This document shows positions 1-64,000 of a stretch of 64,000 nucleotides of DNA, in pieces. Where the stretch lies: NCBI GenBank assembly GCA_023663285.1, contig JAMPHT010000005.1, positions 29,897-93,896 of the forward strand, given 5' to 3'. Positions within the stretch are counted from its first letter, which is position 1, and each line of letters begins with the position of its first letter. The notes beneath the pieces were generated by a model. The model made no database searches. It was not told the DNA's origin and worked only from the letters and a program-made list of their open reading frames with translations. This DNA comes from Bacillota bacterium (lineage in GTDB: Bacteria > Bacillota > Clostridia > Lachnospirales > Lachnospiraceae). A program made the position numbers and the translations under genes.

Positions 1-309
1 GATGCGGAGGTCATCAGCTACGGTATCCTGCGTATGTCCTATATCTGTGTTCCCTATTGCCTGTGCGGCATGATGGATGTGATGGTGGGGGGCCTGCGCG
101 GAATGGGATATTCCATTATGCCCATGATCGTATCCCTGACGGGAGCCTGTCTGTTCCGGGTAGTATGGATATACACGGTGTTTCAGCGGTACAGGACCCT
201 GGAATGCCTCTATATTTCCTATCCCATCAGCTGGGCGCTGACATTCCTTGTGCATCTGGTGTGCTTTGCCATAGTTTATCGGAAGCTGTGTAACGGTTCA
301 AGGACGTGA
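1..309 (+). CDS. MATE family efflux transporter, C-terminal fragment
   Basis: The open frame runs in from the left edge and ends at the TGA before 310. About 102 residues are visible, hydrophobic and arranged as roughly three membrane helices. The stretch GGLRGMGYS followed by a hydrophobic helix and an RVVWIYTVF segment resembles the last third of MATE (NorM/DinF type) multidrug exporters, which use a Na+ or H+ gradient. The start lies outside the window, so length and substrate cannot be judged. A second complete MATE gene lies at 60989-62461. Confidence 0.7.
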   Translation, partial: DAEVISYGILRMSYICVPYCLCGMMDVMVGGLRGMGYSIMPMIVSLTGACLFRVVWIYTVFQRYRTLECLYISYPISWALTFLVHLVCFAIVYRKLCNGSRT

Positions 310-390
310 ACAGCATCTGATTTTTACCTTACAGGAAACTGCATCATCAGGCGCATGAAAATGCTTTGCAGAAGCACTTGTATGAAATAA

Positions 391-435
391 CGAGTTTGCG
401 AAGCGAATCTCGCAAGCGGACGCTGGTCCGCTTTT
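391..435 (+). terminator. Two small hairpins before ruvA; possible weak terminator
   Basis: A CGAG/CTCG hairpin (391-412) is followed by a stem AAGCGGAC, loop GCTG, GTCCGCTT (414-433) and a short TTTTG tail. It lies between the MATE gene and ruvA and ends only about 5 bases before the ruvA ribosome binding site. It could be a weak terminator or a leader structure. The rest of 310-450 shows nothing else I can name. Confidence 0.35.
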
Positions 436-450
436 GTAAAGGAGCGGCAC

Positions 451-1062
451 ATGATAGCATATGTAAAGGGTATTGTGGAAGATATCACCGTTGAAAATGC
501 GGTGATCGATGTAAACGGGATCGGTGTAAACGTAAAAATTTCAGCGGCTACGGCTGCCAGGCTTCCGGGGATCGGAGAGCCGGTGAAGCTCTATACCTAT
601 ACCTGTGTCAGAGAGGATGCTTTTTTGCTTTACGGCTTTCTTTCCAGAGGGGATCTGGAAATATTCAAAAGGCTCATCACCGTCAACGGCATCGGGCCAA
701 AGGGCGGACTGGCCATTCTCTCTGTCATGGACGGGGATGATCTGCGTTATGCTATTATGTCCGGAGACGCAAAGGCCATTGCAAAGGCTCCCGGTATCGG
801 TCCCAAGACGGCCCAGCGTGTTATCCTTGATCTGAAGGACAAGATCTCCATAGACGATGCACTGATAAGCCGTGAGATCGCAGCGACAGCGGCGGGCGCG
901 TCGCTCCAGGGGGATACGCCCCAGAAGCAGGAGGCTATCGAGGCCCTTGTTTCCTTAGGGTACGGACAGGCGGAGAGCGCAAAGGCGGTCAATGCCATTG
1001 AGAATATCGAGGATATGGATTCCGGAGCGGTGCTGAAGGCCGCGCTGAAGAGGATGTGGTAA
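451..1062 (+). CDS. ruvA: Holliday junction branch migration protein RuvA
   Basis: RuvA binds four-way DNA junctions as a tetramer and loads the RuvB motor during recombinational repair. The 203-residue product has the usual length. It starts [12 protein letters not shown], the OB-fold N-terminus; two helix-hairpin-helix motifs follow ([13 protein letters not shown] near residue 75 and [13 protein letters not shown] near 112), then a linker and a C-terminal three-helix domain ([17 protein letters not shown]) that contacts RuvB. The start has a GGAGCGG ribosome binding site. It is directly coupled to ruvB. Confidence 0.97.
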
Positions 1063-1064
1063 AA

Positions 1065-2057
1065 ATGCCGATCAAGAGGACTATCGAGACCAATATAACA
1101 GAAGAGGATGTCAAGATAGAGGGTTCTCTGCGCCCTCAGACCCTGGATGATTATATCGGGCAGGAGAAGGTAAAGGAGAATCTGAAGGTATATATTGAGG
1201 CGGCAAAGCAGCGGGGCGACGCCCTGGATCATGTGCTGTTTTACGGCCCGCCCGGACTGGGAAAAACCACCCTTGCAGGGATCATCGCCAATGAGATGGG
1301 GGGCCACCTGAAGGTGACCAGCGGCCCGGCCATTGAGAAGCCGGGGGAGATAGCTGCTATTCTTAACAATCTGGAGGAGGGGGATCTTCTTTTTGTAGAC
1401 GAGATCCACCGCCTGAACCGCCAAGTGGAGGAAGTGCTGTATCCTGCCATGGAGGACTACTGCATCGACATTATGATAGGAAAGGGCTCTACCGCCCGTT
1501 CTGTGCGGCTGGAACTTCCCAAATTTACCCTGGTGGGGGCTACCACCAGGGCCGGGCTGCTGACCGCCCCCTTAAGGGACCGCTTCGGCATGATACATCA
1601 TCTGGAGTTCTATACCGTAGAGGAACTGCAGATCATTATCATGCACTCGGCAAAGGTGCTGAATGTGGAGCTTGAGAGAGGCGGCGCGCTGGAAATGGCC
1701 CGCAGAAGCAGGGGGACCCCAAGGCTTGCAAACCGTATTTTAAAGCGGGTCCGGGATTTTGCCCAGGTGAAATACGACGGGGTGATCACGGAGGAGGTGG
1801 CGCGTACTGCGCTGGATCTGATGGATGTGGACAAGCTGGGGCTGGATCATATCGATCGGAATATGCTTCTCACTATCATACAGAAATTTGACGGCGGCCC
1901 GGTGGGGCTGGACACCCTTGCGGCAGCCATCGGCGAGGATGCCGGCACCATAGAGGATGTGTACGAGCCTTATCTGATCAAAAACGGCTTTATCAATCGC
2001 ACCCCCAGAGGGAGAGTGGCTACGGAGCTTGCGTATCGACACCTGGGACTACTGTAA
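1065..2057 (+). CDS. ruvB: Holliday junction branch migration ATPase RuvB
   Basis: RuvB is the AAA+ hexameric motor that drives branch migration with RuvA. Visible motifs are Walker [10 protein letters not shown] (residues about 62-70), Walker [11 protein letters not shown], the sensor region [17 protein letters not shown], and a C-terminal winged helix ending [15 protein letters not shown]. The ATG at 1065 (MPIKRTIE) sits 2 bases after the ruvA stop; an in-frame GTG at 1056 overlapping ruvA is an alternative start. I see no SOS box upstream of this ruvAB pair. Confidence 0.97.
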
Positions 2058-2061
2058 AATA

Positions 2062-2125
2062 TTTCACCTGTATTGCAATCAATTGCGTACAGGCAGACTA
2101 TTGGATCGCAGATGCACAGGTGAAA
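2062..2125 (+). terminator. Inverted repeat downstream of ruvB, probable terminator or leader hairpin
   Basis: The arms TTTCACCTGT (2062-2071) and ACAGGTGAAA (2116-2125) pair perfectly over 10 bp, enclosing a 44-base loop with its own small GCAAT/ATTGC hairpin. The second arm runs into ATTATTTTA. It sits between the ruvB stop and the zapA promoter, a natural place for a terminator, although the loop is long. Confidence 0.45.
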
Positions 2126-2135
2126 ATTATTTTAC

Positions 2136-2164
2136 TTGCCTGTGAGGTTATATTGGTATATAAT
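2136..2164 (+). promoter_or_regulatory. Sigma-A type promoter of zapA
   Basis: TTGCCT (2136-2141), a 17-base spacer and a perfect TATAAT (2159-2164) lie about 40 bases upstream of the zapA start. This would transcribe zapA and probably the U32 gene just behind it. Confidence 0.65.
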
Positions 2165-2204
2165 AAGCTGCAAGAGTGTGTTTCAAGTAAAAGAGGTGAA
2201 TCAT

Positions 2205-2606
2205 ATGTCGGCCAAAACGGATACGGAAGTCATTATCGGTGGGAAGGTATTGACCCTCAGCGGATACGAAAGTGAGGAGTACCTGCAGAAGGTAGCGTCT
2301 TACATCAACAACAAGCTGAATGAATATAATAAGGTGGACAGTTTCAGACGGCAGCCCATGGACAAGCAGAGCGTACTGCTCCAGTTGAATATTGCAGACG
2401 ATTATTTTAAGGCCAAGAAGCAGATCACCATTTTGGAGGAAGAGCTTCAGGCAAAGGAAAAAGAACTGTATGATTTGAAGCATGAACTGATTTCCGCCCA
2501 GATAAAGCTTGAAAGCTCGGAGGAGCAGGTAAAGACGCTTCAGCAGGACATGAACGAAAATGCGAAAAAGGTGGTACAACTGGAAACAGAATTAAAGAAA
2601 AAATAA
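2205..2606 (+). CDS. zapA: Cell division protein ZapA
   Basis: ZapA binds FtsZ and bundles filaments at midcell. The N-terminal half (TEVIIGGKVLTLSGYESEEYL then ASYINNKLNEY) is the ZapA globular domain; the second half, from about residue 65, is a long heptad-rich coiled coil (EEELQAKEKELYDLK). The product is 133 residues, longer than many ZapA proteins because of this tail. The ATG at 2205 is chosen because an AAGAGGTGA ribosome binding site lies just upstream; the frame is open further upstream but without a good start. The U32 gene follows after 3 bases. Confidence 0.88.
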   Translation: MSAKTDTEVIIGGKVLTLSGYESEEYLQKVASYINNKLNEYNKVDSFRRQPMDKQSVLLQLNIADDYFKAKKQITILEEELQAKEKELYDLKHELISAQIKLESSEEQVKTLQQDMNENAKKVVQLETELKKK

Positions 2607-2609
2607 AGG

Positions 2610-4811
2610 ATGAAAAAAACAAATTCAGTGGAGCTGTTAGCACCCGCCGGAAGTCCCGCCGCTTTTTACGGAGCGGTGAAAGCAGGCGCGGATGCAGTTT
2701 ATCTTGGCAGCCAACGTTTCGGGGCAAGGGCTTATGCCGAAAACTTTACAAAGGAAGAGCTGATCGAATGTATCCGCTATGGCCGCATCATGGGATGCAG
2801 ACTGTATCTTACGGTAAACACACTGATGAAAGAGGATGAGCTTGGGGAACTATACGATCATATCCGCCCCTTTTATGAGTGCGGCCTGGATGGAGTCATA
2901 GTCCAGGACTTGGGCGCTCTTCGGCTTCTAAAGGAGCATTTTCCGGGACTGGCTCTTCATGCCAGCACCCAGATGACTCTTTGCAGCAGTAACGGAGCAG
3001 AACTCTTAAAAAAGATGGGGGCCTGCAGGATCGTGCCTGCCCGTGAGATCAGCCTGGAAGAGATCCGGAAGATCAGGCAGAAGGTGGATATTGAACTGGA
3101 AACCTTTGTTCACGGCGCCATGTGCTATTGTTATTCAGGACAGTGTCTTTTCAGCAGCATCCTGGGAGGGAGGAGCGGCAACAGGGGACGTTGCGCCCAG
3201 CCCTGTCGTCTGCCTTATTCCGTGGAGACAGACGGTAAGCGGAGCGGGGAACAGTATTACTTAAGCCTGAAGGATATGTGTACTATAGAGCATATACCGG
3301 AACTGATCGAGGCGGGCGTCGATTCCTTTAAGATCGAGGGCCGCATGAAGAAGCCGGAATATGCCGCTGGCGTCACGGCTGTCTATCGAAAATATATCGA
3401 TCTGTATTATGAACTGCGGGAAAAGTGCGGAGCGGCGGAAGCAGGGGAACGTTTTTTGGTGGAGAAGCCGGACAGCCGAAGGCTTTCCTCTCTCTACATC
3501 CGCAGTCAGACGCAGGACGGATACTATTTCAGAAGAAACGGCAGGGAAATGCTTACCCTTAACAGTCCCGCCTACAGTGGAAGCGACGAAGCATTACTTG
3601 CAGATATCAGGCGGCAGTACCTGGAAGAGAAAAAGAGGCTGCCCCTGGTTTTTTATGCTGTTTTCCGTAAAGGGGAACCGGCGTCCCTCACTGCCGCCGC
3701 GGGGGAAAGCTTTTCCCACGAAAAAACGTCTGTCACTGTCACGGGAGGCTTGGTACAGAATGCTCTCCGTCAGCCCATCACAGAAGAAAATATCAGGAAG
3801 CAGCTGGGAAAATTGGGGGACAGCCCATTTTCCCCAGACGAAATTTCGGTGGAGATGGATGAGGATGTTTTTTATCCCTTAGGACAGATAAATGAGCTGC
3901 GCAGGCAGGCTGTATGCAGATTAGAGGAGGCGTTTGCCGGAGCGGGTGAGCGAGGGCCGCAGACTGTTGGCGGGACGGCGGAATTGTCTGCTGTAGTGAG
4001 AAGAATGGGAGAATTTTCTGTTTCTCTTTCCACAGAAGAACATCTGGTAGGACTTGCGCAATGGCTGGAGAAGCACTCCGGTGACAGGCAGCTTGCCTGC
4101 ATTTACCTGTCGGAAGAGCTGGCGCGCAGGGAATATGACAGATGTAAGGAATTGTCCGGATACTGCCCGCTGTTGATCGCCCTGCCCTGGATCTTAAGGG
4201 AGTCGGATGAAGCCTGCCTGGAGGAAGCATATGCCCTGTGCGGACAGGGAATTTTTTCCGGTTATCTGATCCGCTCGGCAGACGGGCTGGGATTCCTGGA
4301 AGGCAGGGAAAAGAACGGGCTGTGGCATCTGGATGCTTCTGTCTATATCTGGAACAGGGCGGCGGCAGAGCAATTAGGGAAGGGCATCGACAGCTTCTGC
4401 CTCCCTTATGAGTTGAAGGCAGCGGAGCAGAAACAGCTGCTTTGCAGCGGCTTTCCCTTTGAAAAACCGGTCTATGGCAGGATACCCATGATGATCACGG
4501 CAAACTGTATTCTGCGGACCACAGATAAATGCGATCCGCAAAGCTCTGCGAAAACAGTCCTTATTGACAGATACGGCAAGGGCTTCCCGGTGGTGCGAAG
4601 CTGCGTCCACTGCACCAACATCATTTATAACAGTGTTCCCCTGTCCCTGCACCGGGAGCTTGCAAAATGGACGGAAAAGGTGCGCTGCCGCCTGGACTTT
4701 ACCGTGGAGAGCGCCGAGGAGACGAAGGCAGTGCTGGATACTTTCCTGCTGGGGGCTGCTCCGCGATTTGAGGAATATACCACAGGACACGAAAGGCGGG
4801 GAGTTATGTAA
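2610..4811 (+). CDS. Peptidase U32 family protein
   Basis: The 733-residue protein belongs to the U32 (collagenase-like) family, whose better-studied members (TrhP, RlhA) take part in RNA hydroxylation rather than proteolysis. Family signatures are ELLAPAGSPAAFYGAVKAGADAVYLG split over residues 6-31, ALHASTQMT near 113, FVHGAMCYCYSGQC near 167, and the cysteine motif GRCAQPCRLPY near 195. The C-terminal third is an additional domain with CVHCTNIIYN near the end, as in large U32 proteins with DUF3656. Cysteines in these motifs may hold a metal or cluster; that is inference. It is probably co-transcribed with zapA. Substrate unknown. Confidence 0.85.
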   Translation: MKKTNSVELLAPAGSPAAFYGAVKAGADAVYLGSQRFGARAYAENFTKEELIECIRYGRIMGCRLYLTVNTLMKEDELGELYDHIRPFYECGLDGVIVQDLGALRLLKEHFPGLALHASTQMTLCSSNGAELLKKMGACRIVPAREISLEEIRKIRQKVDIELETFVHGAMCYCYSGQCLFSSILGGRSGNRGRCAQPCRLPYSVETDGKRSGEQYYLSLKDMCTIEHIPELIEAGVDSFKIEGRMKKPEYAAGVTAVYRKYIDLYYELREKCGAAEAGERFLVEKPDSRRLSSLYIRSQTQDGYYFRRNGREMLTLNSPAYSGSDEALLADIRRQYLEEKKRLPLVFYAVFRKGEPASLTAAAGESFSHEKTSVTVTGGLVQNALRQPITEENIRKQLGKLGDSPFSPDEISVEMDEDVFYPLGQINELRRQAVCRLEEAFAGAGERGPQTVGGTAELSAVVRRMGEFSVSLSTEEHLVGLAQWLEKHSGDRQLACIYLSEELARREYDRCKELSGYCPLLIALPWILRESDEACLEEAYALCGQGIFSGYLIRSADGLGFLEGREKNGLWHLDASVYIWNRAAAEQLGKGIDSFCLPYELKAAEQKQLLCSGFPFEKPVYGRIPMMITANCILRTTDKCDPQSSAKTVLIDRYGKGFPVVRSCVHCTNIIYNSVPLSLHRELAKWTEKVRCRLDFTVESAEETKAVLDTFLLGAAPRFEEYTTGHERRGVM

Positions 4812-4904
4812 GCAATTTCTTAAAAATTGATGTTGCGAATCCCTTTGCATTGGGATATACTGTATTTTAGTTGCGTACAGGCACACCAGTCAGGAGGAAT
4901 TGCA

Positions 4905-5357
4905 ATGATAGAAGCAACAAGCTGTGGCGGTGTGGTAATATTTCGTGGAAAGATTCTGCTGTTGTACAAGAATTACAGAAATAAGTATGAGGGATGGGTC
5001 TTACCCAAGGGCACGGTAGAGCAGGGCGAGGAATTCAAGGATACCGCCCGGCGCGAGGTGCTGGAAGAATCAGGAGCAAGGGCCGCTATCATTAAATATC
5101 TCGGAAAAAGTGAATATTCCTTTGCTGTACCGGAGGATACCGTGGAAAAGGAAGTACACTGGTATCTGATGATGGCGGACAGCTATTACAGCAAGCCCCA
5201 GCGGGAGGAGTATTTTGCGGACTCCGGCTATTATAAGTACCACGAAGCATACCATTTACTGAAGTTTTCAAATGAAAAGCAGATTTTGGAGAAAGCTTTT
5301 AACGAATATCTGGAATTGAAAAGGCAGAATTTATGGGGCAGCCGGAAATACTTTTAA
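4905..5357 (+). CDS. NUDIX hydrolase
   Basis: The protein cleaves nucleoside diphosphates linked to another moiety; its substrate cannot be read from sequence. The full Nudix box is present from residue 37: GTVEQGEEFKDTARREVLEE followed by SGA, matching G-x5-E-x7-REUXEEXGU. The 150-residue length is typical of a single-domain NUDIX enzyme. ATG 4905 is preceded by CAGGAGGAA, a strong ribosome binding site. It is one of three NUDIX genes in the window (also 16915 and 47338), which differ clearly from each other. Confidence 0.88.
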   Translation: MIEATSCGGVVIFRGKILLLYKNYRNKYEGWVLPKGTVEQGEEFKDTARREVLEESGARAAIIKYLGKSEYSFAVPEDTVEKEVHWYLMMADSYYSKPQREEYFADSGYYKYHEAYHLLKFSNEKQILEKAFNEYLELKRQNLWGSRKYF

Positions 5358-5372
5358 AAGTATTCCGGCTGT
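5338..5372. terminator. Long inverted repeat overlapping the NUDIX stop codon
   Basis: CAGCCGGAA-A-TACTTTT pairs with AAAAGTATTCCGGCTG around position 5355, a stem of about 16 bp with one bulged A and almost no loop. It overlaps the stop codon of the NUDIX gene and lies between two convergent genes. It lacks a U-tail on either side, so it may block transcription or end-processing rather than act as a classic intrinsic terminator. Confidence 0.5.
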
Positions 5373-5418
5373 GCTGTGTATGCGCCTTGCAGCGTGAGTC
5401 TGGTTCTCCGATCCGGGA

Positions 5419-6474
5419 TCATAGATTTTTTACGATAGTAAGCTGGGGATTTGCCAGCAGATCCAGGGTCTGACCCTCCGCATTTTTCAAAACCGGGTGG
5501 GAATACCTTCCAGGATGAATAAGGAACACATCCCATACAGAATCGTCGGAAAGCTGTACCGTAGTGCCAAGCTGTGCGTCGGAGATACGCTTCATAAGCG
5601 GAAGCAGTATTTCCGTGTCATAAACAGTCAGGCTTTTCTGGAAGTTGTCCAGTATCTGCAGAGGCGTCAGCGCCGTGCGGTAGGAGCGGGGGGACGCCAT
5701 GGCGATATAGGTATCAATGATTGCGATATACCGGGCAAAAAGGTCGATGCCGGAGCCCTTCATATGATAGGGATAGCCGCTGCCGTCCATCCGTTCATGG
5801 TGCATGATGACTGCATTTTTGATCCGCTGGCTGACGGAAGAGGTATTGTTTAAAATGGCGTATCCGATGACGGGATGTTTTTTTACCAGCGCGTATTCTT
5901 CCTCACTGAGCTTGCCGGATTTCCATAGGATCTCATAGGGAAGCCGCAGCTTGCCGATGTCATAATAAAAGCAGGAGAGGATCAGGGTCTCTTTGTCCTT
6001 TGCATCCAGATCCATCCAGTCTGCAAATGTGCCGCCCAGCAGGGCAGAATTCAGGCAGTGGGTGAAAGTCAGCTCGTCCTCGTTGGGCATCAGATTATAC
6101 AGATAGTCCAACAGTGCGGTGCCGGAGTCATAGGTGGCCGACATATCCTGATAGATGGCAAGCAGTTCCTCATCAGGGATCTGTTTTCCCTCCATGACAA
6201 AGGAGATCATCAGCCGCTTATAGCGCATTAGATTTTCGGAATGTTTCTGCTGAAAAGTCTTAAAATATTCGTCAAAGCGTATTTTTTCATAGTGAGTGGT
6301 GGCAAAGTCGATGCCCTCCTTGATGGTGACACACATAATGGAATAGCGCTTCAGCCGCTCGATCATGGCTGCAGTTAAGACAGTTTCCGCAGGAAAAAGT
6401 ATCTCATCCTGATAGGAAACATCTTCGCCTAATACCATTCCGGGCTCTAATGCCATTCGTGCTACAGACTTCAT
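5419..6474 (-). CDS. HD-GYP domain protein with altered HD motif
   Basis: HD-GYP proteins are cyclic-di-GMP or related nucleotide phosphodiesterases. The 351-residue protein has an N-terminal DUF3391-like region (ARMALEPGMVLGEDVSYQDE) and a C-terminal HD-GYP domain: KHPVIGYAIL, MHHERMDGSGYPYHMKGSG and FARYIAIIDTYIAM near residues 215-285. The GYP motif is intact, but the usual HDIGK signature reads YDIGK (in FYYDIGKLRLP, near residue 172), so the first His metal ligand is replaced by Tyr. Activity is therefore uncertain. The start has AAGGAGGCG upstream. Confidence 0.85.
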   Translation of the reverse strand: MKSVARMALEPGMVLGEDVSYQDEILFPAETVLTAAMIERLKRYSIMCVTIKEGIDFATTHYEKIRFDEYFKTFQQKHSENLMRYKRLMISFVMEGKQIPDEELLAIYQDMSATYDSGTALLDYLYNLMPNEDELTFTHCLNSALLGGTFADWMDLDAKDKETLILSCFYYDIGKLRLPYEILWKSGKLSEEEYALVKKHPVIGYAILNNTSSVSQRIKNAVIMHHERMDGSGYPYHMKGSGIDLFARYIAIIDTYIAMASPRSYRTALTPLQILDNFQKSLTVYDTEILLPLMKRISDAQLGTTVQLSDDSVWDVFLIHPGRYSHPVLKNAEGQTLDLLANPQLTIVKNL

Positions 6475-6505
6475 TTTCAGCGCCTCCTTATGCTTTCTCT
6501 TTTTA

Positions 6506-6533
6506 AGTATAAAATATTTTGAAAAAAAGTCAA
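6506..6533 (-). promoter_or_regulatory. Sigma-A promoter of the HD-GYP gene
   Basis: Reading the reverse strand, TTGACT (6533-6528), 16 bases and TATACT (6511-6506) lie about 30 bases before the start at 6474. The forward gene at 6607 probably has a separate promoter in 6554-6585 (TTGATT and TATACT with a long 20-base spacer), which is less convincing. Confidence 0.65.
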
Positions 6534-6606
6534 CCTATGCATCGGCAATCTTTTTGATTACAAACGGCAAATTATATGCTATACTGATACAAAAGGGATT
6601 TAAAAT

Positions 6607-6936
6607 ATGGCAGTGAAGCTTAATTACCGCCCTGATCTGTATCTGGGAGAAAGTATCAGGGAGGAAAAACTGGATAAGATAAAGAAAAAACTGGAAAACA
6701 AACCTCTGCTCTCCGGTGTATTTTTGATTGCCCTTTCAAGGAATCCTTCTGACCAGCTTGAAATATATGATGCAAGGCAGCTTGCTCAGAAATATTATGT
6801 CAAATATCCGCCCTATGTGGTGGGGATCGCCGGAAATTATGACGAGGCCGTGAAGATGGTGGAGAAGATGGTCCGGGAATGCCTGGAGAAAAGAGGGGAC
6901 TGCGCCCTGAAGGAGTATCTGTTATGCCGGACGTGA
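6607..6936 (+). CDS. Hypothetical protein of 109 residues
   Basis: I do not recognise a named family. The product is soluble, charged at the N-terminus (EEKLDKIKKKLENKP) with a central hydrophobic stretch (LLSGVFLIALS) and the segment VVGIAGNYDEAVKMVEKM, suggesting a small alpha/beta fold. AAAGGGA precedes the ATG. It overlaps the next gene by 13 bases, so the two are translationally coupled and likely share a function with the DUF2953 and GerW-type genes behind them. Similar unknowns next to sporulation genes are plausible in Clostridia, but that is inference. Confidence 0.75.
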   Translation: MAVKLNYRPDLYLGESIREEKLDKIKKKLENKPLLSGVFLIALSRNPSDQLEIYDARQLAQKYYVKYPPYVVGIAGNYDEAVKMVEKMVRECLEKRGDCALKEYLLCRT

Positions 6937-7943
6937 TCATACGGATTTTATCCATTATCGGAATCGTTTTTCTCATCCTTCTATGCATAGTGCTTGCAGC
7001 TCTGCTGCTTGTGTTGTTCTGGCCTGTGGTATATCGTGTGCAGGGCGAAAAAGGTCCGGAGAAGCTTACGCTTACTGCAAAGGCTGACTGGCTGTTTGGC
7101 TTTTTAAGAGTCAGGTACGCATACCCGGAGCCCGGAAATGTGGTGATCAAGCTTTTGGGAAAGACGCTTGTTGACACCGGGAAGAAGGCTTCCGGGGAGA
7201 AGCAGGCGGCTGAGGAAGGCAAAAGCCCGGAAGAGAAGCAGGACACTGAGGAAAGCAAAAGTCCGGAAGAGAAGCAGGACACTGGAGAAAGCAAAAGCCC
7301 GGAAGAGAAACAGGCCGCTGTGGAAAAGGTCCGGAATCAGGAGGAGAAGTCGGCTGTTGAGAATGAGGAACAGAATCCGGAGGAGAAGTCAGCCGCGGAG
7401 GAAGAGCAGTGTGCGGAGCCGGACCGGGAGACCGGAAAGCGTGAGGAAGGGGCGCAGCCAGACGGCACAGAGGTGGAGAATACGCCGTTTTCAGCTGTTT
7501 TTGAAAAAATACAAAAGATAAAGTACACAATTTTAAAGATATATGATAGAATAAAAGAGATTTGGGCAAACATATCTTATTATGTTGCACTTTTGCGGGA
7601 GGAGGACACCGCTCTGCTGTGGGCCCATGTCAAGCTGCGGGTCGGTAAGATACTGAAAAACATCCGTCCCAGACATATCAGCGCAAACGTGCTTTTTGGT
7701 ACGGGAGCACCCGACACCACAGGTTATGCTTTCGGCGTATACGGTATGCTTTTGCCGATCCTTGGCAAAAATGTCAATGTAACGCCGGATTTCAGCCGGG
7801 CGGTTCTTGAGGGAAATGTGGATGTGTCAGGACATATCACTTTGTCCACTCTTGCATGGAACACACTGAAGCTGCTTCTGGACAGGAAGCTGAAACTGTT
7901 TATAGAAAAGATGAAAGCCGGGAGGAAAGCAAATGGCAGATAA
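6924..7943 (+). CDS. DUF2953 domain membrane protein with charged repeats
   Basis: The start at 6924 (MPDVIIRILS) is chosen because AAGGAG lies 8 bases upstream and the preceding gene ends at 6936. The 339-residue protein begins with a membrane helix (IIRILSIIGIVFLILLCIVL), then a short folded part (ADWLFGFLRVRYAYPEPGNV), then an acidic repeat region (residues about 85-180) with tandem KSPEEKQ units. The C-terminal half (LLWAHVKLRVGKILKNIRP and DTTGYAFGVYGMLLPILG) matches DUF2953, a domain linked with sporulating Firmicutes and usually next to GerW/YtfJ, as here. Confidence 0.8.
   Translation: MPDVIIRILSIIGIVFLILLCIVLAALLLVLFWPVVYRVQGEKGPEKLTLTAKADWLFGFLRVRYAYPEPGNVVIKLLGKTLVDTGKKASGEKQAAEEGKSPEEKQDTEESKSPEEKQDTGESKSPEEKQAAVEKVRNQEEKSAVENEEQNPEEKSAAEEEQCAEPDRETGKREEGAQPDGTEVENTPFSAVFEKIQKIKYTILKIYDRIKEIWANISYYVALLREEDTALLWAHVKLRVGKILKNIRPRHISANVLFGTGAPDTTGYAFGVYGMLLPILGKNVNVTPDFSRAVLEGNVDVSGHITLSTLAWNTLKLLLDRKLKLFIEKMKAGRKANGR
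7217..7317 (+). repeat. 36-bp in-frame tandem repeats inside the DUF2953 gene
   Basis: Near-identical units of 36 bases encode KSPEEKQDTEES, KSPEEKQDTGES and KSPEEKQAAVEK back to back, flanked by diverged copies (EEKSAVENEEQ, EEKSAAEEEQ). The number of units could vary between strains. The region is predicted to be disordered and strongly charged. Confidence 0.8.
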
Positions 7944-8349
7944 GGAGAATTTTCAGGGAGTAGTGGAAGCTCTTTTAAAGGGAATGGACACGGTGCTGTC
8001 CACAAAGACTGTAGTGGGAGAGGCTACGCAGGTGGGAGATACCATTATTCTTCCCCTTGTAGACGTAGCCTTTGGCGTGGGTGCAGGCGCAGGCAGCAAC
8101 AGCCAGAAAAATTCCGCTTCAGGGGCAGGCGGCCTGGGAGGCAAGATGACGCCCAGTGCGGTCATTGTTATCAAGGACGGCTCTACAAAGCTTGTAAATA
8201 TCAAGAATCAGGACGCTGTCACCAAGGTTCTGGATATGATCCCGGATATCGTGGAGAAATTTACAAAACCGAAGGAAAAGGATGAGATGTCAGACGCCCA
8301 GGTGGTTGACATAGCATTTCCGGAGGACGATAAGAATCCGAAGGATTGA
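7933..8349 (+). CDS. gerW: GerW family sporulation protein (YtfJ-like)
   Basis: The 138-residue protein matches the GerW/YtfJ family, needed for normal spore germination in Bacillus. Signatures are VVEALLKGMDTVLSTKTVVG, VGDTIILPLVDVAFGVGAGA and GGKMTPSAVIVI, with a glycine-rich centre, followed by a VLDMIPDIVEKF helix. It overlaps the DUF2953 gene by 11 bases, the pairing known from sporulating Firmicutes. Presence implies an endospore former, or descent from one. Confidence 0.88.
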   Translation: MADKENFQGVVEALLKGMDTVLSTKTVVGEATQVGDTIILPLVDVAFGVGAGAGSNSQKNSASGAGGLGGKMTPSAVIVIKDGSTKLVNIKNQDAVTKVLDMIPDIVEKFTKPKEKDEMSDAQVVDIAFPEDDKNPKD

Positions 8350-8482
8350 AGGCTGCAGACCGGGTCGCACCCCGATGCAGGTATGGCATCAGGCAGGATA
8401 CGATGCAGAGCAGAATATGTCCCTGGGGATCAGAAAGAATCTCCGGACTGAGTTTTGCATATATTAGAGAGAAACAGGAGAA

Positions 8483-8644
8483 ATGTGCCGGGAAAAAGCA
8501 TACATGAGGAAAATGATAGGACTTGCGGCTTTTTTGGTGGCAATCGGAATGTTGCTGATGCTGATCACCCACAACCGTCTGGTCGGATTGATTTTGATCG
8601 CGCTGTTACTGTTCATAGGATATAATTGTTTTTGCGGAGATTGA
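8483..8644 (+). CDS. Small membrane protein of about 53 residues
   Basis: An open frame from ATG 8483 to TGA 8642-8644 encodes a short positive head (REKAYMRKM) and two hydrophobic stretches (IGLAAFLVAIGMLLMLI and LVGLILIALLLFIGYN) joined by THNR, a two-helix hairpin. CAGGAG precedes the first ATG but is close; in-frame ATGs at 8504 and 8513 are alternatives. Hydrophobicity and position directly before the next gene support that it is real. Function unknown. Confidence 0.6.
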   Translation: MCREKAYMRKMIGLAAFLVAIGMLLMLITHNRLVGLILIALLLFIGYNCFCGD

Positions 8645-8694
8645 CTTTTAGTAAGGAACAAATTTTGTTTTTTACGTTTGGAGGATTGGTTCAA

Positions 8695-9222
8695 ATGATT
8701 GATTGGGAGGAGATAGCAGGCGCCGTTGGAACGGACGAGCTTAAGGAAGCAAAGCTGTGGCTTTTTCAGGAAAATATACGCCTGGAAAACGCACGAAAAG
8801 AGCTTGCCGAGTCCCAGGAAAAGTTTACGAAAGAGAGAGTCCAGTTCCGCAGGGAGTTGGAAGAGATGAATCGCCGCACATTACAGGAGCGGAAACGATT
8901 AAAGGAAGAAAATCTTTTTTTTGAAAAAAAGCTGGCGATCCTGCAGGATGGATTTCGACAGCTGGACGAGGACAGAAAGACCCTTGAGCGTCAGAGACAG
9001 GTCCTTGCGGAGCAGCGGAAGAGAAGTATACAGTATGAAGAGGAAGAGCCGCTGCTGGAGGAAACGGTAAAGCGGCTGTTTGACGGCGTCAACAATCCGC
9101 TGGCACTCAGGAAGAGGCATCGGGATCTGGTCAAGATCTTTCATCCGGACAACCTGTTCGGAGACGCAGCCCTTGTCCAGATGATCAACAAGGAATATGT
9201 CAGAAGGAAAGAAGATGCCTGA
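8695..9222 (+). CDS. Coiled-coil protein with C-terminal J-domain-like segment
   Basis: The 175-residue protein starts MIDWEEIAGAVG after GGAGGATT. Residues about 15-125 are a nearly unbroken charged coiled coil (EMNRRTLQERKRLKEENL). The last 45 residues contain a J-domain-like signature: LRKRHRDLVKIF, the HPD tripeptide at 150-152, then a helix ending MINKEYV, which matches helix II, loop and helix III of DnaJ. HPD is the motif that stimulates the DnaK ATPase. The J-domain sits at the C-terminus rather than the N-terminus. Partner and process unknown. Confidence 0.7.
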   Translation: MIDWEEIAGAVGTDELKEAKLWLFQENIRLENARKELAESQEKFTKERVQFRRELEEMNRRTLQERKRLKEENLFFEKKLAILQDGFRQLDEDRKTLERQRQVLAEQRKRSIQYEEEEPLLEETVKRLFDGVNNPLALRKRHRDLVKIFHPDNLFGDAALVQMINKEYVRRKEDA

Positions 9223-9233
9223 AAAAACGGTAC

Positions 9234-9262
9234 AAAAAAATGCCTGAAATACAGGCATTTTT
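9234..9262. terminator. Bidirectional intrinsic terminator
   Basis: TGCCTG (9241-9246), a 5-base loop and CAGGCA (9252-9257), flanked by an A-run on the left and T-run on the right, form a compact hairpin that can end transcription from both the J-domain gene and rpmB. Confidence 0.85.
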
Positions 9263-9277
9263 AAAGTGTGAAACAAT

Positions 9278-9403
9278 AGATTCATCAAGATGAAGAATGC
9301 CGTACTTCAGGCATTCTTCGACGTAAAGAAAGTCTGCAAAGCAGACTTAGAAGTTCTTTGCGAAACAGCCTCTGCTGTGAGCATTAGAACTTCTCTTTAC
9401 GTT
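9278..9403 (-). repeat. Modular stem-loop element, copy C, directly after rpmB
   Basis: Read on the reverse strand from the rpmB stop: ACGTAAAG, AGAAGTTCT, then a loop with GCTCACAGC-AGAG-GCTGTTTCGC, AGAACTTCT, AAG, a small TCTGC/GCAGA hairpin, and CTTTACGT closing the outer stem. Next is a second hairpin, GAAGAATGCC paired with GGCATTCTTC. Layout and core match copies A and B1, but the outer stem is a different sequence that still pairs. The first base of the element is the last base of the rpmB stop codon. Confidence 0.8.
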
Positions 9404-9587
9404 AGGCGCGTTCCACTCTGCCGGACTTCAGGCAGCTGGTACACACGTGCATTCTCTTAGCGCCGCCATTCACCTTGCACTTTACACTCTTTACGTTTGA
9501 TTTCCAGATTGCATTGCTTCTTCTATGAGAATGGCTCACATTGTTACCGAAATGAACGCCTTTTCCACATACATCACATTTAGCCAT
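9402..9587 (-). CDS. rpmB: 50S ribosomal protein L28
   Basis: The 61-residue protein is a complete L28 with four zinc-type cysteines: CDVC near the N-terminus (residues 4 and 7) and CTSC near the C-terminus, so it is the zinc-binding form. Other signatures are GNNVSHSHRRS and a basic SNVKSVKCKV. A GGAGGTGT ribosome binding site precedes the ATG. It is divergent from the Asp23-DAK2 genes, the arrangement known for rpmB, yloU and yloV in Bacillus. Confidence 0.97.
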   Translation of the reverse strand: MAKCDVCGKGVHFGNNVSHSHRRSNAIWKSNVKSVKCKVNGGAKRMHVCTSCLKSGRVERA

Positions 9588-9643
9588 TTTTACACCTCCT
9601 CGACGTTAGATTGATCCATGTCATAACTCACAGTAACATTGAT

Positions 9644-9672
9644 ATATTAACAGAAATGTCCAAGAAAAGCAA
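9644..9672 (-). promoter_or_regulatory. Promoter of rpmB
   Basis: On the reverse strand TTGCTT (9672-9667), 17 bases and TAATAT (9649-9644) lie about 57 bases upstream of the rpmB start. The forward promoter for the Asp23 gene must be in 9690-9790, where several A/T-rich candidates exist but none stands out. Confidence 0.55.
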
Positions 9673-9816
9673 GCAAAAAATACTTTTTTATTTTTTTTGC
9701 TTTTAATGTTTCCTTTTTCAGGGAAAGCTGTTAAAATACTAATATGTGTCCGTGTGCGATTTTGGTGTAACAAAAATTTTTACTCGGAAATTTATTCGGA
9801 AAGGAAAGGTTATACT

Positions 9817-10176
9817 ATGAAAGGTTCTTCTATGAATACTCATATGGGTAATATTGTCATTGACAATGATGTGATCGCCCAGTATGCCGGCAGCGTTGCG
9901 GTAGAATGCTTTGGCATTGTAGGCATGGCAGGTGTCAGTATGAGGGATGGGCTTGTTCGGCTTTTAAAGATGGACAGTTTGACCAGAGGTATCAGCGTTA
10001 CGCTTAACAATAACAAGCTGACCCTTGATTTTCATGTGATCGTGTCGTATGGCGTCAGCATACTTGCCGTTGCTGACAATCTGATCGACAGCGTAAAGTA
10101 CAAGGTTGAGGAATTTACCGGCATTGAAATCGAAAAGATCAACATATATGTTGACGGTGTCAGAGTGATTGATTAA
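9817..10176 (+). CDS. Asp23/Gls24 family envelope stress protein (YloU-like)
   Basis: The 119-residue product from ATG 9817 (after GGAAAGGAAAGG) carries the Asp23/Gls24 fold: GNIVIDNDVIAQYAG, VECFGIVGMAG and FHVIVSYGVSILAVADNL, ending EKINIYVDGVRV. It is cytoplasmic, in a family often linked to cell envelope stress. A slightly shorter start at 9832 (MNTHMGN) is possible. It precedes the FakA-like gene by 13 bases, as yloU precedes yloV in Bacillus; the function of this conserved pairing is unclear. Confidence 0.85.
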   Translation: MKGSSMNTHMGNIVIDNDVIAQYAGSVAVECFGIVGMAGVSMRDGLVRLLKMDSLTRGISVTLNNNKLTLDFHVIVSYGVSILAVADNLIDSVKYKVEEFTGIEIEKINIYVDGVRVID

Positions 10177-10189
10177 GGAGGGCTTTACC

Positions 10190-11881
10190 GTGAGTTTACA
10201 GCAAATTGACGCTGAGATGTTTTCAAAAATGTTCTTGGCTGCTGCAAAAAGCTTGGAAAATAAAAAAGAATGGATCAACGAACTGAACGTATTTCCTGTT
10301 CCGGATGGGGATACCGGTACAAATATGACAATGACGATCATGTCTGCGGCAAGGGAGGTTTCCGCCCTTGGCAGCTCTGTAAACATGGAATCTCTCTGCA
10401 AGGCGATCTCCAGCGGTTCCCTGCGGGGAGCGAGGGGAAATTCCGGCGTTATCCTGTCTCAGCTGTTCAGGGGATTTACAAAGAGGATCAAGACGGAGAG
10501 CGTCATGACCATTCCCGTACTGGCGGAGGCTTTTGACAAGGCGGTGGAGACGGCTTACAAGGCGGTCATGAAGCCCAAGGAGGGTACTATCCTCACCGTT
10601 GCAAGGGGCGGAGCCGATAAGGCAAAGGAGCTGGCGGCCGAGGGCTGTGAGGATATGGAGACCTTTCTCGGCACAGTGATCGAACACGCGAAATATGTGC
10701 TGAGCCAGACGCCGGAGATGCTTCCGGTGCTGAAGCAGGCAGGCGTAGTGGATTCCGGCGGACAGGGGCTGGTGGAGGTGCTTTCCGGTGCGTTTGACGC
10801 ATATCTGGGCAAAGAGATCGATTTGACAGTCTCGGCAGGGGAAGGTACGGGACGCGGGGCGTCTGCGGATACTAAAGGGGAGGCGGATATCAAATTCGGC
10901 TACTGCACCGAGTTTATCATCATGCTGAACAGGACCTTTAATATCAAGGCGGAGATGGATTTTAAGGCATATCTGGAATCCATCGGTGATTCGATCGTAT
11001 GTGTGACGGATGACGACGTGGTCAAGGTGCATGTACATACCAATGACCCCGGCCTGGCGATACAGAAGGCATTGAAGTATGGTGCGCTTTCCAATTTAAA
11101 GATCGACAATATGCGTCTGGAGCATCAGGAAAAGCTGTTTAAAATGTCGGAAAAGGGACAGCCGGAGGCGATAAAGGCGGCGGAGTCCACGGCGTCAGAG
11201 CCAAAGGCGGCGGAACCGCCTAAGGAATACGGTTTCATTGCCGTTTCTGCCGGAGAGGGCTTAAACGAGATCTTTAAGAGCCTTGGGGTGGATCATATCA
11301 TTGAAGGCGGGCAGACTATGAACCCCAGCACCGAGGACATTTTGAACGCAGTAGATCAGGTGAATGCAAAAACCATATTCATCCTGCCCAACAATAAGAA
11401 TATTATCCTGGCGGCGAACCAGGCGGCTGAACTGACCACGGAAAAGGATCTGCTGGTCATTCCCTCCAAGACTATTCCCCAGGGCATTACGGCAGTTATC
11501 AACTTTGTGCCGGAGCTGTCCCCGGACGAGAATGAGGAAAACATGATAAGAGAGCTTTCCAGTGTAAGCACCGGCCAGGTGACCTATGCTGTCCGGGATA
11601 CCGTGATCGACGACAAGGAAATCAAAAAGGGCGATTACATGGGCATCGGAGATAAAGGGATACTTTCCGTGGGCACTTCCATCAATGAGGTTGCAAAGGC
11701 GGCTGTGGCGGAAATGGTGACGGAGGATTCCGAGCTGATCAGCATTTATTACGGAAGTGATGTGACTGAGGAGGATGCACAGGCTTTCCGCGCTCTGGTG
11801 GAAGAGGCAAACAGCTCCTGTGATGTGGAGCTTCAGTATGGCGGGCAGCCCATTTACTATTATGTGATGTCCGTGGAATAA
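10190..11881 (+). CDS. fakA: DAK2 domain protein, fatty acid kinase catalytic subunit FakA-like
   Basis: FakA phosphorylates exogenous fatty acids held by a DegV-type FakB partner. The 563-residue protein has the nucleotide-binding DhaL/DAK2 motif FPVPDGDTGTNMTMT (residues about 31-45), GARGNSGVILSQLF near 81 and a TPEMLPVLKQAGVVDSGGQG segment near 175, then the FakA middle and C-terminal domains (ILPNNKNIILAA, GDYMGIGD). I start at GTG 10190 because AAGGAGG lies 7 bases before it; an ATG at 10169 overlapping the previous gene is less likely. A DegV gene lies at 15875, a plausible partner though not adjacent. Confidence 0.88.
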   Translation: MSLQQIDAEMFSKMFLAAAKSLENKKEWINELNVFPVPDGDTGTNMTMTIMSAAREVSALGSSVNMESLCKAISSGSLRGARGNSGVILSQLFRGFTKRIKTESVMTIPVLAEAFDKAVETAYKAVMKPKEGTILTVARGGADKAKELAAEGCEDMETFLGTVIEHAKYVLSQTPEMLPVLKQAGVVDSGGQGLVEVLSGAFDAYLGKEIDLTVSAGEGTGRGASADTKGEADIKFGYCTEFIIMLNRTFNIKAEMDFKAYLESIGDSIVCVTDDDVVKVHVHTNDPGLAIQKALKYGALSNLKIDNMRLEHQEKLFKMSEKGQPEAIKAAESTASEPKAAEPPKEYGFIAVSAGEGLNEIFKSLGVDHIIEGGQTMNPSTEDILNAVDQVNAKTIFILPNNKNIILAANQAAELTTEKDLLVIPSKTIPQGITAVINFVPELSPDENEENMIRELSSVSTGQVTYAVRDTVIDDKEIKKGDYMGIGDKGILSVGTSINEVAKAAVAEMVTEDSELISIYYGSDVTEEDAQAFRALVEEANSSCDVELQYGGQPIYYYVMSVE

Positions 11882-12014
11882 GTGTGAGAAGAATTTCTAA
11901 TCGCTCACAGCATAGGCTGTTTCGCGAAGAAATTCTAATCTCACACGGAAGAATCGCAAGGGAAGCGATTCTTCTCATTGATTGTTTGTGCCTGCTGCGC
12001 AGGCATGACGGAAG
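11882..12014 (+). repeat. Modular stem-loop element, copy A, directly after fakA
   Basis: Starting at the base after the TAA of fakA: GTGTGAGA, AGAATTTCT, inner TCGC...GCGA and ACAGC-ATAG-GCTGT, AGAAATTCT, AA, TCTCACAC (outer hairpin 11882-11946). Then GAAGAATCGC-AAGGGAA-GCGATTCTTC (perfect 10-bp stem), then TCATTGATTGTTTG, then TGCCTG-CTGCG-CAGGCA and ATGACGGAAGG. The same four modules in the same order occur at 50582-50761 on the other strand. Confidence 0.85.
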
Positions 12015-12025
12015 GTTACAAAAAG

Positions 12026-12060
12026 CACCTGTCCATTTAAGATATGATGGGCGGGTGTTT
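12026..12060 (+). terminator. Possible terminator before recG
   Basis: CACCTGTCC (12026-12034) can pair as RNA with GGGCGGGTG (12049-12057), two G-U pairs included, followed by TTTCTAT. It lies between element A and recG; the tail is weak. Confidence 0.4.
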
Positions 12061-12101
12061 CTATATTCATGACAATAGAGCTTTAGGGAGGTGCGGCCGG
12101 T

Positions 12102-14159
12102 ATGAATCAGAACACTCCTGTCATGGAATTGAAGGGCGTGGGCGAAAAGACCCGAAAGCTGTTTCAAAAGCTGAATATCGGGACGGTGGGGGAACTGCTG
12201 AAAAGCTATCCCAGGGACTATGAAGTATTCGGGGAGCCGGTGAAGATCGCCGGCACCATACCGGGGGAGGTCTGTGCCGTCTATGGGGCGGTCTCAAGTA
12301 TCCCCGGCGAAAAAAGGGTGCGGAAGCTCACTATACTGAATGTGAATATCGCCGATGAAACCGGAAATATGGGACTGACCTTTTTTAATATGCCTTTTTT
12401 AAAAAAGGTGCTGAAGCCTGGGGGCTTTTATGTGTTCCGCGGAACCGTCCAGAGCAGAGGCAGTTTGCGGCTCATGGAGCAGCCCAGAATATTTTCCCTG
12501 GAGGATTACAGAAAGCAGACCAACTGCCTGATACCGAAATATTCCCTGACAAAGGGTCTTACAGATAAGACCTTCCGCAAGACGGTAAAGCAGGCATTGT
12601 CAAATTACATCTTTGAGGAGGAATATTACCCAGAGAAGCTTTTAGCGGAGTATGAGCTTGCAGGAGAGCAGTGGGCCACGGAAACCATTCATTTCCCGCC
12701 GGACAGGGATTCTCTGGCAAAGGCAAGAAAGCGTCTGGTCTTTGACGAGTTTTTCTCCTTTCTGTTCCTGCTTCGACAGAACAAGCGCTTCAGCGATGGG
12801 CTGGAAAACCGCTATCGGATGTTTGAGACTGCAGACACGGTGCGTTTTCTGGAACAGCTGCCCTTTCCCCTGACCAGGGCGCAGAAGAAGGTGTGGCAGG
12901 AGATTCGGGACGATCTGGGTGGAAGCTATTGCATGAACCGGCTGATACAGGGGGATGTGGGCTCAGGAAAGACCATTCTGGCGGTGCTTTCCCTGTTGAT
13001 GGCGGCGGCCAACGGATACCAGGGAGCCCTTATGGCCCCCACAGAGGTCCTGGCCATGCAGCACTATGAGACGATCTGCGAATATGTGGAAAAATACGGC
13101 GTCGCTTTCCGGCCCGTTCTGCTGGTAGGCTCCATGACCGCTAAAGAAAAAAGAGAGATCTATGAAAAGATCGCTTCAGGGGAGGCCAATCTTGTCATCG
13201 GCACCCATGCCCTGATCCAGGCGAAGGTGGCGTATAAAGCCCTGGCCCTGGTGGTGACAGACGAGCAGCACCGCTTTGGGGTCCGCCAGCGGGAATCCCT
13301 TGCGGAAAAGGGGGAAAGTCCCCATATCCTTGTCATGAGCGCTACCCCCATCCCCAGGACCCTTGCCATTATTCTTTATGGGGACCTTCATATTTCCGTG
13401 ATCGATGAGCTGCCTGCAAACCGCCTGCCCATCAAAAACTGCGTGGTGAACACATCCTATCGGCCTAAGGCATATCAGTTTATTGCAGGCCAGGTGCAGG
13501 AGGGCCGTCAGGTGTACGTCATCTGTCCCCAGGTGGAGGAAGGGGAGATGGAGGATCTGGAAAATGTGGTGGATTACGCGGAAAAGCTGAAAAATATCCT
13601 GCCGCCTCAAATCAACGTTGCCTATCTGCACGGTAAAATGCGTCCGGCGGACAAAAACCGCATCATGGAGGAGTTCGGAGCCCATACCATAGATGTGCTG
13701 GTGTCCACTACGGTGATCGAGGTGGGGATCAATGTCCCCAATGCAACCGTGATGATGGTGGAGAACGCGGAGCGTTTCGGCCTTGCCCAGCTTCACCAGC
13801 TGAGAGGGCGCGTGGGCAGGGGGGAATATCAGAGCTACTGTATTTTTGTCAGCGCCCAAGAGAACAAAGATACCATGGAACGCCTTCAGATACTGAACAA
13901 GTCCAACGACGGATTCTTTATCGCCTCCGAGGATCTGAAGCTGCGGGGGCCGGGGGATATGTTCGGCATAAGACAGAGCGGCGAATTTTCCTTCCGGATG
14001 GGAGATATATACACGGACGCCGCTGTATTGAAGCAGGCGTCTGACGCCATCGACAGACTGCTTCGGACAGATCCAGAGCTGCAGCTGCCGGAGCATGAGA
14101 GACTGCGGCGGCACTTAGCGGAGGTTTCCGCAGTCAGTGTTGACTTTCGGAGCATTTAA
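12102..14159 (+). CDS. recG: ATP-dependent DNA helicase RecG
   Basis: RecG remodels stalled forks and branched DNA. The 685-residue protein has an N-terminal wedge/OB region (VGEKTRKLFQKLNIGTVGEL), Walker A GDVGSGKT (residues about 284-291), the MAPTEVLAMQH motif, DEQH (near 387) with FGVRQRE, the SATPIPRTLA motif, and the C-terminal LVSTTVIEVGINVPNA, QLHQLRGRVGRG and RGPGDMFGIRQSG motifs. All helicase motifs are intact. The start has TTTAGGGAGGTG upstream. It may be read from its own promoter, since a structured element and a hairpin separate it from fakA. Confidence 0.97.
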   Translation: MNQNTPVMELKGVGEKTRKLFQKLNIGTVGELLKSYPRDYEVFGEPVKIAGTIPGEVCAVYGAVSSIPGEKRVRKLTILNVNIADETGNMGLTFFNMPFLKKVLKPGGFYVFRGTVQSRGSLRLMEQPRIFSLEDYRKQTNCLIPKYSLTKGLTDKTFRKTVKQALSNYIFEEEYYPEKLLAEYELAGEQWATETIHFPPDRDSLAKARKRLVFDEFFSFLFLLRQNKRFSDGLENRYRMFETADTVRFLEQLPFPLTRAQKKVWQEIRDDLGGSYCMNRLIQGDVGSGKTILAVLSLLMAAANGYQGALMAPTEVLAMQHYETICEYVEKYGVAFRPVLLVGSMTAKEKREIYEKIASGEANLVIGTHALIQAKVAYKALALVVTDEQHRFGVRQRESLAEKGESPHILVMSATPIPRTLAIILYGDLHISVIDELPANRLPIKNCVVNTSYRPKAYQFIAGQVQEGRQVYVICPQVEEGEMEDLENVVDYAEKLKNILPPQINVAYLHGKMRPADKNRIMEEFGAHTIDVLVSTTVIEVGINVPNATVMMVENAERFGLAQLHQLRGRVGRGEYQSYCIFVSAQENKDTMERLQILNKSNDGFFIASEDLKLRGPGDMFGIRQSGEFSFRMGDIYTDAAVLKQASDAIDRLLRTDPELQLPEHERLRRHLAEVSAVSVDFRSI

Positions 14160-14197
14160 CGATAAAATAAGTATAATCTATTACAGGGAGTGGTCAC

Positions 14198-15772
14198 ATG
14201 GGAATTTATTCTAATCCGGGGAATGAAGGCTTCCAACGGGCAGTCCGTTCTGAAATCTATGTGGATAAAACAGGACTGATCGCTTATACAAATAAATATC
14301 TGAATACGGAGCAGCAATTTATTTGTGTCAGCAGGCCCAGGCGCTTTGGCAAATCCATGGCGCTTAATATGCTGGCCGCTTATTACAGCAGCGGCTGTGA
14401 TTCCCGGAAGCTTTTTGAAGGACTGGAAATAAGAATGAGTCCGGATTTCGAGGAGCATTTGAATCAGTATGATGTGATATTCTTAAATATGCAGCATTTT
14501 TTGATTGGTGCGAAAAATAGAGATGTAACAGATTATCTGGAACAGGAGGTTCTGGAGGAGCTTCAGGAAGAATACGGAACATTTATTACTAAGCCTGATA
14601 TCCGGCTTGCTGACGCATTGAAAAAAATTTACTCCAAAACACATAAAAAATTTGTGTTTCTGATCGACGAGTGGGACTGTGTGATGAGGGAGCGTCAGGA
14701 GTCGGAAAACCTTCAGAAGCAATATCTTGACTTTTTGAGGAATCTGCTGAAGGATCAGCCCTATGTGGCCCTTGCCTATATGACTGGCATCCTGCCGGTA
14801 AAAAAGTACGGGCAGCATTCTGCCTTGAATATGTTCTGGGAATATTCCATGATAGACCAGAGCTTCTTTGAAAAATACACCGGCTTTACGGAGGATGAAG
14901 TAGAGGCGCTGTGTAAGCGTTACGATATGGATTTCAGCGAAGCGGGCAGCTGGTATGACGGCTATCGGTTTACGGGTTTTAAGCATATTTATAATCCGAA
15001 GTCTGTGGTGGAAGCCATGCACCGCCGCCGGTTTTCCAACTACTGGACCTCTACGGAGACCTATGACGCCCTGAAAATCTATATGGATATGGATTTTGAC
15101 GGCCTGCGGGCGGACATTGTACAAATGCTGGGCGGGGAATGCGTCAGTGTCAATACGGCCAGCTTTCAGAACGATATGCGCAATTTCAGGACAAAGGATG
15201 ATGTGCTGACCTTGTTGATCCACCTTGGATATCTGGGGTATGACCCGGAGACAGGGGAAGCCTTTATCCCCAACAGGGAGATCATTGGAGAATTTGAAAA
15301 TGCCATGAGCGTAGGCGGATGGCCGGAAATCATGCGTATTCTGAAGGCTTCGGAAAAGCTGCTGGAGGATACCTTGCGCTGTGATGGGGAAAGTGTGGCA
15401 GATGGACTGGACAGGATCCATATGGAGGCCGCTTCCATTTTGACCTATAATGATGAAAACTCGTTGAGCTGTGCTATCGGCCTGGCATACTACAGCGCAA
15501 GAAGAGATTACAGGCTGATCCGGGAACTGCCCGCTGGGCGGGGCTTTGCCGACATTGTGTTCCTGCCGCTGCCTGCTTCCGGAAAGCCTGCCCTTGTGGT
15601 GGAGCTAAAATATGATAAATCCGCCGATACAGCCATTCGGCAGATCAAGGAAAGAGGTTATACCCAGGCGCTGGAGGGGTATTCAGGGGAAGTACTGTTG
15701 GTGGGAATCAGCTATGATAAAGATAATCGAAATAAACCTCATAGCTGTGTGATAGAAAAGATAAATTCGTAA
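14198..15772 (+). CDS. AAA-ATPase-like protein with C-terminal PD-(D/E)XK nuclease-like domain
   Basis: The 524-residue protein has an N-terminal AAA-ATPase-like domain with a modified P-loop (VSRPRRFGKSMALN, residues about 45-58), a Walker B-like KFVFLIDEWD near 150 and the segment AYMTGILPVKKYG. The C-terminal region carries PD-(D/E)XK-like features: GFADIVFLP then ALVVELKYDKS, where D, E and K could form the nuclease site. This architecture is common, often multicopy, in gut Clostridia and Bacteroidetes, with no settled role. A GGGAG site precedes the start. It does not sit in an obvious defence cluster. Confidence 0.8.
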   Translation: MGIYSNPGNEGFQRAVRSEIYVDKTGLIAYTNKYLNTEQQFICVSRPRRFGKSMALNMLAAYYSSGCDSRKLFEGLEIRMSPDFEEHLNQYDVIFLNMQHFLIGAKNRDVTDYLEQEVLEELQEEYGTFITKPDIRLADALKKIYSKTHKKFVFLIDEWDCVMRERQESENLQKQYLDFLRNLLKDQPYVALAYMTGILPVKKYGQHSALNMFWEYSMIDQSFFEKYTGFTEDEVEALCKRYDMDFSEAGSWYDGYRFTGFKHIYNPKSVVEAMHRRRFSNYWTSTETYDALKIYMDMDFDGLRADIVQMLGGECVSVNTASFQNDMRNFRTKDDVLTLLIHLGYLGYDPETGEAFIPNREIIGEFENAMSVGGWPEIMRILKASEKLLEDTLRCDGESVADGLDRIHMEAASILTYNDENSLSCAIGLAYYSARRDYRLIRELPAGRGFADIVFLPLPASGKPALVVELKYDKSADTAIRQIKERGYTQALEGYSGEVLLVGISYDKDNRNKPHSCVIEKINS

Positions 15773-15874
15773 AGATAAATTTGCAAAAACAGTAGTCGGG
15801 AAATACAACTTATGTTATACTTTATTACAGGATTTTGACTGCTGAGGAGAAAGCAAAAAAGCGAGGATAAACTT

Positions 15875-16744
15875 ATGTCTACTATTGCAATCGTCACCGA
15901 CAGTAACAGCGGCATTACCCAGGCTGCATCCAAGGAGCTGGGCATATATGTGTTGCCCATGCCATTTATGATCAATGATCAGACCTTTTATGAGGATATC
16001 GATCTGACCCAGGAACAGTTTTATGAGAAACTGGCCTCCGGCGCGGATATTTGCACCAGCCAGCCTTCTCCTGAGTCTGTTATGGAATTATGGGATGAGC
16101 TTTTAAAGGATCATGACGAGATCGTGCATATTCCTATGAGCAGCGGGCTTTCAGGCTCCTGCCAGAGCGCCATTATGCTTGCGGAGGATTATGAGGGGCG
16201 GGTACAGGTGGTAAACAACCAGCGGATTTCCGTGACCCAGCGCCAGTCCTGCCTGGATGCGAAGCTTCTCGCCTCGAAGGGAATGAATGCAAAGAAGATA
16301 AAGGAGGCTCTGGAGGCTGATCGGTTCAACAGCAGCATCTATATTATGCTGGATACTCTGTACTACCTGAAAAAGGGTGGCAGGATCACTCCCGCCGCGG
16401 CTGCCATCGGCACTATGCTGAAGCTGAAGCCGGTGCTGCAGATCCAGGGGGAAAAGCTGGATGCTTTCTCCAAGGCGAGAACCGTGAGCCAGGGGAAAAA
16501 TACCATGATAAACGCGGTCAGAAGCGATATGGAGAACCGTTTTGGCGGCGCTCCTGACCCCAAGAAGCACTGGATCTCCATGGCTTACACCTATAACCGC
16601 GAGGCGGGAGAGGCATTTCGCGCAGAGGTACAGGAAGCGTTTCCCGGCTTTGATATCCATATGGATCCCCTTTCCTTAAGCGTGGCCTGCCATATCGGCC
16701 CCGGCGCGCTGGCAGTGACCTGCTCGAAAAAGATAGAAGCATGA
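15875..16744 (+). CDS. DegV family fatty-acid-binding protein (FakB-like)
   Basis: DegV proteins bind a fatty acid that FakA phosphorylates. The 289-residue product has the family signatures IVTDSNSGITQAAS near the N-terminus, ICTSQPSPESVMELWDELL near residue 66, IPMSSGLSGSCQSAIMLA near 90, and YYLKKGGRITPAAAAIGTML near 170, ending HIGPGALAVTC. It is full length. The start follows GCGAGGATAAAC, a weak ribosome binding site. The FakA-type gene lies 4 kb upstream on the same strand. Confidence 0.93.
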   Translation: MSTIAIVTDSNSGITQAASKELGIYVLPMPFMINDQTFYEDIDLTQEQFYEKLASGADICTSQPSPESVMELWDELLKDHDEIVHIPMSSGLSGSCQSAIMLAEDYEGRVQVVNNQRISVTQRQSCLDAKLLASKGMNAKKIKEALEADRFNSSIYIMLDTLYYLKKGGRITPAAAAIGTMLKLKPVLQIQGEKLDAFSKARTVSQGKNTMINAVRSDMENRFGGAPDPKKHWISMAYTYNREAGEAFRAEVQEAFPGFDIHMDPLSLSVACHIGPGALAVTCSKKIEA

Positions 16745-16787
16745 GCAGTTTCATACTAATTCTTTTACCGTATCTTGTAGTTTTTCT

Positions 16788-16816
16788 TTTACAAAACACT
16801 AAATCTATGATATAAT
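16788..16816 (+). promoter_or_regulatory. Promoter with extended -10
   Basis: TTTACA (16788-16793), 17 bases and TATAAT (16811-16816) preceded by TGA form a good sigma-A promoter upstream of the NUDIX gene. A second TATGATATAATG occurs near 16886-16896, so the -10 segment is duplicated. Confidence 0.55.
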
Positions 16817-16897
16817 GAGCGTTAGCGAGAAGAATGAGCTTGCTCATTCGGCGAGCGGCGAATGGCGATCATAAATCGAAGATTTATGATATAATGA
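16801..16897 (+). repeat. Hairpin-rich segment flanked by a duplicated -10 sequence
   Basis: The sequence TATGATATAATGA occurs at about 16806 and again at about 16885. Between them lie GAATGAGC-TT-GCTCATTC (perfect 8-bp hairpin) and ATCATAAATC-GAA-GATTTATGAT (perfect 10-bp hairpin). The layout looks like a small inserted structured element that copied part of the promoter at its ends. Confidence 0.5.
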
Positions 16898-16914
16898 TTC
16901 CAGAGGAAAACAGA

Positions 16915-17478
16915 ATGAATGATAAAGTGATAACAGAGGAAGCGGCGCTCATGCTGGAGCTTCAGGACAGCGAGTGGCGTTTTGAGTACATTGACCATGA
17001 CAGGCAAATCGTGCGAGCGATCGTCTTTGACGATGCAGGTTATTTTTATTTTGTAAGGGCTGTTAGAGATGACGATTTTGGAAAAGCTGTCTTAATAGAA
17101 ACCGCAGGGGGCGGCGTGGAAAACGGAGAGGAACTGACCGCAGCTATAAAGAGAGAGCTCAGGGAAGAGCTTGGAGCAGAGGTCGATATACTTTGCAGGA
17201 TCGGAGTTGTCAGTGACTATTATAATCTCATTCACAGGCACAACATCAATCATTATTATTTGTGTAAAATATCTTCCTTTGGGGAGAAGAATTTGACGCA
17301 GGATGAAATAGAGTGCTTTCACTTATCGACCTTAAAGTTATCTTATGAAGAGGCCGTTGAAGAATACGAAAAATGTTCGATAACAAAGCTTGGAAGGCTT
17401 GTTGCAAATAGAGAATTGCCTGTTTTGCGAAGGGCGAAGGAAATCATGACTGAAATCGGCTGTTTTCCTGCCGCCTAA
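16915..17478 (+). CDS. NUDIX hydrolase, ADP-ribose-pyrophosphatase-like
   Basis: The 187-residue protein carries a Nudix box GGVENGEELTAAIKRELREE followed by LGA (residues about 70-92), preceded by KAVLIETAGG, which resembles ADP-sugar pyrophosphatases. The substrate is not certain. I start at ATG 16915 (MNDKVITEE) after AGAGGAAAAC; the open frame extends upstream through the hairpin segment, but without a convincing start. A structured element follows its stop codon directly. Confidence 0.85.
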   Translation: MNDKVITEEAALMLELQDSEWRFEYIDHDRQIVRAIVFDDAGYFYFVRAVRDDDFGKAVLIETAGGGVENGEELTAAIKRELREELGAEVDILCRIGVVSDYYNLIHRHNINHYYLCKISSFGEKNLTQDEIECFHLSTLKLSYEEAVEEYEKCSITKLGRLVANRELPVLRRAKEIMTEIGCFPAA

Positions 17479-17577
17479 GAATATCTAATCATTCCGGGAA
17501 GAATCCGTAGGCGGATTCTTCCGGCCCTGCGGCGGTTCATGGATTGTATGTGCCGCCGGAGGCGGCATGACGGGAAT
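17479..17577 (+). repeat. Modular stem-loop element, copy E, directly after the NUDIX gene
   Basis: Immediately after TAA come AGAATATCT-AA-TCATTCC (the 3' arm of the outer stem only, closely like copy B2), then GAAGAATCCG-TAGG-CGGATTCTTC (perfect 10-bp stem), TGGATTGTATG, and TGCCGCC-GGA-GGCGGCA followed by ATGACGGGAAT. The 5' half of the outer hairpin is missing, so this copy is truncated. Confidence 0.7.
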
Positions 17578-17796
17578 ATATAAAACAGGCGGCAAATGAG
17601 AATTTTACAGTAGACTGCTTCGGTCAATGCGTTTTTGCAGCTTGACTGTGTTAGTCGATGCGTAAAAAAAGCGCATATATTTCAGGGTAAGGATGATGAG
17701 TTCGGTGACCGGACTGGTCAATATCTTGCCGCTTATAAAATTGTGAAGGATCATAAATCAGTTACTTTATATCAAATTTTTAAGGAGTGTTTTCTT
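17578..17796 (+). other. Leader region before the topoisomerase B gene
   Basis: No gene is evident in this stretch. It holds TTGACT near 17642 and an ATGCG/GCGCAT hairpin near 17658-17677, with no clear matching -10. The promoter of the topoisomerase pair is probably here but I cannot place it. Confidence 0.3.
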
Positions 17797-19725
17797 ATGG
17801 CGAAAACAGATAATTATGATGCTTCCAGCATTACAGTGCTGGAGGGGCTGGAGGCGGTGAGAAAACGCCCCGGTATGTACATTGGCAGCGTTTCCACCAA
17901 GGGATTGAATCATTTGATATATGAGATCGTTGACAATTCCGTGGATGAACATCTGGCCGGTTTTTGCGATACTATATCCGTGACCCTGGAGGCGGATGGC
18001 TCAGCCACCGTATCCGACAACGGAAGAGGTATTCCCGTTGGTATGCACGAAAAGGGTATCAGCGCGGAACGCCTGGTATTTACCACCCTGCATGCCGGCG
18101 GCAAATTTGATGATTCGGCATATAAGACCAGCGGCGGACTGCATGGCGTGGGTTCTTCCGTTGTAAATGCCCTTTCTGCACGTCTGAATGTGCAGGTCAG
18201 GACAGGGGGCTTTATTTATGAGGATTCCTATGAGAGAGGAAATCCCGTGGTGGAGCTGAAGGACGGCCTTCTTCCTGTGAAGGGGAAAACGAGAGAGTCC
18301 GGGACCACCATCAATTTTCTCCCTGACGATACGATCTTCGACAAGACACGCTTCAAGGAGGATGAGGTGAAGAGCCGCCTTCATGAGACGGCTTATCTGA
18401 ATCCAAACCTGACGATCCTGTTTCATGACCTGCGGGGCCAGGAGCCGGAGCACGTGACATTTCATGAGCCGGAGGGTATCACGGGCTTTATCAAGGATAT
18501 GAACAAGAATCAGGAGGCCGTCCACGACGTCATCTATTTCCAGGGTGAGAGCGAGGGTATTTCCGTAGAGGTTGCGTTTCAGTATATCAATGAATTTCAT
18601 GAGAATGTGCTGGGATTCTGTAACAATATCTACAACTCAGAGGGCGGCACCCATCTCACCGGTTTTAAGACCATGTTCACCAACGTTATCAACAATTATG
18701 CCCGCGAGCTTGGAATTTTAAAGGAGAAGGATGTAAACTTTACCGGCGCGGACGTGCGCAACGGCATGACGGCAGTGGTTTCCATCAAGCATCCGGACCC
18801 CAGATTTGAGGGGCAGACCAAGACAAAGCTGGACAATCAGGATGCGGCAAAGGTAGTCAGCAAGGTGACGGGAGATGAGATCACCCGCTTTTTTGACCGG
18901 AATCTGGAAACCTTAAAAAGTATTATTTCCTGTGCGGAAAAAGCGGCAAAGATCCGCAAGACAGAGGAACGCGCCAAGACCAATATGCTGACAAAGCAGA
19001 AATTTTCCTTTGACTCCAACGGAAAGCTTGCCAACTGCGAATCCAGGGACGCCGCCCAGTGTGAAATATTTATTGTGGAAGGAGATTCCGCAGGGGGCAG
19101 CGCCAAGATGGCACGGAACAGAATGTATCAGGCGATCCTGCCGATTAGGGGCAAGATATTGAATGTGGAGAAGGCCAGCATTGATAAGGTCCTTGCAAAC
19201 GCTGAGATCAAGACCATGATCAACGCCTTTGGCTGCGGATTTTCGGAAGGCTACGGCAACGACTTTGATATTTCAAAGCTGCGCTATGACAAAATCATTA
19301 TTATGGCGGATGCGGATGTGGACGGCGCGCACATTTCCAACCTTCTGCTGACCCTGTTTTACCGCTTTATGCCCCAGCTGATCTTCGAGGGACACGTATA
19401 CATTGCCATGCCGCCCCTGTATAAAGCCATGCCATCCAAGGGGGCGGAGGAATATCTTTATGACGACAAAGCTCTGGAAAAATACCGGAAAACCCATAAG
19501 GGTCCATTTACCTTGCAGCGGTACAAAGGACTTGGGGAGATGGATGCAGACCAGCTGTGGGAAACTACGCTGGATCCTAAGACCCGCCGTATGAAGCTGG
19601 TGGAGATAGAGGACGCCCGCATGGCTTCCGAGATCACGGAGCTGCTCATGGGAACAGAGGTACCGCCCCGCAAGGCATTTATTTATGACCATGCCCAGGA
19701 AGCAGAGCTGGATTATAACGCCTGA
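17797..19725 (+). CDS. Type IIA DNA topoisomerase subunit B (ParE/GyrB family)
   Basis: This is the ATPase and TOPRIM subunit of a heterotetrameric topoisomerase. The 642-residue product has the GHKL ATPase motifs EIVDNSVDEHLAG, DNGRGIPVGMHEKG and GGLHGVGSSVVNALS, the TOPRIM motif IVEGDSAGGSAKMARNR near residue 425, PIRGKILNVEKA and RYKGLGEMDADQLW. ATG 17797 follows TAAGGAGTG. The pair is not beside dnaA, dnaN or recF, and its partner lacks a GyrA box, so a topoisomerase IV-like role is more likely than the primary gyrase. Sequence alone does not settle this. Confidence 0.9.
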   Translation: MAKTDNYDASSITVLEGLEAVRKRPGMYIGSVSTKGLNHLIYEIVDNSVDEHLAGFCDTISVTLEADGSATVSDNGRGIPVGMHEKGISAERLVFTTLHAGGKFDDSAYKTSGGLHGVGSSVVNALSARLNVQVRTGGFIYEDSYERGNPVVELKDGLLPVKGKTRESGTTINFLPDDTIFDKTRFKEDEVKSRLHETAYLNPNLTILFHDLRGQEPEHVTFHEPEGITGFIKDMNKNQEAVHDVIYFQGESEGISVEVAFQYINEFHENVLGFCNNIYNSEGGTHLTGFKTMFTNVINNYARELGILKEKDVNFTGADVRNGMTAVVSIKHPDPRFEGQTKTKLDNQDAAKVVSKVTGDEITRFFDRNLETLKSIISCAEKAAKIRKTEERAKTNMLTKQKFSFDSNGKLANCESRDAAQCEIFIVEGDSAGGSAKMARNRMYQAILPIRGKILNVEKASIDKVLANAEIKTMINAFGCGFSEGYGNDFDISKLRYDKIIIMADADVDGAHISNLLLTLFYRFMPQLIFEGHVYIAMPPLYKAMPSKGAEEYLYDDKALEKYRKTHKGPFTLQRYKGLGEMDADQLWETTLDPKTRRMKLVEIEDARMASEITELLMGTEVPPRKAFIYDHAQEAELDYNA

Positions 19726-19766
19726 ACCATAAAAGTAAAAATACAGGAAGGTTATAGAAAAAATAC

Positions 19767-22007
19767 ATGGACAACAGCAGAATCATCAAAACAGAATACT
19801 CTGAGGAGATGCAGAAATCCTTTATCGACTATGCCATGAGCGTCATTATCGCCAGGGCGCTGCCGGATGTGAGGGATGGTTTAAAGCCTGTCCAGCGCCG
19901 CACTCTTTATGATATGTATGAGCTTGGCATCCGGTATGACAGACCTTACAGGAAAAGCGCAAGGATCGTGGGAGATACCATGGGTAAGTATCATCCCCAC
20001 GGGGACAGCTCCATCTATGACGCCCTGGTGGTGATGAGCCAGGATTTCAAAAAGGGGCTGCCGCTGATCGACGGACACGGAAATTTCGGAAACATTGAAG
20101 GCGACGGCGCCGCTGCCATGCGTTATACCGAAGCCCGGCTGCAGAAGGTGACCCAGGAGGCTTTTCTGGGGGATCTGGATAAGGATGTAGTGGACTTCAT
20201 GCCCAACTTTGACGAGACGGAAAAGGAACCCACGGTCCTTCCGGCGAAGCTTCCCAACTTTCTCATAAACGGCTCGGAGGGCATTGCCGTGGGCATGACC
20301 ACCAGCACGCCGCCACACAATCTGGCGGAGGTCATCGACGCCACAAAGGCATATATGCTGGATGAAAATATCAGTACCAGAGAGCTGATGCGCTATATCA
20401 AGGGGCCGGATTTTCCCACCGGCGGCATAGTCACCAACAAGGATGAGCTTCTTGAGATCTATGAGACAGGCGCAGGCAAGATCAAGGTTCGGGGCAAGGT
20501 GGAATTTGAAAAGGTAAAAGGCGGGAGAACCAACGTAGTCATTACGGAGATTCCCTACCCCATGATCGGCATGAATATTTCCAAGTTTCTCCAGGACGTG
20601 GCTAATCTTTCCGAGACAAAAAAGACCATGGATATTGTGGATATTTCCAACCAGTCCTCCAAGGAAGGCATCCGCATCGTCATTGAACTGCGCAGGGATG
20701 CGGATCCGGAGAACTTTGTAAACCTCCTTTATAAAAAGACCAGACTGGAGGATACTTTCGGCGTCAATATGCTTGCCATCTGTGGCGGCAGACCGGAAAC
20801 TATGGGGTTAAAGGCAATTTTGAAAGCCCATGTGGATTTCCAGTTTCAGGTGGCCACCAGAAAGTATACCAACCTTCTGGCTCATGAAATGGAAAAGAAG
20901 GAGATACAGGAAGGGCTGATCAAAGCCTGCAACGTGATCGATCTGATCATTGAGATCCTGCGGGGCTCCAGAGACCGTGCCATGGCGAAGGCTTGTCTGA
21001 CAGAAGGAAAGATCGACGGCATCAAATTCAAGTCCAAGGAATCAAAAATCATGGCAACACAGCTCATGTTCACGGAGAAGCAGGCCAACGCCATTCTGGA
21101 TATGCGTCTGTATAAGCTGATCGGCCTGGAGCTTGAGGCCCTGATCAACGAGCATGAGGAGACCATGGCAAATATCTATCGCTATGAGGATATTCTGGAG
21201 CGCAGAGATTCCATGGCTCAGGTCATTATGAACGAGCTGGATGAATATAAAAAGGCTTACGGGCGGAAACGCAGAACTGTCATTGAAAATGTGGAGGAAG
21301 CGGTCTATAAGGAGAAGGAAATAGAAGAGATGGAGGTCGTATTCCTCATGGACCGCTTCGGATATGCAAAGACCATAGACATGGCAGCATACGAGCGTAA
21401 CAGGGAGGCTGCCGACAATGAGAACCGCTTTGTATTTACCTGTAAAAATACGGGCAAGGTATGCCTCTTTACCAACACGGGGCAGCTTCATACCATCAAG
21501 GTCATGGATCTTCCCTTCGGCAGGTTCAGGGATAAGGGAACGCCCATAGATAATGTGAGCAACTACAACTCCGAAAAGGAGGATATTGTATATATCACCA
21601 GTCAGACAGAGTTGAACCTGCGCCAGGTAGTCTTTGTGACGGCCCATGCCAACTGCAAACTGGTGGACGGCGGGGAGTTTGACGTGTCAAAGCGCACTGT
21701 TGCCGCCACCAAGCTGGAGGCGGGAGATAACGTGGTCAGCGTCATGTCTGTCCTGGAGCAGAGAAACATCATCCTGCAGACAAAAGAGGGGTATTTTCTC
21801 AGGTTTCCCATTGAAGAGATCCCGGAAAAGAAAAAGGGAGCGATCGGAGTCCGCGGCATGAAGCTTTCGGCAAAGGATGCGGTGGAACGGGTATATTACA
21901 CCCAAAACGGAATCGAGGCATTCATTGAATATAAGGACAAAAAACTGGCATTAAACAGTCTGAAAGCAGCCAGGAGAGACACAAAGGGCACGAAGATAAG
22001 GATGTAG
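19767..22007 (+). CDS. Type IIA DNA topoisomerase subunit A (ParC/GyrA family)
   Basis: This is the DNA breakage-reunion subunit. The 746-residue protein has [20 protein letters not shown], the quinolone-region segment [14 protein letters not shown], the active-site Tyr120 in [11 protein letters not shown], and a C-terminal beta-pinwheel. I find no GyrA box (QRRGGKG-type), and the C-terminal domain is short, which favours ParC-like decatenation over supercoiling. The start follows AGGAAGG. It is co-transcribed with subunit B (41-base gap). Confidence 0.9.
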
Positions 22008-22037
22008 GAAAAGAAAACTTCGGGAGGAAATAATTAT

Positions 22038-22658
22038 ATGCGGGTGATTGCGGGAACAGCCGGGAGCCTTCCCCTGAAAACGCCGGAGGGGCTGGATACC
22101 AGACCTACCACGGACAGAATCAAGGAGACCCTTTTTAATATGCTGCAGCCTTTGATCCCCGGCGCGGTATTTGTGGATCTGTTCAGCGGCAGCGGCGCCA
22201 TCGGCGTCGAGGCATTGAGCAGAGGGGCGGGGAAGGCATATTTTATCGACAATTCCTCCAAAGCCCTTGCCTGTATTCAGCAAAATCTTACATTTACGAA
22301 AACGGCGAATCGTGCTATAGTTTTAAAACAGGATGTGTGCAGCGCCCTGGGCGGTATCCGTGAAGAAAAGGTTGACATCGTCTTTATGGACCCTCCCTAC
22401 GACAGGGGCCTGGAGCGGGAAGCTCTGGCGCTGCTTAAAGAAATGGATTATGTCTCGAAGGACACATTGATCATTGTGGAGGCTTCTCTTGAGACGGAAT
22501 TTCCTTACCTGGAGGAATATGGTTTCTCCATGGAAAAAGACAAGCGATACAAGACCAACCGACATATTTTCCTGCGGCGGAATGTAACAGGGGACTCCAC
22601 AGGCAGAAAGGAATCAGTACATGGGCATGAGAAAGGCAGTTTATCCGGGAAGCTTTGA
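22038..22658 (+). CDS. rsmD: 16S rRNA (guanine(966)-N(2))-methyltransferase RsmD
   Basis: RsmD methylates G966 of 16S rRNA using S-adenosylmethionine. The 206-residue protein has [33 protein letters not shown], the SAM motif [20 protein letters not shown] and the catalytic DPPY (near residue 118). It overlaps coaD by 38 bases. The rsmD-coaD pair followed, after two genes, by ylbJ matches the Bacillus ylbH-coaD-ylbJ order. Confidence 0.93.
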
Positions 22659-23154
22659 CCCTATGACGTACGGGCATCTGGATATTATACACAGGGCGGC
22701 GGAAATGTTTGACCTGCTGATAGTCAGCGTTTTGAACAATAAAGAAAAGACACCGTTGTTTTCTGTTGAGGAACGTGTTAAGATATTAAAGGAAGCAACA
22801 AAGGATCTGCCTAACGTGCAGATAGACAGCTTCAGCGGCCTGCTGATCGATTATGCGGTCGAAAAGGATATTCACGTGGCAGTGAGAGGATTGCGGGCAA
22901 TCACTGATTTTGAATATGAACTGCAGATTGCTCAGACCAACCGCAAATTTTCCGACGGGAAGCTGGATACCATGTTCCTGACCACCAGTCTGGAGTATGC
23001 CTATCTCAGTTCCTCCACGGTCAGGGAAATTGCAAGCTTTGGCGGAAATATCAGCCGCTGTGTCCCTGATTTTGTGGCGGATTTGATTTATGAAAAATAT
23101 CAGATAAAAACAAGGAGTGATGCCCATGAGCAGCAGGATAGAGCAGATAATTGA
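22621..23154 (+). CDS. coaD: Pantetheine-phosphate adenylyltransferase
   Basis: CoaD converts 4'-phosphopantetheine and ATP to dephospho-CoA, the fourth of the five steps from pantothenate to CoA. The 177-residue product carries the nucleotidyltransferase motif [16 protein letters not shown] (with the T/H-x-G-H signature), [17 protein letters not shown] and [19 protein letters not shown] 22621 lies inside rsmD; ATG 22627 (MRKAVYPG) is the other possible start and gives the usual N-terminus. Confidence 0.95.
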
Positions 23155-23728
23155 CGAGCTGGAGGAATACGTTGAGAGCTGTAAGCCCAAGTTTATGTCA
23201 AATTCGGAAATCATTGTAAATAAGGACGAGATCGATGAGCTGATTCGCGAACTGCGCATGAAAACGCCTGATGAGATCAAGCGCTATCAGAAGATCATCA
23301 GCAACAAGGAGGCCATTCTCAATGACGCCCGTGAAAAGGCGGAGAAGCTGATCAACGACGCCACCGTTCATACCAACGAGCTGATCAGCGAGCATGAGAT
23401 CATGCAGCAGGCATACGCCCAGGCCAACGTGGTGGTGAGCATGGCGTCCCAACAGGCCCAGGAAATTCTGGATAAGGCCACCATCGAGGCCAATGAGCTG
23501 CGTATGTATGCGGCCCAGTATACGGAGGACAGGCTGGCGGACCTTGAAAATATCATTGTTTCCGCAATCAATGCCTCAAATGCCAACTATCAGAACCTCC
23601 TCGGTTCCCTGAACCAGTACAAGGATCTGATCCAGTCCAACCGCCAGGCGATGCACCCCACTGAAGAGGAATTTGAGGGCTTGAGTCTGGAGGATCCGGG
23701 AGACGGAAGAAGCCCGGAGGTGCTTTGA
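23126..23728 (+). CDS. Coiled-coil protein resembling DivIVA/ATPase H-subunit proteins
   Basis: The 200-residue protein starts [24 protein letters not shown] lies 8 bases before ATG 23126. After a short globular head comes a long alpha-helical region ([20 protein letters not shown]) with alanine-rich heptads like DivIVA, ATP synthase b or V-ATPase H subunits, then an acidic tail. Such proteins are common near coaD in Lachnospiraceae-type genomes; a role in polar scaffolding or envelope organisation is inference. Confidence 0.7.
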
Positions 23729-23800
23729 CAGCAGGCTGTCAGGAAAACAAAGAACCGGTTTTCCAAGGATGTGTCAGTTTCCTTGAAAGCCGGTTTGTTT
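23727..23800. terminator. Two hairpins between the coiled-coil gene and the amidase gene
   Basis: GACAGC-AG-GCTGTC (23727-23740) overlaps the stop codon. A larger stem follows: AAACAAA, CCGG, TTTC and CAAGGA (23745-23769) pair with TCCTTG, GAAA, CCGG and TTTGTTT (23780-23800). There is no clear T-tail, so termination is likely but not certain. Confidence 0.5.
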
Positions 23801-23837
23801 GAATTTAAGCGCTTGCGGGAATCAAGAAAGGATCATT

Positions 23838-25280
23838 ATGAAGTTCAGTAAATCAATATTCAGCGGGGTGTTTTTCTTCCTGACACTTATTTTTATGCCA
23901 TGTACCACTGTGGTCGTCTCTGCAGCGGAACGGCTGCAGCCTGTAGAAGGCGATCCTGTTATTGTTATCGATCCCGGCCATGGCGGGGAAAATATGGGGA
24001 CCCAGGCCGGCGGCATCTGGGATGAGAAATATATGGATATGGTGACGGCACAGGCACTGTATGACGAGCTTTCCCTGTATGACAATGTGAAGGTCTATCT
24101 CACCCGCACTACCGACGTAGATATGTCCTTTCAGGAGCGGGCGGCCTTTGCCCAGAGCGTGGACGCCGACTTCCTGTTCAGCATCCACTACAATGCCTCC
24201 GAAAATCATAATTTATTCGGTTCGGAGGTCTGGGTCCCGCTTTCGGCTCCCTTTAACAATTACGGTTATCAGATCGGCTATGAGCTTCTCACCGGTATGC
24301 AGGAAAAGGGACTGCTGGTCAGAGGGATCAAGACCCGGAAGGGCGACAGAGGAGAATATTATGCCATTATCCGCGAGACAGTGGCTCTTGACATTCCCGC
24401 CGCCATTATTGAGCATTGTCATGTGGATGAGGACAGAGACAAAGGGTACTGCGACAGCGAGGAGGATCTGATCCAGTTCGGAAAAGATGACGCCACCGCC
24501 ATAGCAAAGTATTTCGGCTTAAAGAGCAGCATATTGAATGTGGATTACTCGGAGTACCAGCTTGTTGACATAACGGACAGCGCGCCAATCGCGTCCACTC
24601 TGCGGGACGAGACGCCGCCGGATGTCTGTCAGATCGAATTTTCAGAGGCGGACTATGACGCGGGGTATCTGTCCCTTACGGTATCCGCCGCGGATTACGA
24701 TTCTCCCCTTTTATATTATACATACAGCATTGACGGCGGTCAGACCTACAGTGAGCGGAAAGTATGGCCCGGCAGTGATGTGCTGGCAGGAAAATATGAC
24801 GACACCTTTACCTTGAGCCTGGCTATCCCGACGGGGACAAAGCCCTCCGTCATTGTCCGTGCCTACAATCTGTTTGACCCCTATACGGAGAGCAATCGGT
24901 ATGACAGCCCGGAGACCTTTTATTACAATGAGCTCCAGGGACCTGATGTAACGGAAGCGGAAGGAACTGCCGGGAGCGGTCCCGACGCGCCTGATCTGGG
25001 AGCGGAAGGCGGGACCGACGCCGAAACGGCAGCCGCAGCTTCCGGCGAAAACGGCGATACAGCTTTGTCCGCCCCGGATACGACAGCTGTATCCGGCAGC
25101 GCTGTCGCCGCCGACAAAGAGCCGGTGAGCTTTGTCACTTTTCTGGAAATATGCCTGGTGATCGTGATATTCCTGTTTGTCATTCTGCTGGTCTCCCAGG
25201 GTATCGCCTACCACAACCGCAGGAAGCGCAGACGTCAAAGCAGGAATGACCTGGGAGAGAACAGGAACCAGCACAGGTAA
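23838..25280 (+). CDS. N-acetylmuramoyl-L-alanine amidase with C-terminal membrane anchor
   Basis: The enzyme cuts the amide bond between peptidoglycan sugar and peptide. The 480-residue protein has a signal-like N-terminus (SIFSGVFFFLTLIFMPCTTV), then an Amidase_3 domain with zinc and catalytic residues in DPGHGGENMG, LFSIHYNAS and IPAAIIEHC. A beta-rich middle (PPDVCQIEFSEADYDAG) and a low-complexity Ala/Gly/Glu linker follow, then a membrane helix (FLEICLVIVIFLFVILLVSQ) and a basic tail. The enzyme is thus probably tethered by its C-terminus. Its last 46 bases overlap the convergent ylbJ-like gene. Confidence 0.88.
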   Translation: MKFSKSIFSGVFFFLTLIFMPCTTVVVSAAERLQPVEGDPVIVIDPGHGGENMGTQAGGIWDEKYMDMVTAQALYDELSLYDNVKVYLTRTTDVDMSFQERAAFAQSVDADFLFSIHYNASENHNLFGSEVWVPLSAPFNNYGYQIGYELLTGMQEKGLLVRGIKTRKGDRGEYYAIIRETVALDIPAAIIEHCHVDEDRDKGYCDSEEDLIQFGKDDATAIAKYFGLKSSILNVDYSEYQLVDITDSAPIASTLRDETPPDVCQIEFSEADYDAGYLSLTVSAADYDSPLLYYTYSIDGGQTYSERKVWPGSDVLAGKYDDTFTLSLAIPTGTKPSVIVRAYNLFDPYTESNRYDSPETFYYNELQGPDVTEAEGTAGSGPDAPDLGAEGGTDAETAAAASGENGDTALSAPDTTAVSGSAVAADKEPVSFVTFLEICLVIVIFLFVILLVSQGIAYHNRRKRRRQSRNDLGENRNQHR

Positions 25281-26206
25281 AAGCTGCCGTTTAACAGCGT
25301 CAGGATGACCTTGTGGCGGATGTATCCGCCAAGCTCTAAGTCTGTGGCGCTGATACAGCTGTAGGTCTGGGCAATGCAGGACAGGCCGCCGAAGGACAGG
25401 GCAAGCAGGCTGTATAAGGGCAGTCCGCCTCCCAGCATGGACAGTCCCCCTGTGATCTCCAGCACCGGAGAGAGCAGCGCCGGTTCTTTGCCCAGCAAAA
25501 TGTGAAAGGGAAGGTTCAGCAGATTGAACAATATCATGTAGCCGCCCAGCAGCAGAATACTGTGCAGGGAAGCTTGTACGGACTCGTTCACCGCTGTCAG
25601 CAGCTTCGGTTCCGGGGATGCTTTCGCAGTCCTGCGCCGGAGGCAGGGGCTTTCCTTAAGCAAATCCCGAAAGATGGTAAAGCGCAGGACCAGCCCGTAG
25701 AGCAGAGGAATTCCGTACATACCGAAGAGATAGGGAAAAATCAGCCGTCGGCCCAACAGGGGCAGGACAAAGCTGCAGAAATACACGGGCCCGATATTGT
25801 TACAGAAGGCCAGCAGATACTCCGCTTCCCGCCGGGTAAGCATATTTCTCTCGTAAAGCTCAGCGGTGGTCTTTGCTCCCATGGGAAAGCCGCAGAGGAA
25901 TCCCAGGGCCATACAGTAGACCACATTTTTCCGCACCCGGTAAACCGTGCCAACGGCAGGATAGATCACTCCCGCCATTTTTTCCGTCAGATGCAGGCGC
26001 ACCATAATGCCGGAGAGGATCATAAAGGGCAGAAGGGCGGGAATCATTTTCCGGAACCAGAGCTCCAGCCCAAGGGAGGCATAGCTCAGGCTCAAAGAGG
26101 AATGGCGCAGGATACATACAGTGAGAATCAGGAAAATAGCAGAGAGGATTCCTGATTCGAGATTTTCCGGGCGGAGTTTTCCGGTAACAGACTTTTGGAG
26201 TTTCAT
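25235..26206 (-). CDS. YlbJ-like sporulation integral membrane protein
   Basis: The 323-residue product has about eight membrane helices and the nucleoside-recognition (Gate) motifs of YlbJ: WFRKMIPALLPFMILSGIM and GFLCGFPMGAKTTAELYERN, with LAFCNNIGPVYFCSFVLPLL. In Bacillus YlbJ is needed for spore formation. The location near rsmD-coaD agrees with the Bacillus gene order, though here it is on the opposite strand. The start has no strong ribosome binding site. Confidence 0.75.
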   Translation of the reverse strand: MKLQKSVTGKLRPENLESGILSAIFLILTVCILRHSSLSLSYASLGLELWFRKMIPALLPFMILSGIMVRLHLTEKMAGVIYPAVGTVYRVRKNVVYCMALGFLCGFPMGAKTTAELYERNMLTRREAEYLLAFCNNIGPVYFCSFVLPLLGRRLIFPYLFGMYGIPLLYGLVLRFTIFRDLLKESPCLRRRTAKASPEPKLLTAVNESVQASLHSILLLGGYMILFNLLNLPFHILLGKEPALLSPVLEITGGLSMLGGGLPLYSLLALSFGGLSCIAQTYSCISATDLELGGYIRHKVILTLLNGSFYLCWFLFSPRSFLL

Positions 26207-26347
26207 GCGGCGGGCTTACCTGAAAATGATTTCTTTCACAATATATGAGACAGGACCTGTGTTCAGAAGCAGTGAAGGGAATTTGTGCCTGGAGATAGAG
26301 GATTTGCGCTTAGAGCGTATGAATTTTTGAAATGAGGATCACCACAG

Positions 26348-27760
26348 ATGCGTCTCGATAAATTCTTGTGTGAAATGAATCTGGGAACCCGCAGCCAGGT
26401 GAAGGAGCTTATCCGGCGGGGAGTGGTAACGGTGAACGACGTTACGGTGAAAGCCGCCGACAGCCGGATCGATCCTAAGGTGGATCGGGTCTGCGTCCGA
26501 AAACAGCCTGTCTGTTACCGCAAATATTATTATTATATGCTGAACAAACCGGCAGGCGTTGTGTCCGCCGTGCGGGATAAGCTGTCCGACACCGTCATGG
26601 AGCTGCTTCGGCCGGAGCACAGGCGGCCTGACCTTTTTCCCGTGGGAAGGCTGGATAAGGATACGGAAGGGTTTCTGCTGCTGACAAATGACGGGGAGCT
26701 TGCCCATCGGCTGCTGAGTCCCCAAAAGCACGTGGATAAGACCTATCGGGTCAGTATGGAACACCAGCTTTCTGCGAAAGACATACAAAGGCTGGAACAG
26801 GGCGTTGACATTGGGGAAAGCAGGCTGACACTGCCTGCAAGGGTACAGCAGACGGCGGAGAAAAAAGAGATCCTTCTCACCATTCAGGAGGGAAGGTTCC
26901 ATCAGGTAAAAAGAATGCTTCTGGCTGCTGGAAACGGAGTCACCGCCTTAAAGCGGGTCTCCTTTGGGGGACTTGCTCTGGATGAAGCCCTGAAGCCGGG
27001 AGAATACCGGGAATTGACGGAGGAAGAGGTAGAGCTTTTGATGGCGCACAGTAAGACAGAATGTAAAAGCCCGGAACATGAAATGCTGCGGGACATAGAC
27101 GCGGTGATATTTGATCTGGACGGCTCTCTGGTGGACTCCATGTGGCTGTGGCGGGCCATTGATATTGAATATCTGGGAAAATTCGGTATTACTCTGCCGG
27201 AGGATCTCCAATCCAGGATCGAGGGCATGAGCTTTCATGAAACGGCGGTTTTTTTCAAGGAGAATTTTCCCATTCCGGACCCTCTGGATGAGATCAAGGA
27301 GACCTGGAACCGGATGGCGTGGGACAAGTATGCCAATGAAGTCCCCTTAAAACCCGGCATACCGGAATTTTTAGATCATTGTTTGAAACAGGGCATCAAG
27401 CTCGGCATTGCCACCAGCAATTCCAGGGAACTGGTGACAAACGTGGTGGGCGTCCATGGACTGCAGGACTGCTTTGCCTGCATTATGAGCGGCAGCGACG
27501 TACAAAAGGGGAAACCGGCTCCGGACATTTATCTGGCGGTGGCGGAGGCTTTGGGCGTCGCACCTGAACGGTGCCTTGTCTTTGAGGACATCATTCCCGG
27601 CATTTTGGCGGGAAAGGCTGCAGGCATGAGGGTCTGTGCCGTGGAGGACGCCTATTCCGCCCACTGTCGGGATAAAAAGAAGGAACTGGCGGATTATTAT
27701 ATTGCAGACTATTTTGCAATTGCGTCAAAGCGCGGCAAAAAGGAGGATATTGAATCATGA
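26348..27760 (+). CDS. Fusion: RsuA-family pseudouridine synthase plus HAD hydrolase
   Basis: The 470-residue protein is two enzymes in one frame. Residues 1-235 are an S4 domain (MRLDKFLCEMNLGTRSQVKE) and an RsuA/RluB-type pseudouridine synthase with catalytic Asp near 102 in GRLDKDTEGFLLLTNDGE and KTYRVSMEHQLS. Residues about 245-465 are a HAD subfamily IA phosphatase with the nucleophile motif VIFDLDGSLVDSMW (near 254), the TSNS motif in IATSNSRELV, KGKPAPDIYL and VFEDIIPGI. The overlap with the next start (ATGA, 27757) supports an intact gene. The HAD substrate is unknown. Confidence 0.88.
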   Translation: MRLDKFLCEMNLGTRSQVKELIRRGVVTVNDVTVKAADSRIDPKVDRVCVRKQPVCYRKYYYYMLNKPAGVVSAVRDKLSDTVMELLRPEHRRPDLFPVGRLDKDTEGFLLLTNDGELAHRLLSPQKHVDKTYRVSMEHQLSAKDIQRLEQGVDIGESRLTLPARVQQTAEKKEILLTIQEGRFHQVKRMLLAAGNGVTALKRVSFGGLALDEALKPGEYRELTEEEVELLMAHSKTECKSPEHEMLRDIDAVIFDLDGSLVDSMWLWRAIDIEYLGKFGITLPEDLQSRIEGMSFHETAVFFKENFPIPDPLDEIKETWNRMAWDKYANEVPLKPGIPEFLDHCLKQGIKLGIATSNSRELVTNVVGVHGLQDCFACIMSGSDVQKGKPAPDIYLAVAEALGVAPERCLVFEDIIPGILAGKAAGMRVCAVEDAYSAHCRDKKKELADYYIADYFAIASKRGKKEDIES

Positions 27761-28524
27761 ATATTATCATCATCACGGGAGCGTCATCGGGAATCGGCAT
27801 GGAATTTGCCTTAAAAATGGATTCCGCTTTTCATAACATAGATGAGTTCTGGCTGGTTGCCAGAAGAGAGGATAAGCTGCAGGAAACGGCAAAGCGTTTG
27901 AATCACAAAACAAGGCTGTTTGCTATGGATATAACCGACAGTACAAAGCTGGATATCCTGGAGGATACGGTCATCGAGCAGAATGCCGCTGTGCGGATGC
28001 TGATCAACTGTGCGGGCTATGGTCTGCTGGGCGCTTTCAGCGATCAGGATATGGATGGGGCGCTGGGCATGATACGCTTGAACTGCCTGGCCCTGACGGA
28101 GCTGACCCATCGTATGATCCCCTATATGCGAAAGAACAGCCGCATCATCCAGCTGGCCTCCTGCGCCGCATTTGTTCCACAGCCGGATTTTGCCGTATAC
28201 GCTGCCAGCAAGTCCTATGTGTTAAGCTTTTCCAGAGCTCTGAGACGGGAGTTGATACCTTTCGGTATCTGGGTCACCAGCGTGTGTCCCGGCCCGGTGG
28301 ACACCCCCTTTTTTGACATTGCCGAGCAGGGCGGATCCACCCTTGCCATCAAAAAGCTTGTGATGGTAAGCCCGAAGGGAGTGGTAGAGCAGGCGCTGCG
28401 GGATTCTTATTACCGGCGGGAGCTGTCCGTGTACAGTATTCCCATCAAGGCCATGGAGCTTTTGACCAAGGCGTTGCCACACAAGCTTATTTTAGATGTT
28501 TTGGAGCTGATGAAGAAAGGATGA
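27757..28524 (+). CDS. SDR family oxidoreductase
   Basis: A 255-residue short-chain dehydrogenase/reductase, NAD(P)-dependent. The cofactor motif TGASSGIGMEFAL is at residues 7-19, NCAGYG near 87, catalytic Ser in QLASCAAFV and the YxxxK pair in YAASKSYVLSFSRAL. VCPGPVDTPFF follows. The start overlaps the stop of the fusion gene (ATGA), so the genes are translationally coupled. Substrate unknown. Confidence 0.9.
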   Translation: MNIIIITGASSGIGMEFALKMDSAFHNIDEFWLVARREDKLQETAKRLNHKTRLFAMDITDSTKLDILEDTVIEQNAAVRMLINCAGYGLLGAFSDQDMDGALGMIRLNCLALTELTHRMIPYMRKNSRIIQLASCAAFVPQPDFAVYAASKSYVLSFSRALRRELIPFGIWVTSVCPGPVDTPFFDIAEQGGSTLAIKKLVMVSPKGVVEQALRDSYYRRELSVYSIPIKAMELLTKALPHKLILDVLELMKKG

Positions 28525-28528
28525 ACCC

Positions 28529-29113
28529 ATGCAGATAAAGCGTCTGTTTTCCACCTCTTCTGCAAAAGGAACGGAAAATTACCTGAACACACAGAAAAAA
28601 TATGAAATCATACGCACCCTGCTGTATTTTGGCGTCTCCGCCGCCCTCTTTATCGCCGGGTATATTCAGACCGAAAGCCGCCTGAACCTGTTGACAGTGG
28701 CGGCGGTCTTAGGCTGCCTGCCTGCCAGCAAAAGCGCGGTAAGCGCCATTATGTTCCTGCGTTTTAAAAGCTGCGCTCCCAAGCAGGCGGAGGAGATAAA
28801 GACCCACAGCGACGGTCTGGCAGTGCTGTTTGACTGTGTGTTTACCTCCTATAAGAAGAATTTCAGAGTCAGCCACCTGGCAGTCAGAGGCAACACAGTC
28901 TGCGGATTTGCAGAAGATAAGGATTTTCCTGAAAATGATTTTTACACACACATCAATAATATTTTAAAGCTGGACGGCCATAAAGAAACCACGGTAAAAA
29001 TATTTGTCAGCCTTCCCAAATACCTGGAGCGTCTGGATCAGATGAAAGGGCTGGGAGAGGAGCCCGCAAGGACCCAGGCAGTTCTGGAGACCTTAAAAAG
29101 CGTTATGTTGTAA
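28529..29113 (+). CDS. Hypothetical membrane protein with two helices
   Basis: The 194-residue protein has a basic N-terminus (MQIKRLFSTS), two predicted membrane helices (LLYFGVSAALFIAGYIQ and LLTVAAVLGCLPASKSAVSA) and a soluble C-terminal domain (KNFRVSHLAVRGNTVCGFA, TTVKIFVSLPKYLERL). It starts after AAAGGATGAACCC, 4 bases behind the SDR gene, so it belongs to the same transcript. I do not recognise a named family. Confidence 0.75.
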   Translation: MQIKRLFSTSSAKGTENYLNTQKKYEIIRTLLYFGVSAALFIAGYIQTESRLNLLTVAAVLGCLPASKSAVSAIMFLRFKSCAPKQAEEIKTHSDGLAVLFDCVFTSYKKNFRVSHLAVRGNTVCGFAEDKDFPENDFYTHINNILKLDGHKETTVKIFVSLPKYLERLDQMKGLGEEPARTQAVLETLKSVML

Positions 29114-29139
29114 AAAGCGGACAGACAGGAGTGATTTCA

Positions 29140-30210
29140 ATGCAATCTGTAACGATTGGAAAGAATCAGGCAGGACAGCGTCTGGATAAGTTCCTGCGCA
29201 AGCTTATGCCAGAGGCCGGAACCGGTTTCCTGTATAAGATGCTTCGGAAAAAGAATATCACCCTGAATGGGAAACGGGCGGAAGGCTCTGAAATGCTGGC
29301 CCTGGGGGATACGGTCTCCCTTTTCTTCTCCCCGGAGACCTTTACAAAAATGACGGGAGGCGCTGCAGTGCCAAAGCCCGGCAGAAATGACCCGTCGGAG
29401 TATCTGCAGGCATACCGCAGTCTGTCCGGCGCAGGCATCCTGGTCCTCTATGAGGACAGCCATATACTGGCGGTGGATAAACCGGTGGGGATCCTTTCCC
29501 AAAAGGCGGAAGAAGGGGATATGAGCCTGAACGAGTGGCTGATCGGATATCTTCTGGAGGAAGCAGCTTTTCCCCCGGAGGAGCTGCGGACCTTCCGGCC
29601 TTCAGTCTGCAACAGGCTTGACCGGAATACAAGCGGCATCGTGCTGTGCGGGAAATCCCTTGCGGGCTCACAGTATTTAAGCAGTCATATAAAAGACAGA
29701 AGCATCCGGAAGCTTTACCGGACGATCTGTGTGGGAGAACTTACGGAGGAAGCTGCCCTGCGGGGATGCCTCAAAAAGGACAGCCGGAAAAACAGGGTGA
29801 CTGTAGAATCAATTCGGATACGGAACCGAAGCGGGCAGGAGAGCGAGAGGGATCCGGATACGCCGGCGGCAGAGGGATCCGAGGGCGGTCAGAACCACAT
29901 TGAGACAGTCATACGACCCCTGTCCACGGCAAAAGGCTACACTCTGCTGGAGGTGGAGCTGATCACCGGAAAGTCCCATCAGATCCGGGCCCATCTGGCA
30001 AGCATCGGACATCCGCTGATCGGAGATCGCAAATACGGAGATGAGAAAGTAAACCGGCTTCTGAAGGAAAAATTCGGGCTGACGTCACAGCTTCTCCACG
30101 CTTACCGGACATATCTTCCGGCTTTTGAGGGGGATGGCGGCGAAGGAATAACAATATGCGCTCCCTGCCCGGAGAACTTTCAAAGAATTATGGAAGGGCT
30201 GCATCTATAA
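29140..30210 (+). CDS. RluA family pseudouridine synthase
   Basis: The enzyme isomerises uridines in rRNA or tRNA. The 356-residue product has an N-terminal S4-like RNA-binding segment (GQRLDKFLRKLM), then the catalytic motif NRLDRNTSGIVLCGKS near residue 160. In most family members this reads HRLDxxTSG, so His is replaced by Asn; the catalytic Asp is kept. ELITGKSHQIRAHLASIGHP near 292 is the conserved C-terminal motif. ATG 29140 is preceded by CAGGAG; a GTG at 29131 is possible. A stretch near residues 230-255 is charged and variable. Confidence 0.9.
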   Translation: MQSVTIGKNQAGQRLDKFLRKLMPEAGTGFLYKMLRKKNITLNGKRAEGSEMLALGDTVSLFFSPETFTKMTGGAAVPKPGRNDPSEYLQAYRSLSGAGILVLYEDSHILAVDKPVGILSQKAEEGDMSLNEWLIGYLLEEAAFPPEELRTFRPSVCNRLDRNTSGIVLCGKSLAGSQYLSSHIKDRSIRKLYRTICVGELTEEAALRGCLKKDSRKNRVTVESIRIRNRSGQESERDPDTPAAEGSEGGQNHIETVIRPLSTAKGYTLLEVELITGKSHQIRAHLASIGHPLIGDRKYGDEKVNRLLKEKFGLTSQLLHAYRTYLPAFEGDGGEGITICAPCPENFQRIMEGLHL

Positions 30211-30291
30211 TTGTTTTCGGCGGAAGATGTGACAGCGAATCGTTTTGCATCCGCCCGCTCTTAGCAGCCGGAAAGGATAGGAGAATGTACA

Positions 30292-30837
30292 ATGGCCACA
30301 TGGAATTCCAGGGGCTTAAGAGGCTCAACGCTGGAGGATATGATAAACCGCACAAATGAAAAATATGCCGAAGCAGGTCTTGCACTGATCCAAAAGGTGC
30401 CGACGCCTATCACCCCTATCCGGATGGATAAGGAGCATCACCAGATCACTCTTGCTTATTTCGAGCAGAAAAGTACCGTGGACTATATCGGCGCCGTACA
30501 GGGCATTCCCGTATGCTTTGACGCCAAGGAATGTGCCGTGGATACCTTTGCCCTGCAGAACATCCATCCCCATCAGGTGGAGTTCATGAAACGTTTTGAA
30601 AAGCAGGGCGGCGTGGCTTTTTTTCTGATCTACTACACCCACAAGGACGTCCTGTTTTATCTGGCCCTGGAAATGCTCCTCTTTTTCTGGGATCGGGCGA
30701 AAGAGGGCGGCAGGAAAAGCTTCCGCTTCGAGGAATTGAATCCCGCCTACATCCTGCCGAAGAAGCATGGGATCCTGGTGCCTTACCTGGATATTTTACA
30801 GCAGGATCTGGAGGATCGGGGTATGGCGGAGACTTGA
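30292..30837 (+). CDS. recU: Holliday junction resolvase RecU
   Basis: RecU cuts Holliday junctions in Firmicutes, in place of RuvC, and acts with RuvAB. The 181-residue product has the RecU motifs NSRGLRGSTLEDMI, STVDYIGAVQGIPVCFDAKE (metal-binding D, E and K) and HPHQVEFMKRFEKQGG. It starts after AGGAGA. Its occurrence with ruvAB and recG elsewhere in the window is in line with a Firmicute pathway. Confidence 0.95.
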   Translation: MATWNSRGLRGSTLEDMINRTNEKYAEAGLALIQKVPTPITPIRMDKEHHQITLAYFEQKSTVDYIGAVQGIPVCFDAKECAVDTFALQNIHPHQVEFMKRFEKQGGVAFFLIYYTHKDVLFYLALEMLLFFWDRAKEGGRKSFRFEELNPAYILPKKHGILVPYLDILQQDLEDRGMAET

Positions 30838-30909
30838 GCGTTTCGGTTTAGGGAAAAAAGAAGCTTCACAATCACCTGGACGTCAAGGCATAAAGGCAAG
30901 GAGAAGGAT

Positions 30910-32223
30910 ATGAAGGATATGGAAAAAAAGAAAGCAGGGAAGCAGAGAACGGTTTTCCTAACATTGCTGCTCGTTCTGTCCCTTTTGGGGTCCGGCTGCG
31001 GAGACGGAAAAACGGGGAATCCGTCACATCCATCTCAGACGGGCACCACATCAAAAACCGGCAGCTTAAGTTACGGATATTTTTACGGGGAGGACGGGGA
31101 CGGGATCTCAGTAAGCTCAACGGAGCGTTTTATGTACTCCGACTGGGAGCCGGTGGAATTTGATTATATCTGTATGGAGCCAACCTGCAGCCATCGGGGC
31201 GGGACCTGCAGTGCCCGCACGATTTCAGGCACAGGGGATGAGAAGAAGGATTTCAGCTTTATTTTTAAGGATCGGCTGATCATTCTGCACGGATATTCTC
31301 AGCTGGTGGATAACGAGTCCTCGGAATCGGTCTGGGATCACAGCACTGTGTATCAGACAGATGTTTATGAAGCGGACCCGGATGGGCGCGGCAGGCGGAA
31401 GGTGGCGACCTTTTCGGGGATGATAAGCAGTCCCATCATCACCCATGCCGCAGTTTTAGTTGACGGAAAGCTTTATTTCGGCGGGCCCACTGAGGTGCGG
31501 GACAGGACCGAGCAGAATCCTGGGAGCGGAGCCATGACCACCCGGTCATGGGTCAGTGACGCCGTTTATTGTCTCGATCTCAACGATTATACGATTGAAA
31601 CCTTTGCGGATAAAGAGAACTGGGAAGGGATGGCGCAGTATCAGGTCTATGAGTATGACGGCATGATCTATGGGATCATGAGTGATTTTTCAAAGGACCG
31701 CGCCGTTTGGTACCGGATCGACCCTGAAGCAGGCAGCTGTGATGAGATCCTGCGTTTTGATTCCAATGTGGCAAGCTTTATGGGAGCTATCGGGGATACC
31801 ATATATTACAGATATGATGCTTCCGGGAAAACGCTCTACGCCAGGGACATTTCGGCAGATGCCGAAGAGCGGGAGATCATGACGGCGGCAGGGGAGGACA
31901 TGACGGCGGTTGTGTTTGTTTTGGACGGTCAGATCCTGTTCATGACGGACTGCCGTATGGAAGAGAAGGATCCTATGACGGAGTATGCGGTGCTTGATCC
32001 GGGGGGAAAGGTCCTTGATACCTTTCGGTATAACGACTACATCACTTTCCTTGACGTAGTGGGAGATAAACTTATTTTTTACAGGACATACGCAGGCTGC
32101 GATGAATGGTGGGCGGATAAGGAGGATCTCCCGGACCTGACGGAAAAGAGCGAGCCGATTGGACCCTTTTTCGGAACGATGTTAGATAGTGTGAGAAGAA
32201 CAGTGCTTTTTATCCGGGTTTGA
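30910..32223 (+). CDS. Lipoprotein with Cys/His motif and beta-propeller-like repeats (paralogue 1)
   Basis: The 437-residue protein has a lipoprotein signal (VFLTLLLVLSLLGSGCG; lipobox LGSGC). After a Ser/Thr-rich linker it has YICMEPTCSHRGGTCSAR, a conserved C-x4-C-x-H-x4-C motif near residues 85-100, and repeated DGKLYFGG, DGMIYGIMS, GDTIYYRYD and GQILFMTD segments of the sort found in beta-propellers (DUF5050-like). The C-terminus (SVRRTVLFIRV) differs from that of paralogue 2 and may result from a local frameshift. It is just upstream of the ABC ATPase gene. Ligand unknown. Confidence 0.75.
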   Translation: MKDMEKKKAGKQRTVFLTLLLVLSLLGSGCGDGKTGNPSHPSQTGTTSKTGSLSYGYFYGEDGDGISVSSTERFMYSDWEPVEFDYICMEPTCSHRGGTCSARTISGTGDEKKDFSFIFKDRLIILHGYSQLVDNESSESVWDHSTVYQTDVYEADPDGRGRRKVATFSGMISSPIITHAAVLVDGKLYFGGPTEVRDRTEQNPGSGAMTTRSWVSDAVYCLDLNDYTIETFADKENWEGMAQYQVYEYDGMIYGIMSDFSKDRAVWYRIDPEAGSCDEILRFDSNVASFMGAIGDTIYYRYDASGKTLYARDISADAEEREIMTAAGEDMTAVVFVLDGQILFMTDCRMEEKDPMTEYAVLDPGGKVLDTFRYNDYITFLDVVGDKLIFYRTYAGCDEWWADKEDLPDLTEKSEPIGPFFGTMLDSVRRTVLFIRV

Positions 32224-32282
32224 GATTCTGCGGAGTAGGAATCATGAAGATGGATGCAGCGGCAGGGGAGGAGGAACAGAAT

Positions 32283-32993
32283 ATGCAATGTCAACTGGAA
32301 CTGATCGATATCACGAAATCTTATAAGGGGAAGCTGGCGCTGGATCACTTTTCCTATGGGTTTGACGCCGGGATCTACGGGCTTTTAGGGCCTAACGGCG
32401 CGGGAAAATCCACGTTGATGAACATCATCACCCAGAACTTGAAAAGTGATGAGGGCAGGATACTGTTGAACGGGGTGGAGGCGCAGAAGCTGAAGCAGCG
32501 CTACATCGCCCATATCGGATATATGCCCCAGCAGCAATCGCTGTACGAGAATCTGACGCTGATGCGCTTTTTATATTATATCGCCGCCCTAAAGGGGATG
32601 AAGAAAAAGGAAGCGGGGGAGCAGATCGAGAGCCTGTTAAGGGACGTAGGGCTGTGGGAGGAGCGAAGCAGATATATGGGCGGCTTTTCAGGCGGGATGA
32701 AGCAGCGTGCGCTGGTGGCGCAGGCGCTTTTGGGGAATCCTGACATCATCATTTTAGACGAGCCCACCGCCGGCCTGGACCCCATCCAGAGGATGGGGAT
32801 GCGGGAGATGATAGGGAAGCTTGCCAGGGACAGGATCGTGATCATTTCCACCCATGTGATCGCGGATATTGAAGCCATCGCCAAGGAGATATTGATGCTT
32901 CGGAAGGGAAAGCTTTTAAAAAAGCTGTCGCCGGAAACAGACAGGCTGAACGGAGAAAGCCTGGAGGATATGTATATCAGGCTGTTTGGATGA
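32283..32993 (+). CDS. ABC transporter ATP-binding protein
   Basis: The 236-residue ATPase has Walker A LLGPNGAGKSTLMNII (residues about 34-49), Q-loop YMPQQQSLYENLT, signature FSGGMKQRALVAQAL, Walker B IIILDEPTAGLDP and the switch His in IISTHV. It is an ABC-2 exporter type. ATG 32283 is preceded by GGGGAGGAGG; the frame is open to 32220, without a better start. The permease follows after 9 bases. Confidence 0.92.
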   Translation: MQCQLELIDITKSYKGKLALDHFSYGFDAGIYGLLGPNGAGKSTLMNIITQNLKSDEGRILLNGVEAQKLKQRYIAHIGYMPQQQSLYENLTLMRFLYYIAALKGMKKKEAGEQIESLLRDVGLWEERSRYMGGFSGGMKQRALVAQALLGNPDIIILDEPTAGLDPIQRMGMREMIGKLARDRIVIISTHVIADIEAIAKEILMLRKGKLLKKLSPETDRLNGESLEDMYIRLFG

Positions 32994-33002
32994 GGGAGAA
33001 GG

Positions 33003-35087
33003 ATGCTGAAAAACGAGTGGATCAAATTATTTCGGAACCGGGTGTTTCTCATCTTTTTTGCAGGAATATTCGTGTTCTACGGTTTTTATCTCTACTGGTC
33101 GCTGGTGGTCTATCAGAGATCCGGGATCGTGAAAAAGGCTCCGGCCTCTTATTATCAGGAGCTTACGAAGGAGCTGGACGCCCTTTCCCTTACGGATGAG
33201 GAAAAGCTGGCGCTGCTTACGGAGCGGCTGGCGCAGCTGGATGAGCTGGCGGGGACGATGATGATGTCCGGTCAGTTTGACCTGACCCGGCTTGCCTATG
33301 AGGAAGTGCGGGAGGAAATAAACCGGGGGCTGCATTATCAGGAGATCCGCGCCGCCGTGGCAAACAGCGCGGATAAGCAGCTCAAGCGTCTGGACAGGGG
33401 AAACTATGGAAGGCTTAAACGCCGATATCTGGAGAGCAGCCTGGAAAAGACGAAGGAGGTATACGGGTATCTTACGGATGTAACAACCGTATCCGCCCAT
33501 GCCAGAGGGATGGAGGCGCTGGCGGATAATCCGGTGGCGGACATCTGCTGTCTGTTTATCGTCCTGCTGGCGGTATTTGAGCTGGTGACGGTGGAGCGGC
33601 AGAATGAAAGGATCATTTTGTCCAAGAGCACGGTGCGGGGAAGAACGGTACACGCTTTCGTAAAGGCGGCGGTCCTGGGGGGCTTATGTGTGCTTGTGAC
33701 GGTGCTCCTGCTGCTGGAGGGGCTTCTTGTCATCGGGAAAATATATCCCATTCCGTCCCTCTCGGTTCCGGTACAGTCAGTGTATCCTTACTGCGCCCTG
33801 AAGATCAGCATTGGAGGATTTTTATGTCTGTACACGCTGTTAAAGATTCTGTTTTATTTTCTGTGTACGGCTTTTGCCTACGCTGTCTGCTGCTGTCTGC
33901 GACAGGTCATTCCCATTCTTGTTGCGATCCTCGGAGTGGGAGCGGCTTGCGTTATGATATATCTGGGGATCGGGGAGACGTCCTATCTTGCGCCGCTGCG
34001 GGATGTGAGTCCGGTGGCCCTGGGACAGGCGGGAGAGCTGCTGGAGCGCTATCGGTGTGTGAATCTGTTCGGGCTTGCCGTAAATCGAATCGGGTTCGCC
34101 GCAGTCCTGCTCTGCGGGGGGACGGCCGGACTTCTGGCAGCGGCGGTGAAAATGTATATAACGGCGGAGGAAAAAAATATTCTGGCGGATCGGCGTTCGG
34201 TATATGACGGAAAAAAGCGGTGGAGTGTGAGTCTTTTTGACCATGAATGTTACAAGGCGTTTCTGGCCCAGAAGCTGATCCTTGTGCTGGCGCTGGCGGC
34301 GGCTGTTTCCGTCCCTTATCTGAGACTGACAAACGCGGGGGGCGGGGACGGTCTTATGGAATATTTTTATCGTATGTATTCTTCTTCCATTGTGGGAGAA
34401 TATACCGATGAGATCCCGGAATATATCAGCCGGAGACAGGAAGAGACTCTGACAGCCATGTCCGACCCCAAGGTACAGGAGCGGGAGAAGGCGCTCTATG
34501 AGATCATGCTGGCGGCGTTGTCCAAAATGTCGGAGTATGCCGGGTATCTTTCCACCCATGAAAACAGTTATTATCTGAATAACGACGCTTATATTGCTCT
34601 GACAGGTGGAAATAGGAGCGTAAACCGGAACGATCTCATGACGTATATCCTGACGTATGGGTTTGCCCTTGTCTGTTTTGTGCTGACTATGTCCATTGAT
34701 TATCAGAAAGGGGAAAACCGCATCATACATTCCACTGAGAAGGGAAGAGGGCAGTATGTGAGGGCGAAGGTATTCATCGGGATGCTGATCTCCCTGTTCC
34801 TGCTGATCCTGTTCTGGGCGCCCACGCTGTACCGTCAGCTGGCTACGGACGGGGTTGAATATATTTTTGCGCCTGCCTGCAGCCTGCAGCATCTCTCCTG
34901 GGTGTGGGAAAAGATCTCCCTGTTCGGCTATCTGTGCCTGCTGTATCTGGCAAGGTATCTGTCGCTGCTGGGAGTGATGGCCTTGTCTTATCTGGTGGAG
35001 CGGAAGGTAAAGAGCAGCATCGTGGCGATCGTCTGTGTGAGCGCCCTGGTGGAGATCCCCCTTGCGGTGATGCTGATTCTCCATTGA
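33003..35087 (+). CDS. ABC-2 type permease, internally duplicated
   Basis: The 694-residue protein looks like two permease halves in one chain. Each half has a first helix (WIKLFRNRVFLIFFAGIFVF; and KAFLAQKLILVLALAAAVSV near residue 420), an extracytoplasmic loop of 100-150 residues, and a cluster of membrane helices. Similar segments support duplication: NERIILSKSTVRGRT near 200 and ENRIIHSTEKGRGQYVRAK near 570. It pairs with the ATPase just upstream and should export or pull out an unknown substrate. Confidence 0.8.
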   Translation: MLKNEWIKLFRNRVFLIFFAGIFVFYGFYLYWSLVVYQRSGIVKKAPASYYQELTKELDALSLTDEEKLALLTERLAQLDELAGTMMMSGQFDLTRLAYEEVREEINRGLHYQEIRAAVANSADKQLKRLDRGNYGRLKRRYLESSLEKTKEVYGYLTDVTTVSAHARGMEALADNPVADICCLFIVLLAVFELVTVERQNERIILSKSTVRGRTVHAFVKAAVLGGLCVLVTVLLLLEGLLVIGKIYPIPSLSVPVQSVYPYCALKISIGGFLCLYTLLKILFYFLCTAFAYAVCCCLRQVIPILVAILGVGAACVMIYLGIGETSYLAPLRDVSPVALGQAGELLERYRCVNLFGLAVNRIGFAAVLLCGGTAGLLAAAVKMYITAEEKNILADRRSVYDGKKRWSVSLFDHECYKAFLAQKLILVLALAAAVSVPYLRLTNAGGGDGLMEYFYRMYSSSIVGEYTDEIPEYISRRQEETLTAMSDPKVQEREKALYEIMLAALSKMSEYAGYLSTHENSYYLNNDAYIALTGGNRSVNRNDLMTYILTYGFALVCFVLTMSIDYQKGENRIIHSTEKGRGQYVRAKVFIGMLISLFLLILFWAPTLYRQLATDGVEYIFAPACSLQHLSWVWEKISLFGYLCLLYLARYLSLLGVMALSYLVERKVKSSIVAIVCVSALVEIPLAVMLILH

Positions 35088-35179
35088 TGCCGGAAACGAC
35101 GGTATGAAATACCTTCGTGCCGCAGGGTGGGAATACGTCAAACAAAGGTCGGAAGGAAAGGTTTTGAACCGGAGGAAAT

Positions 35180-36472
35180 ATGAAAAGAGGAAAAATCTCG
35201 AATCATAAAAAATGTCTTACAGCACTGCTTTTGATTCTGGCTCTTGCAGGAGCCGGCTGCGGGAATGAGGGCTTACAGACAGAAGAAACAGCACATTCAC
35301 CTCAGACGGAGGCGGGATCAAAGGTGGGCACAATGAGTTATGGATACTTTTACGGGGAGGAGGGGATCGTCGCATCCTCCTCAGAGCGCTTTCTGTACTC
35401 CGACTGGGAGCCGGTGGATTTTGATTACATCTGTATGGATCCCACCTGCAGCCATCAGATTGAAAGCTGCAGCGCCCGCGCGATTCAGGACGAAGCCAGT
35501 TATTTAAGAGATTTCTGCCTTGTTTACGGGGAGCGCCTGATCATTTTACACTCATTCTTTCAACTGACGGTGGATGAGGTCTCAGAGATGACCCAGGATT
35601 GGATCATTGCATATCAAACGGATGTTTATGAAGCGGATCTTGATGGAAGTAATCGGCGGAAGATGACGGCTTTTCCGGGTTCGATTGCATACCCGGACGA
35701 CACCCATGCCGGGATACTGGTTGACGGAAAGTTTTATTTTGGCGGACCGACAGAGGAGAGGGAGCGAATTGAACTTGATGCTCGTGGCGAATGGCAGACA
35801 TTTGAACCCTGGACCACTGACGCCATTTATTGTCTTGATCTTAATGATTACACCACGGAAACTTTCGCGGCTACAGAAGATCAGGCGGGAGATGCATCTG
35901 CATATCAATACAAGTTATATGAGTACGATGGCAGGATCTATGCAATCATAAGCAATTATCAAGGAGACAGCGCCGTATGGTATCGAATCGAGCCGGAAAC
36001 AGGCGTATGTGAGGAAATCCTGCGCTTCGATTCCAATGCGGCAAGATTTCAGGGGGCCATAGGGGATACAGTGTATTACACATATGATAACTCCTGGGAT
36101 ACGCTCTATGCCAGAGACATCCTTACAGAAGCAGAGGAACGGGAGATCATGACAATAACTGATGAGGTTGTGATTGCAATTCCTTTTGTGATAGACGGAC
36201 AGATTCTGTTCATGACAAATTACTGTTTAGAAGGGGATGACTTCATGGCGGAGTATGCAGTGTTGGATCGGGACGGGAATGTCCTTGACAGGATTCGGTA
36301 TGATGACTATATCACCTTTTTAGACGTGATTGGCGATAAGCTTCTCTATTTCAAAAACTATCCCGATTACGAGGTATGGTGGGTGGATAAGGACGAAATC
36401 ATCAATCTGTTGGAAAAGGGCGTACGGATCGGCCCCCTTTCGGGAGCGAAGCTGGATACGCTGAAGGATTGA
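35180..36472 (+). CDS. Lipoprotein with Cys/His motif and beta-propeller-like repeats (paralogue 2)
   Basis: The 430-residue lipoprotein (lipobox LAGAGC in LALAGAGCGNEG) aligns along its whole length with paralogue 1: YSDWEPVDFDYICMDPTCSH, AVYCLDLNDY-like AIYCLDLNDYTTETFA, EEILRFDSNAARFQGAIGDT and DYITFLDVIGDKLLYF. The Cys/His motif is conserved (CMDPTCSHQIESCSAR). It ends KLDTLKD, as does the fragment at 36661. It starts after ACCGGAGGAAAT, with the permease upstream. Function unknown; probably a surface partner of the ABC exporter. Confidence 0.75.
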   Translation: MKRGKISNHKKCLTALLLILALAGAGCGNEGLQTEETAHSPQTEAGSKVGTMSYGYFYGEEGIVASSSERFLYSDWEPVDFDYICMDPTCSHQIESCSARAIQDEASYLRDFCLVYGERLIILHSFFQLTVDEVSEMTQDWIIAYQTDVYEADLDGSNRRKMTAFPGSIAYPDDTHAGILVDGKFYFGGPTEERERIELDARGEWQTFEPWTTDAIYCLDLNDYTTETFAATEDQAGDASAYQYKLYEYDGRIYAIISNYQGDSAVWYRIEPETGVCEEILRFDSNAARFQGAIGDTVYYTYDNSWDTLYARDILTEAEEREIMTITDEVVIAIPFVIDGQILFMTNYCLEGDDFMAEYAVLDRDGNVLDRIRYDDYITFLDVIGDKLLYFKNYPDYEVWWVDKDEIINLLEKGVRIGPLSGAKLDTLKD

Positions 36473-36512
36473 TGTGAAGAGGCTGGCACGGATAACAAGC
36501 GGATATTATGTT

Positions 36513-36562
36513 TAGGACTATGTTGCTTTTAGGAGAATTTTACCACAGGCGACATAGTCCTA
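36513..36562. repeat. 14-bp inverted repeat between paralogue 2 and the his operon
   Basis: TAGGACTATGTTGC (36513-36526) pairs with GCGACATAGTCCTA (36549-36562), 13 Watson-Crick pairs and one G-U, with a 22-base loop. No T-tail follows directly. It may be a terminator remnant or an arm of a lost small element. Confidence 0.65.
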
Positions 36563-36615
36563 TTATTTGCAGCCCTTATAGTTTTATCATATAGTCTTGT
36601 TATGTAAAACAAGAG

Positions 36616-36644
36616 TTGACTTTTATACTATACTAAACTATAAT
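36616..36644 (+). promoter_or_regulatory. Strong sigma-A promoter upstream of the lipoprotein remnant
   Basis: TTGACT (36616-36621), 17 bases and perfect TATAAT (36639-36644). It lies just before the third lipoprotein remnant and 220 bases before hisZ, so it may have served a lost gene or now add to his transcription. Confidence 0.65.
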
Positions 36645-36660
36645 ATGTATTTCACGATAG

Positions 36661-36750
36661 ACGGAGCAGGAGGACTTAAAAGACCTGTCCCAAAAGGGCG
36701 TAAAGATCGGGCCGCTCCAGGGAATGAGCCTGGATACGCTGGAGGATTGA
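36661..36750 (+). pseudogene. C-terminal remnant of a third lipoprotein paralogue
   Basis: The frame reads TEQEDLKDLSQKGVKIGPLQ then GMSLDTLED and stop. Paralogue 2 ends EIINLLEKGVRIGPLSGAKL then DTLKD, an evident match. A TAG stands directly before the fragment, and nothing upstream resembles the rest of the gene. It is a deletion scar from a once larger tandem array. Confidence 0.75.
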
Positions 36751-36768
36751 TGTGGCTTCAAAAATGAT

Positions 36769-36797
36769 TTGACAATTCAGTACATTTCCGATATACT
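36769..36797 (+). promoter_or_regulatory. Promoter of the his operon
   Basis: TTGACA (36769-36774), 17 bases and TATACT (36792-36797), about 70 bases upstream of hisZ. Confidence 0.65.
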
Positions 36798-36814
36798 ACA
36801 TATAATTTACTTCT

Positions 36815-36834
36815 CTACCATGCTATCATGGTAG
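36815..36834. promoter_or_regulatory. Perfect palindrome, candidate operator of the his operon
   Basis: CTACCATG-CTAT-CATGGTAG is an 8-bp perfect inverted repeat placed 18 bases after the -10, i.e. just past the expected transcription start. That position suits a repressor site. I see no T-box or his attenuator in this leader, so a DNA-binding regulator, for example of the YerC/HisR TrpR-like type, is a candidate; that is inference. Confidence 0.55.
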
Positions 36835-36865
36835 CACGTTAAAGTATAAAAGTGAGGGCGCGGCT

Positions 36866-37987
36866 ATGAGTATGATCACGGGAAAGCAACTGCTGCATAC
36901 CCCGGAAGGAGTAAGGGACATCTATGGCGGAGAATATAATCAGAAACTGGAATTGGAAAACAGGCTCCATGAAAACATCCGGCTGTACGGATATGAGGAG
37001 ATTCAGACGCCGACCTTTGAATTTTTTGACGTGTTTTCAAAGGAGATCGGTACCACGCCCAGCAGGGAGCTGTACAAATTTTTTGACAAGGACGGCAACA
37101 CTCTGGTGCTTCGGCCGGATTTCACCCCCTCCATTGCCAGATGCGCCGCAAAATATTTCGGGGAAGAAAATGTCCCCCTGCGGTTCAGCTACCTGGGAAA
37201 CACCTTTACCAATACCTCAGATTTGCAGGGAAAGCTGAAGGAGTCCACTCAGATGGGAGCGGAGCTGATAGGAGATGATTCCGTGGAGGCTGACGGAGAG
37301 ATCATCAGCCTTGTGGTAAAAGCGCTTTTATATGCAGGACTTGAGCGTTTTCAGGTCACTATCGGCGAAGTGGAATATTTTAAGGGGCTTTGTGAAGAAG
37401 CGGGACTGGACGAGGAGACAGAACTGGATCTGCGGGCCTGTATCTCCGGCAAAAATTATTTTGCGGCCCAGGAGCTGCTGCAGGAGCGCAAGGTACAGGA
37501 GCCTTACCACAGCCGTCTGCTGAAGGTGGCGGATATGTTCGGGGATATGTGCTCTCTGCCGGAGGCGAGGACGATGGTAAATAATCCCCGTTCCCTGGGA
37601 GCTGTGGAGCGGCTTGAGAAGCTTTATGAGGTACTGAAGGCTTACGGCGTGGCGGAATATATCTCCTTTGATCTTGGGATGCTGAGCAAATATAAATATT
37701 ACACGGGTGTCATTTTTAAGGCATATACCTACGGAGTGGGTGACGCGATCGTCAAGGGCGGAAGGTATGACGGTCTGCTTCGCCAGTTTGGAAAGGACGC
37801 CCCCGCAGTAGGCTTCTGTATTATGATAGACAGCGTTCTGGAAGCTCTGTCGCGGCAGAAGGTGAAGCTGCCTGGGCCTGAGCCTGTTCAGAGGGTTTAT
37901 TACAGTCCTGATGATTTTTCTGAAAAGCTTGCAGAGGTGCAGAAGCTCAGAGCTGCCGGATATGCCGCCGTGCTACAGGGAGAATAG
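36866..37987 (+). CDS. hisZ: ATP phosphoribosyltransferase regulatory subunit HisZ
   Basis: HisZ is a catalytically inactive relative of histidyl-tRNA synthetase that activates and regulates the short HisG. The 373-residue product has TPEGVRDIYGGEYNQK, the class II-like motif LVLRPDFTPSIARCAAKY, GAELIGDDSVEAD and GGRYDGLLRQFGKDAPAVGF. Its presence fits the short 217-residue HisG next to it, 17 bases downstream. It is the first gene of hisZGDB-IE. Confidence 0.93.
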   Translation: MSMITGKQLLHTPEGVRDIYGGEYNQKLELENRLHENIRLYGYEEIQTPTFEFFDVFSKEIGTTPSRELYKFFDKDGNTLVLRPDFTPSIARCAAKYFGEENVPLRFSYLGNTFTNTSDLQGKLKESTQMGAELIGDDSVEADGEIISLVVKALLYAGLERFQVTIGEVEYFKGLCEEAGLDEETELDLRACISGKNYFAAQELLQERKVQEPYHSRLLKVADMFGDMCSLPEARTMVNNPRSLGAVERLEKLYEVLKAYGVAEYISFDLGMLSKYKYYTGVIFKAYTYGVGDAIVKGGRYDGLLRQFGKDAPAVGFCIMIDSVLEALSRQKVKLPGPEPVQRVYYSPDDFSEKLAEVQKLRAAGYAAVLQGE

Positions 37988-38004
37988 GGAATGGAGAGAA
38001 CACG

Positions 38005-38658
38005 ATGAGTAAAGAAAGGTATCTGACCTTTGCGCTGGGCAAGGGGAGACTTGCAAATAAGGCGATGGAGCTGTTTGAGCAGATTGGGATCACCTGTGAG
38101 GAGATGAAGGATAAGTCCTCGCGGAAGCTGATTTTTATAAATGAGGAATTGCGCTTACGTTTCTTTCTGGCAAAGGGGCCGGACGTGCCTACCTATGTAG
38201 AGTACGGCGCGGCGGATATCGGAATCGTGGGACGGGATACCATACTGGAGGAAAACCGTAACGTATATGAGGTCCTTGATCTGGGCTTCGGAAAGTGCAG
38301 GATGTGTGTCTGCGGTCCGCCCGCCGCAAAGGAGCTTTTACAGCATCATGAACGGATACGGGTGGCCAGCAAGTATCCAAACATTGCCAAGGACTATTTC
38401 TATAATAAAAAGCATCAGACCGTGGATATCATCAAGCTGAACGGCTCCGTGGAGCTTGGACCCCTGGTGGAACTGTCGGATGTAATCGTGGATATTGTGG
38501 AGACAGGCTCCACCTTACGCGAGAACGGGCTGGAGGTACTTGAGGAGGTCTGCCCCCTCTCCGCCAGAATGATCGTGAACCCGGTCAGTATGCAGATGGA
38601 GACGGAGCGTATCAAAACGCTGGTAAATAAGCTGCGGGCCAATATCCATGCCGGCTGA
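38005..38658 (+). CDS. hisG: ATP phosphoribosyltransferase HisG, short form
   Basis: HisG performs the first step of histidine synthesis, joining ATP and PRPP. The 217-residue length is the short form that lacks the C-terminal regulatory domain and needs HisZ. Signatures are FALGKGRLANKAMELFEQ, ADIGIVGRDTILEE and DVIVDIVETGSTLRENGL near the PRPP site. The start follows ATGGAGAGAAC. Confidence 0.96.
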   Translation: MSKERYLTFALGKGRLANKAMELFEQIGITCEEMKDKSSRKLIFINEELRLRFFLAKGPDVPTYVEYGAADIGIVGRDTILEENRNVYEVLDLGFGKCRMCVCGPPAAKELLQHHERIRVASKYPNIAKDYFYNKKHQTVDIIKLNGSVELGPLVELSDVIVDIVETGSTLRENGLEVLEEVCPLSARMIVNPVSMQMETERIKTLVNKLRANIHAG

Positions 38659-38717
38659 ATGTGATCGAAGTGTGAAAGCTGTATCAAAAAAAATTCAGGA
38701 AAGGATTGAGACCAAAT

Positions 38718-40007
38718 ATGAAGATAATAAACCTGACAAAGGAGTCAAAACAGGGAATCCTGGATAATCTGTTAAAGAGGAGCCCTAATAATTATTCTCA
38801 ATATGAGAATACGGTCAATGAGATCATTGAAAAAGTAAAGACGGAAGGGGATAAGGCTCTGTTTGACTACACCTTACGATTTGACAAATTTGCCTTAAAC
38901 GCCGAAAATATAAGAGTGACCCCTGCTGAGATCCGGGAGGCTTATAAAAAGCTGGACGAGGACCTTGTGGAGGTCATTCGGAGATCCGCGGAGAACATCC
39001 GGGCTTTCCACGCAAAACAGCTTAGAAACAGCTGGTTTGACGCAAAGGAGGACGGCACTATCCTGGGGATGAAAATAACGCCCATTGCAAAGGCAGGAGT
39101 GTATGTTCCCGGCGGCAAGGCGGCTTATCCCTCCAGCGTACTGATGAACGTGATTCCCGCCAGGGTCGCAGGAGTGTCGGAGATCATCATGACTACGCCT
39201 CCGGGAGCGGACGGCAGCATAGATCCGGGGACGCTGGTGGCAGCTGACATTGCGGGAGTGGACGCCATTTATAAGGTTGGCGGGGCGCAGGCTGTTGCAG
39301 CCCTTGCCTTTGGTACGGAGTCTGTCCCCAGGGTCGATAAGATAACAGGTCCCGGCAATATTTTTGTGGCTCTGGCAAAAAAGGCGGTGTACGGCTATGT
39401 CAGCATTGATTCTATTGCCGGTCCCAGTGAGATCCTGGTGCTGGCGGACGAGACTGCAAATCCTAAGTATGTGGCGGCGGATCTGCTTTCCCAGGCGGAG
39501 CACGACGAGCTTGCCAGCGCTATACTGATCACTGATTCCAAAAAGCTGGCGGAACAGGTATCCGATCAGGTAGACTTATTTCTCGCACAGCTGGAACGCA
39601 GGGAGATCATGCAGAAGTCCCTGGACAATTACGGTTATATCCTGATCGCGGAAAACCTGGAGGCAGGAATAGAGGCAGTCAACGAGATCGCTTCCGAGCA
39701 CCTGGAGATCCTGACGGCGGATCCCTTCCGGGTCATGACAAAAATACGCAACGCAGGGGCTATTTTCCTGGGGGAGTACGCCTCAGAGCCTCTGGGAGAT
39801 TACTTTGCCGGTCCCAACCACATCCTGCCCACCAATGGCACTGCCAAGTTCTTTTCTCCGGTGAATGTGGATGATTTTATCAAAAAGACCAGCATCATTT
39901 CTTATTCCAGGGAAGCGTTGGAGAAGGTGCATAAGGATATTGAGACCTTTGCAGCAAGCGAAGGGCTGACGGCACACGCCAACAGTATACGGGTGAGATT
40001 CCAGTAG
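38718..40007 (+). CDS. hisD: Histidinol dehydrogenase
   Basis: HisD oxidises L-histidinol to histidine in two NAD-dependent steps and uses zinc. The 429-residue product has YVPGGKAAYPSSVLMNVIPA, KVGGAQAVAALAFGT, KITGPGNIFVALAKK, SIAGPSEILVLAD and LLSQAEHDELASAILITDS, then FAGPNHILPTNGTAKF. ATG 38718 (MKIINLTK) is chosen; a TTG at 38706 is the other option. Confidence 0.96.
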   Translation: MKIINLTKESKQGILDNLLKRSPNNYSQYENTVNEIIEKVKTEGDKALFDYTLRFDKFALNAENIRVTPAEIREAYKKLDEDLVEVIRRSAENIRAFHAKQLRNSWFDAKEDGTILGMKITPIAKAGVYVPGGKAAYPSSVLMNVIPARVAGVSEIIMTTPPGADGSIDPGTLVAADIAGVDAIYKVGGAQAVAALAFGTESVPRVDKITGPGNIFVALAKKAVYGYVSIDSIAGPSEILVLADETANPKYVAADLLSQAEHDELASAILITDSKKLAEQVSDQVDLFLAQLERREIMQKSLDNYGYILIAENLEAGIEAVNEIASEHLEILTADPFRVMTKIRNAGAIFLGEYASEPLGDYFAGPNHILPTNGTAKFFSPVNVDDFIKKTSIISYSREALEKVHKDIETFAASEGLTAHANSIRVRFQ

Positions 40008-40141
40008 ACGGGACGCGGGCTGCAAGGCGATGCCCAGGGAGACATCCGGCACGGTAAAAAGGGATGGGAACAGCCAATGTGGCGAAAAAGCAGATGAAAA
40101 AGCCGGAGTGACGGAAAATGCAGAAAATACAGGAGGATCAA

Positions 40142-40729
40142 ATGAGCAGAGCTGCAGAAATCAATCGAAAAACAAGGGAAACGGATATCACCTTAAGCCT
40201 GGAGCTGGACGGCACGGGCAGATCCGATATCTCCACAGGCATCGGATTTTTTGACCATATGCTGGAGGGCTTTTCAAAGCATGGATTTTTTGATCTGACC
40301 TGTCAGGTGACGGGGGACCTTCATGTGGACGGGCACCACACTGTGGAGGACACGGGTATCGTCCTGGGGCAGGCCATCGCCAAAGCCCTGGGAGACAAAA
40401 AGGGCGTCCGCCGCTACGGCTCCTTTATCCTTCCCATGGATGACGCGCTGGCGCTTTGCGCTGTTGACCTGTGCGGAAGGCCATATCTTGGCTTTGACTG
40501 CACCTTTCCGGCAGCGTTGGTGGGGGAGCTGGATACCCAGCTGGTGAGGGAATTCTTTTATGCCGTATCCTACAGCGCAGGCATGAATCTGCATATCAGA
40601 ATGCTGGACGGCTGTAATGCCCATCATATGATCGAGGCCATGTTCAAGGCTTTTGCAAAGGCGCTGGACCAGGCGGTGGGCTTCGATCCGCGCATCTTGG
40701 ACGTGCTGAGCACCAAGGGAAGCCTGTAA
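40142..40729 (+). CDS. hisB: Imidazoleglycerol-phosphate dehydratase HisB
   Basis: HisB removes water from imidazole glycerol phosphate. It is the single-function form of 195 residues, with [49 protein letters not shown] (manganese-binding His residues) and [20 protein letters not shown] 40142 follows ACAGGAGGATCA. The 134 bases after hisD hold no gene. Confidence 0.96.
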
Positions 40730-40839
40730 TATCCGATGAGCGGCAGTGTTGCAGAAGGGATGTCCGCACCCGCGTATACTGTCTGCATGAGGCTGGGCAT
40801 AGCTATTACAATGTAATGAGCGGAAAACAGGAGAGAAAA

Positions 40840-42126
40840 ATGTCAGTTAAAAAATTTGTACCTTGTATTTATCTTTACCGCGGTCATGCGGTGAAAAGCC
40901 TCAAGGATCCCGCGGTGGTGGAGACAGATCCCCTGCGGCTTGTACAGCTTTACAATGACAACGGCGCAGACGAGCTGATCGTGTTCGATATGTCGGAGGG
41001 AGACGAAGAGCATGAAGCGGCGCTGGAGCTTTTGAAGGAAATCTGTTCCACTGCCGAGATGAACGTCATAGGAGCAGGCGGCGTCCGGCGCATGGAGGAT
41101 ATAAAGAAGCTGCTGTATGCAGGCTGCAAACGGGCTGTCCTGGACTATGAAAAGGAGGAGAATATCGCTATCACGGAGGAGGTGTCCCTGAAATTCGGCC
41201 GTGACAGGCTGCTGGTTTCCTACAATGACCCAGGAGTACTGGATGCGAACAGGGAACTGGTGGAACAGTATATCTCCGGACTGATCCTTATGAATCCCCA
41301 TCAGATCCGGGAGACGGAGAGCATGATCGATCTGCCCTTTTATGTGCAGATCAACCAGATTGCCTTAAACAAGCTGATGGAGATCCTTTCCTATCGGAAC
41401 GTCTGCGGTATAACCGGCAATACCATCAATGACAATTACGGGGAAATAGGCGCACTTAAGGGGATGTGCCTGGAAAGCGGTATTCCCGTGGAGACCTTTG
41501 CCGCGGCTTATGAGTGGGCTGATCTTAAGAAAAACAGCGATCATCTGGTGCCTGTGGTGGTACAGGACTACAGGACCCTGGAGGTGCTGATGGTGGCCTA
41601 TATGAACGAGGAAGCCTATCAAAATACCCTTTCCACCGGACGCATGACCTACTTCAGCAGAAGCAGGAATGAACTCTGGTTGAAGGGAGAGACCAGCGGC
41701 CATTACCAGTATGTGAAAAGTCTCACCGCCGACTGCGATATGGACACCATTCTTGCAAAGGTGTCACAGGTGGGAGCCGCCTGCCACACCGGGGCCAGAA
41801 GCTGCTTTTTCAATGAGATCGCAAAAAAGGACTGCGATGTCAGAGAAAATCCCCTTCAGGTCTTTGAGGATGTATTGAATGTGATCAAGGACCGCCGGAT
41901 CCATCCCAAGGAGGGCTCCTACACCAACTATCTCTTCGACAAGGGGATCGATAAGATTTTAAAAAAGCTGGGGGAGGAAGCCACAGAGATCGTCATTGCC
42001 GCCAAAAATCCAAACGCCAACGAGGTAAAATACGAAATGAGCGATTTCCTGTATCATATGATGGTGCTTATGGTGGAAAAGGACTTAAGCTGGGAGGAAA
42101 TCACCTCGGAGCTTGCCAATCGCTGA
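40840..42126 (+). CDS. hisI: HisIE with an N-terminal degenerate HisF-like domain
   Basis: The last 205 residues are HisI (zinc site in [26 protein letters not shown]) and HisE ([26 protein letters not shown]), which perform the second and third steps of the pathway. Residues 1-220 are a HisA/HisF-like barrel: [52 protein letters not shown]. The first catalytic Asp of HisF (in the usual PCLD) is Tyr11 here, so this part is probably a pseudoenzyme. True hisA, hisF, hisH and hisC are not in this window. ATG 40840 follows CAGGAGAG. Confidence 0.88.
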
Positions 42127-42129
42127 GAG

Positions 42130-42150
42130 TGATGTGCGGCATCATTTTTT
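42130..42150 (+). terminator. Short hairpin with T-run after the his operon
   Basis: TGATG-TGCGG-CATCA followed by six T, 3 bases after the stop of the HisIE gene. The stem is only 5 bp but the T-run is clear. A CCAGGAT-GAT-ATCCTGG hairpin (42221-42237) lies downstream. Confidence 0.5.
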
Positions 42151-42256
42151 CCTACCTTTCGGCTTTTCCCGCAATAGTATGTTCCTCCCGGCATTAAGAC
42201 GAAAAGAGAGCAGAATCAAACCAGGATGATATCCTGGCACATATCGAAATAACGTT

Positions 42257-42286
42257 AAAAAAGCTTCCGCTAAACGGAAGCTTTTT
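42257..42286. terminator. Strong intrinsic terminator
   Basis: AAAAAAGCTTCCG, loop CTAAA, CGGAAGCTTTTT (42257-42286) is a 12-bp stem with A- and T-runs. It closes the his region. The next 160 bases up to 42452 are A/T-rich and should hold the helicase promoter; I cannot place it firmly. Confidence 0.85.
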
Positions 42287-42452
42287 CAGGCACGACTTTA
42301 TATAACACTCTACCAGATAATAAAAGAAAAGTCTAGTATTTTTTTCATATTACCGTATACTTTTAAGTACAGCAGAAATACGGCTGATGCCAATGTTTCT
42401 TATTGGTTTCTTATTGAATAGGATCAAGTTGAACAGGCTCAAGGAGATATCA

Positions 42453-45400
42453 ATGAAAAATACGGACAGAAAAGCAGAAGAGAAGTATCTGAAGGACACG
42501 ATGGGGGTAATTGAGGACAACCTGGAAAATTACAGCGGCGAGGTTTACCGTATGCAGGGAGAAATCGATGAAATGCTGGAGCATTACCACGATAACGACG
42601 TGGAGCTTTGGACGCTGCTGAACAATACCATCACCCTGCACGACCATATGAAGCGTGCCCTGGAACGAAACCGGAAGGCCAGTCACAAGCCTTATTTCGG
42701 CAGGATCATTTTCCGGGATGAGACTTATGGGACGGAAGAGTCCCTTTACATCGGAAAGGGCGGTATATCGAAGGACAGTACGCACCGGATAGTGGTGGAC
42801 TGGCGGGCGCCTGTGGCTAATGCCTATTATGAAAACGGGCTGGGAAAATGCAGCTATGCCGCGCCGGGAGGCAGTGAGATCCCCATTGACCTGGAGCTAA
42901 AGCGCACCTTTGAGATCGAAGAGGGGCGGCTGCTTGATTTCTTTGACACAGAGGTGGTGGCAAACGACGATCTGCTGATGAAGTACCTGTCCAAAAACAA
43001 GGAGGCGGTGCTGGGTGAGATCGTGGCTACCATTCAGAAGGAGCAGAATGAGATCATCCGCAGATCTCCTTATCACAACATGATCGTACAGGGGGTTGCG
43101 GGCTCCGGCAAAACCACCGTCGCCATGCACCGGATCTCCTATATTCTGTATAATTATCAGGAACGGTTCAAGCCGGAGGATTTTTACATTGTGGGGAGCA
43201 ACCGCATCCTATTAAATTATATTACGGGAGTCCTGCCGGATCTGGACGTCCACGGCGTAAGGCAGATGACTATGGAACAGCTGTTTATCCGGCTGCTCTA
43301 CGAGGATTGGGACGACAAAAGGTACAGAGTGAGATCCGTTTCCGGGCATACCGGAGCCAAACCCATTGTACCTGAAGGGACTGTACCTGAGCTAAACGTC
43401 ATCCGGGGAACGGAGGAGTGGTATCTGGAGCTGGAAGCCTTTATCCGGGAACTGGAGTGGAACACTATCCGGCGCGAAAGCATATATCTTGACCCCAGAC
43501 AATTTGTGGAGGGTCTGGAAGATGGAAAAAGCGGCGTCTACGACAGACGGAAGGAGGACGAAGAGGCAGGTCTACCGTCCAAAGAGGTATGTCTGGTGGA
43601 AGGAGCGGCGGTGGAACGGTATATCCGCCAGAACCCAACGGTTTCCATCCAGAGCAAGATCAATATGCTGAATGAGCGCCTGATGGTCAAGATCAGGGAT
43701 GAATTCCTGGGAAAGGGCGTCAAATATACGGATGCGGAAAAGAAGGCCATCCAGCAGGCATATCGGGGCTATTACGGCGGGCGGCAGTGGAAAAAGTCCA
43801 TTTATGATCTGTATGCAGAGTTTCTTGCAGGGCAGCGGGAGAAATATGGCGAAGCCTTTGAACCCTCCGAAGGAACTTCCGAAAATTTCTTCGACGTATA
43901 CGACCTTGCCGCCCTGGCTCTTATATATAAGCGGGTAAAGGAGACGGAGGTCATCAGTGAGGCACACCATATCGTCATTGACGAGGCCCAGGACTTCGGC
44001 ATGATGGCATACCGTGTGCTGCACGCCTGTATAAAGGACTGCACCTATACCGTCATGGGGGATGTGTCCCAGAACATCCATTTCGGCTTCGGCTTAAGCG
44101 ACTGGGAGGCACTGAAAGCGCTACTTCTGCCGGACCCCATGGACTCCTTCGGGGTCTTGCGCAAGAGCTATCGGAATACGGTGGAGATCTCGGAATTTGC
44201 AACAAATATACTGCGCCACGGAAGCTTTTCCATTTATCCGGTGGAGCCTATTATTCGACATGGAAATCCGGTGGAGGTGGAATGTCTGTCACCAAATACT
44301 GATATGGTTGATTTTGCAGGGCGTGCCGCCGAGATCTGCAGGCACTGGCAGGAACAGGGCTGCGACACTATCGCCGTAGTGTGCCGGAACAACGAGGAAG
44401 CAGAAGAAGCTGCCCGGCAGCTTTCAAAGCATATCGAAATCATGGAAAGTGACCTGGAAAAGGCCAGCTTCGGAAAAGGTATCCTGGTGCTCCCTGTAGA
44501 ATATACCAAGGGACTGGAATTTGACGCAGTGCTGATACTGGATCCCACACGGGATGCCTACCCCACAGATGACGGCCATGCCAGGCTGCTTTATGTGGCC
44601 GCCACCAGAGCATTACATGAGCTTCATATTCTATGCAGGGGAGACCTTACCGGACTGATTGCAGACGAAGCTCCGGAGAGAACCGCCAAAACGGTGCAGG
44701 CGCCGGAGAGAGCTACAAAAACAGAACAGGTGCAGGAGCAGGAGCAGGAGAGAACTGCCAAAACGGAGCAGGTGCAGGAGAGAGCTGATAGAAGAGTGCA
44801 GGCGCAGGAGGCAAGTGGCACAGGGACAGGTGCGGCAAAGAGTACTATGGCTGCTCCATCGGGTACAAAGCGGAAGGCTGTGGTTTCCGTAAAGCAGGAG
44901 ACGGCGTCGTTTCACATAAAATCAGGAACTGCCTCCGCTCGCACTGTTTCAAGTGTCGCGCCGTATGGCTATGGCGCTCCGGCAGCTTCTTCAAGGGCTG
45001 CCGTCAAAGAGGCAGATCAGAATCCGGGAAAGGAGACCTCCGGGCCGTCGGAAAGCACTGTTTCCTTCGGCGATATGCCGGCCACGGAGCAGCTTCGGCC
45101 CAGAGGCCATTCCAGGATCAACCTGGCTGTAAAATGGGTATCAAAGCAGGCGGACGGGCTGTATCTGCAAAGCCAGTACGGCACTCTGCGGGTCAGTCCG
45201 GTGGGAAGCGGTATCATCCGCATGACCTTTGCCAGAGGAGCCAGTCTGCAGGAAGCCGTCCATCCGCTGATTGCCGTAAAGAAGGCAGACGGGAGGTGGA
45301 AATACCGGGATAACGGCAGATTGGTGGAGCTGTCTACAGGGGAAGTGACCGTACAGATCGAAAAGGCTTCCGGCGGAGTCCAATATCTGGATGCAAAGGG

Positions 45401-45764
45401 AAATCTCCTGTTGAGCGAGCGCAGGCAGGAGGGACGGCAATGTGATGAGAAGGGGTGCTGGCTGTTTCTGGAGCTTCAGAAAAAAGAGCAGCTGTTTGCA
45501 ATGGGGCCTGCCGGACAGGGCGGCCTGAAGCTTCGGGGCAGCGCCAGATATATATCCACCGGAGAGGGGCTTCCTTTCCTGCTGTCAGATAGAGGCTACG
45601 GCATTTTGCCAGCCTCATCCGGTCCGGTGGTCAGCTGTGACATTCCGGCTTACGGGTCTTATCTCTATATGGAGGGGCAGGAACCACAGGATTATTATTT
45701 TCTGGCGGGGAAACAGCAGCAGAATATCCTGAACGCCTATAAATTCCTCTGCGGAGACCTGTAG
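42453..45764 (+). CDS. HelD-like superfamily 1 helicase fused to a repeat linker and a GH31-N-terminal-like domain
   Basis: The 1103-residue protein has three parts. Residues 1-735 are a HelD-like (UvrD-related) ATPase: an N-terminal coiled coil (EDNLENYSGEVYRMQGEI), Walker A VAGSGKTTVAMHRI near 214, Walker B VIDEAQDFGMMA near 508, and LLYVAATRALHELHIL near 711. HelD frees stalled RNA polymerase. Residues 735-885 are a low-complexity linker with ERTAKTEQVQ-type repeats. Residues 888-1103 resemble the N-terminal beta-sandwich of GH31 glycosidases: GIIRMTFARGASLQEAV, GLPFLLSDRGYGILP and EPQDYYFLAGKQQQNIL then NAYKFL, ending where the catalytic barrel would begin. ATG 42453 follows AAGGAGAT. Confidence 0.82.
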   Translation: MKNTDRKAEEKYLKDTMGVIEDNLENYSGEVYRMQGEIDEMLEHYHDNDVELWTLLNNTITLHDHMKRALERNRKASHKPYFGRIIFRDETYGTEESLYIGKGGISKDSTHRIVVDWRAPVANAYYENGLGKCSYAAPGGSEIPIDLELKRTFEIEEGRLLDFFDTEVVANDDLLMKYLSKNKEAVLGEIVATIQKEQNEIIRRSPYHNMIVQGVAGSGKTTVAMHRISYILYNYQERFKPEDFYIVGSNRILLNYITGVLPDLDVHGVRQMTMEQLFIRLLYEDWDDKRYRVRSVSGHTGAKPIVPEGTVPELNVIRGTEEWYLELEAFIRELEWNTIRRESIYLDPRQFVEGLEDGKSGVYDRRKEDEEAGLPSKEVCLVEGAAVERYIRQNPTVSIQSKINMLNERLMVKIRDEFLGKGVKYTDAEKKAIQQAYRGYYGGRQWKKSIYDLYAEFLAGQREKYGEAFEPSEGTSENFFDVYDLAALALIYKRVKETEVISEAHHIVIDEAQDFGMMAYRVLHACIKDCTYTVMGDVSQNIHFGFGLSDWEALKALLLPDPMDSFGVLRKSYRNTVEISEFATNILRHGSFSIYPVEPIIRHGNPVEVECLSPNTDMVDFAGRAAEICRHWQEQGCDTIAVVCRNNEEAEEAARQLSKHIEIMESDLEKASFGKGILVLPVEYTKGLEFDAVLILDPTRDAYPTDDGHARLLYVAATRALHELHILCRGDLTGLIADEAPERTAKTVQAPERATKTEQVQEQEQERTAKTEQVQERADRRVQAQEASGTGTGAAKSTMAAPSGTKRKAVVSVKQETASFHIKSGTASARTVSSVAPYGYGAPAASSRAAVKEADQNPGKETSGPSESTVSFGDMPATEQLRPRGHSRINLAVKWVSKQADGLYLQSQYGTLRVSPVGSGIIRMTFARGASLQEAVHPLIAVKKADGRWKYRDNGRLVELSTGEVTVQIEKASGGVQYLDAKGNLLLSERRQEGRQCDEKGCWLFLELQKKEQLFAMGPAGQGGLKLRGSARYISTGEGLPFLLSDRGYGILPASSGPVVSCDIPAYGSYLYMEGQEPQDYYFLAGKQQQNILNAYKFLCGDL

Positions 45765-45792
45765 CACATAAATTAACCGGCAGAGAGCTTAT

Positions 45793-46131
45793 CTATCTGG
45801 CAAGGGTATCCACCCATTCTTCGATTTTGTCCTCATAGTCTGCGGAAATGATCTGGTACACCTTTTCCGCAGTGAGACCTAAGAGCGAGGTACTGTTCGT
45901 ATCCAGGGCGACCACCGCCGCAAAGAGCAGGACAGCAAGCAGCACACGAAGCCGGAAAGAGGATTGGGGAGACTGCTCCCACTCAGGGTCATCCCCGTCC
46001 TCCCATGGACGTACGCTTTCCCTGCCATACAGGATCTTTTCCCGATTACCCATATCATATCTGTCCTCTTTGTAGCGGGAGCGTATCTGCTGAATCAACT
46101 GTAATTTCTGTTCCGTGGTCGCATCCTTCAT
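45793..46131 (-). CDS. Single-pass membrane protein, unknown
   Basis: The 112-residue protein has a charged cytoplasmic N-terminus (EQKLQLIQQIRSRYKEDRYD), an acidic middle (RPWEDGDDPEWEQSP), one helix (LRVLLAVLLFAAVVALDT) and a C-terminal segment (AEKVYQIISADYEDKIEEW). No family recognised. It converges on the helicase gene with a 28-base gap. Confidence 0.65.
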   Translation of the reverse strand: MKDATTEQKLQLIQQIRSRYKEDRYDMGNREKILYGRESVRPWEDGDDPEWEQSPQSSFRLRVLLAVLLFAAVVALDTNSTSLLGLTAEKVYQIISADYEDKIEEWVDTLAR

Positions 46132-46212
46132 TACTGTTCGTCCGGTTTTAATTACTTATTACAGGATATGTCCTCAACAGATAGGACAGAACCTTTTGAC
46201 GGAAAAACTTCC

Positions 46213-46497
46213 TCAGTTTTTCTTCATAGCCTTGATCAGGTTTTTCAAGGCGTCGATTTCCTCCTGTGATAAACCTGACAGATCGATTTCCTGTTTATTT
46301 TCCATACCCAGAAGAAAATCAGTGCTTACATTAAAAATCCTGGCAATATGAATCAAAACATCATAAGATGGCAGGCGGAGTCCTGTTTCATAAGCGCTTA
46401 TGACAGATTTAGTAAGTCCCAGCTTTGCAGCAAGCTGCGCCTGCGTCATTTTTTCTCCCAGCCGTTGTGTTTTTAATATGTTTCCAAAGTCAACCAT
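46213..46497 (-). CDS. XRE family transcriptional regulator
   Basis: The 94-residue DNA-binding protein has a full helix-turn-helix: NILKTQRLGEKMTQAQLAAK then LGLTKSVISAYETG, RLPSYDVLIHIARIFNVSTD and FLLGMENK. A short acidic helix (EEIDALKNLIKAMKKN) ends it. It starts after AAAGGAGATTTACTT. It is divergent from the membrane gene at 46655 and may regulate it or itself. Confidence 0.88.
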   Translation of the reverse strand: MVDFGNILKTQRLGEKMTQAQLAAKLGLTKSVISAYETGLRLPSYDVLIHIARIFNVSTDFLLGMENKQEIDLSGLSQEEIDALKNLIKAMKKN

Positions 46498-46566
46498 AAG
46501 TAAATCTCCTTTCTGCTATCATACAACATTGTCTGTATTCGATAGGTTGATTATGTCTTTATGTGG

Positions 46567-46595
46567 TTGACTTTCAAGGAATATAATAGTAATAT
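46567..46595 (+). promoter_or_regulatory. Promoter between the divergent XRE and membrane genes
   Basis: TTGACT (46567-46572), 17 bases and TAATAT (46590-46595). On the reverse strand a TTGAAA overlaps this -35, so the two promoters may compete and share an operator. The repeated GGTTGA near 46546 and 46565 is a possible XRE half-site. Confidence 0.45.
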
Positions 46596-46654
46596 ATACA
46601 TATGGAACTGAAAAAATGGTGACACAAACCTCAAAGAGAAAGGAGGCGGAAAAT

Positions 46655-47215
46655 ATGGAGAGTATCGTAACGATTGCTTTTATTGTGGTGGCCGGCATAG
46701 CCATTATATCAGCTGTAATCAAAATATCCCTGGAATTATGTTTATTATATGTTGGAGTATCGAATCAATCCCTGGGAAATGAATGTTCCCGATGCAAATG
46801 TCACCCGCTCTGGGACGCGTTCCTATCAGGGCCATTATATATGGAAAATCAAATAGGGTCATTCAGATTCTGTATCAGTCCGCTTGACAAATACAATTAT
46901 GATCCGCAAGGTTTTGGATGTCATGACAGAGTGGTCAAAAAAGAAGGAAAGCTTTATATGACAGGCTGGTGGATAGACGAAAAAAGCGGTCAGCCCTTTG
47001 GTGCGATTTATGTAGAAGCAGACGGGAAGAAATATACTGCAGAACCGCTGGAAAGACCGGATGTGGTGGCTGCATACGAACAGGACGCATATTTATGGAG
47101 CGGCTATCAGACCGAGATACCCGACGATACATTACGGGCCACTGATCATATTGTAATAACAGGAATTACAGATGAGGGAGAAAAAAGAACGTTATGTGAA
47201 TTTAAATCTAAATAG
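46655..47215 (+). CDS. Hypothetical protein with N-terminal membrane helix
   Basis: The 186-residue product starts after AAAGGAGGCGG. Its N-terminus is a helix (IVTIAFIVVAGIAIISAVI), then a cysteine cluster (ECSRCKCHPLW) and a soluble beta-rich domain (KLYMTGWWIDEKSGQPFGAI, TDHIVITGITDEGEKRTLCE). The Cys cluster could bind a metal. Codon use looks more A/T-rich than its neighbours, which hints at transfer together with the XRE gene; I did not compute this. Confidence 0.65.
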   Translation: MESIVTIAFIVVAGIAIISAVIKISLELCLLYVGVSNQSLGNECSRCKCHPLWDAFLSGPLYMENQIGSFRFCISPLDKYNYDPQGFGCHDRVVKKEGKLYMTGWWIDEKSGQPFGAIYVEADGKKYTAEPLERPDVVAAYEQDAYLWSGYQTEIPDDTLRATDHIVITGITDEGEKRTLCEFKSK

Positions 47216-47220
47216 ACAAA

Positions 47221-47299
47221 AACTTTAACGAATCATTTGGTTTAAAACTCCATAGATGTATAAAGGTTGCAGGAATCGAGTCAACTATTCGTTAAAGTT
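47221..47299. repeat. 13-bp perfect inverted repeat between convergent genes
   Basis: AACTTTAACGAAT (47221-47233) and ATTCGTTAAAGTT (47287-47299) are perfect inverse copies 53 bases apart; GACAA occurs outside both arms with a small shift. It may be a bidirectional terminator with a long loop, or the ends of a tiny non-autonomous element. No coding capacity lies inside. Confidence 0.6.
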
Positions 47300-47337
47300 G
47301 TCTTTTGCGCATAGTTGGATTTCGGCAGGACACTCTC

Positions 47338-47892
47338 TCACAGGTCATATTCCGCAAAGAAATATGCTGCCAGCTGGGCCCTGGAACTGAATGGCTCAGT
47401 TTCCAGAAGCCGGGAGACTTGGCTCTTTGTATAAAAGCCTGCGTCGATTTGCTCGTTATCGGAGGTATGATCCTCGAAAGTGCCTTCGGCTTCCACAAAG
47501 GCAATATAGGTGGTAGTGTCGGAAATTGCAACGGCGGCGAAGGAAGGCGGCAGAATTTTTTTGATGGTTTTCACACGCAGCCCAGTCTCTTCAAAAAGCT
47601 CACGGGCAATGCAGTCCTCAATGGACTCGCCTGCATCCAGCATTCCTGCGCACAGATTGTAAATGGTCTTGTTTACGCCCATGCGGAATTCGTGCAAAAG
47701 GAGCAATTTCCCCTCACAGGTTGCCACAATGGACACGCCGCTGGGCTTTCCGCCCACATCCTCGATCCCTTCCAATTCTCTGCGGCTTACGATTTCATAT
47801 TTCTTTTCACGTCCTGATTTATTTAAGTAAGTAATTTCATAGTTTTTCAGATATTTTCCATCCCGAACCTTTTCAAATTTCAAAAATTCCAT
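47338..47892 (-). CDS. NUDIX hydrolase, ADP-ribose pyrophosphatase-like
   Basis: The 184-residue protein has the Nudix box GMLDAGESIEDCIARELFEE followed by TGL (residues about 82-104), preceded by NLCAG and followed by the PSFAAVAISDTTTYIAF region typical of ADP-sugar pyrophosphatases. It would turn ADP-ribose into AMP and ribose-5-phosphate; the substrate is inferred. It is followed by an intergenic inverted repeat. Confidence 0.87.
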   Translation of the reverse strand: MEFLKFEKVRDGKYLKNYEITYLNKSGREKKYEIVSRRELEGIEDVGGKPSGVSIVATCEGKLLLLHEFRMGVNKTIYNLCAGMLDAGESIEDCIARELFEETGLRVKTIKKILPPSFAAVAISDTTTYIAFVEAEGTFEDHTSDNEQIDAGFYTKSQVSRLLETEPFSSRAQLAAYFFAEYDL

Positions 47893-47967
47893 GATAATAA
47901 TCTCCCATCATATATTTTTGACCTGCGAATATCAAGACATTCTTTCTGCCTGCACTCTCGCGGGTAA

Positions 47968-49296
47968 TTATTGAGACTGGCCATTTCCCCTGCCCAAGGC
48001 TTCCCAGAGCGGCTTCGTGATTTTCTTTCGCGTGATCTCCACCAGCCCCAGGGGCGTCATATCTACTACTGTAGTCTTTACCCTGTCCCGGCGCACATAT
48101 TTCCTCAGGCAGTCCAGCACTTCTGCCCTGCTCTCCTCTTCTTTCATATTGATGAAATCCACTATAATAATGCCGGAAAGATTGCGGAGTCTTATCTGCC
48201 TTGCCGCCTCTTCCGCCGCCTCCAGGTTCACCTTGAGGAAAGCATCCTTTTTGCCTTCGTATTTGCCGGAATTCACATCTATGACAGTGAGCGCTTCTGT
48301 AGGCTGGATCATGAGGTAACCGCCGGATCTAAGCCACACCCGCTCGCCAAGGGCGTCCTCTATTCTGCTGTCCAGGCTGTACAGCTTAGACAGAGGAAGC
48401 AGAGGATCTTCATACAGACGTAAGGCTTTTTCAGGTAAATGGACCGCTCTATATTCCGCCAGCTGCGCATACAGCACCGGATCATCAGTGAGCAGCTCGG
48501 AAAATTCGTCAACAGATACCAGGTTATTTAAGATTCCCGCCATGAAATTATCAATAGAGCCGCTTTTCTTAAGACAACTGAAGCAGGTACGGTGGACAGC
48601 GTTCCGAAAAAAGGTGAGAAATTCATCCAGAAAACGCTGAAAAACCTCATCAAGCTGCGCCGCCTCCAAATCAGCAAGTTCAGCGGCTCTGGTTCTGACG
48701 ATCAATCCAAAGGAAGGCATCCCTGTCAAATCCTGCGTCAAAATATCATCAGAGGGCCGTACAAGACATCCTCCTTCCGTTATGCCGGCATTTTTCAGCT
48801 TTTTTTCCAGGGCTTTCTTTTCCTCAGCGGCAAGCCTTACGGAAAAGCCCACTCGTGTGGCTCCAATGGCCAGGGCAAAATAATCATTTGAAAGAGAAAT
48901 ATGAGCGGTGACAGAGGGCTGCTTTGTCTTTTGCGCATCCCTGGTCACTTGTACGATCAACTCGTCTCCCTCCAGTATCCGGCCGTCAAAGGTCCGGTTC
49001 AAAAGAAAAGGAAATTCAGCTTCTTTTAAGGGAAGAAAACAGATTTCGCCAGGCTGTATTTCCACAAAACAGGCACTAATATTTTTCGCCACATTCAGAA
49101 CCTTAGCCAGATAAATCGAACCCACCCTGCTCTCTTCCGGAAAGGCAGCTACCGTCAGTTTATCCTTTTTCAGCAAAAAAACTGCGTTTTTTTTATGATA
49201 TTGGGTAAAAAGCAATTTACCCTCGTCGGTTTTTCTGTTTAAGTTTTCCTCATCTGAAATTGTCACAGCTGTTTTTTCAGGAATATTGCGGCTCAT
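47968..49296 (-). CDS. rng: Ribonuclease E/G family protein
   Basis: An endoribonuclease of RNA maturation and decay. The 442-residue protein has an N-terminal S1-like segment (VGSIYLAKVLNVAKNISACF), DDPVLYAQL, the catalytic core LTVIDVNSGKYEGKKDAF with metal-binding Asp, IIIVDFINMKEEE (second Asp) and a C-terminal VDMTPLGLVEITRKK. The tail is shorter than that of E. coli RNase E, as for RNase G. It lies downstream of the TIGR03960-TIGR03936 genes, a frequent Clostridia order, but rplU and rpmA do not follow. Confidence 0.92.
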   Translation of the reverse strand: MSRNIPEKTAVTISDEENLNRKTDEGKLLFTQYHKKNAVFLLKKDKLTVAAFPEESRVGSIYLAKVLNVAKNISACFVEIQPGEICFLPLKEAEFPFLLNRTFDGRILEGDELIVQVTRDAQKTKQPSVTAHISLSNDYFALAIGATRVGFSVRLAAEEKKALEKKLKNAGITEGGCLVRPSDDILTQDLTGMPSFGLIVRTRAAELADLEAAQLDEVFQRFLDEFLTFFRNAVHRTCFSCLKKSGSIDNFMAGILNNLVSVDEFSELLTDDPVLYAQLAEYRAVHLPEKALRLYEDPLLPLSKLYSLDSRIEDALGERVWLRSGGYLMIQPTEALTVIDVNSGKYEGKKDAFLKVNLEAAEEAARQIRLRNLSGIIIVDFINMKEEESRAEVLDCLRKYVRRDRVKTTVVDMTPLGLVEITRKKITKPLWEALGRGNGQSQ

Positions 49297-49425
49297 GGGG
49301 ATCCTCCTTCTCTTTTTCGCGCTTCCTGATATTCTGTTTAAACTTTCTTACTGCTTTTCCGGAAAAGTATTCCCACTGCTATTAGGAAACTGTATTTTGA
49401 ATTTCTTTTACTGAATATCGGGAAA

Positions 49426-49623
49426 TTATTGTTTGTTCGAGTAAACTCGATAAAGGACGCAAGCAATTTCAATAATCAAGCATACGCCCATGATATAGCC
49501 CTCCACTATGACAGCATCTGGATTCAGATGTGTTGCAAAGAAAATTTCAAATCCCATGACAATACAAGCACAAACCTGAATAATTACCGCAACAACAGCA
49601 AGCAAAAACATACTTCGTTTCAT
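49426..49623 (-). CDS. Small two-helix membrane protein
   Basis: About 65 residues: MKRSMFLLAVVAVIIQVCAC begins helix one; IMGVCLIIEIACVLYRV is helix two. I start at 49623, 6 bases after GGGGGA; an in-frame ATG at 49635 has no ribosome binding site. It lies after the truncated element D, in an operon with the radical-SAM genes and rng. Unknown function. Confidence 0.55.
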   Translation of the reverse strand: MKRSMFLLAVVAVIIQVCACIVMGFEIFFATHLNPDAVIVEGYIMGVCLIIEIACVLYRVYSNKQ

Positions 49624-49645
49624 TTCGTCCCCCATAGCTACTTAT

Positions 49646-49720
49646 TCATTCCGTTCACACTTCCAGTCATGCCGCTTCAGCGGCACAAACATTCAATGAG
49701 AAGAACGCTGTCCAATCTTC
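49646..49720 (-). repeat. Modular stem-loop element, copy D, directly after the TIGR03936 gene
   Basis: On the reverse strand, right after the TGA: a partly paired GAAGATTGGACAGCGTTCTTC, then TCATTGAATGTTTG, TGCCGCT-GA-AGCGGCA, ATGACTGGAAGTGTGAAC and GGAATGA. It lacks the long outer hairpin but otherwise repeats the second, third and tail modules of copies A and B1. Confidence 0.7.
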
Positions 49721-50473
49721 TCATACTTCTCCCAGGGATAGAAAGGCTGTCTCTCCCCCGTTAGCGCCCTTTGCAGTATGATTGGCAGCGGTGTACACAT
49801 CCTCCCTGGTGATCAGGAGGGCATTTTCCTGCAGCGTCTCACCACTCTCTGCCAGAAGCGCTTCTATTACCTGGCCCGGTTTGATATTTCCGGCGCTGGA
49901 GGCATCCAACAGCATATAAAAAGCCGTGCCGTTCCATCTCAACTCATAGATACCGGGTCTTAAATCAAGCTCCCTTGTGCCCTTTTTGGTTTCCTTTGTA
50001 TAGGGAATATTGTCTTTTGCAAGGAAAGCGGGAAGCGCCTGCGCAATATCCGTCCGGGGAGCGCGGCCCTCCCGAAAACATACGGTATAGGATGCGGCGG
50101 CCACACTTGCCATGGCGTTTCCCGCATCCTCAGGAAGAACCCTTGCGGACAGGATTTCTATACCGTAGACACTGGCCCCGTTCAGCCTGTCCACCACATC
50201 CTGAGTAGACTGCAGGGAATGCACCTCAATATCCATATATTCGCCGTTGCTTTCAATGCCGACGCCCAGGGGCGCTGCAAAAGTCATGATTTGATGAGGG
50301 CTGTAGCCTCCTGTATATGCGATGTCAAGTCCCGCTCTCCGAATGGCCTTCTGAAAGAAACGCATGACATCCAGATGCCCGATAAAGCGAACCGGACCAT
50401 ATTTTCTGAATTTGATCCTTATTTTTATATCTACACCCCCATTCCCGCAGTCTCCAGCAGCACAAACAATCAA
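49721..50473 (-). CDS. TIGR03936 family radical-SAM-associated protein
   Basis: The 250-residue protein matches the TIGR03936/DUF2344 family: KIRIKFRKYGPVRFIGHLDV, QKAIRRAGLDIAYTGGYSPH, FAAPLGVGIESNGEYMDIE. It always accompanies TIGR03960 proteins, sometimes fused to them; the pair's role is unknown. The only normal start is ATG 50473, which lies inside stem-loop element B2 and adds about 14 extra residues (IVCAAGDCGNGG) before the usual N-terminus. An ATA start closer to the conserved part, after GGGGGTG, is conceivable. Confidence 0.82.
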   Translation of the reverse strand: MIVCAAGDCGNGGVDIKIRIKFRKYGPVRFIGHLDVMRFFQKAIRRAGLDIAYTGGYSPHQIMTFAAPLGVGIESNGEYMDIEVHSLQSTQDVVDRLNGASVYGIEILSARVLPEDAGNAMASVAAASYTVCFREGRAPRTDIAQALPAFLAKDNIPYTKETKKGTRELDLRPGIYELRWNGTAFYMLLDASSAGNIKPGQVIEALLAESGETLQENALLITREDVYTAANHTAKGANGGETAFLSLGEV

Positions 50474-50588
50474 TGAACCAGTGATTTGAAAGAATCCGCA
50501 AGCGGATTCTTTCTGGAATGACTTAGATTTTCCATGCGCTTTAGCGCTATTGGCAGCGCACTTTGCTGCCTTAAAAAATCTTCATTCC
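50441..50588 (-). repeat. Modular stem-loop element, copy B2
   Basis: On the reverse strand: GGAATGA, AGATTTT, GGCAGC/GCTGCC and GCGC/GCGC inner hairpins, AAAATCT, AAG, TCATTCC (outer stem), then AAAGAATCCGC-TT-GCGGATTCTTT, then TCATTGATTGTTTGTG and CGGGAAT. None of the stem sequences equals those of B1, yet each module pairs in the same place. The 3' end runs into the start of the TIGR03936 gene. B1 and B2 together leave no room for another gene in 50474-50761. Confidence 0.75.
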
Positions 50589-50761
50589 GTTCACACTTCC
50601 AGTCATGCCTGCGCAGCAGGCACAAACCAATCCCACGGAGTCTGACGACTCCGAGAAGAACGCTGTCCTTGCGTTCTTCAGTGTGAGATTAGAATTTCTT
50701 CGCGAAACAGCCTATGCTGTGAGCGAAAATTGCCGAAGGCAATTGGAAATTCTTCTCACAC
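50582..50761 (-). repeat. Modular stem-loop element, copy B1, directly after the TIGR03960 gene
   Basis: On the reverse strand, immediately after TAA: GTGTGAGA, AGAATTTCC with an extra AATTGCC/GGCAATT hairpin, CGCTCACAGC-ATAG-GCTGTTTCGCG, AGAAATTCT, AA, TCTCACAC; then GAAGAACGC-AAGGACA-GCGTTCTTC, an extra GGAGTC/GACTCC hairpin, TTGGTTTG, TGCCTG-CTGCG-CAGGCA, ATGACTGGAAG. The core is nearly identical to copy A, 39 kb away on the other strand, with two added hairpins. Confidence 0.85.
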
Positions 50762-52657
50762 TTAGCAGCCCCCCGTCACCAGCGCCTGTTCCTGTCTCTC
50801 TACGCAGATCCCTCCACCAAATCTGGCGGCGCCGCAGCCCTGGCACTGCTGCTTACAGTTTGCTGAGATCTCTTCCCTTTGAGCTTTCTCCCACTCTCGT
50901 TTCAAAAACTCCTTTGTGACGCCGCAATCAATGAAATCCCAGGGCAGGACCTCATCCAGAGGACGCTCCCTGTGCGTATAAAAATCAACGGAAAGCCCGC
51001 ACTCCTCGATAGTGCTGACCCAACGTCCATGGTCATAGCATTCTCCCCAGGCGTCATAAATACTGCCCTTCTCATAGACACGGCGAATGACCTCTCCCAG
51101 CCGTCTGTCGCCTCTGGCCAGCACGCCTTCCATCACGCTTGTGTCCGCCTCATGCCAGTTATATTTGATGCTCTTCTGATTTAACTGCTCGGAGATGGCT
51201 TTCCTGGTCAGATACGCCTTCTCAATAAATTCATCTTCGGTGCATTGCCTTGCCCATTGGAAAGGGGTAAAAGGCTTCGGAACAAAAAAGGAAGTGCTGG
51301 TCACGATCTGCACTTTTCCGTTTACCCGTTTTTCTTTTGGCACTGTGTCAAAAAAGACAGCGGCAATCTTGTTGCTGAGTTCCGCGATCCCCCGAATGTC
51401 CTCTTCTGTCTCTGTGGGGAGGCCCAGCATAAAATACAGCTTTACCCTTGTCCATCCGCCCTCAAATGCAAGGGCGGAGCCTTTAAGTATGGTTTCCTCC
51501 GTCAGCCCCTTGTTGATCACGTTGCGAAGCCGCTGGCTTCCCGCTTCCGGCGCAAAGGTGAGACTGGATTTCCTGACATCCTGGACCTTGCTCATCACAT
51601 CCAGAGAAAAAGCGTCAATGCGCAGGGACGGCAGCGATATATTGATATGCTTCCTGTTACATTCTTCCAGCAGAAAATCGATCAGCTCAGGCAGTCTGCT
51701 GTAATCGCTGGAGCTTAGGGAACTCAAGGTGATCTCCTCCTGGCCGGTGTTTTGCAGCATTTCCATGGCCCATCTCTTTAAGGTCTCCACGTCTCGCTCC
51801 CTCACGGGTCGATAAAGCTGTCCTGCCTGGCAGAAACGGCATCCCCGGATACATCCCCGCTGGATTTCCAGCACTACCCTGTCCTGTGTGATCTTAATAA
51901 ACGGGACGATGGGCTTCATGGGATAATAGGTGTCTGTCACATCCATCTGGATCTCTTTTCGGATCTTATCCGGAATGCCCTCTTCTATGGGCAGGAAGCT
52001 TTTGATGGTACCGTCCTCATTATAGGCTGTCTCATAAAAACGGGGCACATACATACCGGGTATTTTGGCCGCGCGCCGCAGGAATTCCACCCGCCCCAGA
52101 CCGGCGGCCTTACACTCCTTATAGGTATCCAGAAGAAAGCGGTACTGCGTCTCCCCCTCCCCGATATAAAATATGTCAAAAAAGTCCGCCAGCGGTTCCG
52201 GATTGTAGGTGCAGGGACCGCCTCCAATCACAATGGGACAGTCCTCTCCCCTCTCCTCCGCCCGCAGTGGGATCCGGGACAGATCCAACACCTGCAGAAT
52301 ATTCGTATAGCACATTTCATATTGGATGGTGATACCGAGAAAATCAAAGTCTTTTATGGGCTCCTGGGATTCCAGCGCGAACAGAGGAATCTGCTCCTTA
52401 CGCATGACCGCGTCCAGATCCAGCCAGGGAGAATACACCCGCTCGCACCAGACATCCTCCCAGGAATTGAACATATCATAAAGGATCTGTATGCCCAGGT
52501 GGGACATACCGATTTCATACACGTCGGGAAAACACATACAGAAGCGGACAGAAACGGCGTTCCTGTCCTTTATGACAGAGTTCACTTCATGGCCGATATA
52601 ACGCTCCGGCTTTTCTATTTTCATCAAAATATCATCGGAAAGGGCAAGACCATCCAT
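50762..52657 (-). CDS. TIGR03960 family B12-binding radical SAM protein
   Basis: The 631-residue protein has an N-terminal cobalamin-binding-like part (GMSHLGIQILYDMFN, PIVIGGGPCTYNPEPLADFF) and a radical SAM core with the 4Fe-4S motif GCIRGCRFCQAG near residue 290, then SLSSSDYSRLPELIDFLLEE. The C-terminus carries another cysteine set (CKQQCQGCGAARFGGGIC). Start 52657 is 8 bases after GGAGG; a TTG at 52672 is open but unlikely. It is paired with TIGR03936. Substrate unknown. Confidence 0.88.
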   Translation of the reverse strand: MDGLALSDDILMKIEKPERYIGHEVNSVIKDRNAVSVRFCMCFPDVYEIGMSHLGIQILYDMFNSWEDVWCERVYSPWLDLDAVMRKEQIPLFALESQEPIKDFDFLGITIQYEMCYTNILQVLDLSRIPLRAEERGEDCPIVIGGGPCTYNPEPLADFFDIFYIGEGETQYRFLLDTYKECKAAGLGRVEFLRRAAKIPGMYVPRFYETAYNEDGTIKSFLPIEEGIPDKIRKEIQMDVTDTYYPMKPIVPFIKITQDRVVLEIQRGCIRGCRFCQAGQLYRPVRERDVETLKRWAMEMLQNTGQEEITLSSLSSSDYSRLPELIDFLLEECNRKHINISLPSLRIDAFSLDVMSKVQDVRKSSLTFAPEAGSQRLRNVINKGLTEETILKGSALAFEGGWTRVKLYFMLGLPTETEEDIRGIAELSNKIAAVFFDTVPKEKRVNGKVQIVTSTSFFVPKPFTPFQWARQCTEDEFIEKAYLTRKAISEQLNQKSIKYNWHEADTSVMEGVLARGDRRLGEVIRRVYEKGSIYDAWGECYDHGRWVSTIEECGLSVDFYTHRERPLDEVLPWDFIDCGVTKEFLKREWEKAQREEISANCKQQCQGCGAARFGGGICVERQEQALVTGGC

Positions 52658-52684
52658 CCTTTTGACCTCCAAACAAATCAGAGC

Positions 52685-54247
52685 TTAGCGATTAGCTGCT
52701 TCGGAAGCTCGCAGGCTTTTAGCCTTATTTGCCACTCCCTCCGTAAGCTCATGCAGTCCGATTGCAAAATATGGAATCATCAGTATAAGACATGGAAAAA
52801 CATATCTTGTCTTAGCTTCCCAGATGATGCTGAATAAAAAACTGCCGAATACAGCAATAAGCAGCACATATTTTTCGATCGGTATTTCCTTTTTCAGATT
52901 TTTCAGCAGCCAAAACAATATACAGCCATACATAAAAAGCTGGAAGGCTTTCATATAATTCTTGATTATTTTTCCTAAAGTCTCTTCCCTGTATATCATC
53001 TGCACAAGACGCGATTGCTCACGCTCGATATTATTAGTCATGGCAATACATTGGTACATGGGAACCTGCCATTGGATATTGATCTTAGTTTTCCAAAAAT
53101 AGCGGCAATACTCCGGATCATCCTTGAATTTTTTTAATGAATTTCTGATGTCAGCATATGCTGTCTCTGTAGCCGCTTTCACATCATCGCCGCTCTCAGC
53201 AAATATGATATAGTTATAACCGTCCCACCATCCGGGACCGCCCTCAGTGTCGTGCATTCCCATAGCGATCCAAAGAATCGCCGGTATTGATCTTGCTTCT
53301 TTGTCCCAGACACTTAAATACGGAAGCCTGACTGCGAACTGCAGCACCAGGACACCAGCCAGTATACTTCCCCCTGCGATAAGTAATTTCCGGTCAAAGC
53401 TGCAGATCAGCCTTATCAAAATGACAATGCCAAACGCAATCAGCACTATCAACGTATTTCTGCGAAATTGTACTGCTGCTCCCGACGCCAATGCCAGACC
53501 TGCCGCTTTCGCGACAGTAGGCTTTTCCAGACAGGAAAGCAGAAGCCATGCCGCCAGTAATGTCATAGCCGTAGAGCTTATTTCTCCATAAACAAAAGAT
53601 GTATATGCATACATCGGAAAACAGGTGACCGTCAAAAACAGGTAATACGTCTCTACCCTGCCCGCCGTTTTTTCATTGTTCCCTGAGATCCTTCTCAATA
53701 TTTGGCAGCCTGAAAAAACGATCAGCGGCAGCATAAGCGCATTAAAGTACTGAAAGGCCATATAATTTTCCCGGCCAAAAATCATAAAAAATCCACGCAG
53801 CAGAGTCGTTATTCCCAGAAGGTGACTGTATCTGGCCAAATAGCACCCTTTCCAGATCCCGCTGAAATCTCCGTCATTTAAGGCGTTGGCATAATAACAT
53901 ATCATTTTCTGATCGGCGCAAGGAGCCGCTCCGCATACACTGACCCAGTATATTCCTATAGCCAGTACTAAGATACAGGCAATTCCCAGCAAAACATTCC
54001 GGTTACATTTATAAAGCACCTTATCATACAGCACTCCAAGCAACAGCATACCTGAGCCAAAAAGCAATATCATTAATAATATGCGGAGAAAAGAATTGTT
54101 TTCGATGATAATGTATTCGAGTCCTGTCTCTAGCCGATTGCCTCCTGTTACAAACAGACTTGTCAAAAATAAAAAGGCATATAAAAAAATAGCTAAAATG
54201 TGAAAAGACTTCGTAAAAAAAGTCTCCGTTATTCTTCTTTTCTTCAT
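52685..54247 (-). CDS. GT-C-like polytopic membrane protein
   Basis: The 520-residue protein has about 12 membrane helices and a first extracytoplasmic loop with CADQKMICYYANALNDGDFS, whose acidic residue pattern resembles GT-C glycosyltransferases using lipid-linked sugars. A large loop (GMHDTEGGPGWWDGYNYIIF) precedes the last helices. Donor and acceptor are unknown. It may add sugars to wall polymers or proteins. It is 27 bases upstream of the TIGR03960 gene on the same strand. Confidence 0.65.
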   Translation of the reverse strand: MKKRRITETFFTKSFHILAIFLYAFLFLTSLFVTGGNRLETGLEYIIIENNSFLRILLMILLFGSGMLLLGVLYDKVLYKCNRNVLLGIACILVLAIGIYWVSVCGAAPCADQKMICYYANALNDGDFSGIWKGCYLARYSHLLGITTLLRGFFMIFGRENYMAFQYFNALMLPLIVFSGCQILRRISGNNEKTAGRVETYYLFLTVTCFPMYAYTSFVYGEISSTAMTLLAAWLLLSCLEKPTVAKAAGLALASGAAVQFRRNTLIVLIAFGIVILIRLICSFDRKLLIAGGSILAGVLVLQFAVRLPYLSVWDKEARSIPAILWIAMGMHDTEGGPGWWDGYNYIIFAESGDDVKAATETAYADIRNSLKKFKDDPEYCRYFWKTKINIQWQVPMYQCIAMTNNIEREQSRLVQMIYREETLGKIIKNYMKAFQLFMYGCILFWLLKNLKKEIPIEKYVLLIAVFGSFLFSIIWEAKTRYVFPCLILMIPYFAIGLHELTEGVANKAKSLRASEAANR

Positions 54248-54281
54248 TTTCCAATCCTTCTGATCGGGTCATTATTTCAAA

Positions 54282-55754
54282 TCATTCCTCTGAGGATTTC
54301 ACGGACATATCGCCTGCATTTCCCTGATTTTCGCTGCTCGCAGAAGCCACCTTACCTGCCAGGAACCCGGAAAGGACCGCCTGCAGATCCACGCCGGTGG
54401 ATTCCTTCAGACCATCTGTGACCTGCACGACTGTTCCCATGATATCCTTCATTAACTTAGAGGAATTTCCTTCGCCGTACATGGTGATCCTGTCAACGCT
54501 GTTAAGAGGCTCAGCGGCATTCTTGACCACCTCAGGGAGTGCCTTAAAGTACATTTCCAGGACCGCGGCCTCGCCCATCTTAGCCATGGCTTCCGCCTTT
54601 TTCTCAATACCTTCCGCCTCGGCAACGGATTTTGCACGAATGGCCTCAGCCTCTGCAAGTCCTCTGGTGCGGATACCTTCCGCCTCCTGCTCCATGGTGA
54701 ATTTCTTAGCCTCGGCCTGTGCTTTCATGGCCTCGGCCTCTTTCTCAGTCTCGAATTTTTTAGCCTCAGCTTCCCGCTGGCGTTCGTACAGCTGTGCGTC
54801 AGCCTGCTGCTGTTTTGCGAACCTTTCCGCTTCCGCCTTCTTTTTCACCTGCGCATCCAGCGCCTGCTCCATGACCTCGGCTTCCCGCTGCTTTAAGAGG
54901 ATCTCCTTTTCCTGCTTTGCGATATTTGCGTTTGCAGTGGTGATCTCCACCGTTTTACGCTGTTCCTCTTCCTGGATCTTATAGGCCGCGTCTGCCTCCG
55001 CCTTCTTGATATCCGACTCCCGCTTCAGCTCTGCCTTCTGGATAGCCAGTTCATTCTGTTTCTTAGCGATCTCAGATTCCGCGTTGACCTCCGCTTCGTT
55101 GGCCTCACGTTTTGCATTGGCCTGTGCCTTGGCGATCTCCTTTTCACTCTCTGCACGGGAAATAGCCGCATTCTTTTGAATTTTAACAATGTTGTCCACA
55201 CCCAGGTTCTCAATAACGCCGTTTCCGTCCACAAAATTCTGCACGTTAAAGCTGATGATGTCCAGCCCCATGGCTGCCAGATCCGGCTCTGCATTCTCCT
55301 TTACCAGAAGCGCAAATTTCTGACGGTCGGACACCATTTCCTCCAGGGCCATCTTGCCCACGATCTCACGCACATTGCCCTCCAGGACCTCTCTTGCCAC
55401 ACGGCCGATGTACTCCGCATTCTTGTTCAGGAAGTTTTGCGCCGCCAGCTTCAGGCGCTCTTCGTTGTCGCTGATCTTCACATTGACCGTAGCGTCCACA
55501 TTGATGTTGATATAATCGGCGGTAGGCACCGCATTGGAGGTCTTTACATCAATGGGGATCAGCTGCAGGTTCAGTTCATCCTTTCTCTCAAGGAAAGGAA
55601 TCTTGACCCCCGCTTTACCAATCAGTACCTTGGGATCTTTTCTCAGGCCGGAAATGATGATCGCCGTGTCGGGCGACGCCTTGACATAGCCTGTAAAAAA
55701 GATCAAGAGAAGAAAAAGAACAATAGCTGCTGCAACAGTGATTCCAATAAGCAT
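54282..55754 (-). CDS. Flotillin-like SPFH domain protein
   Basis: Flotillins scaffold membrane microdomains. The 490-residue product has a membrane helix at 1-24 (LIGITVAAAIVLFLLLIFF), an SPFH domain (GYVKASPDTAIIISGLRKDP, VGKMALEEMVSDRQKFALLV) and a long Ala/Glu-rich coiled coil (EKEIAKAQANAKREANEAEV), ending with an EMYFKALPEVVKNAA-type oligomerisation region. ATG 55754 follows AAAGGAG. No NfeD partner is adjacent, unlike Bacillus yuaF-yuaG. Confidence 0.9.
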   Translation of the reverse strand: MLIGITVAAAIVLFLLLIFFTGYVKASPDTAIIISGLRKDPKVLIGKAGVKIPFLERKDELNLQLIPIDVKTSNAVPTADYININVDATVNVKISDNEERLKLAAQNFLNKNAEYIGRVAREVLEGNVREIVGKMALEEMVSDRQKFALLVKENAEPDLAAMGLDIISFNVQNFVDGNGVIENLGVDNIVKIQKNAAISRAESEKEIAKAQANAKREANEAEVNAESEIAKKQNELAIQKAELKRESDIKKAEADAAYKIQEEEQRKTVEITTANANIAKQEKEILLKQREAEVMEQALDAQVKKKAEAERFAKQQQADAQLYERQREAEAKKFETEKEAEAMKAQAEAKKFTMEQEAEGIRTRGLAEAEAIRAKSVAEAEGIEKKAEAMAKMGEAAVLEMYFKALPEVVKNAAEPLNSVDRITMYGEGNSSKLMKDIMGTVVQVTDGLKESTGVDLQAVLSGFLAGKVASASSENQGNAGDMSVKSSEE

Positions 55755-55783
55755 AAGTTTTCTCCTTTCGTTTTTGCATATGA

Positions 55784-56236
55784 TCAACGGCAGATCTCTT
55801 CTGAATCCAGGAATATGGTAAAGGGTCCGTCATTCAACAGCGAGACCTTCATCTCCGCCCCGAAGCTCCCCTCTTCCACTACTGCTGTCTCACGCCTGCA
55901 GCAGTCAATTATGTACCGATACAGCTCATTGGCCAGATCCGGTGTGCCTGCGCTTGTAAAGGATGGGCGTTTTCCCTTTCGGCAGTCTGCATAAAGCGTA
56001 AACTGTGAAATCAGGAGCAGCTGGCCGTCCACCGTCTTTAGATCCAGATTTGTCTTGCCGTTCTCATCCTCAAAGATGCGGAGGCCCAACAGCTTTTTCA
56101 CCATTTTATCCGCGATCTCCTTTGTGTCCTCTCCGCTGACGCCTATAAAAACCAGCAGTCCCTTGCCGATCTTCCCGATAACGTTTCCATCTACGGATAC
56201 ACTTGCCTCATTTACTCTCTGAATCAGAAATCTCAT
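55784..56236 (-). CDS. dtd: D-aminoacyl-tRNA deacylase
   Basis: Dtd removes D-amino acids mistakenly attached to tRNA. The 150-residue product is standard length with [34 protein letters not shown] (catalytic Thr region) and [11 protein letters not shown]. The Gly-Pro pair is kept, but the usual GPVT reads GPFT. ATG 56236 lies within the end of the AI-2E gene (29-base overlap), so they are coupled. Confidence 0.93.
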
Positions 56237-57590
56237 GGTCTTTATCCTTCTGTTCTGTCCCTTTTGCAGGCCGGGAAAAATGCCATCCGCCTTTGGCCAA
56301 ATGTTTGTCCCTCCGTTTGGAAGCCGGACCGCTGTTTTTCGCAGGAACGATTTCGTGGAAGCCCTCTTCATCCACATATTCCAGTCTTTCATACTGCTTC
56401 GTTTCCGTGGGCAGTTGTTTCTTTGTAAGCGCCATATTCACGGCGGCGCGGACAGTTGCATAAATAACTGCCAGAATAGGTACGCCGATGATCATACCGA
56501 ATACACCGAACAATCCGCCGAAGAAGGTGATTGCAAAAATGACCCAAAAACCGGTCAATCCGGTTGAACTCCCCAAAATCTTCGGCCCGATGATATTGCC
56601 GTCGACCTGCTGCAGAACAAGAATAAACACCACAAAATACAGACAGTTTAAGGGGTGCAGCGGATCCACCACAAAAATCAGCAGCGTACAGGGCACAGCC
56701 CCCAGGAAGGGTCCAAAAAAGGGAATGATGTTTGTGACCCCAATGATGACGCTTACCAGCGCAGCATAGGGAGTTTTCATAATGGATGTGCCGATAAAGC
56801 ACAGTATCCCAATGATAATGGAGTCTACGATCTTTCCGCCCAGAAAACCGATAAAAGTCTGATGGGTAAAACGGAGATTTTTGATCAGGGTATTGGATGT
56901 ATCCTGCTCAAAGACGGCATAAATAATCTTCTTCGCCTGCCCTGCAAATTTTTCCTTGCTTGCCATCATGTAAATAGAAATAATAAAACCTATAACAAAA
57001 TCCCACAGACCGCCCATGACATTGATAACACTCACCGAAACTGTCCTGATAAGCCCTGCGGCGGTATTCGGCAGGTCGTTGGTGACCCATTCCTCCAGCT
57101 CGCCGGAGTATTTGGTGACGGTCCTGATCACATATTCGCCCACCTCCGGATTGTCCTCCAGCGCCTTGTTCAGCCATTTGGTGATGTTTGTGGTGTAGGA
57201 GTCGAAATTTGTGACGATATTCTGTATGCTGGGGACGATCTGGGATATCAGCATGGATATTAACAGATAGATCAGTCCCACGAACAGAAAGGCAGTAACC
57301 AGAATACTGACTCCCCGGATAATGGAGTTCTTCTTTTTTCCATCCTTTATTTTCAGTTTTTTACAGAGGGGAAACAGTATTTTCTGCTCCACAAAGTTCA
57401 ACACCGGCGTAAGCAGATATGCTATTGCCATTCCAACTACCACCGGCATCAAAATGTCCGTGATAGTCTTGATGCCGGATTTGATGTTGGAGCTGTGGAA
57501 CACAAAATAATAAAAGACGATTGCGGCGGCAATCGACAGAAATGCAGTAAGCCCCCAGCGAAAATATTTGTTGTTGATCTTAAATTTCAT
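56208..57590 (-). CDS. AI-2E family transporter
   Basis: The 460-residue membrane protein has the AI-2E (UPF0118) helices: [39 protein letters not shown], and the conserved [20 protein letters not shown], with [20 protein letters not shown]. It may export a small molecule; the name comes from E. coli TqsA. The C-terminal 70 residues are a charged cytoplasmic tail. Confidence 0.9.
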
Positions 57591-57661
57591 GCAGGTATCC
57601 CTTCTTCAAGCGTATTTGATATATCTCTATCATACACTTAATTTCCCGATACCACAAGTGT

Positions 57662-58270
57662 TTATTTCGCCCCCATTGCTTCGATGGGCGTCAGGCTGAA
57701 GCGGATAAAAAAGCCTCTGTCATGCTGGCATACGGGACATACATAGGGCGCGCTTGTCCCCTTGTACACAAAGCCGCAGTTCAAGCACATCCACTCTTCT
57801 TCCACATCTGACACAAACAGCTTTCCTTCCTTTATAAGCTCCGCATATTTTCCAAAGCGGTCGCCGTGTATTTTTTCAATATTTGCAATCTGGAAAAAGG
57901 ACGCCGCTACACGCTCAAAGCCTTCCTCTCTGGCCTTTTCTCCGAAATTTTTGTAAACGTCGTCATGCTCCTCGTACTCGTTATGCTGAGCCATACTGAG
58001 CAGGTCGGCGATGTCCTCGGAAATATCCACGGGATAACCGCCGTCTATAAAGATACTTTTGCCCGCCATCTCCTGCAGATGCCGATAGAAGATTTCCGCG
58101 TGCTCCTTCTCTTGGGACGCTGTAAAGGCAAATATGGCGCTTATGACGTGCATACCGTTTTTCTCCGCCTGGGACGCTGCAAAGGTGTATCGGTTGCGCG
58201 CCTGGCTCTCTCCCGCAAACGCCCGCATCAGGTTATCCTTGGTTTCGCTGTTTTCAAATTCTACTGCCAT
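57662..58270 (-). CDS. Rubrerythrin
   Basis: Rubrerythrin reduces hydrogen peroxide in anaerobes. The 202-residue product has a ferritin-like diiron N-terminal domain (GESQARNRYTFAASQAEKNG; the ExxH pair in ASQEKEHAEIFYRHL) and a C-terminal rubredoxin-like iron site with CLNCGFV and CPVCQHDRGFF. ATG 58270 follows AAAGGACAG. Oxidative-stress regulation is expected; I see no clear PerR box. Confidence 0.93.
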   Translation of the reverse strand: MAVEFENSETKDNLMRAFAGESQARNRYTFAASQAEKNGMHVISAIFAFTASQEKEHAEIFYRHLQEMAGKSIFIDGGYPVDISEDIADLLSMAQHNEYEEHDDVYKNFGEKAREEGFERVAASFFQIANIEKIHGDRFGKYAELIKEGKLFVSDVEEEWMCLNCGFVYKGTSAPYVCPVCQHDRGFFIRFSLTPIEAMGAK

Positions 58271-58386
58271 GTTTTTTCTGTCCTTTCCTGTTTGATATAA
58301 AATTTTCAAAAATACCTGCCGTTTTAAGTATATCCGCACTTTCCCAAAATATTATCCCGCCGCTTTAAATTCATTTCGCTTACATT

Positions 58387-58432
58387 CATTTCTTTGCAAA
58401 AAAATCTCATTTTCTTTGCAAAATAGTCTCAT
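58387..58432. repeat. Two imperfect direct repeats between divergent genes
   Basis: TTCTTTGCAAAAAAATCTCA and TTCTTTGCAAAATAGTCTCA follow each other about 22 bases apart in the 320-base gap between rubrerythrin and the ttcA-like gene. They could be a regulator site or simple slippage. No gene is seen in the gap. Confidence 0.6.
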
Positions 58433-58456
58433 TCTCTTAAAATTTGAATCGGAATC

Positions 58457-58465
58457 TGTTATAAT
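58457..58465 (+). promoter_or_regulatory. Extended -10 promoter of the ttcA-like gene
   Basis: TGTTATAAT (TG at 58457-58458, TATAAT at 58460-58465), about 125 bases upstream of the start. No good -35 is visible, as is usual for extended -10 promoters. Confidence 0.5.
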
Positions 58466-58590
58466 ATATTCTATGTTGAAGTCAATAACCCCGCTGTAAT
58501 GCAAAATGTGTGGGCTGTTTTGCAGCAAATATCAGACGGCAGGGGTTGATAAAAACTGTAAAAAAGCATAAAGAGGCGGATAAGAAAACC

Positions 58591-59331
58591 ATGAGATTAC
58601 AGCAGGTACTAAGTTATGTCCGCAGGGCTGTGGACGACTATCATATGATTTCAGAGGGCGATCGGATAGCCGTGGGGATCTCCGGCGGCAAAGACAGTCT
58701 GACGCTGCTCTATGCCCTTAACGACCTCAGGCGCTTCTATCCCCTGCACTTTGAGATCCATGCCGTCACAGTTGACTTGGGCTTTGATAATCTGAAGCTG
58801 GACGAGATCAGAGCGCTGTGCAATACAATGAATGTGGAATATACTGTTGTCAAAACAGATATTGCACAAGTCGTATTTGAGGAACGCAGGGAGGAAAATC
58901 CCTGCTCCCTCTGTGCCAAGATGCGAAAAGGCGCGCTGAATCAGGCAATCAAGAAAGCCGGCTGCAATAAAGTGGCTTATGCCCACCACAAGGATGACGT
59001 GGTGGAAACCATGCTGATGTCTCTGATCTTTGAGGGAAGGTTTCACACCTTTGCCCCTGTGACCTATTTAGACCGCATGGAGCTCACGGTCATTCGGCCC
59101 CTCATGTACATGAATGAGGCGGACGTCATTGGTTTTGTCCACAAATATGATGTTCCGGTGGTAAAAAGCCCCTGCCCCGCGGACGGTCATACCAAACGGG
59201 AATATGTAAAAAATCTGCAGCGTGACCTGAATCTGGAAAATCCGGGCGTCAAGGAGCGTATGTTTACCGCTATCGTAAACAGCAATATGAAAGGTTGGAA
59301 AAAAGAAAATGGCTGTGATGAATCCAAATAA
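58591..59331 (+). CDS. TtcA-like tRNA 2-thiolation protein
   Basis: The 246-residue protein is of the TtcA/TilS family, which activates or thiolates tRNA bases. It has the PP-loop VGISGGKDSLTLLYAL near residue 30, PCSLCAKMRKGAL near 103 (CxxC), HHKDDVVETMLMSL near 132 and SPCPADG near 192; these cysteines would hold a 4Fe-4S cluster as in TtcA. ATG 58591 (MRLQQVLSYV) is chosen; an upstream GTG at 58510 is less likely. It overlaps the recombinase by 23 bases. Confidence 0.88.
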   Translation: MRLQQVLSYVRRAVDDYHMISEGDRIAVGISGGKDSLTLLYALNDLRRFYPLHFEIHAVTVDLGFDNLKLDEIRALCNTMNVEYTVVKTDIAQVVFEERREENPCSLCAKMRKGALNQAIKKAGCNKVAYAHHKDDVVETMLMSLIFEGRFHTFAPVTYLDRMELTVIRPLMYMNEADVIGFVHKYDVPVVKSPCPADGHTKREYVKNLQRDLNLENPGVKERMFTAIVNSNMKGWKKENGCDESK

Positions 59332-60376
59332 CTATCATGATGAGCAGAACAGGCAGAACATACTGAAAATGCGGGCAGTGCTGGAAACCCTTCCCTCCTT
59401 CTGCCGAACCTATTTCCGCGGCATCGAGGAATACACCTCCTCTCGCACCAGACTTGCCTATGCCTATGACCTCAGACTCTTTTTTGAGTTCCTCCATGAG
59501 CAAAACCCTGTCTGCGCCAAGATGGAAATAAAGGATCTCCCGCTGGAAATTCTGGACCAGCTGACCAGAATCGATATTGAAGAATACCTGGAATATATGT
59601 CCTACTACGAAAGAGCCGGCAAGGAGATCACCAACGACGAGCGGGGCAAAGAGCGGAAGCTGGCAGCGCTGCGAAGCTTTTACAATTATTTTTATCAGGG
59701 AGAATTGATCAAAAATAATCCTGCCGCCCTGGTTCCCATGCCAAAGAAGCACGCAAAGGAAATCATACGTCTGGAGCCAAATGAAGTGGCAATGCTGCTG
59801 GACCAGGTGGAGGACGGCGCCAAGCTGACGAAAAAGGAACTGGAATATCATAAAAAGACCAGACTGCGGGATGTGGCCCTGCTGACCCTTTTGCTTGGAA
59901 CGGGCATCCGTGTGTCCGAATGTGTGGGACTGGATATACAGGATATAAATTTCGACGTGTGCGGGATAAAAATACGCCGTAAGGGCGGCTATGAGGCTGT
60001 CGTATATTTTGGTGAAGAGGTGGAAACTGCTCTCTTAGACTATCTGGAGGAACGGAATCATATCATTCCGGAGCAGGGACATGAGAACGCTCTCTTCCTC
60101 TCCCTGCAGAACCGCAGAATGGCTGTCCGCTCCGTGGAAAATCTTGTCAAAAAGTACTCTTCCAGGGTCACCACCCTGAAAAAGATCACCCCGCACAAAT
60201 TGAGAAGTACCTATGGCACCACACTGTATCAGGAGACAGGAGATATTTATCTGGTAGCGGATGTGCTGGGACATAAGGATGTCAATACCACCAGAAAGCA
60301 CTACGCCGCCCAGGACGACGAACGGCGCAGACGTGCCGCAAACGTTGTGCGGCTGCGGGAAAAGGGACGGGACTAA
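59309..60376 (+). CDS. Tyrosine recombinase, XerD-like
   Basis: The 355-residue protein has the SAM-like N-terminal domain (EYTSSRTRLAYAYDLRLFFE) and a catalytic domain with Arg in GTGIRVSECVGL (near 200), HKLRSTYGT (near 297), LGHKDVNTT (near 321) and the nucleophile Tyr in RKHYAAQDD (near 331). It is probably a housekeeping recombinase for chromosome dimers, since no attachment site or phage gene is nearby. It is coupled to the ttcA-like gene. Confidence 0.85.
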   Translation: MAVMNPNNYHDEQNRQNILKMRAVLETLPSFCRTYFRGIEEYTSSRTRLAYAYDLRLFFEFLHEQNPVCAKMEIKDLPLEILDQLTRIDIEEYLEYMSYYERAGKEITNDERGKERKLAALRSFYNYFYQGELIKNNPAALVPMPKKHAKEIIRLEPNEVAMLLDQVEDGAKLTKKELEYHKKTRLRDVALLTLLLGTGIRVSECVGLDIQDINFDVCGIKIRRKGGYEAVVYFGEEVETALLDYLEERNHIIPEQGHENALFLSLQNRRMAVRSVENLVKKYSSRVTTLKKITPHKLRSTYGTTLYQETGDIYLVADVLGHKDVNTTRKHYAAQDDERRRRAANVVRLREKGRD

Positions 60377-60448
60377 ATCTGCGGCAATGATTAGGTATGG
60401 GGATTGACATTATCAGCATTAATTTGTAGAATCAAGCATCACGCGGAT

Positions 60449-60841
60449 CTAATATATAAATTCCGCGGAATAATAAGGCAGGATCAGGTCCTGCCCCGCT
60501 GCGATACTGCCGTCCGCATCCAGATGGTTGATACTACGCACTTCTGCAATATAGCTGTTCTTATCCTTATAAGCATTATAATCAATATATTCCTCTGCAA
60601 TATCCCACAGGCTCTCTCCCGCTTCCACCGTGACCAGGGTGTAGTACTTAAAGCCGCTGCTTGCATTAGACCTGATGGTATTATAAGAAATCGCACAGAT
60701 CATGATCATACAGATGGTGGCAAACAGGGCAAGGAAAGCAACCGCCGCCTTTCTCCTTCTCTCTCTGCGAAGGCGCAGGACCCGCCCGTAAGACTTAAGC
60801 TCCCTGTCGCTCATCTTCTGAATATTTCTGTAACCTCTCAT
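60449..60841 (-). CDS. YneA-like LysM cell-division inhibitor
   Basis: The 130-residue protein has a basic N-terminus (SYGRVLRLRRERRRK), one helix (AAVAFLALFATICMIMICAI) and an external LysM-like domain (VEAGESLWDIAEEYI, INHLDADGSIAAGQDLILPY). This matches YneA, the SOS-induced inhibitor of Bacillus cell division, normally next to lexA. lexA lies 1.9 kb away here. Several LexA boxes surround its promoter. ATG 60841 is chosen; 60847 is possible. Confidence 0.78.
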   Translation of the reverse strand: MRGYRNIQKMSDRELKSYGRVLRLRRERRRKAAVAFLALFATICMIMICAISYNTIRSNASSGFKYYTLVTVEAGESLWDIAEEYIDYNAYKDKNSYIAEVRSINHLDADGSIAAGQDLILPYYSAEFIY

Positions 60842-60874
60842 GATCATCACCCTTTCAATACGTTCGTATGTTCG

Positions 60875-60947
60875 GAACATTTGTTCTATATTTGCATTAT
60901 AGTATAAGAACAAATGTTTGTCAACAGAAAAATCGAACATATTTTCG
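60875..60947 (-). promoter_or_regulatory. Consensus promoter with three LexA (SOS) boxes
   Basis: On the reverse strand TTGACA (60924-60919), 17 bases, TATAAT (60901-60896). Boxes of the GAAC-N4-GTTC type are at 60875-60886 (GAACATTTGTTC, perfect), 60908-60919 (GAACAAATGTTT, in the spacer and touching the -35) and 60934-60947 (CGAACATATTTTCG, one mismatch to CGAACATATGTTCG). A weaker one is at about 60861-60874. LexA would tightly block this promoter. Confidence 0.85.
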
Positions 60948-60988
60948 TTTTGGGCAGTATGCTGCCCGCCGGAAAAGGATGCAGGCAC

Positions 60989-62461
60989 TCAGCCTTCACT
61001 GTCAGAATCAGCCTTACCTTCAGAACCAAGCTCCTTATTACGTGTCCGACGCTTCAGGGATGAAAGCTTGCTGCCGGGCAGGAACTTTATGCCCTGGCTG
61101 CGGCAGATCTTTCTTATTTCAATGGCCGCGATCACCGCCGCAAGGATCCCGCTGCAGGTATTGCTCACCACCATGACGATCCCAACGCTTACATTTCCCA
61201 GGCTTGTGAACTGCTGCAAAGCCCATAATACCGGAATGCGGAATACAAATACCCTGCAGAAGTTCATAAGCAGCGTGATCTTCGTTTTCCCGAATCCATA
61301 GAGCATTCCCATGACCGCCGCATTTACACCTAAGGGGACAGCCCCCAGGGCCTCCAACCGATAGACCTCCGCTATCATTCCGGCAAATTCCGCGTCTCCT
61401 TTGGAAAACAGGGCGGACAGCGGTTTTAAGAAGATCAGGGACAGGCTCATAAAGAGAAGTCCGCAGATCACATTGATAAGAAGCGTCCATTTAAACGCGG
61501 ACAGGGCGCGCTCCGGCTTCTTCGCTCCCAGATTCTGGCTGATGATGGCAGAGCCGCCCTCCTGGAATCCGTTCTGGGGCATGGTGGTGATCCCGCCGAT
61601 ATTGTTGGAGATTCCCAGCGCGCCTACGGTCAGAGAGCCATAGACGGTGCTCATGGAATTGACTACCACCTTTCCCATGGCAAAGGCTGCTTTTTCCACA
61701 ACCACCGGAACAGACAGTTTTACCATGGGCTTTACCACCTCGCCCTTAAAGTCGATGGCCCGGAAGGAAAAGCCGAATACATTTTCCCCCTGGTTCAGGT
61801 TGATGACAGCTGCCACAAGCATCACAAGCTGGGACAGGATCGTTGCGATGGCTATCATGGTCACATTCCCCTCCAGCCCGTATACAAACCAGGCTGTCAG
61901 GCTGAGCTTTACCACGATCACCAGCATATTCAGATACAAAATACGACGGGAATTCCCCCTGACCCGCTCTATGGCAATGTACACACTGTTGAAAAAGGTG
62001 ATCACCATAGCCACCAGCTCCAGTACAAAATAGGTGCTTCCCTCTGCGATAAACTCCTCCGGCGTATTCATGATCCGCAAAAACTGTGGCGTAAAGGGAC
62101 CCAGCAACAGCAATATTCCGCCTCCCAGTATAGCGCACATGGAGAACAAGGTGCTGACCCTGCGCTTTACCAGTTCAAGCTTCCCCGCTCCGTAGGCTTC
62201 ACTGATCTTGATGCTGGAGCCTACCGCCAGGCCGCCGCCCAGGGCGGACAGCATCAGGTTGATCTGTGACAGATAGGCCACGGCGGATACGGTGGAATTT
62301 CCAATGTGGGACGCCATCAGCGTATCCAGGATCTTAAAAAGCTGGTTCAGGCTCTGGTACAGCGCCAGCGGCAGGCCCAGCTGCAATACCACTTTTCCCA
62401 TGTGGCCGTTTTGAGCAAACTCTCTGAATTTTTCATCCTTTTTTGATAAAAATGTCGACAT
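60989..62461 (-). CDS. MATE family efflux transporter
   Basis: The 490-residue protein has the twelve-helix MATE layout: GKVVLQLGLPLALYQSLNQL, LDTLMASHIGNSTVSAVAYL, and a matching second half VVVEKAAFAMGKVVVNSMST with NGFQEGGSAIISQNLGAKKP. It would export cationic drugs or metabolites. ATG 62461 is preceded by GGGAGAAAG. It is divergent from lexA and upstream of the YneA-like gene, which has its own promoter. Confidence 0.93.
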   Translation of the reverse strand: MSTFLSKKDEKFREFAQNGHMGKVVLQLGLPLALYQSLNQLFKILDTLMASHIGNSTVSAVAYLSQINLMLSALGGGLAVGSSIKISEAYGAGKLELVKRRVSTLFSMCAILGGGILLLLGPFTPQFLRIMNTPEEFIAEGSTYFVLELVAMVITFFNSVYIAIERVRGNSRRILYLNMLVIVVKLSLTAWFVYGLEGNVTMIAIATILSQLVMLVAAVINLNQGENVFGFSFRAIDFKGEVVKPMVKLSVPVVVEKAAFAMGKVVVNSMSTVYGSLTVGALGISNNIGGITTMPQNGFQEGGSAIISQNLGAKKPERALSAFKWTLLINVICGLLFMSLSLIFLKPLSALFSKGDAEFAGMIAEVYRLEALGAVPLGVNAAVMGMLYGFGKTKITLLMNFCRVFVFRIPVLWALQQFTSLGNVSVGIVMVVSNTCSGILAAVIAAIEIRKICRSQGIKFLPGSKLSSLKRRTRNKELGSEGKADSDSEG

Positions 62462-62602
62462 AATAATCTTTCTCCCGCGTATCATAACTTTTCTAAAATG
62501 GTATTCCTGACTGCCATACAAACCCTATGATATAACAAAAATGAGATCAATCATACCGTTTTTTATGAAATTTTATAAAAATCATCCGGTTCCATCAATA
62601 TC

Positions 62603-62655
62603 CGAACATATTTTTGGAATATATGTTTGCCTTTTTGCTTTTAGTATGGTATGAT
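62603..62655 (+). promoter_or_regulatory. lexA promoter with two LexA boxes
   Basis: CGAACATATTTTTG (62603-62616) and GGAATATATGTTTG (62616-62629) are adjoining near-consensus LexA boxes. TTGCCT (62627-62632), 17 bases and TATGAT (62650-62655) form the promoter, so the second box overlaps the -35. This fits autoregulation of lexA. Confidence 0.8.
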
Positions 62656-62693
62656 AAATATATCAAAAATAACGCCGAGGAGGTATATTGCCC

Positions 62694-63311
62694 ATGGGAT
62701 CTGGAAAAATAACTGCAAAGCAGCAGGAGATTCTTAACTATATCAAGGATGAAATATTGAAAAGGGGATACCCGCCCACAGTGCGGGAGATCTGTGAGAC
62801 AGTGAACCTGAAATCCACCTCCTCCGTCCACTCTCATCTGGAGACCCTGGAAAAAAACGGATATATCCGCAGAGATCCCACCAAACCCAGAGCCATTGAG
62901 ATATGCGACGACAGCTTTCAGATGGTGCGCACGGAGATGGTCAGCCTTCCGGTCATCGGAAATGTTGCCGCAGGTCAGCCCATCCTTGCCGAAGAAAATA
63001 TTGAGGAATATTTTCCGGTTCCCGCTGATGTAGTGCCCAGGGGCGAGTCCTTTATCTTAAATGTACGGGGCGAATCCATGGTAAACGCAGGTATCTTCAA
63101 CGGTGACAGGGTTTTTGTAAATTCCTGCTGCACAGCAGACAACGGAGATATTGTGGTGGCATTGATCGATGATTCCGCCACAGTCAAGACTTTTTATAAA
63201 GAAAACGGACATATACGCCTGCAGCCCGAAAATGACAGCATGGACCCTATTATTGTGGACGACTGCCAGATCCTGGGCAAGGTTTACGGCGTGCTCCGCT
63301 TCTTCCGTTGA
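62694..63311 (+). CDS. lexA: SOS repressor LexA
   Basis: The 205-residue repressor has an N-terminal winged helix ([36 protein letters not shown]) and a C-terminal peptidase domain with cleavage site Ala93-Gly94 in [11 protein letters not shown], catalytic Ser128 in [12 protein letters not shown] and Lys165 in [10 protein letters not shown]. All key residues are intact. ATG 62694 follows GAGGAGG; TTG 62688 is an alternative. Confidence 0.97.
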
Positions 63312-63476
63312 AATCCTGGAAATTATTCCCAGATAACTACGCTGCAAATCATGGCCGCCTGGCTCATTGCTCGCGGAAATAAAAAACGGACGTAAAAAAC
63401 ATAAATGAATAAAAATCGAGTAAGTGCAGAGACTAATACAGCCGGTTCCAGAAACCGTGCAGAATGTGAGGTAGCT

Positions 63477-63701
63477 ATGGGAAATAAATACTTGGACGGC
63501 ACTGCGCTTACCCTTGTTATCATTGGTGCATTGAACTGGTTGCTGATCGGTATCTTCCGCTTTGACCTGGTGGCCTTTATCTTCGGAAACATGACATGGT
63601 TTTCCAGAATCGTCTATGGCATCGTCGGGCTCTGCGGTCTTTATCTCATCAGCTTCTATATGCACCTGGGCAGCCGGAACAGCCGAAATCAAAATGTCTG
63701 A
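63477..63701 (+). CDS. DUF378 family small membrane protein
   Basis: The 74-residue protein (from ATG 63477 after TGAGGTAG) has LTLVIIGALNWLLIGIF and IVYGIVGLCGLYLISFY, two helices with the GxLNWxLxG motif of DUF378 (YuzA in Bacillus). Function unknown. The frame is open upstream to 63405, which would add a polar segment without family similarity. Confidence 0.88.
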   Translation: MGNKYLDGTALTLVIIGALNWLLIGIFRFDLVAFIFGNMTWFSRIVYGIVGLCGLYLISFYMHLGSRNSRNQNV

Positions 63702-63715
63702 CAAAAAAAGAAAAG

Positions 63716-63748
63716 CAGAGAGTTTCAACAATATGTTGAAACTCTCTG
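63716..63748. terminator. Bidirectional intrinsic terminator
   Basis: CAGAGAGTTTCAACA, loop ATA, TGTTGAAACTCTCTG: a perfect 15-bp stem with an A-rich run on the left and TCTTTTA on the right, between the convergent DUF378 and lipoprotein genes. Confidence 0.92.
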
Positions 63749-63752
63749 TCTT

Positions 63753-63941
63753 TTACTTAAGCAGCTCGCCTAATTCCTTAAGCTCCTTATAACAGTCCTG
63801 ACAGTATGTGATCTCTGACCCAAGAATAGTTTCCGTATACTTCTTTCCGGTCTTTTCCTCACCACAAAGGTCGCAGGTGAAGGGCTTGCCGCAGGCTGCC
63901 AGAGACATAACGGTAACTGCCGTCAACAATAAAGCTATCAA
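63753..63941 (-). CDS. Small zinc-ribbon lipoprotein, probably frameshifted at its start
   Basis: The frame encodes IALLLTAVTVMSLAACG (signal with lipobox LAAC) then FTCDLCGEEKTGKKY and YCQDCYKELKELGELLK, two CxxC pairs as in a zinc ribbon. In this frame only a TTG at 63941 can start, and it lacks a ribosome binding site. An ATG at 63976 with AGAGG 6 bases upstream is in another frame and reads MLPTIMPEASKN before stopping; one extra A in the A6 run at about 63942-63947 would join it to KKLIALLL. So the gene is either broken, phase-variable, or has a sequence error. Confidence 0.6.
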   Translation of the reverse strand: MIALLLTAVTVMSLAACGKPFTCDLCGEEKTGKKYTETILGSEITYCQDCYKELKELGELLK

Positions 63942-64000
63942 TTTTTTGAGGCTTCTGGCATGATAGTGGGTAGCATATCAAACCTCTGATTATAAATTAG

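Follow-up and report, generated by a model that had tools for sequence, protein, structure and literature searches.

As general background, ERIC and Correia elements are structured repeats that are transcribed within operons and may change mRNA cleavage. Part of this picture is also given in excerpts of PMC3049150, which describe the BOX elements of Streptococcus pneumoniae as composite, modular (boxA-boxB-boxC) stem-loop repeats that are intergenic, present in high copy, can be transcribed and vary in the number of their inner module. The same excerpts place the pneumococcal SPRITE repeats preferentially near gene 3' termini. REP/BIME sequences with their RAYT are short structured repeats found outside genes in high copy (PMC2817692 and PMC3733652, in part), and prokaryotic MITEs are non-autonomous, high-copy elements that may be nested or clustered (PMC10969869, in part). 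The stem-loop repeats described here resemble each of these families in the traits just named. In addition, the excerpts report a significant excess of BOX copies between convergent genes, with 60.8% of copies on the leading strand, mirroring the strand bias (PMC3049150), and that REP/BIME sequences are thought to spread in trans (PMC2817692, PMC3733652).

The repeats were studied in the window, a 64-kb stretch of DNA from a gut bacterium, where they lie mostly at the stop codons of ordinary genes and in the sense of the gene. All six units that an earlier note had claimed were found at their places (Table 1). Units A and B1 are complete and run from hairpin 1 through hairpin 2, a spacer and a TGCC..GGCA hairpin to ATGAC(T)GG. 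B2 has a different outer hairpin (type II, GGAATGA...TCATTCC), C consists of two hairpins with an extra hairpin sitting in the bulge of hairpin 1, D is internally deleted, and E is truncated at its 5' side. In unit D, AAGTATGAGAAGA is fused with hairpin 2's second half; the opening bases of a type II element come after the unit. The core 17-mer occurs three times in the window at 0-1 mismatch and four times at up to 3 mismatches, compared with 0.16 in shuffled sequence, where four was reached in 0/100 shuffles. The spacer TTGATTGTTTGTGCC alone is within chance in the window at 3 mismatches (5 matches against 2.2 expected, 7/100 shuffles).

Table 1. Stem-loop units in the 64-kb window and the modules of unit A.
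Feature	Position	Strand	Type and structure	Gene context
Unit A	11880..12014	+	complete type I	between fakA-like (DAK2) gene and recG
A hairpin 1	11882..11946	+	stem a GTGTGAGA/TCTCACAC, stem b AGAATTTCT/AGAAATTCT, inner hairpin CAGC-ATAG-GCTG	
A hairpin 2	11947..11975	+	GAAGAATCGC..GCGATTCTTC	
A 3' module	11989..12014	+	TGCC..GGCA hairpin, then tail TGACGGAAG	
Unit B1	50599..50763	-	complete type I with extra CGGAGTC..GACTCCG hairpin	at radical SAM gene stop
Unit B2	50441..50598	-	type II, divergent 3' end, without GGCATGAC	tandem behind B1
Unit C	9292..9404 (TAA included)	-	hairpins 1 and 2 only	at ribosomal protein L28 gene stop
Unit D	49647..49728	-	internally deleted type I	end of DUF2344 gene; TGA 49721-49723 inside element
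Unit E	17470..17577	+	type II without 5' half of hairpin 1	NUDIX gene end

The predicted RNA folds of three segments each beat 200/200 shuffles (11882-12015, z -8.0; 50590-50761, z -6.4; 17479-17577, z -4.0). Among aligned copies, double changes were found in 15/23 pairs (15 copies) and in 13/25 pairs (11 copies), and the covariation score was reached by 0/500 shuffles. These comparisons support a hairpin fold that is kept through compensatory changes across species, and they argue against pairing that reflects shared ancestry alone, an outcome that the earlier note had named as fatal to its proposal.

The repeat is widespread beyond the window. We listed 76 first-hairpin copies in the 3.07-Mb genome of the host itself, and 50/101 genus genomes searched, this one included, carry the repeat; the number of R2 matches in a genus genome varies between 0 and 47. 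Some copies are in tandem, truncated or module-swapped. A pattern scan across 84,980 species genomes returned at least 115 stretches. Among the 80 matches listed, 70 are titled Lachnospiraceae or genera that we take to belong to that family; the other 10 are titled only 'bacterium', 'Clostridia' or 'Clostridiaceae'. Kineothrix alysoides and Parablautia intestinalis are among the titles. Element A had no match in phages or plasmids and the element pattern gave 0 exact matches in IMG/VR, on which grounds a phage or plasmid origin was rejected. Rfam 15 gave 0 matches in the window above the gathering threshold. When six element loci were compared with Rfam at E<=1, two weak mir-4041 matches were returned (L033:2604-2653), outside the element. 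Neither Rfam 15 nor the open-licence literature searched yielded a described family of this kind, in agreement with the earlier note, and in that literature we found no known bacterial repeat for which a habit of landing at stop codons is described.

A same-strand stop codon lies at -3..+12 nt of the element start in 38/59 copies of the own genome, 16/28 copies in relatives and 49/106 copies on the named contigs, as opposed to 13/2300 random positions. In the mirrored sense, the same range of distances holds no stop for any copy (0/193 overall, 0/106 for the named contigs), so that the units indeed point in the direction of the upstream gene, as had been claimed, and genome-wide copies are far from random in position and orientation. 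Random placement was the other outcome that the earlier note had set as refuting its proposal, and the counts speak against it. Across 183 copies from three sets, with gene calls taken from a codon-score script rather than from annotation, the stop lies at -3..+3 in 63 and at +4..+140 in 54; it lies at -4..-30 in only 8, and 15 copies begin 31-300 nt beyond the nearest called stop. The rest comprise 20 second tandem units, 22 copies without a gene call and 1 left open.

The claim that the units begin directly behind a stop codon therefore stands as far as stop anchoring goes and needs amending as to where the stop lies, which is mostly at the element junction or inside the element, where the element itself often supplies it. 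Unit A begins with the last two bases of a TAA (11879-11881). In unit D, the TGA of the gene falls within the first 8 nt of the element, and at unit E the TAA of the NUDIX gene (17476-17478) is the element's internal CCTAAG. Element-borne stops include a TAG at the junction, a TGA at +8 and a TAA at +21. This affects annotation: in the 54 copies noted above, the frame of the upstream gene runs 4-140 nt into the element before it closes. Insertion governed solely by the replication strand was rejected, since one 64-kb window holds both orientations, each following its gene.

To our reading, the repeats probably form a family of non-autonomous mobile stem-loop elements, modular, about 80-200 nt long and placed in sense mainly where upstream translation ends. 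Most likely the repeat is confined to translation stops and enters the transcript as structured 3' UTR; for its mover and its RNA role, we infer the following course. An enzyme acting in trans would copy the element, which could land harmlessly at a gene end since a stop codon comes with it. Transcription would then make it a structured 3' UTR or intercistronic spacer, with its foot under the terminating ribosome, and its RNA would fold after ribosome release. The folded element would probably alter how stable the mRNA is or how the next gene is coupled.

Comparison of orthologous gene ends bears on how the copies came to their positions. Unit A is missing from the corresponding site of G036. 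Thirty orthologue loci were fetched for the fakA-recG junction, and 260 nt were read by eye in 28 of them; the full element is present in the own genome only, and G074 has a remnant of the 3' module. The B site is without an element in G036 and G072; the 'empty' site of G036 reads TGCTAGTGTGAAATT, much like the element's own end, and could therefore be a scar or chance. For unit C, the comparison with G036 was ambiguous. The native stop and the insertion point are 0-9 codons apart in 26/30 orthologue pairs, and in 23/26 once four partners that carry an element start themselves are dropped. Orthologues lacking the element point to insertion at the native stop or as many as 9 codons ahead of it. 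The variable occupancy of identical gene ends makes clean natural comparisons possible.

The same data can be read as the work of selection and not of targeting: copies would arise anywhere and be kept only where translation ends at the foot of the hairpin, since the RNA, once folded, would control mRNA decay, ribosome release or reinitiation. Consistent with this, compensatory change keeps the structure across species and upstream translation mostly reaches the element. Furthermore, 12 listed pairs, 8 of them distinct by our own reading, have an element at a given gene end in both species; 6 of these 8 differ in stem a or b, so that a site keeps its element while the modules change. Against it stand the fakA-recG junction and the 68/80 listed orthologue pairs in which the partner has no visible element, a figure that includes some missed elements, as the finder requires a perfect 9-bp stem b. 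In addition, the loci of the 80 pairs were selected because they contain elements, and occupancy is therefore biased towards high values. We consider selection as the sole source of the position rather unlikely.

GC-rich hairpins behind stop codons also recall ordinary intrinsic terminators or shared gene-end signals. This explanation can practically be dismissed, because a U-run is lacking: TTTT follows hairpin 1 in 0/193 copies, hairpin 2 in 1/156 and the 3' hairpin in 0/48. Behind unit C stands a separate hairpin with a U tail, and the next gene is mostly on the same strand (in the own genome, n=56: 49 same-strand, 4 convergent, 3 none). Behind copy L330, a further hairpin with a T-run was seen. 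An enrichment in operons was rejected as well: among 97 named copies the next gene is same-strand for 70 and convergent for 7, which equals the background at gene ends that lack an element (203 and 25 of 304).

A search for a mobilising enzyme, which covered the Y1 family only, found none. The idea that a resident Y1 transposase (RAYT or IS200/IS605-type) mobilises the repeats as REP-like elements draws on the resemblance of short, structured, direct-ended repeats at gene ends to REP/BIME, on the single Y1 gene of the own genome, a frameshifted remnant, and on the Y1 genes of G026 (11 R2 matches) and G072 (2). Y1_Tnp (PF01797) was detected in 7/13 genomes. It was not found in the element-rich G001, G036 and G077 (32, 29 and 33 R2 matches), which are 93, 82 and 94% complete, so that a missed Y1 gene is possible, yet it is present in G002, G016, G028 and G031, all with zero R2 match. 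None of the nine Y1 loci examined has an element copy within about 1.5 kb, and a GTAG or CGTC tag is absent from the element ends. Membership in REP/RAYT fails on the three element-rich relatives, and RAYT/Y1 was rejected as the mover on distribution and flanks, leaving such a transposase highly improbable.

The ends of the stop-codon elements, which are not sharply defined, read (A/T/C)AGTGTGA... and ...GGCATGACTGGAAG, and both carry AAGTGTGA as direct similarity. No clear target duplication was found in 48 elements, where the left and right ends of one element resemble each other no more than ends taken from different elements do (3.98 vs 3.91; 370/1000 shuffles as high); empty sites are too few or diverged to add to this. 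Terminal inverted repeats are absent from these elements and were found only in a separate element of two relatives, G499 and G472, which encloses the same hairpin 1 in 254-291 bp with 16-bp terminal inverted repeats. Both ends of this MITE are present in 17/20 fetched copies, 14/17 of which have exact flank repeats of at least 8 bp (offsets up to 3 allowed). The G499 query also matched one unannotated phage record, MT836647.1 (52% coverage, 71.8%). The shared hairpin 1 would allow the stop-codon elements to be derived DDE-transposase MITEs, descended from an inverted-repeat MITE like that of G499. However, their ends are direct and not inverted, and the G499/G472 MITE is not stop-anchored: it lies within 3 nt of a sense stop in 1/17 copies and within 15 nt in 3/17, and in 4/17 the only gene end called nearby is antisense. 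Such a descent is improbable.

Returning to the mobile stem-loop family, we tentatively see in it a possible class of mobile DNA in which the termination of translation is tied to insertion or retention, with copies in sense at stops, their own multi-frame stops and a ready-made structured 3' UTR. A repeat present by the dozens per genome at stop codons would mean either a new choice of harmless site or a termination-linked RNA function in a major gut family. Its differences from the known systems are of several kinds. ERIC and Correia are set apart by description only, the excerpts of PMC3049150 giving no account of stop-codon anchoring for either. Prokaryotic MITEs differ from the direct ends and the lack of a clear target duplication seen here, with the G499/G472 MITE and its shared hairpin as the exception. 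SPRITE is terminator-like in the same excerpts, whereas our elements are without T-runs. REP/BIME units carry the GTAG/CGTC tag that is missing from these multi-hairpin units of 80-200 nt, and BIMEs alternate in orientation (PMC2817692, PMC3733652, in part), while our elements have, within 600 nt, 5 neighbours on the same strand and 0 on the opposite one. BOX, compared by anatomy only, differs from elements that occur in sense only at gene ends and start at the stop codon; where BOX is enriched between convergent genes, 4/53 classed own-genome copies precede a convergent gene, compared with 25/228 element-free gene ends on the named contigs.

The six stem-loop units A, B1, B2, C, D and E are present in the window by direct reading. 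The outer stem a of hairpin 1 most commonly takes the form GTGTGAGA/TCTCACAC, with GTGTGCAA/TTGCACAC, GGGCGGAA/TTCCGCCC, AGGCCTGA/TCAGGCCT and others also found. Stem b reads AGnnnnTCT/AGAnnnnCT, each arm then continues with CTA, mostly CTAA, and the inner hairpin is one of two kinds. In the type II element (B2), stem a is replaced by GGAATGA/TCATTCC, behind AAGTGTGAAC. Hairpin 2 (GAAGAATnGC..GCnATTCTTC) is located 3' of hairpin 1, and optional hairpins may come after it. The 3' module is made up in order of TCATTGATTGTTTG, the TGCC..GGCA hairpin and TGAC(T)GGAAG. Many copies are truncated or have no 3' module.

Small palindromic cassettes (AAAGAGGGTGCATAGCACACCTCTTT, TTGACAATAGAATCAGCCTTTTGATTCTATTGT, CGGAGTCGTCAGACTCCG, GGCGCAAGGAAGCGCC, CGAACAAGTTCG) are nested in element loops or bulges like exchangeable modules, in the own genome at L014, L019, L021, L029, L036, L037, L042, L049, L053 and other loci. 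Past the 3' module, several copies (L007, L021, L330, L166) have another small hairpin whose 5' arm is the right-end AAGTnTGA; such downstream hairpins include AAGCGTGA..TCACGCTT and GTTTGAAAG..CTTTCAAAC, and at L330 one is followed by a T-run.

Pairing kept through compensatory change was supported in both hairpin 1 alignments, although some of the rows are paralogues from a single genome and cells do not count as independent events. A3, with 15 distinct rows, has 95.3% of its cells paired and changes on both sides in 15 of 23 pairs; in A5 (11 rows, all exact), the values are 96.6% and 13 of 25. The covariation scores of 0.512 (A3; shuffled mean 0.144, slid versions 0.02-0.08) and 0.388 (A5; shuffled 0.135, slid 0.05-0.09) were reached by none of 500 shuffles each. 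The tally of additional pair types discriminates less well: 10/500 and 79/500 shuffles reach it, respectively.

Copies were collected with two covariance models of hairpin 1: R1, built on 15 copies whose loop is of the CAAAGtACG type, and R2, from 12 rows (one inexact) with a CAGC-ATAG-GCTG-type or similar loop. In the own genome (90 contigs, 86% complete), element A as query gave 56 matches across many contigs and B2 gave 66, many being one palindrome counted on both strands. R1 and R2 returned 69 and 85 match rows, which merged into 76 distinct copies after antisense duplicates, weak matches and one R1 match (see table) were dropped. Among these, 62 of 75 recognised b arms have a perfect 9-bp partner.

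Coordinates of individual features discussed in the text
Feature	Sequence	Coordinates	Strand	Observation
R1 match dropped from the copy list	contig C3, own genome	17680-17727		E 1.2e-5; directly behind another copy
Y1 (IS200-like) transposase gene (L135, L136)	contig C23, own genome	16323-16702		split over two frames
DUF2344 gene	window	50441-50473	-	B2 stretch in which the gene's longest reading begins, at a TTG

R2 matches occur in 50 of the 101 genomes of the genus (own included; E<=1e-4, stricter filters, no more than 50 candidates scored in each genome), with 47 matches in G068, 46 in G491, 41 in the own genome and 39 in G484. BLAST detected element A in 11 of 61 genomes. These 11 belong to the same genus, and the 24 genomes of other families gave no match. 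R1 was found in 6 of the 391 class genomes: five are from the window's family and one, G396, is from another; the two good copies in G396 (L293, L300) may reflect either horizontal transfer or a mis-binned contig. More distant hairpins in G263 and G110 (L295, L296) keep the order CTAAG, stem, AAAGnAC-like loop, stem, CTAAG with different outer stems, and may represent a sister family.

The position of the copies is non-random and in the sense of the upstream gene, as the earlier note had proposed. Relative to gene ends from our own, crude codon-score gene call, 47 of the 76 copies start within 12 nt of a same-strand gene 3' end, 56 within 30 nt, and 63 have one within -100..+70; in mirrored orientation no copy falls in the 30-nt range and 2 fall in the -100..+70 range. 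A finder relying on arm symmetry yielded 205 raw copies, and none in block-shuffled sequence. For distinct copies recognised from arm symmetry alone, a stop falls at -3..+12 in 38/59 (own genome), 16/28 (relatives) and 49/106 (named contigs), against 0/193 in mirrored orientation and 13/2300 random positions in named contigs. These sets are not fully independent, since some named contigs match in length the contigs of genomes used elsewhere (827256 bases, G077; 290344 bases, G068). That units start right at the stop codon holds in part: the commonest stops are those at the junction (positions 0-3; TAA, TAG or TGA) and those inside the element, at 8 (its GTG TGA) and 21 (its TTC TAA). Copies just past a stop (-4..-30) are rare, 8/183 versus 63 at -3..+3, which argues against simple tolerance because a site 10 nt downstream of a stop should be at least as acceptable. 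In B2, the start of the downstream DUF2344 gene may now be supplied by the element.

Occupied and empty sites were compared among orthologues. Unit A is absent from the fakA/recG junction of G036 (TAAG then TTTACC), where the upstream protein segment is 92% identical. A script read the gene end in 28 of the 30 orthologue loci retrieved for this junction. Inspection of 260 nt by eye showed the full element in the own genome alone, and in G074 a remnant of the 3' module that directly follows the stop. B1 and B2 are absent from G036 and G072, the G036 junction (TGCTAGTGTGAAATT) resembling an element end, and the comparison of C with G036 is ambiguous. Across 80 listed orthologue pairs, the partner has no visible element in 68 and has one in 12 (8 distinct by our reading, both stems common to 2). 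The offset between insertion point and native stop is 0-9 codons in 26 of 30 orthologue pairs (10 at 0). Without four partners whose element start the finder missed (L059, L072, L143, L282), this becomes 23 of 26 (9 at 0), the other three lying at -17, -4 and +54 codons.

The evidence best fits a mobile repeat that is non-autonomous and confined to stop codons in the sense orientation, a restriction that may reflect either targeting or selective retention. At the RNA level, the predicted effect is a folded 3' UTR lying beneath the ribosome as it terminates. An intrinsic terminator was rejected, as TTTT follows hairpin 1 in 0/193, hairpin 2 in 1/156 and the 3' hairpin in 0/48. Next-gene orientation equals the baseline, so any operon link is limited to the statement that a same-strand gene follows most copies. 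A REP/RAYT system was rejected on distribution and flanks. Separately, the split Y1 gene is the only PF01797 match in the own genome, with no element copies within about 1.5 kb.

In G499 and G472, hairpin 1 also occurs inside a MITE of 254-291 bp with TAGGCGnTTGCGAAAC inverted ends (L308-L327). Both ends are present in 17 of 20 fetched copies, and 14 of these 17 have flank repeats of 8 bp or longer. A sense stop lies within 3 nt in 1/17 and within 15 nt in 3/17; for 4/17 the sole gene end called in the vicinity is antisense. As a natural control, the MITE thus suggests that anchoring at stops comes with the direct-ended element and is neither a feature of the hairpin nor a mere result of intergenic tolerance, on a small sample with crude gene calls. 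The MITE copies in G499 are nearly identical, which points to a recent burst. One unannotated phage record, MT836647.1, also matches the MITE sequence.

The view that the family had not been described before agrees with searches of open-licence papers, which turned up no account of one. The element differs from REP in the defining features tested (tag and RAYT), from MITEs in the one tested (inverted ends), and from BOX in placement (PMC3049150). With BOX, REP and ERIC, it shares the character of a dispersed structured repeat.
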